From NCBI GenBank assembly GCA_032358255.1, contig JAULBX010028371.1, positions 1 through 29,930 on the forward strand: DNA of 29,930 nucleotides, read 5' to 3'. How positions within the stretch are numbered: position 1 is the first letter of the stretch; each line of letters opens with the position of its first letter. Under the pieces are notes generated by a model. The model saw only the letters and a list, made by a program, of their open reading frames with translations. It was not told the DNA's origin and did no database searches. This document shows positions 1 to 29,930 of this stretch, in pieces. A program made the translations under genes and the position numbers. The DNA comes from Heterotrichella gracilis. Lineage: Eukaryota; Sar; Xanthophyceae; Tribonematales; Xanthonemataceae.

Positions 1-3000
1 CCGTGTCCATCGCCAAGGCCGGCATCACCACCACCCTCAACCCGCGCACCACAGTGCTGGCGGCAGCAAACCCCGCCTGGGGACGCTACGACCCGCGCAA
101 GAGCCCCGCGGAAAACATCGCTCTCCCCGCAGCGCTGCTCTCCCGTTTCGACCTCATGTGGCTCATCCTGGATAAGGCAGACCCGGAAAACGTGCGCGCA
201 AACCCTGACCAAACCCTAATTGATTTTGATTACAAGCCAAAACCCTAAGGTCTGTACTGCTGTCTTGCATTGACCTCATGTGGCTCATCCTGGATAAGGC
301 GGACCCCGAAAACGTGTGCGCAAACCCTACCCGCCAAAACCCTAGGCTTGACCCTAGAAACCCTAGAATTGCTTTGACCTCACGTGGCTCATCCTATACA
401 AGGCGGACCCGGAAAACGTGCGAGCAAACCCTGCCGAAACCCTAAACTTGACCCTAGATAACCTGGAATTCCTAGTCTTGCTTTGTCCCCACGCTCGTTA
501 GTTACTTACTCTCCATGTGGCTCACCCTATACAAGGCAGCCAGCAGCAAGCGTTGGAGCGACGTCCGGCAAAACCCATTTGCTACACATCCGCAGCATCC
601 CCCTGCCCACCCCGCTAACCCCCACCTCCCACCCTCCACGCTAATCCCCCCCCCCCGTCCCCTCCGCCCCGCAGGACCGCGCCCTGGCCATGCACGTGCT
701 CCAGGTGCACCGCACAGGCAAGCCCCCACCCTCCCAGGCCGCGCTGGACGTGGTGGACCCCAAAACCCTAAGGGCTTACGTGGGCATGGCCAAGCAGCAC
801 ACGCCCTCGGTGCCGCCATCGCTAGCAGGTGCGCTTTGGTGTATAGAAAGAATACAAGGCGAGGGGTAAAGTAATCATGCTAGGGCGCGGGGAGAGTATA
901 CCCAGAGCTGGCCAAGCACCACCATCACCAGCAGCCCTAAACAGTCCCTAAATAGTATTTAGACCCAAACCAGTGTGGGGTGTAGCTAGCCGACCATTAC
1001 CACAGCAGGTTGTGCTCTAAACCTGGAACCCAAAACCCTTGTATTCTCTTGGTTCCTACTGACTTCATGGTGTGCATTCTCCACCCGGTGCGGAATCCAG
1101 CTCGGCAACATACAAGCAGGGTGGTTTTGAACACACCGACTCTTCATTGCGCCCCTTTTCCCTTCCCATCCCCCCTCTTCCCACCTCAATCCCCACATTA
1201 TATCCCTGGGGTTTTCGTTAGCACTCTGTTGTTCTATTCTGTTATATCTTCGTCCCACTCCCCCCGGGAGCCTTGGCTCTAGGACTGGGGTGAGGCATAC
1301 CCAGACATGCTAACCTGGCTTCAAAGCTGGAAAGCAAATACTTACTTACTTACTTACACTCCCCCGACCCCCCACCCGCAGCCTACGTGGCCTCTGTGTA
1401 TGCCGAGGAGGCGCAGAGCACCAGGGCATGCAGTAGGAACAGCACCATTATCTGTCCCCCATCAAATCCCCTCTGCGCAGAATCACCCCCAACCCCCTTT
1501 CTCCCCTCTCCTCTCCCACACCCACCCCGCGTGACATCCTCCACTAACCCAATTCCCCCCCACCCCCCACCCCCAACCCGCAGACTACGTGGCATCAGTG
1601 TATGCTGAGCTGCGCCAGGAGGAGGGCCCGAAACACCATTTCACGCAATAGAAATACTACACATATCTGCCCCCCATCAAACCCCTCTCTGCTCATAACC
1701 AAACCTCCATCTTTCTGCCCTCTCCAATTACCTCACCAGTTTGACATCACCCTAGCCCCATATCCTCCACTGACCTAACTGCCCCCCACACCCTCACCTG
1801 CAGACTACGTGGCCTCGATATATGCCGAGCTGCGCCAGGAGGAGGCCCAGAGCACTATGCCCCACAGCTACACCACCGCACGCACACTCATGTCAATCCT
1901 CAGGCTGGCGCAGGCCCTGGCGAGACTCCGCTTCGCACCCGAGGTGGCCCAGGTAAGGCACAAATCTAGTCCCTAAACCCTAGTTTGTAAACCCTAGAGC
2001 CAAAACCCTAGCCCCTAGCCCCCAAGCAGTTTGCACCCACGGTGTGCCAGGTGGGACAACAACCCTAAACCCTCGACCCTAGACCCTACGCCCTAGACCA
2101 TACACAATGGTGTGCCTTAATAATGGCAGCATACCCCTGATCCGCCCTGAAGTCTAATCGATTGCCATGCGCCAAGGACCTTGAACCCTTGCATGGCCCT
2201 GCGGCCACAATACCCTCTGAATTCCCCCCCACCCCCTCACACCCCACACACGGACGTTGACAGGGCCCTCCGCCTGATGACGATGTCCAAGATGAGCCTG
2301 GTGGACCAGGTGCAGCTGGAACACACCGAACCACGCACATGAAACCACAAAAACCCTAACACCCCATGCAGCCACAGGCCGACAACACCCTGCGCCTCAT
2401 GATCCCTTCTGACCCACCCCCTAAACCCCACCCCCCACCCCCCACAGGGTGAGGTGGACGAGGCCCTCCGCCTCATGAAAATGTCCAAGATCAGCCTGGT
2501 GGACGAGGTGCAGCTGGAGCGCAGTGTAGACCCCGTCACCCTGGTGCGTCAGTGGATCGAAAAGGATAGCAACGACAAGCGGAAGCTGGTGTACTCGTGG
2601 GGCGAGCTGGAGCAGCTGTTCAGACCCGCACCCCCACACATCACGGTGAGCTTAGGGTTTAGGGTTTAGGGTTTATTTGGGTTTGTGGGTTTGAGGGTAA
2701 AGGGCCAATCGGTTTGGTGTATTGGTGGACCGCAAGGATAGGGAGAGCAAACAGGAGGAGGTGTACTCGTGGGCGCACCTGGTGGCGCTGTCCACCACCG
2801 CACATCAAAGTGAGCGGGGTTTAGAATTCAACTTCACCAAGTAGGGTTTACAACTTTTCTTTAAGTTGTAGGGAAGGGTTTTGGCCTTTATCGTTCTCCC
2901 GCAGGGCTGAGTCCCGCCCTGTGGGAATTTTACCTGGCCAACAGCCATGCAGCAGGGGTTCCTCCCCTGGTGCGCTGCCTGGCAGCGCACCCCTTGTGCC

Positions 3001-3586
3001 GTGCAACCCACCCACCACTGCAGGGCACACGCACTGCCTGGCGCACACCCTAAACCTTAAAACCCTAATTCCCTACAGCACTGCCTGGCGCAAGCCCTAA
3101 ACCCTAAACCTGAAACCTAAAACACTGCGTGGCGCACACGCTAAACCCTTCTCCCCTGACCCTCGTCTGCCCCCTGTGCATATACCCAGTACCTTACAAT
3201 TGTCCCAAGGCTCCACGCCTGACGGGCAGCGTAGAATCCCGTTGTATATTATTTTACTTGGTTGGTATTTTCTTCTAGAAGGCAATTTTACCTGGTTTTT
3301 ATCCCTTCCGCCCCTGGTTATCCTGACGAGTGCTCCCCCCCCTGCGCCCCCTGCAGGATGACATCGTGAAAGACTGCCTGGCCCACACCCTCAACCTTAT
3401 GCCCTGAACCCTAACGCACTGCCTGGCGCACACCTTAACAACCCTCCCTCCCCTGCGCCCCTGCAGCACGACGTCATTAGGAAATGCCTGACCACGTACG
3501 ACGAGATCCTTGAGTGGAAGGTGGAGGGAGATATTGAGGGCACGCCGACGCTCACAATTCAACTGGATTCGCTTGCGCAGCGGTAG
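1..3586 (+). CDS. MCM7: MCM7, DNA replication licensing helicase subunit, C-terminal part (5' end outside window)
   Basis: Subunit of the MCM2-7 ring that unwinds DNA at nuclear replication origins. Exons read as 1-191, 675-828, 1804-1952, 2448-2645 and 3467-3586; all junctions keep frame (phases 0,1,0,0) and use GT-AG. Exon 1 has the sensor-1 segment [12 protein letters not shown] and the arginine-finger motif LLSRFD. Exon 2 continues [11 protein letters not shown]. Exon 3 carries [25 protein letters not shown] sensor-2 sequence (motif around 1870-1930). Exon 4 has [11 protein letters not shown], and exons 4-5 form the short C-terminal winged-helix region, ending SLAQR-stop. The match to MCM7 rather than other MCMs rests on the order of these segments and the short tail. 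The first two donors are the unusual GTGCGC. Every intron except the second contains truncated copies of neighbouring exons or telomere-like heptamers, and the second holds copies of exon 3. The N-terminal half and Walker motifs lie upstream of the window. Confidence 0.93.
271..545 (+). repeat. Three decayed tandem copies of the end of MCM7 exon 1
   Basis: The exon-1 end encoding [14 protein letters not shown] plus its donor (149-200) recurs at 271-325, 375-430 and, more weakly, 511-540. The second and third units end at a donor-like GTGTGC or GTGCGA and run into AAACCCT-type heptamers, as the true exon does. Spacing is about 105-135 bp. The copies lack a proper acceptor, so they are probably intronic relics rather than alternative exons. 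Confidence 0.85.
1379..1803 (+). repeat. Two tandem copies of intron 2 end plus the start of MCM7 exon 3
   Basis: The sequence encoding [13 protein letters not shown] at the true exon 3 (1804 on) is preceded by two similar starts at 1382 and 1584, each with its own CAG acceptor after a C-rich tract. Both copies lose similarity within 50-70 bp. The following intron stretch is also shared (ATCTGYCCCCCATCAAAYCCCTCT near 1450 and 1664), so the unit is about 200-220 bp and includes intron. No matching donor is seen in the copies. Confidence 0.85.
2250..2410 (+). repeat. Two truncated copies of the start of MCM7 exon 4
   Basis: The true exon start at 2448 ([22 protein letters not shown]) is echoed at 2255-2325 ([22 protein letters not shown] in the same frame) and again, shorter, at about 2374-2405 (ADNTLRLM). 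Between the two copies lies AAAAACCCTAACACCCC, a telomere-like tract. The first copy keeps about 70 bp of clear similarity. Confidence 0.85.
2650..2680 (+). repeat. Interstitial TTTAGGG array directly after MCM7 exon 4 donor
   Basis: The donor GTGAGC at 2646 is followed at once by about three tandem TTTAGGG heptamers. Similar short arrays lie at 4166-4180, 4250-4272, 4324-4349 and 4438-4452. They are too short to be a chromosome end. Confidence 0.9.
2700..3460 (+). repeat. MCM7 last intron: copy of exon 4 end and array of exon-5-start fragments
   Basis: At 2728-2811 a copy of the exon 4 end survives (VYSW-HLVAL, then a GTGAGC-like donor). Near 3032, 3079, 3123, 3372 and 3417 the string CACTGCCTGGCGCACACC or a near match recurs, usually followed by CTAAACC or TCAACCT. 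The fullest unit (3355-3400) reads [11 protein letters not shown], paralogous to the true exon start [11 protein letters not shown] at 3467. The array is thus a set of exon-5-start fragments, each capped by telomere-like sequence. Confidence 0.75.
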
Positions 3587-4850
3587 GCGCTGGGGCGGGG
3601 GGAGTGCATGTGGGTGGCGTGGCAACATGGGGTGCTGCGGGATGTGGGCGCGCAGCAATATTGGTGTGCTGGGGCGGGTATGCGTGGGTCTGCATGGCAC
3701 TTCTTGGAGGAGAGGTGGAGGAGGACATGCAGGGCAGGCCGCTGCTCCAGCTGCTGGATGTGGGCGCGCAGCAATAAGCAAGGGGTGTACAAGCAAACTT
3801 CATGTATGCAGCTGTACTTTATGCCCCTTGCCGTAGGCGCGCTGGTGCGGGGGTGGCACAGGGGTAGCCATGTGGCGGCGGTTGTGTGTGCATGGCGATG
3901 TCCTGGAGGAGGGCTGCAGGGTGGAGGGGGACGTGCAGGGCATGCCGCTGATCATGTTGCTGAAGCAATAGGCGCCCTCAGCAGCAATTGGCGCGGCGCT
4001 GGGGCGGGGGGAGAATAAGGGGAGGCGCCTGCAGTGACTGTGTTGCTGCTGTGTGGGGTTTTGTGGCGCAGCAGTCGGCCTACATGGGGTCCCGGCGCAG
4101 GCGCTGGATGTTAGGGCAAAATAATGGGGGAAAGAATTGTTCCCAACGGTGTATTTCTGGGTGTAGGGTTTAGGGTTTGGGCGGCAGGAGTTGTTGTCGA
4201 GGTGCTGGCAGGGGGGCCACCCATGTGCAGTGCTGTGTGCACTGCTGGCTTTAGGGTTTTGGGTTTAGGGTCAGGGAAGGGGTGCAGCCCACCTACTGCC
4301 AGCGACAGGCTGCTGCCCTCGTCTTTAGGGTTTAGGGTTTAGGGTTTGCAGTGCCTGTCCAAGGAGGTGCAGACTGGTCAGCATTTCCTTCTTTCTCTTC
4401 CTTAAGAGCGATGCGCCGCTGGGGGGGTTGGGGGCTGTTTAGGGTTTAGGGTGAAGGCTGCGGTTGTCAGGAAGCCTCATAGCATGTTGGTGCTGACCAA
4501 GGGTGCCAGGGGCTGGGTGTGGCGAGCAAGAGGGGCATCTGGTGGGGGGCAAGCTGGAGACCGATATATATATGCATCATAACCCGTTCGTATGCGTACC
4601 CTACGGCATGGTCAAGGGTTGTTAAACCCGCAAACTTTGCGTTTTTCTTAGACTAAGCAGCGGCTTGCTGGAGGATAATATGTCTCAGAGCTGCACTGCC
4701 AATGCAAAAAAATGAGCGACTGCTATTATTTCGCTTTTTTTGTTGACACTCTCCGCCGGCTAGTAAGGGGCCCAGGTGTGCACACTCAAGCAGCTGTGCG
4801 CTGACCGTTGATGGCACAACGCATGTCATATCTGACATGCTTAACTCACA
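3587..4850 (+). other. MCM7 3' flank with two decayed copies of the last exon
   Basis: No gene is recognised here. Copies of the end of exon 5 survive at about 3700-3777 (EVEEDMQGRPLLQLL) and 3897-3971 (VEGDVQGMPLIMLL); both end near CAATA(A/G)GC, matching the true TAGGCGC at the stop. Several TTTAGGG arrays follow. No TGTAA signal on this strand is seen soon after the stop, so the MCM7 transcript end is not placed. Confidence 0.6.
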
Positions 4851-4900
4851 TTTTCAGGCAACTCATGCGTGTCGTTTTTCACAGAGTCAGACGTATCATA

Positions 4901-4968
4901 TTACAGTAACGACAGTTGCAGCTTTGACATTGCAGTCACTGTGCCACATGACAACAGTTACTGTTACA
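4901..4968 (-). terminator. Candidate polyadenylation signals for the minus-strand membrane gene
   Basis: TTACA on the plus strand (TGTAA on the minus strand) occurs at 4901-4905 and 4964-4968, about 310-375 bp beyond the stop of the gene ending at 5277. TGTAA is the usual green-algal signal. The two sites sit in a small inverted repeat (TTACAGTAAC against GTTACTGTTACA). Support is positional only. Confidence 0.3.
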
Positions 4969-5089
4969 AGCAAGCCTTGATAGAATTGCCGATCGGATTT
5001 TAAACATTGCTTGTCAAACCAAAGCACCCAACCCAACCCAACTCCAGCTCAATCTGCCCCAAACTGCGCCTGCGCCGCCCTGAGGGAGG

Positions 5090-5200
5090 CTCCCCTGCCC
5101 CGCCCCACTTTGGGTGGGGCTGGAGGCCTCGCTGGCGCTCCACGCTGCCGACAACGTGGCTGAGTCCATTGACGGTGTGCAGCCAACCCTGTCTAGGGTC
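5090..5200 (-). repeat. Decayed copy of the C-terminal coding end of the membrane gene
   Basis: Positions about 5093-5175 repeat about 5312-5385: a GCCCACTTYGKGTGGGGCTGG core, then GCGCTCCAYGCTGCCGACA and TGAGTCCATTGACG. On the minus strand both encode a Ser/Ala-rich segment (MDS-LSAAWSAS--SSPT). The copy lies beyond the stop codon at 5277-5279. It is another partial duplication of a gene end. Confidence 0.75.
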
Positions 5201-5276
5201 CACCTGCTCCCTATGAAAAATGCCATCTGTTGAAAACCACGCACACCGTTGACCTCCATGATGTATCCTAACCACC

Positions 5277-6541
5277 TCAGTTTGCTCGAAGCTGCGCATG
5301 TGCCACCCTCCCCTGCCCACTTCGTGTGGGGCTGGAAGGCGCGCTGGCGCTCCATGCTGCCGACAGGCTGACTGAGTCCATTGACGCTGTGCGGCTGAGC
5401 GAGTGCCCCTGCAGCACGCTCTGGCTCTCCTCCACCTCTGCCTGCATGAACTCCGAGTGCAGGTGGTACAGCATGGATACCAGGGACAGCAACATGGGGC
5501 CCATAATGGCACCTGCGCATAGCCACAGCAATCCCTGTATAAGCAACACCGTGATCAAGGGGAAATGCAAGTACAGTGCATAGTGTTTAGTGTATATGCT
5601 CAGCACAGCTCTGTTAACGATGAGGAAAGTAGCGGACGGGAAGCAGCCTATGATTTCATGTTTATGTTTATCTTCCAGATTATTGGGCGTGTACCACGTA
5701 CAAGAGATATAATTACCTTCCAGTAGGTTGTTGAAGGTGTATATCCCCCCAATGATCCCCAGGCCTGTGAAGTAGGGGTGTGAGCCAGGCACCTCCCGCA
5801 TGATGACGTCATCCGCAACCGAGATTGGCATCACGAGCAGCGCCAGCAGGGCTGCAGCGCCCACCCACCTGTCCTGTACATGTGGGAAGGCGGTCTGCAT
5901 TCATGACTGCGTCCTTTTTGTGCAACAGCAATGTTGGTTGTGTTGTGGTTGGGATGTGACTGTGACTGTACGTGGTTGTGATTGGGAAATGGAAGTGGAA
6001 ATGGAAATGGAAATGGAAATGGAAATGGAAATGGAAATGGAAATGGAAATGGAATTGAGAATGGAAATGGAAATAGATTGGGATTGGATCTGGAATCAGA
6101 ATCAGCGTCGTGTACATGAATGCGCACCTGGAAGACGAGGTGGGCGGCGCCTGGGATGGCCACCACCCACACGGGGATGAGCTGCAGAAAGCAGCACCGA
6201 CGTGTACACAAACGCGATGCTGAGGCAGCTGAAGGTGAGCCAAGTGGACAACCCATGGAACGCAGCCAGCTTGCTTTGGTCGTATACTTCACGGACGCAG
6301 CCAGCTTGATACTGCACACAATCACCCCGCGGGCAGCCCTGTTGATCGCGGTGCATGCCCGGGTGCGGGCCTGCTCTGTCAAGGGCAGCAGCAGGAGGGA
6401 TGACGCGATGGGGTCCTGCTTCGATGACAGGAGAGGAGGAGGGTGCAGCAGAAGAGCACAAAATGTGTGGCCAGCTAAACGGCGCCTGCACGTGACCACG
6501 AAATGTGAATCAACAGCAATCATTTTCAAAGTTTGGGGCAA
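5277..6541 (-). CDS. Predicted multipass membrane protein, unrecognised family
   Basis: I do not recognise the family. The best model has exon B at 5873-5277 and exon A from about 6541 to 6128, joined in phase 0 (HLVFQ then DRWVGAAALL) across a 254-bp intron with a GTGCGC donor and TGTACAG acceptor. Exon B gives about 198 residues with hydrophobic stretches WVGAAALLALLVMPISVA, HPYFTGLGIIGGIYTFNNLL and PLITVLLIQGLLWLCAGA, continuing into MGPMLLSLVSMLYHL, then an acidic piece (FMQAEVEES) and a Ser-rich tail. Exon A ends in LIPVWVVAIPGAAHLVF. In exon A the most membrane-like reading (HGLSTWLTFSCLSIAFVYTSV) lies in a different frame from both flanks. The start codon and upstream exons are uncertain. 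Exon B is the reliable part. Confidence 0.5.
5985..6074 (+). repeat. GGAAAT hexanucleotide microsatellite in the membrane-gene intron
   Basis: About a dozen GGAAAT units with few interruptions, inside the inferred 5874-6127 intron. Read on the gene strand it is a pyrimidine-rich ATTTCC tract upstream of the acceptor. The Phe-Pro or Met-Glu strings from translating it are artefacts. Confidence 0.9.
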
Positions 6542-6960
6542 TTAGAGTGAACAAATGTCTGTGCTATTTCCTGCCTTATCAGATATGATGCATATTTACA
6601 AGCAAAATCTTGCGCAGCCATATCTTAATTCTGCCAATTTTGAAAATTAAAACGAGATTGCAAAATCAGACAACAAAAATTTCCGTTCACACGTTCGTAC
6701 CAAGACTGACGCGCACTAGTCCACCCATGAAAGCTGCTGCACCCGTGCTGCCCAGCGATGATGCGGCTACCTGCAACACACGTTTACCTGCACAAAGGTC
6801 CCCAATTAACTGCACAGCCAGCCACAGCTGCACAGCCGAGCAACCCCCCAATTTTTTTTTGTGTGTGTGTGGAATGCAATATGACAGGCCATATGAGGTT
6901 GCCAGTGAAGCGCTGCAAACAAACCCACCCAGTTCAAGGTAGCTGACGTCCAATTCTTAC

Positions 6961-7147
6961 CCAGAGCAAGCAGTGGCTGGGCTGCAGACAGGAACATGTT
7001 CCCTAAGCTGGCCTTCCGGGACTTGGGATTGGCTTGACACCCTCCTGATGCTGGTTGTCACTTTGCCAACAAGCAGCTGCATTTCCTCCCAGCCATCGCG
7101 TACTTGCATCTTCCCAAACCTTGTTGCAATTGCTTGCAACTGACGAC
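6961..7147 (-). CDS. Candidate internal exon, unidentified gene
   Basis: A 187-bp open segment bounded by a pyrimidine-rich acceptor (CACATACTCCAG on the minus strand) and a GTAAGA donor. It encodes a helical, charged segment beginning RQLQAIATRFGKMQV and continuing DGWEEMQLLVGKV. The flanking exons could not be joined with confidence. The region 6600-6960 on this strand holds open stretches (for example VAASSLGSTGAAAFMGG) that could be the next exon. It could also be chance. Confidence 0.3.
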
Positions 7148-7505
7148 CTGGAGTATGTGGTGGTGATGGATTGGAACAGTACATCAAGCAAATCATGCAG
7201 ATCAAGGTGGGAAATGCTTTGCAGAGGAGAGGGAACAAAAGTAGATTTTCAAGCAGGTTTTCAAGATATATCTTTCATTTGTTGCAGTGACTACTACAGT
7301 ATTATATTTCCAGAATGCACTGGCAGTCACTGAGGCCTGTGTCCTGCAAACACCCCAATGACTGCCACACACCACAATTTGCTTGTCAGAGAGGCTGAAT
7401 GAGGTTTTAATAAACCTGTTTTGAAAGCGAAGTGCATCACTGTGACATGTCTTATCATTTATCGGTTGCAATTGCTCTCTGCCAAGCAAGGCGCAACATT
7501 TGCAG

Positions 7506-7553
7506 GTTGAAAACACGTATGTGATGAAGAACCAGTACCCATCGTGCAGCGAT
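7506..7553 (+). CDS. Candidate 16-codon internal exon, unidentified gene
   Basis: Bounded by ATTTGCAG and GTGAGT, it encodes VENTYVMKNQYPSCSD in phase 0. A possible upstream partner ends at 7206 before GTGGGA with LEQYIKQIMQIK, also phase 0. Family not recognised. This competes with the opposite-strand candidate at 6961-7147, though the two do not overlap. A downstream partner might be the proline-rich segment ending at 8497. Confidence 0.25.
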
Positions 7554-7818
7554 GTGAGTACCCCTAAGTGGGATGCATCTGCTCCCGTCCATGAGCGAAC
7601 GTACACACGCGTGTACTGTAGTGGTGCGGTGCAAGTTTGCAAGCATCGTTTAACCTAGTCTAAAGACCTTGACCGCGTCTCGATCAGCAGTCACTCTCAT
7701 TACTACTGCAGCAGTGTCTGCCTGGCTCAGCACTATTGGGTTGCCAGGTTTTGACCATGTTGAAACAGAACCCTAGGCTAGGGTTAAGGATGATTGCAGA
7801 CCATACATGTGTACTCCA

Positions 7819-7962
7819 TGATTCAGTCACTGCAAATGTTGTCAGCCCAGCCTGACGTAAGTATACAGGCGCCTAAGCCGCGCTGCTTAGCAAATGCACG
7901 GCCTGCGCTTGCAGCAACACTCACGTCAGACTGGGTTGACAACAATTGCAGTGGCTGTATCA
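7819..7962. repeat. 43-bp imperfect inverted repeat (long hairpin)
   Basis: Arms at 7819-7861 and 7920-7962 are complementary at 37 of 43 positions, with a 58-base loop. The loop has its own short complement (CTAAGC with GCTTAG). Several of the six mismatches would be G-U pairs in RNA. It could be the precursor of a small RNA or a remnant of a small foldback element. No target-site duplication was recognised. Confidence 0.8.
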
Positions 7963-8080
7963 TACAGTCACTATATGCGCCAGTTGAAGCCACCTGCGCA
8001 CTGCAGTTCCTATGAAGCCAGGCTGGAATTGAACAATCCAATTCAAGTTGCTACATTGAACAATCGAGTATTTGACTGCG

Positions 8081-8132
8081 ACATTCTATTGCTACATTCT
8101 GCTGCTACATCCTACTGCCACGTTCTATTGCA
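8081..8132 (+). repeat. Four tandem copies of a 13-bp unit
   Basis: Units resembling ACATTCTATTGCT follow one another at 8081, 8094, 8107 and 8120, with one to three differences each. No function is suggested. Confidence 0.8.
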
Positions 8133-8161
8133 GCAAGGCCACGTCCCCGCTGGCTTGGCAG

Positions 8162-8497
8162 ATGCGCATCTACTTACCATCGCCCCGCTGGACCCCCCCT
8201 CCCTCCTCCCCACACCCCTTGCGCCCACCCCATTGCGCCGCTGAATGTCCCCGCTGCTCAGCCACAATCCCCAGCAGTCAGCAAATCATCCCCACTGCCT
8301 TCTCCTGTGGACCACACCACGCACCACCACCCACCCTGCGCCCCCCCCCATATGCATCACCCCCCTTCCCCCCAACAGCACCATCAGCCGCCACCCCACC
8401 AGCGCCAATAAAGCGGGTAATTGGCCTCACGCCTGTGCCGGGTGCTGCTGCAATGAACACCGCTGCGGAAATGGCGGGTCAGCAGCAGGCCCTGTAG
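8162..8497 (+). CDS. Candidate proline-rich terminal exon
   Basis: An open segment after a GGCAG acceptor-like site, encoding a Pro/Ala-rich chain (for example PPPYASPPFPPTAPSAA) and ending VPGAAAMNTAAEMAGQQQAL before a stop. TGTAA signals lie about 210-280 bp downstream, which fits a 3' end. C-rich DNA is open in several frames here, so the coding frame and strand are not secure. Partner exons are not established. Confidence 0.3.
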   Translation: MRIYLPSPRWTPPPSSPHPLRPPHCAAECPRCSATIPSSQQIIPTAFSCGPHHAPPPTLRPPPYASPPFPPTAPSAATPPAPIKRVIGLTPVPGAAAMNTAAEMAGQQQAL

Positions 8498-8709
8498 ATA
8501 TCTGTGCCGCGGGAGAGGAGGGTGATGGCGGCGGCTGTGATGGCGGAGGCGCCTGGGCCGGATGGGGAGGGTGTGTGCCGGGGGGCATGGGACAGAGCGG
8601 CTGTGGTGGGTGCTTCTGGGTTGGTGGTCCTGTGGGTGGTGAAGGTGGTTGTATAATTAACCTTGTATGTTTATTGTTCATGTTTTGATTCAGAGTGAAA
8701 TAAACATTA

Positions 8710-8791
8710 TGTAATGCTCCATTAGTGAATACATTTTCTATTACACAGAACCATTGATTTGAGGATTAAAGTATGTAAGAATCAGTTTACA
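8710..8791. terminator. Convergent candidate polyadenylation signals
   Basis: Plus-strand TGTAA at 8710-8714 and 8774-8778 would serve the transcript with a stop at 8497. Plus-strand TTACA at 8787-8791 (minus-strand TGTAA) would serve the minus gene ending at 9106. Just after it CACCTCAC and GTGAGGTG form an 8-bp stem. Confidence 0.45.
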
Positions 8792-8842
8792 CCTCACCTG
8801 TGGTGTGAGGTGGTGATGGCAGGTTTGGGTGGTGAAATGTGT

Positions 8843-8890
8843 AAGGTCCCATGTGTGCAAGGTTCCATGTGTGTAAGGTTCCATGTGTGC
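8843..8890 (+). repeat. Three tandem copies of a 16-bp unit
   Basis: AAGGTTCCATGTGTGC-type units at 8843, 8859 and 8875 differ at one or two bases. Confidence 0.9.
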
Positions 8891-8943
8891 CTAGTGAGGT
8901 GTGCCACCATGCGCTGCTTCACGCCGGGCCAACCCTAAACCCT

Positions 8944-9057
8944 CCTGTCAGAGACCACATTCGTGTTTAGGTTTTAGGGTTGGGTTTAGGTTTTAGGGTT
9001 GGCACAAACGTGATCTCCGACAGGTGGGCCAGCGCAGATGTTGGGGTGGCCCACCTG
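8944..9057. repeat. Two nested-neighbour hairpins with telomere-like loop
   Basis: A 22-bp inverted repeat (8944-8965 with 9003-9024, 18 of 22 complementary) encloses a loop made of TTTAGG-type repeats. It abuts a perfect 11-bp inverted repeat, CAGGTGGGCCA at 9021-9031 with TGGCCCACCTG at 9047-9057. The position is the 3' flank of the minus-strand gene that ends at 9106. Confidence 0.8.
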
Positions 9058-9105
9058 GCAGAACGCAGCCCTAGGGTTTGCGACTCCATCTGCGGTGCAA
9101 ATGCG

Positions 9106-10574
9106 CTAAGATTTGCTGCCTAGAAGCGTATCAATTCGGCATGCAGAACTCCCAACGTGCAGCCATACCAGTGCCGTCAAGCCCTCTGGATCGCTCTCCC
9201 CGTCTGCCGCCACTACCCCCTCCGGATGGAAAACTGCCACCCCAGCCACCAGCACGTTGCTGGCTACACCCAGCAAGGGCTCAAGGTAGTGGTACGCAAG
9301 GTTTGCCTCGGCAGCACGGCAAAGGCAGGTGGCTATCTGCCACAGAACGCCGGGGGCCAGGGGCCCCTCTTCTAGTAGGTCTGGTTGCCAGTCCCCCTGC
9401 GGAAGCAAGTCACCGCTGTGCTTCAGTTGGTGAGAAGGAAGGTGCAAGTTTCAGTCTGCTTGAAGGGTTGGAATAATAAAGGTAAAAAAACTATCAGCCA
9501 CTGGTAATGCTTGCCTGCACCAGGATCCCCTCACAATAAGGCCATGGCTTCCAAAACCCTGAACCCTAAACCCTAAACAGGGCGCTACGCTTACCTGCAC
9601 CAGGGTCCCCTCACCCTTGGCTTCCAAGACCATGCGGTACACAGTGGCGCGTTCAACACCCCAATAGCCCTCCCTCTTAGTGGGGTTCTTCACAGCGCAA
9701 GCGACGAAATCGCAAGGGCATTTCCTCAGAAAGCAAGACTTATGCCGCAGGTTCCAGCTGTTGGTGCTGCGGCCGCTTTCCGCTGGATCTGTCGCTGTCA
9801 CCTCTGCCTCGTCGCCTTTCACTCTCTGCGCAGTACTCAACTCCTGTTGCAGGTCCGTGCCCAGTTTGGGTGTTCCTCTTGCACTGACCAGGGTTTGACC
9901 ACCTGCCCGCACCACACGCAAGCTCGATTAGTCACCACAACCATCTTTTGTGAGGTATAAAGAATGCATGGCAGTTTACAGCTGCTGTTTATACTGGGGC
10001 AGTATGGAACAAAAGCGTGAATATGCATGCATGCACCGAGTTTTTTGCATGCATGCGTGTTCAGATGGTCAGGTATTGCCACCACCAATCACGAGAGGTG
10101 TGCATGAGTTACACATGGCAAGTACAAGCGAAAACCTTACATGCCAAAGCTATACGTCAAGTTGTACGTACCGAGAGTGTGCACAGTATCTCCTCAGGAA
10201 CCTGTTCCCCGTTGACCGAGCCCGCCCACGTCATAACCAGCCTCAGCAGCGCCGCCGGCGGGGGCCTTGACGGTTTTCCACCCCCTATGCACGTGTCAGG
10301 CAGGACCTGTGCGCCAGTACTTGAACAGCTCCGGTGCAATATGCGTTGCAGTAAACGCAAAGAGCACGTCGTACAGGAACTCGTTGCCCTCGCCGCATCG
10401 AAAGAAGTCAGCGTCATCGTTGGGTGGTTTGTACTTTGTCAAGTCGGGCACGAGCCTCACAAACGGATGACTCAAACGGAACGTGTCACGGGACTGGTTG
10501 GAAGGGTCCGTGTTCATCAAAGCAGCCACCTGAGGCCCTGTGCACTGCCTCTTCGCAGGACGACTCCCCTCCAT
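9106..10574 (-). CDS. Unrecognised conserved-looking protein, multi-exon
   Basis: I do not recognise the family. The last two exons are well defined. One ends at 9595 (…EGTLVQ, donor GTAAGC) and opens somewhere up to 9920. The next is 9396-9106 after TTCCGCAG, phase 0, starting GDWQPDLLEEGPLAPGVLW and ending TLLGSKS. The penultimate exon has a Cys-containing segment (CFLRKCPCDFVACAVKNP) and YWGVERATVYRMVLEAKGEG. A probable first exon starts at the ATG at 10574-10572 (MEGSRPAKRQCTGPQ, a small basic patch) and includes RLVPDLTKYKPPNDDADFF and FAFTATHIAPELFKYW. A further exon may end at 10172 before GTACGT (NGEQVPEEILCTLS). How the 5' exons join is unresolved. The intron 9397-9594 carries a copy of the preceding exon end. 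Confidence 0.5.
9509..9640 (-). repeat. Exon-end copy joined to CCCTAAA repeats
   Basis: The exon end at 9589-9631 (donor, then GTGCAG and the CTTGGCTTCC segment in plus-strand sense) is repeated at 9509-9552, with a GCAAGC sequence replacing the GTAAGC donor. The two are separated by a CCCTGAACCCTAAACCCTAAA tract (9557-9578). The copy has the same architecture as those in MCM7, EFG1 and CCT. Confidence 0.85.
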
Positions 10575-11000
10575 AGTACCCGTTTAATGAGCGAGGTTCG
10601 CCCACACCTTGGACCAAAAGTGGAACCTCCTATGCTATGCACGGGTGAACCCAACAAACGTTTCACAGAACGCTAGGTCTGTATCCTTTTGGATGCTTTC
10701 ATTCCCCCGCGGGGCACAGAACTCTTGCGTTTCCCCCCTTGGGGTTTAGGGTTTAGGTGTGTGGGACCATCATGGGACCATCATGTTTGAAACCCCAAGC
10801 ACAACACACACGATGCTGATCTATCTAATAGGCCATGATTTCCTTTCACCCCGTGGGACCAAACCGCCCCCATCACCCCCCTTCCTCATGAACACTCAGC
10901 TCCCCCTCCGGCTCCACCTCCGAGGCGCCTCCCTCCGTTGGGGTTTATGGGGCCACACACCTAAACCCTAAAACTCTTTGGATAAGTCTCATCCCCACCC
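10575..11000. other. Spacer upstream of the 9106-10574 gene
   Basis: This is the likely promoter side of the minus-strand gene. It holds TTTAGGG copies at 10743-10757, and no ORF or RNA gene that I can support. The sequence becomes MCM7-3'-end-like from about 11000. Confidence 0.4.
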
Positions 11001-12560
11001 ATAGGTCCATGGATCCCTGTGCACATACCCATAATCTCACAAAGCGCCCCTGCTCCTCACCTCCCCTATTCCAATCTCCAAGCCCGACGGGCAGCGTAGC
11101 ATCCCACTGCACATCCTGGCACATCTAGGATTCCGTTGTAATACAAGACTGCAAGAATACAATATAGCTTTATTATTGCTTTCCCCACAACTCCTGCTTG
11201 GTTGATGACATGCAGTGTTGATATCCGAGTTATTTTCGATTATTTTTATTCCCCCTCTTTGGACTCCTCCCCCCCCTTATTACCCTGACGATTCCCTCCT
11301 TAATAATCATGAATGTCGTGCTGCACCCCCCCCCTCCCTGCGCCCCTGCTGCACAATATTATTATGAGGACTGCCTCACTCCCTATGCGCAGAGCAACAT
11401 GTGTAATTTATAGCCCTTGGCATAGACCCGCTGGTGCGTGGATGGTGCAGGGGTAACCAGTATCATGTGGGGGCAGGGTTGTGTGCGCATGGCGAAAAAA
11501 TCTATAAATGGCGATTTAAATATGATGGAGGGGAGCTGCAGGGCTGAAGAGGACACCCAGGGCTTGCCGCTGCTCAAGCTGCCGGACCATCACAATGTGG
11601 GTGCCACTTACTGCGCAGCAATAGGCGCGGCACTTGGGCCCGCTGGGCGCCGAGCGGGGGCCGTGCAGAGCGTGCCCATGTGGTGGGTGCAGCACTGCTG
11701 GATCAGGGCGCAAAGGGGAGGCGCGGCGCTGGAGCAGGGGTGCGTGGGTGTGCAAAGGGCGCTGGATGTTGGGAAGGAGGTTGGCGGTGCAGGAGGTTGG
11801 GGGTGCAGGTGTTGACTCACAACGGTTGTGGGAGGGAAGTGGTGGGCTGGGTGTTGGCTGCACAGGGTGCCCCAGCACCGGGAGGCACAGGTGGAGGTGC
11901 TGGCAGGGGTGTTGTGGGTTTAGGGTTTAGGGCTTGGCAACGCTGCACCAAACGGGTGTAGGCTAAAAATAAAAATAAAAATAAAAACAGAAATGCATTC
12001 CAACCTGGCATCGGCTACATTGGGTGTATTGGTGCTGTGCGTGATGTAGCTGTGGGATGCAGCAGCAGGTGCGTGGAAAGGTGCTGGCAAGCAATTGGCA
12101 GAGACGAGGCTCGTTACATGTTACAGTGTACTTTTGGATTAAATTTAGGGGTTGGGGTATTTTCCCCTTCTCAATAGGGGCATCGGGGGCTGGAGCAGTA
12201 AGGAGCAGGGGTTGGTTGCTGATTCAAGGTGCCAAAGGGAATAACGGTGGGTGGAACTGGCAACTGCTGGGCTGCTGCTGCAAGCTGGAGACTGATGAGT
12301 GCATCACAACCGGTAGTGTGCATAGTAGTGCAAACCCTACAACAACGAGGCCGTATGTGTACTGTCAAATAGCAAGTTGCCTACTGGTTTGCTGTAGGAT
12401 GCTAGTCCACAACCATGCAGTGCAAAGGACTGTGGCAGCCCTTGGCTATTAGTTTCCGTTTTGATGTTGGCACTGTCCCCCGGGTTGCATAATATGCCGC
12501 CCAGGTGTCCAACCACAGGCAATTGTGCGCTTACAGCTGATTGCAAGTGCTCAGTCACCC
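11000..12560 (+). pseudogene. Diverged duplicate of the MCM7 3' end and flank
   Basis: Blocks occur in the same order as at 3170-4800. GACGGGCAGCGTAG at 11086 matches 3221. TTAT-GCCCTTG, then CGCTGGTGCG, then CAGGGGTA, at 11408-11455 matches 3819-3870. The degenerate last exon with GAGGACACCCAGGGC and the CAATAGGCGCGG end at 11525-11632 matches 3897-3985. GGTGCTGGCAGGGG at about 11896 matches 4200. CAAGCTGGAGACYGAT followed by GCATCA at 12281-12306 matches 4550-4580. The GCCCAGGTGT region near 12500 matches 4770. It contains only the last intron, last exon and downstream sequence, with stops and indels. It cannot encode helicase and is taken as a pseudogene fragment. Confidence 0.75.
11966..11988 (+). 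repeat. AAAAAT-type simple repeat
   Basis: Three to four tandem TAAAAA units, inside the degenerate MCM7-like segment. Confidence 0.85.
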
Positions 12561-12722
12561 TAGACTAGGACTGAAACCTGGTCTTGGTGCTGCTTTGTGA
12601 CAAAAAACACAACCCAAGTGGCAAAGACAACGTGGGTATTTGGTATGACTGGGCACATGTATTCACTTGTACCAGTAGTGTGAGCTGTGCTTGCTTCAGT
12701 GTGTTGAAACGGTGTTTTAAAC

Positions 12723-12792
12723 TGGCAGTGGCCCATGCGGCTTGCACAAGGCAGGTAAATTGGCAGTGGCCCATGCGGCTTGCACAAGGCAG
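12723..12792 (+). repeat. Perfect 32-bp direct repeat with 6-bp spacer
   Basis: 12723-12754 and 12761-12792 are identical, separated by GTAAAT. The first copy ends CAG|GTAAAT, which resembles an exon end plus donor. Identity of the copies indicates a recent event or conversion. No gene was assigned here; 12560-13010 otherwise shows nothing firm. Confidence 0.9.
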
Positions 12793-13010
12793 GGGGCCAC
12801 TGAGCACTCCACTGCTGCCACTAGCCCACTTGCCCCATGGTTGAGGGATCACCACAGCTAAAGCCATGGCTAGGGCTGCAAGGGAGGCGGAGCAGCTGGG
12901 TAGGGAGAGAGTGCTGCTGTGAGTGGTCCAATAGGCCCACCCAGCAACGTGTTGCAACCCCCAACCCCCATACTGGGTATATCCAGGTAACTTTGCCCTT
13001 GCCTCAACAG

Positions 13011-14871
13011 GGGTGGCTGTGCGCTGGGATTACAAGTCAGATCCTGGAAGTATGCGCCCCGGAAGTATGCCCGCCCAAACACTCACCCCTTGCTGCTATC
13101 ACGGCGATCGGTGGTTTCAAAGGAAGCACTCAAAGCAAAGACGCTTTCGGAAGGGTTCTGACTGCCATCAAACGAATATGTATGCGGGACGTTTCGACTT
13201 CCTTGCGTGCTGGGGTATTACTGTCCAGGTAAGGTATACTCGTGAGCGAACCTCCGTAGAGGGAAGCAGCTCTGTGCAATGTTTGTGTCCGCGGTCTGAG
13301 CACAAACTGTACAACGATCCTAGTAACTACGGCACATTCTCTCTCTATGCTCGGCCACGCCCTAAAACTGCAAGGCTGGGTGGTAATATTTTACCACGTC
13401 CCCACCGAAACGGTTTTGGCAAAACCTATACGAACGTTTGGATGTCCTACCGAACGGCAACGGCGTAGCACTAGGCAGTGCACATCGCATGCGTAGCTGC
13501 CACCCGACCCAGGTTTGTTGCTGGTGACCTGGGCAACTGAATTGCTTAGGTGGCAGTCAGAAAGTCTGCCGCACGCTGTGTGTGCGGGATGTCAAGTTAA
13601 AGAGGGCGATTCCCACGATCGTCGGGACTACGAACGTACCCCACTACAGGCGAGACATCTACCACTCGGCAGTGGCGCAGCGTAACTTACCTGTCCCAAT
13701 TAACAGGGCATCACAGGTATGCGTCACCCGGCGTTATGCATATCGACAGCGCCTATCGGCTAGGCGCACCCGCTGCTGACAAAGGGTTGCCTGACCGAGC
13801 AACCTTTATACATGTGCGCACTGGTTACGTAGGAGTCCATGGTATGGCGGCTGTGTTGCAAGCTGTGCGCGCCAACTGTTAGTTTTCAGCTCACAAGATG
13901 CAGGGAGACGAAAAGGCGCCTTTACTCAAACATGGAGCATGGACTGTGTACGTCGGCACACGAACGTGCATTTGAACAGGCATGGCGGCAAACCACCGAC
14001 ACGAACCATGGTAGCGGATCTGCGGCGTCAACTTTCCCAGCGGCTTTGCAACATATGTTTCGGAGCAGGCTGGTGTGTGTGACACGAAGGTGCTCGCACC
14101 CAAGCCAACCTGCCTTGCTGCCACCCCTGCACAGCTGTGCCATACTGGCACATGGGACACTGATCATTGCACCGCCGAAGGCCGTGCGGAAAGCCATGTG
14201 GGCACTCATCAGAATTGCAACCCTGAAATCTGGTCATCTATGTGGACCCCAAGCAATGGGTCTAAATACTGACAAGAATGATCAGGGGTTTTATTTCCTC
14301 CTTCAATCTCATCTTTTCTGATTGTACATGATCAGTAGCCTGATTCTACAGGTCTCTTGGTCATTACGCTTGGAAATCATGTCTAGTTCAGCGAAATGGG
14401 CCCCTCAAATTTCCCGCCACGGGCCAGTGAACTGGTGTGTACCAGACACCGCTGTGCTTGGTACAAGTATCAGATGAAGCAGAAGGAGAGGTCAGTCGAG
14501 TCTGGTACCTTTCTGAGCCACGTGATCCTGTCCCCGGCTGGTTTTTAGAGCGCTGTGCGAGGTATAAGACGGGTAATCAGGTGGTTTTGTGCAGCTTTAC
14601 TTGCCACTGCACGGCAATGCTTGCAACACAGCCAAGGCACCAGTTGAATAGTGTAGCTTGCCCCACCTGGGACACAACATAAAGCGCTGCTACTTTTGTG
14701 AGCCCGAACCCTGCCCAAGGACTGGCCCAACTTGTGCAGCGCACCATAAGCAATGTAGGCCCGTTAGGCGACCCCGTACCTGCCACGTCAATCTTGCTGT
14801 CACCGTCTCAGTTAGCTGCAGATGAAACCAAGCTGGCTGGACTGATGGGCGCACTGGCGTTGGCGACGTAG
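13011..14871 (+). CDS. Unidentified multi-exon gene (exon fragments only)
   Basis: Several segments look like true exons but the full chain is not resolved. 13011-13228 lies between CTCAACAG and GTAAGG and encodes GWLCAGITSQILEVCAPEV then AFGRVLTAIKRICMRDVS. A following frame to 13468 is open, with SEHKLYNDPSNYGTFSLYA. 13561-13716 lies between GTCAG and GTATGC, 52 codons in phase 0, with KVCRTLCVRDVKLKRAIPT and VPHYRRDIYHSAVAQRN. Around 14075-14270 is a Cys/His-containing reading. Near 14470-14560 is SRVWYLSEPRDPVPGWFLE, and near 14690 RCYFCEPEPCPRTGP. A last exon 14822-14871 gives DETKLAGLMGALALAT-stop. Cys/His spacing hints at metal binding, but no family is recognised. The extent is approximate and it may be more than one gene. 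Confidence 0.35.
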
Positions 14872-15605
14872 GTAGTGGGCCACTGCCAGTGTGCGGCGTA
14901 CCTTGAGGCGACCTTCAGGTAAGCGGCGATAACCTATCCATCAGGGCAGCTTGCGCCCCGTGGCTAGAGGGCTGGGGCCTTGACTCTGCCACTATGTAGC
15001 CAAACTACAAACGGTTGGTGCCGTTGCGGTTGCCTGCTTGTGTGAGGAGAGGGAAAGAGCAGGCATGTTTGTCATGGTGGCATTGGAGGTCGGTGGCTCT
15101 GATCTTATTGTATTGGCATAGCTTCTTTGCACCGCAACCGCGAGGGATGGGCTAGAGGCATGGCTGTGCTAGGCATCAAAGCTGTGGTCGACGTTACAGC
15201 TGTGCAGAGGCTGCTGATGGCAAACAACAAGCGCCTCGGCTGGTCGAATGTTGCACTGCAGTCCAGCGGCTGTATGGTGTCCTTGTGCCCTCGTCCCCAC
15301 CCAAGCACACCGTCTTGTGAGCACAGCTGCTCAGTGCCCAACTACTTAAACAGCGTTGCTCTTTCTGCCCAAACTGCTTACCAAACGCCACCCCACGCGT
15401 ATTAATATCTTGTACAAACGGCGCTGTCAATTTGGCCTCCTAAGTTGGGTTACACGCGTGGGTTGAAGCCCTTTGGCAGCTAGTTGTGCCACCCACAGCA
15501 CCGATCCGTTCCCAACGTAACGTCTTGCAGAGATGGCGTGATAGTTTGTGGCGTGCATACCCCCTACACGTTGTGTAATGACCCGCATCTTGGCACTTTG
15601 TAGGC
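14872..15605. other. Spacer and probable 5' region of the cyclin D gene
   Basis: No firm gene is seen. A 92-codon frame at 15127-15405 (RGMAVLGIKAVVDVTAVQ) is open but has no supporting splice or termination signals. The sequence TTTGTAG just before the cyclin ATG could be the acceptor of a 5' untranslated intron. Confidence 0.35.
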
Positions 15606-17435
15606 ATGCCTGGACGGAGCGCTTCGCCCGTGGTTTTGTGTCCACCACAGCCTAGGACGCCCGAGTATCCTGCAAGACCTGCCTGCAAGAAACGCCGCAG
15701 CATGAGCCCTGATGAACAGCTAGAGCAAGATTCAGACAACTATTGGCGCCCATCAGCAGTTGATGACGACGACACAGCAGGGAGCCTGGTTATGCTGCTG
15801 CAGCACGAGACAACCTACATGCCCGTTGCGGAGTATGTCCACACGCACAGCTGGCTCACGCCTGATCACCGAAGGGTCCTGGTGTCGTGGTTCCAGTCGG
15901 TGAGCTGTCTGCGTGTTGCCCGTCGCCAGCTCGGCGCTCCGCTGTTTGCACTCGTGGCATGACTGGGGTTGTGTGCCTGCAGAGGTGTGAGTACCAGGAG
16001 GCCCCACACTACCAGTTCCAACAGGGGACAGCCGCGCTGGCCACCAACCTACTAGACCGGTTCCTTTCCGTCTACCCAATCGAGGTGCGGAACCGTCTGT
16101 GTCGTTTGTTGTGCCTGAACCCCACCCAAAGGCGCATTGCCTCAATTGGGTGCTTGCTTGTCCAGGAGTCAGAGAGGTGGGCAGCCCAGTTAGCAGCCTT
16201 GGCCTGTTTCTCAGTGGCTGCAAAGCTCGTCGAGGCTGCCCTCCCTGCCTACATGCACTTGCTCCAGGTAAGGTCCACTTCATCATCGCAATCGCAACAT
16301 CACTTTCTATACAATTGCACTGGCGACTAGCTGCACTGCTGGGCCGGACAGAAAGCCACCCACCATCACTCTTTCGCCTGGCAATGCAGCACTGCACGTG
16401 GCGCCCACCTTGTACCACCTGCCTGCCCCCCACTTTGCATCGCTGCCTTCGTAAGTCTGAGCTGCGGCTGAATACTCCTGCTGTCCACCAGGCCTCAATG
16501 CCGTGGAGGCTCCCCTTCCAGATTGACCACATCAAACGCATGGAGCTACTTGTGATGGACACGCTGGAGTGGCGGGCACGCGCAGTCACCCCCATGCGGC
16601 TGCTGGACAGAGTAGTGGGCTTGCTGCTATTGGATACGCAGACGAGCTTGCAGTTGCAGGAGCATGCGCAGGGCCTCATCTTCCGGATATTGCCAGGTGA
16701 GAGGGTGATGCTGGGTGGCTCGTGGCTGCAATGCACTGGCAAGGGTATCTTGCAAGCTTATGCTGCAACGCTGTTATTATGATTGTCAACCTTAATACCC
16801 ATCTTCTTGGGCCAGGCCGCCCACTCTGAGCCCAACACTTTCAAGCTCAGCAACTTCACCATGTGTATGCGTCTGTTGGCAAAACACAGCAGCTGGTGTC
16901 CCCTTGCGCCCATGATCCTAACGCTCTGCACTGTTCCCCTGCTGCAGACGAGAGGTACCTGCTGTTCAGGCCATCCTCCATAGCAGCTGCAGCAGTCTGG
17001 TTGGCGCTGAAGGACCAGATGGACAACGGTGAACAGCTGGCTGCGCTTCAAGCTCTGCTGACCACACAGTTCCAACAGGTACAGAGCTGCTGTCGCTACC
17101 ACCTGTGCCTGCTTGGGCAGACAACTGCACCTTTGGCCCTTACTTCCCCCAAAAGCATTGGGATATCCTCGCTTTGCTCTATGCGTGCCTTGTTTTACTG
17201 ATGAACTCACGTCTGGCTGCAGGTGGCTTCCTGTGTAGAGGTCATTTTAGCTGCAAAAGCAGTGGACTATGACTCAGCCCAAGAGGACGCCCCCATGCCA
17301 GACGAGGAGGAGGAGGAAGCTGGGCCTGATAGACCACCTGGCCTGGTGGTCCCAGAGCCCTGTGAGCTCGAAAACGAGGTGACACCCACCTCAGTACTGG
17401 ACCTGATGGATGCTGACAATGATTCTCCGGCGTGA
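15606..17435 (+). CDS. D-type cyclin (G1/S cyclin), six exons, 348 aa
   Basis: Regulatory subunit of a cyclin-dependent kinase acting in G1/S control in the nucleus. Exons are 15606-15899, 15983-16084, 16166-16267, 16492-16696, 16948-17078 and 17223-17435. Phases agree throughout and all introns are GT-AG. The cyclin box (about residues 70-165) has HRRVLVSWFQS, the TAALATNLLDRFLSVYPIE signature and LAALACFSVAAKLVE. The second fold includes IKRMELLVMDTLEWR and YLLFRPSSIAAAAVWLAL. The N-terminus is basic and Ser/Pro-rich. The C-terminus is acidic and PEST-like (MPDEEEEEAGPD). The D assignment rests on LDRFLS and the overall layout. The LxCxE retinoblastoma-binding motif usual near the start of plant D cyclins is not present (VVLCPP lacks the Glu). 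The 81-nt second intron is in frame and stop-free. Confidence 0.9.
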
Positions 17436-18987
17436 TGAGGTGCTTGATGTGTAGCGGCAATTTTTTGGTGTGTTGCCAAAGACCCGTCTTTGCAGTAGTT
17501 GATGTTTGGCAGGTTTGAGCCTTGCTTTTGAACTTAGTCTGATAGAAGCTTGCATTTGAACTGAGCCTACTTTTCAGAGCCCGCTGATTCCCTAGCAGCA
17601 GAGCAGGTAGCTTTTTGCAGCCCAGGTAGTCTCTTGAGCATCAGCCATAGTACAGCCCTAGGGCTTGGTGCAGTGAAGCCAGGTTAGGTTGTTGGAGAAC
17701 TGGTAGCTTGGTTTGAATTGAGCACAGACTTGATACGGTTTCATAGCAGCAAAGTTCGGATAGCGCGGGGTGCCTGTTGCTGGCCACAGGCAGATATTTT
17801 CTGGCTGTTGATAGCCACAGCGGGCTTTGTGCCCTGCAAGCCTACTAGTTTATTTTTTTTCATTTATTCTTTGCTTGTGCAGCACCATATTGATAGCATA
17901 GACCAGTTTAGGGGCAGGTATGTATTTGTGTAGGTCTTAATGGATAGCTCTCGCTTCCTTGTTGTGTAGATTGCGTTACCGTTTCCCCCCTTCCCCGCAC
18001 ACACCTTTTCAGCCCTTGTCTAGCACTGCTTGTAGCACCCAGTAGTAAGTTGTACTGCAGGTCATTGCAGTTGATCCTTTTAGGTAGTGTCCTTCAAGTT
18101 GGCTGGCACGCCAACAAGAGCCTCAGGCTCCAACGTTTTATGTGCAAGTGGTTTGCATCAGAGGCTTGCGGTTGCACTTGGCCAGGGACAACGCTTTCAC
18201 TGTACGAACCAATCACCATTTTTCACCTACACAATCAGCCAGTCGGTTTTCCCAACACTCAGTATTCACAACCACTTTTCCACTTTTGAGTCACGGCTGT
18301 CACCTCCACAGTGTCCAACTAGCTGTCCTACTAATTATTTTCCTTGCTACACACACAACAGTTGCGCGGTGGTTGGCACCTCCCAAGCAAAAAAGGGACT
18401 GTTGCAATGTGTGTGGTGGGCCTGCAAGCATGCCACCTGTAAATAAACATGCGGTGGCAAAGATCCACAAACACCAATCGGCAAGTTTTTGGGCACTTTT
18501 CTCAGCAGCTATGGGCAGGCGGTGAACGCTGAACCTCTACTCTGCCTACACCTGCCGCTACCTGCAAAACTTTACCAGTATATTTCGGCATCAGTCACAC
18601 TATGAGAGAAGTGCAGTTGGGTCACACTGTTCGCAGAAGAACAGCTGCACATAAATAGCTACAACTGCAGCTGCCATCTATTATCACAAAGCTACATGGA
18701 CGACACGTGTATAGCAAGTGCACCAGTCCAAGCTAAGCACTTCAGTGCAGCAGCGATCTCATCGCGTCACGGGAGCAGATACAGGAAAAAGAGACTACAT
18801 GAAAAAATTGAGAAAATACCAAATTATTTACTGGACACAATCTGCCTTTCCCCAAGCTACAGGCAGCACCCCACAATGGCAACTGTGCGGCAGGGAAAAC
18901 CGGGCTGTCAGCCCAAAAGGCGCCCAAAAGGCCAAGTTGATAGAGGACTACATATCATACTGCAACACTCCAGCCGCTGTGGTCAAG
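17436..18987. other. Tail-to-tail spacer between cyclin D and the F-box cyclin
   Basis: About 1.55 kb without a supported gene. It should contain both 3' untranslated regions. A TGTAA followed by ATAAACATG at about 18438 could be a distal poly(A) signal for cyclin D. Many stops interrupt all frames. A T-rich run lies at about 17850-17860. Confidence 0.4.
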
Positions 18988-20408
18988 TCACGGCAATGCG
19001 ACTGCCAGGTCTGATGGCGTTGAAACGATAAGCAGCATTTGGTCCCACTGCTGCGTCTGCTCCTTGTAGCCATGGTTTGCATACTGGTCCCTCCACACCC
19101 CGCGCAGCCGAGGGGCGCTCACCTCCCCTTGCACCCGCAGCAGCTCCCCCTGCACTGGCCTCAGCTCATCCAGGCTGTATGCTGCGAACTGCGCCAGCTC
19201 CTGAGGCCAGGCTGGGTGCCCAAACCTTGCAAAGGCCAGCGACAGCGCTGCTGCCGCCAGCTTGGTGGGTGACACACCAGCCGTCTGGGCGTCCAGCATG
19301 GACAGCTGGAGGAAGAAGCTGCAAGCAAAAATTGGGTGTCAGGTCTGTGCAGACTCACAGCTACCACTGAACACCGTGCTACAACCACGCACACAGCACA
19401 GAAAGTGGGGTTCAAGAGGAGCATTGCGCACCTTGCCAGCACATAGAGGTGCATGTCATCAGCAGTGATTGTGCCCATGCTGAGGGTCCTGTACCAAAAG
19501 GTCCTCAAGAAGATCTTTGCGGTGGGAGCTTGCTTGACCCCGTCAGGCATATGCCGGGCCACCAGCGCCGTCCACTCCTCCACTTCTGCCTCGGTGTAGG
19601 TGTCATCACAGATGTACTTGAACCTGGATGGCTCCAGTTTCCCAGTGTCAGCCAGCCTGATTGGAACCTGGACCGCAGCATCGGCCATGGCAGCCCTCAG
19701 GCAAGCCAAGCCCACGAGCTGGAACCTGCAACAGGCGCACGGGGTGTGTTAGCCGCAGCCCTGTTTGAGTGGCGTGGCGCGCGTGGTTTGAATTCGCCCA
19801 TACAGCTCCCCTCTAGCCTGGCGCACTGAAGGACTTCTAGAGCAAAGCACGCGGCCCAGGCAAACAAACTTACTGTGCTAAGTGCTCCACTTCGTACTGG
19901 CTCAGCAGCTGGTCCAGGTACGTGACGGATTTGAATAGGATGGTTGACTCCAAGTCCCACTCATGGGTCACCTGCGTGCGGGGCCCGTGATTAGGTACAA
20001 GCGTTACAAGCAAGAAACTTAGGAACCAGCTGGCTTGATGCACCACCGTACCTCTCCCAGCCACTCCGTCAGCACCGTCCTGTGCGGCAGGTTCACCACG
20101 GTTTGCCTGCGGGTAATGGTGTCAGGCAAGGCAGCTGGCGCGTGCTCATCCTCTCGTAGCTGCAGGTATTCGTACTGTCGCCGCCAGGTAGTGTGCGGCG
20201 CTGACACGCGGGGGAACAAGTCGGGCCACTGTTTTTCACACGCAAGCTGCCAGATGTGCTCCTCTGACGCCGCAAAGAAGCGGTTGAGGGTCAAGGCCCG
20301 GCCTATGTCCTTGGCTGGCAGGTGACTCACTATCTCAATGCACAACTCGCTGGGCAGCACCAGGGCTGATTTGGCGCGTTGCCGCTTCTGCAGCCTCGTG
20401 ATCGCCAT
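18988..20408 (-). CDS. F-box and cyclin domain protein (cyclin F-like), four exons, 359 aa
   Basis: Probable SCF ubiquitin-ligase adaptor with a cyclin fold, as in animal cyclin F. Exons are 20408-20052, 19971-19874, 19725-19432 and 19318-18988, with consistent phases 0, 2 and 2. The start is ATG 20408-20406, giving MAITRLQKRQRAKSALV. The F-box is at about residues 17-65 (LPSELCIEIVSHLPAKDIG, then FFAASEEHIWQLACEKQW). The cyclin box follows with RTVLTEWLGEVTHEWDLES, SVTYLDQLLSQYEVE and FQLVGLACLRAAM; a second fold has YTEAEVEEW and SPTKLAAAALSLAFARFG. It is much shorter than human cyclin F and lacks a long C-terminal PEST region. The third intron has a GTGCGC donor. The F-box plus cyclin order is clear; orthology to animal cyclin F is inferred. 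Confidence 0.85.
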
Positions 20409-21051
20409 GGGAAAGGATACTCCGGGATTTTAACAAGCGATTGCACGGTCCTGTCGAGTGTCTTTATAAGTGAAGCAGCAAAGCTGGCGAAACCCAGTTC
20501 GAAAGCAGGCCCAAACCCCAATGTGAAACCCTAATTTTAAAAATAATTTAAACCTTCAAAACAAATCTTGTTTTTTATTTGCAGTTTCCTGTGTAATGTG
20601 AACCGGCCTCGAGCCTGTTCTGCCCCACGCTGTTATTTTCTGCCAAGCAATTGATTCTGTTTGATGCTAGCAGAAGTAGTCTCAACGCCTACGCATGCAC
20701 AGTGCACATGTTGTATTTTGTGACCAATTATACTTATTACCAAGCACCCACCCTCACCCATAGGTGGCCAACCCCGAGCTGCGCGTTCCATTAAACATAC
20801 TTCACATTTCTATTCAGATTGCCAGCGTTTCTTACCTAAAAAATCACTATACTTTGCGGGACATCATATTCCCACACACAACTTAAAAGTCCACTGCTTA
20901 CCCACTGCCAGCCCAAACAACAACTTCCAAGTTTGGGTCTGCCAGCTCAAACCAAATGCAGGCATCCGCAACCTGCTGCTCCTCTACGCTACACCTTCCC
21001 ACCCCACATGGACCCAGTCCACGCAAAACCCCCCCTGCAGCGCCTCCAATC
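20409..21051. other. Promoter of the F-box cyclin and 3' flank of EFG1
   Basis: A/T-rich relative to the surroundings near 20530-20580 and 20800-20890, with no gene seen. Both flanking genes are on the minus strand, so this spacer carries the F-box cyclin promoter and the end of the EFG1 transcript. No minus-strand TGTAA was found. Confidence 0.45.
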
Positions 21052-24000
21052 CTACGCCTTCTTCCGCCGCTTGCGCCCCCCCTCTGCTCGCTTGCGCTGC
21101 GGCTGCTTGTCCACCGCCGCGGCCCCCACTTTTCCTCCCCTTAGGCTCGGTACAGACATCCCACCCGCCCCAACCCCCCCACCGCGACCGCCGCCACCTG
21201 GGGCGCCACTCACACCACCACCACCGCCACCGCCTGGCGCGCCGCCCCTGCCGGGGCCGCCCCCCCTGGCGCCGCCCCGCCCAGGCCCCGAGAATCGCCC
21301 GCCTTGGCCCTGCGGTACGCACAAGAATATTATTACGTGCCTTCCCACTCCAAAACAAGATTACCAACCAGCGCCTGTACATTCTCGCCATGCAGGTCTT
21401 GCCCTGGCACAGGTTGCATCACTATGAATTGTGCGCGCGTGGATATGCCTACCAAGAAGGGTTTAGGTCAGCCCGCGACTTAAAAACACACAAGCAGTAC
21501 ATCCAGCACCTTACCAGAAGCACACAAGCGCAATTGAGCATGAGAACGAGTGGGAAGGAGCTTAGGCAGGTGTTGGTGGGTCACTGCATTTCATGTCAGA
21601 AAGTGGAAATTCAGTAAAACAAATTTGGTCAGATTCACCAAATGCACAGAACCTACAACGCTCAAGGCAGCTATTGAGAAGGCATAGGAGTTGAGAGGGG
21701 TGGAAAGCTACTCACCCGCACCGCCTGCCCACCTCCCCTGGACCAGCCCCTCCCCTCGCCTCCCGCATGCGCCTCCCCCCTGCCACCGCCACGGCCACCA
21801 CCGAAGCGCCCTCCTCTCTCCACATGCACATGCCTTCCTCCTCGGCCCCCCCGCTGGCTCCCACCCATGGCTGGTCCTCCCCTTTGCCGCCCTGTGTCTC
21901 CTCCTCCCCTTGAAAACACAGGCTGGCCTCCATGCTGACCCTCCTCCTGTAATATGTGAGCAAGGAGGGGATTGATGAGTGTGCAAAGGGGGGAAGGCAA
22001 GAACATGGCTTGTGCTATGATGGGCTCTTCCTAATCATTCTGACTATTGTGCTGGGGGCTATGTGCAGGGTTTGAAGGGGGGAGAAGGTCAGGGTGTAAA
22101 AACCCTAAAACCTAAGAGGGTTTAGGGTTTAGGGTTTTATCTCATCATGATGGGTGTCATGATGACATCACCGGCGCCGCACCAACTGTGGGCATGGTGG
22201 GTACAGCGTACCCATGGAACCAATGCTGCTCTACCCCACGTGTTGCTGTACCCACATGTGTACACTGGATGACCCAATCACACAATGGGGACCACCTGGC
22301 TGAAAGCACTGTGCTCAAGACCACTGCAAGTTCTGCGCAAGCTGTGCCTCGTGTGCAAGCAAGCCACCCCGCACCATGATGGTGCATGCAGTGGTGCACG
22401 ATGATGTGCATCCAATTGTGATGCATTGTGTGTAGCTGCTCCCCTTGCGCCCCACCGGCCCAGCTGGAGTCTGACCGGCGGGTGGTGCAAGGGGCATGCA
22501 GCGGTGCGGTGTCGAGGGGAAACCCCCTCCACTCCGCACATGGTTCACTGTGTGAAGGCTAACTAAGGGGAACGCGGGTGGACGCCGCGCTACCCACTCT
22601 GGCCTTCACGATGCAGGCAATGTGCGTGCATGGAGTGTGTCTATTCAGTTGCATGTTGTGTGCACTACGCTGCGTCCTGAGAAATGGCATGCCATCCGCT
22701 GCGACAGTGCAAATTGCCTAGATGCAGTTGTGCCTATGATGCAAACATACCCAACCGAGCAGGACTTTTGAACAAACGGTGTGAACAGGCAGGAAACAAA
22801 TGCTTGGCGCCCCTACTGCGAGGCTGCCCGCTAATGTCGCTCCACTTTTAAGGAGATGTGCTCCACACATAGCTGGTGTCACTACATTGGAATGCATGCA
22901 ATCAACTGCAATGCGTTGACACATCCTGCATATGTTGGGTACTGCGCCTTATTGGGGTGGAGCCTGAAACCCTAAACCCTACTCACCTTGGCTTGGCGGT
23001 GGACTCCTCCAGCTTCATCCCCAGACGAGCTCGCATGCCCCCCCCTTTGCTTTTGACCATACTCCACCGTCCCTTGGCGAGGCGCATGCCTGATGTGGGG
23101 TACATCCGCCCCCCTGTAAGCCACACCCTCATCCCCACTGCTGCTGGCATCATCTTCATCGCTCATCCCAAACCCGCTGCTGCCATCGTCACTCCCGCTT
23201 TCATCGTCGTCAGTTGAGGCGCCTTGTTGAGCAGCAGGGGGGGAAGGTTGGCGCCGCTTGGGGAGGTGGGATCGCTGGCCAAAAGGATCATCATCAGCAT
23301 CCGAATCATCAACCTCCCCACTCTGATCATCCCCTAAATCGTCATCCCCATTCTGATAATGAGGGCCAACATCGTCATCCGATCGGCTGCGATCGTCCCC
23401 AGACGCACCCCCACCCTTGTGATTGGGTACTGGATCGCTGCCAGATGGCCCTGCAAGGTCATCCAACTCCTCCTCAGAATCCATCCAATCATCGCCAGAG
23501 CCTAACGCATCAGAGTCATCCCTGGGAGCAAATAAGTCATCCCCACTGCTGGTGGCCTGCTCCAAGACCTCCTCTTTACCCTGATTATGGAGCACCGCCT
23601 TGGTGCCACGCACTAACAAGCTGCCCTGCTGTGCTGCCAGCTGCCCAGGCGCAGACCCTTGCAAGGGTTTCTGTGCGGGTTCCTGCTGCTGCTTGGAAGC
23701 TGCCTGCTGCAAGGGTTTGCCGCTGGGCGCAAGCTGGGGCAAGGGTTTCTGCAAGGGTTTCTGCACTCCCGGCTGCTGTTTGAGCATAGGCTGGGCCAGG
23801 GTTTCCCCCCCATCCTGCTGGGCCAAGTTTTTTTGCAAACCCAGCTGTTGCTTGGGTGCCAGCTGGGAGGAGGGTCTGGGCTTGCTGCTGGGCGCAGGCT
23901 GGGCCAAGGGTTTCTGCAAGGGTTTCTGCACGTCTTGGCGCTTGGGGGCCGCCTGCTGCACTGGCTTGCTGCTGGGCGCAGCCTGGGGTTTCTGGCCACT

Positions 24001-26365
24001 GCTAGGGTTTTGCTGAGCTGGTAAGGGTTTTCCTGGCTGCTCTTCCTCCCCCTCGCTGTGGTCTGATCCCGACATGAAGAGGTCATCCTCATCGAACTTA
24101 CCATCACCAGAGGCCTCATCCTGCGGAACGATTGAACGTTTGTTGGTTGTTGGTTGTTGGTTGTTGCGAGCTATTGTGGCCGTGGGGGAAGGCTTGGACA
24201 CACCCTAAACCCTAAACCCTAAACCACTAATATCCATTGGTCCAGTTGCTGTGCGCTCCTGATGTTGCTGTGCGCTCCTGATGTTACACCCACCGCTCCC
24301 AAAGCAACCCCACTAGACAGCAGTGGTGCCGAGGTGCACACAGCAGCTGCATACCCGACCTGCGGCACGCGCACAGCAACACTGCATGAAAAGTACAGCG
24401 TTTCTGCGGCAAATGCTTGCAGCCACATGCAGCTGCTGCTGCTTATGCTGCTTATGCTGCATGTAATCCCCCAAAGGCCCCACTCCCCACTCCAAACACC
24501 CATCCCCCACCTCCCCACCCCACACCTCCTCCCTGGCGCGCCCCGCCAGCTTGCCCCCCACCCCCTCATCCGCATGTGCCACCAGCGCCAGGTCAAACAG
24601 CTCCACCCGCACCAGCTACCATGCAAGCAGGCCACCACACAACCCCCCACACCCCGGTGCACCGCCAAGTGCATGAACATTGCGAATCCCCCAAACAAGT
24701 TCCCTACACTCACCTCCTCCCTGGCGTGCCCCGCCCTCTTGGCCCCCACCCCCACCCCCTCATCCGCATCCGCCACCAGCGCCAGGTCCGACAGCCCCAC
24801 CCGCACCAGCCCCCTCAGCCGCGCCACGTCAGCCTGCCACCGCGCACGGTCAGCGGCGTCTTCGGGGGCCCGCAGGATGGATACATACTTTTCCCCCTTG
24901 GGGAAGTGGAGCACGTACTGCAGGGGAGGGCGGGACATGTGTCAGCAGGCACAGGGCATTAAACGGGGTGTGCAAGCTGTGCAAGGGTTGCCGCTTCTGC
25001 AGTAGCTGGTTTTCGCAACTGTTTTTGTGCCCACATATGTGTCAATATTATGTCTTCCCAATTGACGTGTTTCCGGCCTTCCCGACTTACCTGCACGACC
25101 TCCACAGCTGTGCCTGGTGCAGCCGCTGCTCCTCCTGCCCTTAGGGTCAATATAGGGTTTTGCCCTAGGGTTTGTCTAGGGGTTTGCTAGGGTTTTTGCC
25201 CCACCTGCAGGTCCTCCTGTGCCTGGTGCAGCCGCTGCTCCTCCTCCGCTGCCAGGGCCCCCTCCACTGCCTGGCGAGCCACCAGCTGCTTGATGGTGCG
25301 CTCCACCTTCACACGCTCAAAGAAGCGCACCTGCACAAATGCAAAACGTACTATTCACATACCGGCAATAATACATTTTTGGGAGTAAAATTTTGTCCGT
25401 ATGATATTGCCATATATATTGCACATTTTGGCCTGAAGGAGCTCTCCACTTGGCATGCTAAGAGAAGGGCAGGTACTTCCACATGCGTATTTCCCTACTG
25501 TACTGAAAAAGGAAAGCTATTTTACAACCTGTTTAATGGAGCGCTCCACAATCGCATGCGAGAAGAAATACCTGCGCGGCGCAAGGCATTGCGGGCTGAC
25601 TGCTAATCTGCTGTCTGCTAAGTGCTGGCGCCATTGCAGCAAACTGGACATGGCCGCAGGGACATGCACACCCCTCCCTACTCGGTTTTCTTGAGCCCAC
25701 AAAACCCTACCTTGCGCTTGTGCACAGCGTACTTGTAGGACTGCTTCGCCCCCTCTCCGGCCCCCCACGCCTCCTCCCGGGCCCCCCACACCCCGTTGCC
25801 CACCTAGGTTGCCCGCAAAACCCTCCCTGCGGTACCAAAACCCTACCTTGTGGTAGCGCACAGCATACTTTCGCTCCCGCTCTGCCCTGACCTGCACCGC
25901 CAGTGCCTCCTTCAGGCTTGCAAGCTCCACCTCCTTCTTGTGGCGCGCGCCCTTCTCGACACCCTCCTGTAGGGTCGGGGAAAAGGCTCACGAAGGGGAC
26001 CATATGGTCAGCAACAAGTGGGGTGGATGGGGTCTGAACAGGTGACTGTTAACGTGGGTCACCGGATCATGCGGCTATGTTGAGAAACTTCAGGAGCATG
26101 TATGCAGCAGAGCGTATTCCCGGATGTGCACAGGACGAGATAAGAACGAATACTGAGTATCCGGTGCATGCATGCATATGGCACCCAGCCGCCCACCCAC
26201 CCAATTCAGCAGCCGCTCGATTGAGCGGATCTGATTCTTGAGGGACGGTTTCTTGGCGGGTTTGCTCTTCCCCGGGGCTCCAGCGCGGCCCTTTTGGACC
26301 CCTCCCTGACTTCGAAAGCCTTTCTCCTTGCCCCCCTTGAAACGCTGCCCAGGTGGCTTGCCCAT
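21052..26365 (-). CDS. EFG1: EFG1-type rRNA-processing protein with long acidic and RGG-rich extension, seven exons, 745 aa
   Basis: EFG1 is a nucleolar protein needed for 18S pre-rRNA processing in yeast. Exons are 26365-26201, 25966-25847, 25330-25205, 24917-24714, 24120-22987, 21946-21716 and 21309-21052; every junction is phase 0. The start is ATG 26365-26363. The EFG1 domain spans about residues 38-160: KKPSLKNQIRSIERLL, EVELASLKEALAVQ, KYAVRYHK, RFFERVKVERTIKQL and the hallmark YVLHFPKGEKYVSIL. Exon 5 (378 aa) is disordered, beginning acidic (DEASGDGKFDEDDLF), then Gln/Lys/Pro repeats such as QKPLQKPLPQLAPSGK, then Asp/Ser-rich. Exons 6-7 are RGG-rich, ending in a KRAEGGRKRRKKA basic tail that suits nucleolar targeting. 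Yeast EFG1 is only about 230 residues, so the extension is exceptional. The joining of exons 5-7 rests on splice signals and phase only. Introns 2, 3 and 4 hold partial exon copies. Confidence 0.85.
21947..22986 (-). other. Large EFG1 intron between exons 5 and 6
   Basis: This 1.04-kb intron contains CCCTAAAACC and TTTAGGG repeats facing each other at about 22100-22138, then a CATCATGATGGGTGTCATGATG repeat. TAGGGTTTAGGG starts immediately inside the donor (GTGAGTAGGG on the minus strand, 22970-22986). No gene was recognised within it. Confidence 0.6.
23600..24030 (-). repeat. Degenerate coding repeats in EFG1 exon 5
   Basis: The minus strand encodes repeated QKPLQKPL, LAPSGKP or PAPSSKP, and QQAA-KQQ blocks. 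The plus strand therefore shows many AAGGGTTTCTGCAAGGG-like repeats. It is low-complexity coding sequence that probably varies in length between strains. Confidence 0.8.
24203..24224 (+). repeat. Interstitial CCCTAAA array
   Basis: Three tandem CCCTAAA heptamers in the EFG1 intron 4 (24121-24713), near the acceptor of exon 5. Confidence 0.9.
24525..24625 (-). repeat. Copy of the EFG1 exon 4 end
   Basis: About 100 bp in intron 4 mirror the exon 4 end (24714-24815). On the minus strand it reads LVRVELFDLALVAHADEGVG and then GRAREE before GTGTGG, against LVRVGLSDLALVADADEGVG and HAREE before GTGAGT in the true exon. The copy is largely in frame. Confidence 0.9.
25092..25200 (-). repeat. Copy of the EFG1 exon 3 end plus TTTAGGG-like filler
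   Basis: 25092-25140 repeats the exon 3 end (25205-25245), sharing GTGCCTGGTGCAGCCGCTGC. On the minus strand the copy ends GTGCAG|GTAAGT, a better donor than the GTGGGG of the true exon. Degenerate telomere-like repeats (AGGGTTTTGCCCTAGGGTTT and similar) fill 25142-25197. A CCCTAAG just before the copy on the minus strand could act as an acceptor, so the copy could be a cryptic exon. Confidence 0.85.
25700..25860 (-). repeat. Copy of the EFG1 exon 2 end with telomere-like donor
   Basis: The true exon end encodes KYAVRYHK and is followed on the minus strand by GTAGGGTTTTGG. The copy at about 25709-25745 encodes KYAVHKRK followed by GTAGGGTTTTGT. In both, the donor itself is the telomere-like GTAGGGTTT. 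Confidence 0.85.
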
Positions 26366-26902
26366 CGTGCGCACTGCCCAGCCAGCGTCTACCCTCACAC
26401 GCCCCGCATTGCACCTGGAAGATGCTAGAGGCGAGATTGTGGAGGGAGGTTGCTTTTCTCGGGTGGGTGTGCGGCTGGTGTCACCGCTTTTGTGCCGGCG
26501 TGAAAATCCAAGCTATTTTTGGGAAATACCCGAGAATTGAAATTCTGTTTTATTTTTAAATGGCCACCACGTGATTACTCACATGGTTTCAATCGGTCCC
26601 CCACGCAGCCGGCGACAAACACTTTTCAGCTTGCCAGCTTTCTTCCGCAACAACGGTTAACGGTCACATGTAACCAGATCGTGCGTTATCAGTGACATCT
26701 CTGTGCCCGCTTCGTGCAAGCTTCGCCGTGGAGCAGTTGGGTGGCTCTCTGAGACAGTACCTGGAAAACCATCCTAACAGCTTCGGTTTTGTTCAGAGAT
26801 AGCTCCGCTGCAACGTTTTGGCAGCACGTCAACTGCAACACCGCTCAGGCCCTGCACTCCCTTCCCTTTCCTGCACTTTGAGCAAGTGGACGGTTGCCAA
26901 GC
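26366..26902. promoter_or_regulatory. Shared divergent promoter region of EFG1 and CCT
   Basis: 537 bp separate the EFG1 ATG (minus) from the CCT ATG (plus). No coding sequence is supported. The mid part (26500-26580) is comparatively A/T-rich, with GGGAAATACCCGAG and a T-rich run. No specific factor site is claimed. Confidence 0.5.
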
Positions 26903-29797
26903 ATGGTGAAGCGGTCTGCTCGGTCCGCGAGCAAGGGCGTCGGCCCTTCCAGTGCTGCCCCAGCTTCGCCACACTTGAACATGCCACCAGCAGAGGCTGC
27001 ACCAGCCCAACCTGAGCAGCAGGACGTCCCCAGCACCTCTGGGGCCGCAAGCATCACCGACAGGCCTATCCGTGTGTATGCTGACGGTGGGTGGCTTTGA
27101 ACAAAGCCTGTCTGGCTGTTTGAACCGGTGGAGACCCTAAATGGCCATCTGGGTTCACCGTTTTACTCACACGGGCCTGGTTTGGCTCCTGCAGGGATCT
27201 TCGACTTGTTTCACTTTGGGCACGCCAGGGCGTTGGAACAAGCAAAGAAAGTGTAAGTCCCTCTGTGGTTACTGTGCTTAAAGGACGCAAGTGGGGGTTG
27301 AAAGGCTTACTAACCCACCTGTGGATATCACCCCAGGTTTCCCAACACGTACCTGCTAGTGGGCGTGTGCAACGACGAGCTGACCCACAAATACAAGGGC
27401 AAGACGGTGATGACGGAAGAGGACCGCTACGAGTCCCTCAGGCACTGCAAGTAAGCCCTCTTTGCTGGGTGGTTTACCTGCAGTGTAGACTGTCTGACAT
27501 ACAGCACCCATGTGAATTCCCACCAGAGTCAGCTGTGTGCAAGCAGAGTCTGGTCCCAAAGGAATGAAGCTGCCCTTTGCAGCTAGCTCCTATCGATAGC
27601 GCACGTGCCTTGTTACAGAAATCCTAGCTCTCCAGTGGGTAGCCGGCATGTGCCACCATGCCACCATGTGTCTCCTTCCCCTTCCACTCCGCAGTAGCTG
27701 CACCCCTCCCGCATGCATATCACTGCATGGGCCCCCCTTTAGAAGCTGCTTTCCGAAGTTATTGCTGTGCCACTTGCAGGTGGGTGGATGAGGTGGTGCC
27801 AGACGCACCATGGGTGATCACACCAGAGTTCCTGGAGGAGCACAACATCGACTTTGTGGCGCACGATGCCCTGCCATACAGCGATGCCTCGGGCCAGGCG
27901 GATGACGTTTATGAAATTGTACGTACGGCTCAGCAGATGGTGTTATTGCCCACCAAATGCCCTTGTGGCAGTGGCACTGGTGTTGGAGGGGCATGGCATT
28001 GCAAATTCTTTGATACACATATGCTAAGCACACCAAATTATGGTTGCAATTCGCTATCTGCACTACTCCACACCTCCACCGCTCCCAACAGCATCTGGGG
28101 TTCCCGCCTGTCCCCACATGCGTGATAGCAATGCCTGCCACTGGTTTCCTCACCCGCCTCCTGTTAACCTCGCCTGTGGCCGCTTCCCGTTCGCTCTCCC
28201 CTTCTACTATCCAGCTGGATGCGATCCTTAGCAACCCAGCTGGGTTGGGTTGTAAGAACTGCTGTTTTCAGCCAACAAGGGTTGGGGGTGAAGTAAGTAA
28301 AGGGGATGGGATATTGAAGAAGTCTATCTTTCCTCCAGGTGAAGAAGCTTGGCAAGTTCATGGAGACCAAGCGCACCCCTAACCCTATACCCTAAGACAT
28401 AAACCCTAAAACCTTTAACAACAATTGCCTCCCCCTCCAGGTGAAAAAGCTTGGCAAGTTCATGGAGACCAAGCGGACCGATGGCATCTCCACCTCTGAC
28501 ATCATCCTGCGCATAATCCGGGACTACAACGAGTATGTGCTGCGTAACCTATCCCGGGGATACTCGCGCAAGGACCTGGGGGTGTCCCTGCTCAAGGTAT
28601 GCTCAGTAGCCGCTTGCCTGCTTCCAGGAGTACAGTCAAGGCACGAATGGCACTGCAAAAGAGAGCATTGTAGCGAAAAAGAAAATGCAAATTGTATAAC
28701 CATATGAAGCTGTCATCCGGCATATGTACGTGCTGCGCAACCTGTCCCGGGGATACTCGCGCAAGGACCTGGGGGTGTCCCTGCTAAAGGTATCCCCAGC
28801 CGCTGAAAAGGAAATTGTGTGGTATGTGGTGCGGGACCAGTCGTGCTGCTGGCTGCACCGCCATGTTCTGTGGGATTTGGGGTGAAGCTTGGACGGCACA
28901 ATCATTGCATTGCCCTCCTCGCTTAGCATCCACCCTCCACCACGTGCGCACCCCTCCTAATGGCATGCCATCCTACCCATGCTGATATCCTCCCACCCAC
29001 CCACCCACTCACTTCCCCCACCCCCCACCTCCTCCAGGAGCAGCAGATCCGCGCGCGCCACAGCTTGAAACAGCTGAGCCAGCGCATGAAGGAGAACAGG
29101 CTGCGGGTGGCGGAGCGGGTGGCAAAGCACGTGCAGCAAGGGGTGCGGGGCGTGCGCGTCATTCCACAGGTGGGCAGGGGCCACGACGCGAGTATTTGCA
29201 TTGGCATGGAAGTTTTGGGGCATCCCGGGGAGTGCAATGAGTGAGCTGGGACCACATGCAATCGCAGGAAGGGCAGCTGGTGGGGGAGCGGGTGGCCAAG
29301 CGTACAGCTCGTAGAGTGCGCCTCGTACCACTGGGAGTTGCCTGGGAATGCATCAAACTGCGGCCTATTGACTGTTAATTATCGGGGAATTGTCTATGTA
29401 TTATAATGCATACCTCTATTGGTATTGGTAACCTGGTGGGTGTGCACACCGTCACGCCAAGAGGGTGGCGCAATGCTGCATGCTTTGCACGCCTACCCCC
29501 AAGGGCATTAGATGTGGATTAGGCAGCAGGCCATACCCCCGCTTGGCCCCCTTCCACACCCCCCCCGCAGGACCGGCATGAAGGATTGTGCACACACCTA
29601 GGCTGTAGATTGGACCCTTGGCAGTCGTCCCTACCCTAACTAACCCCCATCTTCCCCCGCCCTCCCCCGCAGGACATGGAGACTGGCATGAAGGAGCTTG
29701 CGCACACGGTTGAGTCGCTGTTTGACCGCGTGGTGAGCGGGGAGCTGGGCACCGAGCTGATGGACAACATGGACAAGTTTGTGTCGGGGTTCATACG
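26903..29797 (+). CDS. Choline-phosphate cytidylyltransferase (CCT), 3' end outside window
   Basis: Transfers CMP from CTP to phosphocholine, making CDP-choline for phosphatidylcholine synthesis by the Kennedy pathway at membranes. Exons are 26903-27086, 27195-27252, 27337-27450, 27780-27918, 28441-28596, 29038-29169 and 29673-29797, with consistent phases and GT-AG introns. The N-terminal 55 residues are basic and Pro/Ala-rich. The catalytic domain has [19 protein letters not shown] with the HxGH motif, [45 protein letters not shown] and [15 protein letters not shown] (the RTxGISTS motif). Exon 6 ([19 protein letters not shown]) suits the amphipathic membrane-sensing helix. The reading is open to the donor at 29798, so the gene probably continues. 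Choline rather than ethanolamine use is inferred from the single catalytic domain. Three introns carry partial exon copies. Confidence 0.92.
28339..28440 (+). repeat. Copy of the start of CCT exon 5 followed by CCCTAAA tract
   Basis: 28339-28377 repeats the first 39 bp of exon 5 (28441 on) with two differences, including a TTTCCTCCAG acceptor. It passes directly into CCCCTAACCCTATACCCTAAG and AAACCCTAAAACC. It has a usable acceptor but no donor, so use of this acceptor would disrupt the message. Confidence 0.92.
28722..28796 (+). repeat. Copy of the CCT exon 5 end with donor
   Basis: TACGTGCTGCGCAACCTGTC through CTGCTAAAG|GTATCC repeats the exon end at 28534-28602 with only a few, mostly synonymous, differences ([16 protein letters not shown], then VSLLK). 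It keeps a donor-like GTATCC. No telomere-like tract lies beside this copy. Confidence 0.92.
29268..29615 (+). repeat. Fragments of CCT exons 6 and 7
   Basis: At 29268-29330, after a CGCAG acceptor, the sequence encodes [16 protein letters not shown], resembling [19 protein letters not shown] of exon 6. At 29566-29612 CCGCAGGACCGGCATGAAGGA resembles the start of exon 7 (GACATGGAGACTGGCATGAAGG at 29673) but has lost about 9 bp. Both are truncated. Confidence 0.75.
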
Positions 29798-29930
29798 GTA
29801 CGAATCAGGGGGGACATAGCATAGGGTGGGCAGGGGTGGGTGGGAAGGTGGGCGGGTTCCCTGTGGGTGGTATGTGAAAGGTGAAAAACTTGGTGACTGG
29901 TACTGAGGGGAACAAGACTGTGAAGGAGGC

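Follow-up and report, generated by a model that had tools for sequence, protein, structure and literature searches.

How do introns come to carry pieces of their neighbouring exons, and why do words of the telomere unit TTTAGGG lie among those pieces? The question is raised by the window, that is, the whole 29,930-nt stretch of Heterotrichella gracilis DNA analysed here, for which an earlier note had reported truncated copies of exon edges, splice site included, within introns. It looks as if patches of telomere repeat, set between copies of the neighbouring DNA and often at exon edges, lengthen introns, and the arrangement is seen beyond the window too.

We audited 13 introns (26 edges) in the gene models of MCM7 (window part), CCT and EFG1, and counted a copy at a score of at least 30. 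By this measure 11 of the 26 edges have an intronic copy, and the splice junction lies inside the copy in 10 of the 11, which confirms the reported truncated copies. Four additional edges (scores 27, 23, 23 and 28) have p < 0.05 against shuffled introns and are left out of the 11. The features of the window are as follows.

150..206, plus strand: MCM7 exon end and donor, source of intronic copies at 272-328 and about 373-429; telomeric words at 211-219 and 240-248 precede the first copy.
272..328, plus strand: intronic copy of this MCM7 exon end, junction included (score 99).
1568..1631, plus strand: intronic copy of the start of MCM7 exon 1804-1952, acceptor included; 1378-1407 is a shorter copy. 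Between copy 1568..1631 and its source there is no telomeric run of 7.
2240..2320, plus strand: intronic copy of the start of MCM7 exon 2448-2645 (score 100); 2351-2359 and 2419-2428 are telomeric words.
2652..2675, plus strand: pure TTTAGGG tract, directly after the MCM7 donor at 2646.
2734..2822, plus strand: diverged intronic copy of the end of MCM7 exon 2448-2645, donor included (score 45).
3033..3455, plus strand: degenerate repeats and CCCTAAA-like words 5' of the last MCM7 exon.
3341-3383, plus strand: copy of the beginning of this last exon (score 30, the lowest among those counted).
9509..9578, inferred minus strand: in the 9106-10574 gene, a copy (9509-9561) of 9589-9634, then a telomeric tract (9562-9578).
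24523..24616, minus strand: copy of EFG1 exon end 24711-24810, no telomeric run in between.
25089..25136, minus strand: copy of EFG1 exon end 25203-25245.
25141..25195, minus strand: telomere-like filler separating these two EFG1 copies (25089..25136 and 25203-25245), with four runs of at least 7.
25700..25734, minus strand: copy of EFG1 exon end and donor 25836-25870 (score 45), one run of 7 in between.
28332..28377, plus strand: copy of CCT exon start 28434-28479, acceptor included (95.6% identical).
28381..28410, plus strand: telomere-like filler separating these CCT copies (28332..28377 and 28434-28479).
28726..28799, plus strand: copy of CCT exon end and donor 28533-28606, no telomeric run in between.
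29272..29308, plus strand: copy of part of CCT exon 29038-29169, splice junction excluded.
29559..29595, plus strand: copy of the start of CCT exon 29673-29797, acceptor included (score 35), one run of 7 in between.

The earlier note does not list the MCM7 exon-end copy at 2734-2822, which follows the pure tract of 2652-2675. Compared with human MCM7, the spliced gene model matches over residues 1-250 of 269 (E 1.9e-58), which places the copies outside the conserved protein under the predicted splicing; the genome holds at least eight MCM loci (L029-L036).

Self-comparison of the window gives 17 local direct duplications, compared with 0, 0 and 0 in three second-order Markov shuffles of it and 0 in a shuffled 100 kb of contig C2. 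Most copies are 74-97% alike, and on sequence grounds this would argue against an assembly artefact. For 25000-29900, the only stretch tried, a second full copy (a possible second haplotype) is absent from the assembly.

The window has 52 stretches of 8 or more bases that match (TTTAGGG)n, where five first-order Markov shuffles yield 2-7. In an audit of 13 copies, including the 9106-10574 gene and one further EFG1 copy, a telomeric run between copy and source is present at 8 bases or more in 7, at 7 bases or more in 9, and absent in 4, so that the claim that most copies are fused to telomere-like tracts stands for words of 7 (9/13) and drops to about half for words of 8 (7/13). The supposed tract at 25836-25846 is rather a single word containing the EFG1 donor (coding strand GTAGGGTTTT). 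When the spacers of 15 non-redundant window pairs are compared with random placement by permutation, telomeric bases are in excess at word lengths 7 (p 0.0005) and 8 (p 0.003), with no excess at word length 10 (p 0.129).

Perfect telomere units are found across the genome, with 834 overlapping matches of (TTTAGGG)3 and 5,629 of two units; the three-unit pattern read backwards has 0 matches. Contig C70 begins with a CCCTAAA array, and thus it is the organism's own telomere unit that is present at internal sites. We sampled 107 interstitial telomeric tracts of at least 21 bases outside the window, taken in listing order. The flanks are direct copies of each other at 48 of the 107, compared with 0 of 5,980 mispaired flanks. 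At these 48 bracketed tracts the duplication is 18-86 bp long (median 42.5), though about 200 bp of flank was compared, and in the exact cases (L045, L049, L102, L120 and L126) a pure tract lies between copies of 19-42 bp. Copy identity spans 74% to 100%, so the events are of differing age. The other 59 tracts have no flanking duplication; at 39 unbracketed tracts (the first set) a search for short target duplications of 4-10 bp found a shared 6-mer at 2 (0.3 expected), too few to carry weight, one of them being L078 with 10 bp. Replication slippage stabilised by heptamers, as once suggested for these copies, does not account for pure tracts that separate unrelated copies at many sites.

The second sample, 200 kb of contig C2, shows the same association together with its bias toward exon edges. 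A predicted exon edge lies within the copies at 30 of 46 loci (11.9 expected). In the spacers, telomeric runs add up to 181 bp; the permutations average 30.0, and 0 of 2,000 reach the observed total. The share of duplicated flanks climbs with tract length (9/65, 7/32, 11/35; random points 21/500), and other microsatellites in C2 have no significant excess (14/204 duplicated, p 0.18). In the samples examined, predicted introns have 1.39 telomeric runs per kb, about four times the density in the rest of the non-exonic DNA (0.37 per kb). The proposed enrichment of exon fragments and heptamers has therefore survived its test in 200 kb of C2 and at 107 tracts elsewhere. Introns with copies have a median of 379.5 (34 introns) and those without a median of 300 (195 introns), but at p 0.056 intron growth is not proved at the scale of C2. 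Intron birth inside exons by tandem duplication was considered and rejected: coding sequence stands on both outer sides at 3/46 C2, 2/12 window and 0/28 tract loci, compared with 61/400 random positions (coding score only).

We consider it somewhat probable (roughly 0.6) that the copy-tract-copy arrays are scars of staggered-break repair, in which telomeric addition, fill-in and end joining are followed by a selective filter. A double-strand break would form with overlapping single-stranded ends of roughly 20-85 nt, and a few TTTAGGG repeats would be put on one end, with telomerase at a free 3' end as the simplest agent. The two overhangs would then be filled in, presumably by CST-Pol alpha, and the ends joined, presumably by Ku, to give copy, telomeric tract, copy; some units might afterwards expand to copy-tract-copy-tract-copy. 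A TERT RNA-binding domain and Ku are encoded in the genome. Events within exons would be purged by selection, and those at exon edges may do no harm, since the splicing machinery can choose the outer intact site and so remove the copies; edge copies would also be recognisable for longer, as one of the two is constrained. The exon-edge pattern does not have to be targeted, as much of it follows from such tolerance and preservation, although the intron excess of telomeric words goes beyond what selective tolerance alone explains. This unpredicted enrichment counts against our best explanation, as do the 59/107 unduplicated tracts, the 20/44 C2 spacers without a telomeric look (p > 0.2), and the finding that among telomeric pairs the identity of the copies is not significantly correlated with telomeric purity (rho 0.24, p 0.26). 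Two further counts against it, 17/48 outside tracts and 12/48 vs 19/48 junctions, bear on its two closest rivals.

If the tract came first, telomeric repeats would insert alone, and the tract, being fragile, would later cause itself and the piece next to it to be duplicated in tandem. Such an order accounts for the tract that lies beyond the outermost copy in 17 of the 48 arrays, for the telomeric run in the outer flank of 24 of the 48 (none on either side in the other 24; 3.1% of random 49-bp windows), and for L118, where near-identical units are repeated with the tract included. However, a copy is present at both ends of 31 of the 48 arrays, which duplication of copy plus tract does not give directly, and exact single copy-tract-copy loci are found; we regard this order of events as unlikely. 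Unlikely too, to our minds, is the capture of telomeric DNA pieces by ligation into staggered breaks, with no new telomerase synthesis. In its favour, the G-strand tract abuts the upstream copy in 12/48 and the downstream copy in 19/48, when telomerase priming predicts upstream; the short sampled tracts (21-40 bases exact) fit either route, and nothing in these data speaks against capture. Tract-end register was dropped as a telomerase signature because the search pattern itself fixes the register of short tracts.

The earlier note had joined break repair and telomeric addition, the part that fits best, to local template switching, which ranks low among the rivals. Here the 3' end at a broken fork would be extended by telomerase, re-anneal upstream and recopy the same stretch, which accounts for multi-copy arrays and for duplication of whatever adjoins the break. 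Re-annealing anywhere upstream predicts broad duplication lengths, however, and with the observed range of 18-86 bp we find this route improbable by a wide measure. Very improbable is the view that selection keeps telomeric words in introns, as plant telo boxes, and that the duplications are incidental: it would suit the denser runs in predicted introns, but leaves the duplicated flanks at 48/107 tracts unaccounted for, a strand preference relative to the gene is missing in C2 (60 C-sense vs 54 G-sense, p 0.64; 36 vs 12 in the window), and telo boxes in Arabidopsis and rice peak in 5' UTRs, not introns, in the data we draw on from PMC3022908. Hardly credible are Introners, mobile intron-like elements inserted with flanking repeats and, in the portion of PMC9860276 used here, known mainly from fast-evolving lineages such as green algae, for although they likewise insert into many genes and have direct repeats at their edges, the present case has no shared element body (56 spacers share only one 13-base match, outside telomeric words), the flanking copies are long and variable (18-86 bp, vs 3-9 bp), existing introns are enlarged, and coding sequence on both sides is scarce (see counts above).

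Staggered-break repair of this kind has precedents. Contrary to the statement that no named mechanism combines both features, telomeric insertion with target duplication is on record for mammals: the relevant portions of PMC2246262 and PMC7215372 give 6/130 rodent, 4/25 primate and 3/66 horse insertions, with two more horse loci where duplication is combined with other changes, and the horse duplications are ascribed to staggered breaks (PMC7215372). These are likewise short internal tracts of the telomere unit, some with direct target duplication, but they were scored against empty sites, whereas the 48/107 here is scored from flank similarity, and intron bias and arrays belong, on those accounts, to the present case. 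Telomeric insertion with duplication is thus known, and uncommon, in mammals; its frequency, duplication length and intron bias here look unusual. PMC8355091 describes small tandem duplications that arise when Pol alpha-primase, guided by CST, fills in 3' overhangs and the ends are joined in a Ku-dependent way; they too match the overhang in size, and the 43 and 49 bp overhangs used there lie near the median of 42.5 here. That work concerns Cas9-made breaks in mammalian cells and, in the portion we cite, does not mention telomeric filler, whereas here the filler is present and the break is inferred. Plant telo boxes share the plant-type unit and, as modelled in the part of the literature consulted, arise from telomerase on free 3' ends, but they are single units richest in 5' UTRs, with duplicated flanks no theme in that part, and the runs here concentrate in predicted introns. 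In the open-licence literature searched, we recognised no account of exon-edge duplications with telomeric filler between them in an alga.

It is conceivable, if doubtful, that telomere-type processing of internal breaks (telomerase extension plus fill-in) is a leading repair outcome in this lineage, mainly in transcribed genes near exon edges, which would make chromosome-end chemistry a main engine of intron growth. This would link telomere maintenance, small tandem duplications and intron lengthening, three usually separate fields. As the scar keeps both target copies, break geometry is readable without an outgroup, and the origin of some intron sequence would become directly testable. There would also be an organism in which to count telomeric addition at internal breaks, and 43 light-harvesting exon matches in its genome mark it as a photosynthetic eukaryote.

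The strongest evidence in this analysis comes from the reverse test, which proceeds from telomeric tracts to their flanks. In its first version, on 200 kb of another contig (C2:1-200000, the C2 sample), flanking duplication was seen at 11 of 58 telomeric clusters versus 11 of 387 random places. The tract sample was taken among the matches listed on contigs C2 to C105, one locus per tract in listing order, with tracts of at least 21 bases (at least 24 from C59 on). The true telomere of C70 was excluded, as were C46:403873 and C69:51482, which lie close to the end of a contig or to a neighbour; one locus, L001, is common to this sample and the C2 sample. In the first set, flanks were alike at a score of at least 32 for 27/67 tracts versus 0/4,420 mispaired flanks (maximum 31), and in the second set, with the threshold unchanged, for 21/40 tracts versus 0/1,560 mispaired flanks (maximum 29).

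The share of C2 tracts with flank duplication climbs with tract length (9/65, 7/32 and 11/35; random points 21/500), and for other microsatellites in C2 (14/204) it does not differ significantly from random points (p 0.18). The same three tract classes in the window gave 4/17, 3/7 and 4/17 versus 50/500 at random (p 0.09, 0.03 and 0.09), a weaker contrast because duplications are common there.

At the 48 bracketed loci, i.e., tracts whose two flanks are direct copies of each other, the duplication is 18-86 bases long (median 42.5, interquartile range 31-54). Fifteen loci have the pattern copy-tract-copy and nine copy-tract-copy-tract-copy, the remainder having others; a copy stands at both ends of the array in 31, a tract lies beyond the outermost copy in 17, and both outer flanks are free of telomeric runs at 24. 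At five of the tract loci (L045, L049, L102, L120 and L126), copies of 19-42 bases directly adjoin a pure tract on its two sides. Copies are identical at L037, L059, L062, L102 and L129, and the lowest identity among loci is 74%. The repeated units of L118 and L130 include the telomeric tract, and are nearly identical in L118; this reads as minisatellite-like expansion following the initial event.

Telomeric sequence is abundant beyond the window. Genome-wide, (TTTAGGG)2 has 5,629 matches versus 5 for the reversed pattern, overlapping matches being counted separately; the C2 sample contains 150 telomeric runs 8 or more bases long versus 21-32 in five shuffles, and the window is denser, with 52 in 30 kb. 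With telomeric words masked beforehand, 55 local direct duplications were found in the C2 sample. Spacers 3-300 bp long, from 48 non-redundant pairs, contained 181 bp of telomeric runs in all; 2,000 permutations averaged 30.0 bp and never exceeded 135 bp. The outer flanks of these pairs held 29 bp on the left and 95 bp on the right; the higher right-flank content agrees with multi-unit arrays. A comparison of 44 C2 spacers with non-coding windows gave p < 0.05 for telomeric resemblance in 16, where 2.2 would be expected, and p > 0.2 in 20. Duplication lengths are alike in telomeric and other pairs (50 and 52; p 0.34). Among 56 spacers, a single 13-base match was the only similarity outside telomeric words. 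The 15 window pairs have 113 bp of telomeric runs in their spacers versus 30.4 by permutation (p 0.003; with words of 10 not significant, p 0.129) and 16 and 72 bp in their outer flanks. Three second-order Markov shuffles of the window contained 0, 0 and 0 local duplications.

Within the window, the MCM7, EFG1 and CCT gene models, predicted from one genome, were built by hand and then checked by homology: the part of MCM7 inside the window matches human MCM7 (E 1.9e-58) and has its MCM domain at 3-191, EFG1 matches PF10153 (E 4.3e-29) and 5yma (E 1.8e-10), and CCT matches PF01467 (E 1.8e-34). Their 13 introns hold an intronic copy (score at least 30) of 11 of the 26 exon edges, with the splice junction inside 10 of these copies. 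The nine introns with an edge copy measure 288-975 bases, and the four without one at this score 84, 108, 242 and 329 bases. Among 13 window copies audited, a telomeric run between copy and source reaches at least 8 bases in seven and at least 7 in nine, and is lacking in four.

The bias toward exon edges was measured in 200 kb of C2 and in the window, with edges called by a home-made gene finder trained on window genes. A predicted exon-intron boundary falls inside a copy at 30 of 46 C2 duplication loci (11.9 expected); the remainder are wholly exonic at 0 (3.8 expected), wholly non-coding at 5 (22.7) and mixed at 11 (7.7). For the 12 window loci the counts are edge 6 (3.0), exonic 3 (0.8), mixed 2 (2.4) and non-coding 1 (5.8). 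Part of the edge excess may arise because edge copies decay more slowly, one copy being constrained. Only one outer side is coding at 32/46 C2, 8/12 window and 12/28 tract loci versus 60/400 random positions, and both sides at 3/46, 2/12 and 0/28 versus 61/400, although single loci in these counts are not reliable because the coding score sometimes takes the wrong strand (L053 is minus by coding score and plus by open-frame check). This pattern is what duplications spanning pre-existing exon edges look like. Of 47 open frames at bracketed tracts, 18 were tried against Pfam; 11 had no match and six matched at or above the cut-off (dihydroxy-acid dehydratase, KH, RCC1, CAF1, strumpellin and ankyrin). 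A seventh match, to the RSE1/DDB1/CPSF1 propeller, fell short of the cut-off. These matches lend the exon-edge pattern independent support.

Predicted C2 introns, as roughly called by the same gene finder, carry 1.39 telomeric runs (8 bases or longer) per kb, the rest of the non-exonic DNA 0.37 and exons 0.23. The corresponding densities are 3.26, 2.92 and 2.21 for fifteen shuffled heptamers pooled, and 1.18, 0.82 and 1.02 for other microsatellites. Under neutral tolerance, intergenic DNA would be expected to be about as rich in telomeric runs as introns; transcription-linked breaks could lie behind the intron excess, as could selection for intronic telo-box-like words. The 103 runs in C2 introns of 200-1000 bases are closer to exon edges than uniform (mean relative distance 0.39; KS p 1.6e-5). 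Predicted introns of the window are richer in runs than those of C2, at 3.31 per kb.

We favour an account of these scars in which a staggered break would come first, telomeric repeats would then be added at the break, and fill-in would follow before the ends were joined. The genome encodes TERT and Ku domains. Telomerase and CST fill-in both act naturally on a 3' overhang, a shared substrate that would link telomeric addition with small tandem duplication. The tract adjoins the upstream copy at only 12/48 bracketed loci and the downstream copy at 19/48, which counts against simple telomerase priming and therefore leaves room for capture of telomeric fragments at breaks instead, a reading we consider unlikely. 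The component processes of the staggered-break account are already known, but separately: small tandem duplications at 3' overhangs are described in PMC8355091 as needing CST, Pol alpha and Ku, and PMC7215372 ascribes to staggered breaks the target duplications at 3/66 telomeric insertions in horse. Table 1 of PMC2246262 gives telomeric insertions with target duplication as 6/130 for rodents and 4/25 for primates; the mammalian shares can be set against that of H. gracilis in order of magnitude only, because they were scored on empty sites and ours on flank similarity.

The source assembly comprises 68.5 Mb in 903 contigs, the window being C585:1-29930 (G+C 0.556), with 43 exon matches to light-harvesting genes and a plant-type telomere unit, present as a CCCTAAA array of ~77 bases at the start of contig C70. 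Diverged direct copies ~7.5-7.9 kb apart span 3211-4816 and 11076-12545 of the window, and from this similarity an old copy of the sequence around the MCM7 3' end appears to lie farther along the same contig.

Diverged direct copy pairs in the window
3211-3240 and 11076-11105, direct copies
3718-3758 and 11546-11586, direct copies
3813-3898 and 11402-11495, direct copies
3904-4005 and 11526-11639, direct copies
4722-4816 and 12445-12545, direct copies

The last CCT exon and window end (29733-29900) match two other contigs, C486:37556-37779 (85% over ~125 bases, 100% over 47) and C208:78236-78314 (87%), perhaps another exon-edge copy on a neighbouring contig or a gene split across contigs. The window also contains an imperfect inverted repeat of ~150 bases (7818-7963; 73.5%), and ordinary tandem repeats free of telomeric filler at 5985-6074, 8838-8890 and 12718-12793, with periods of 6, 16 and 38 bases.
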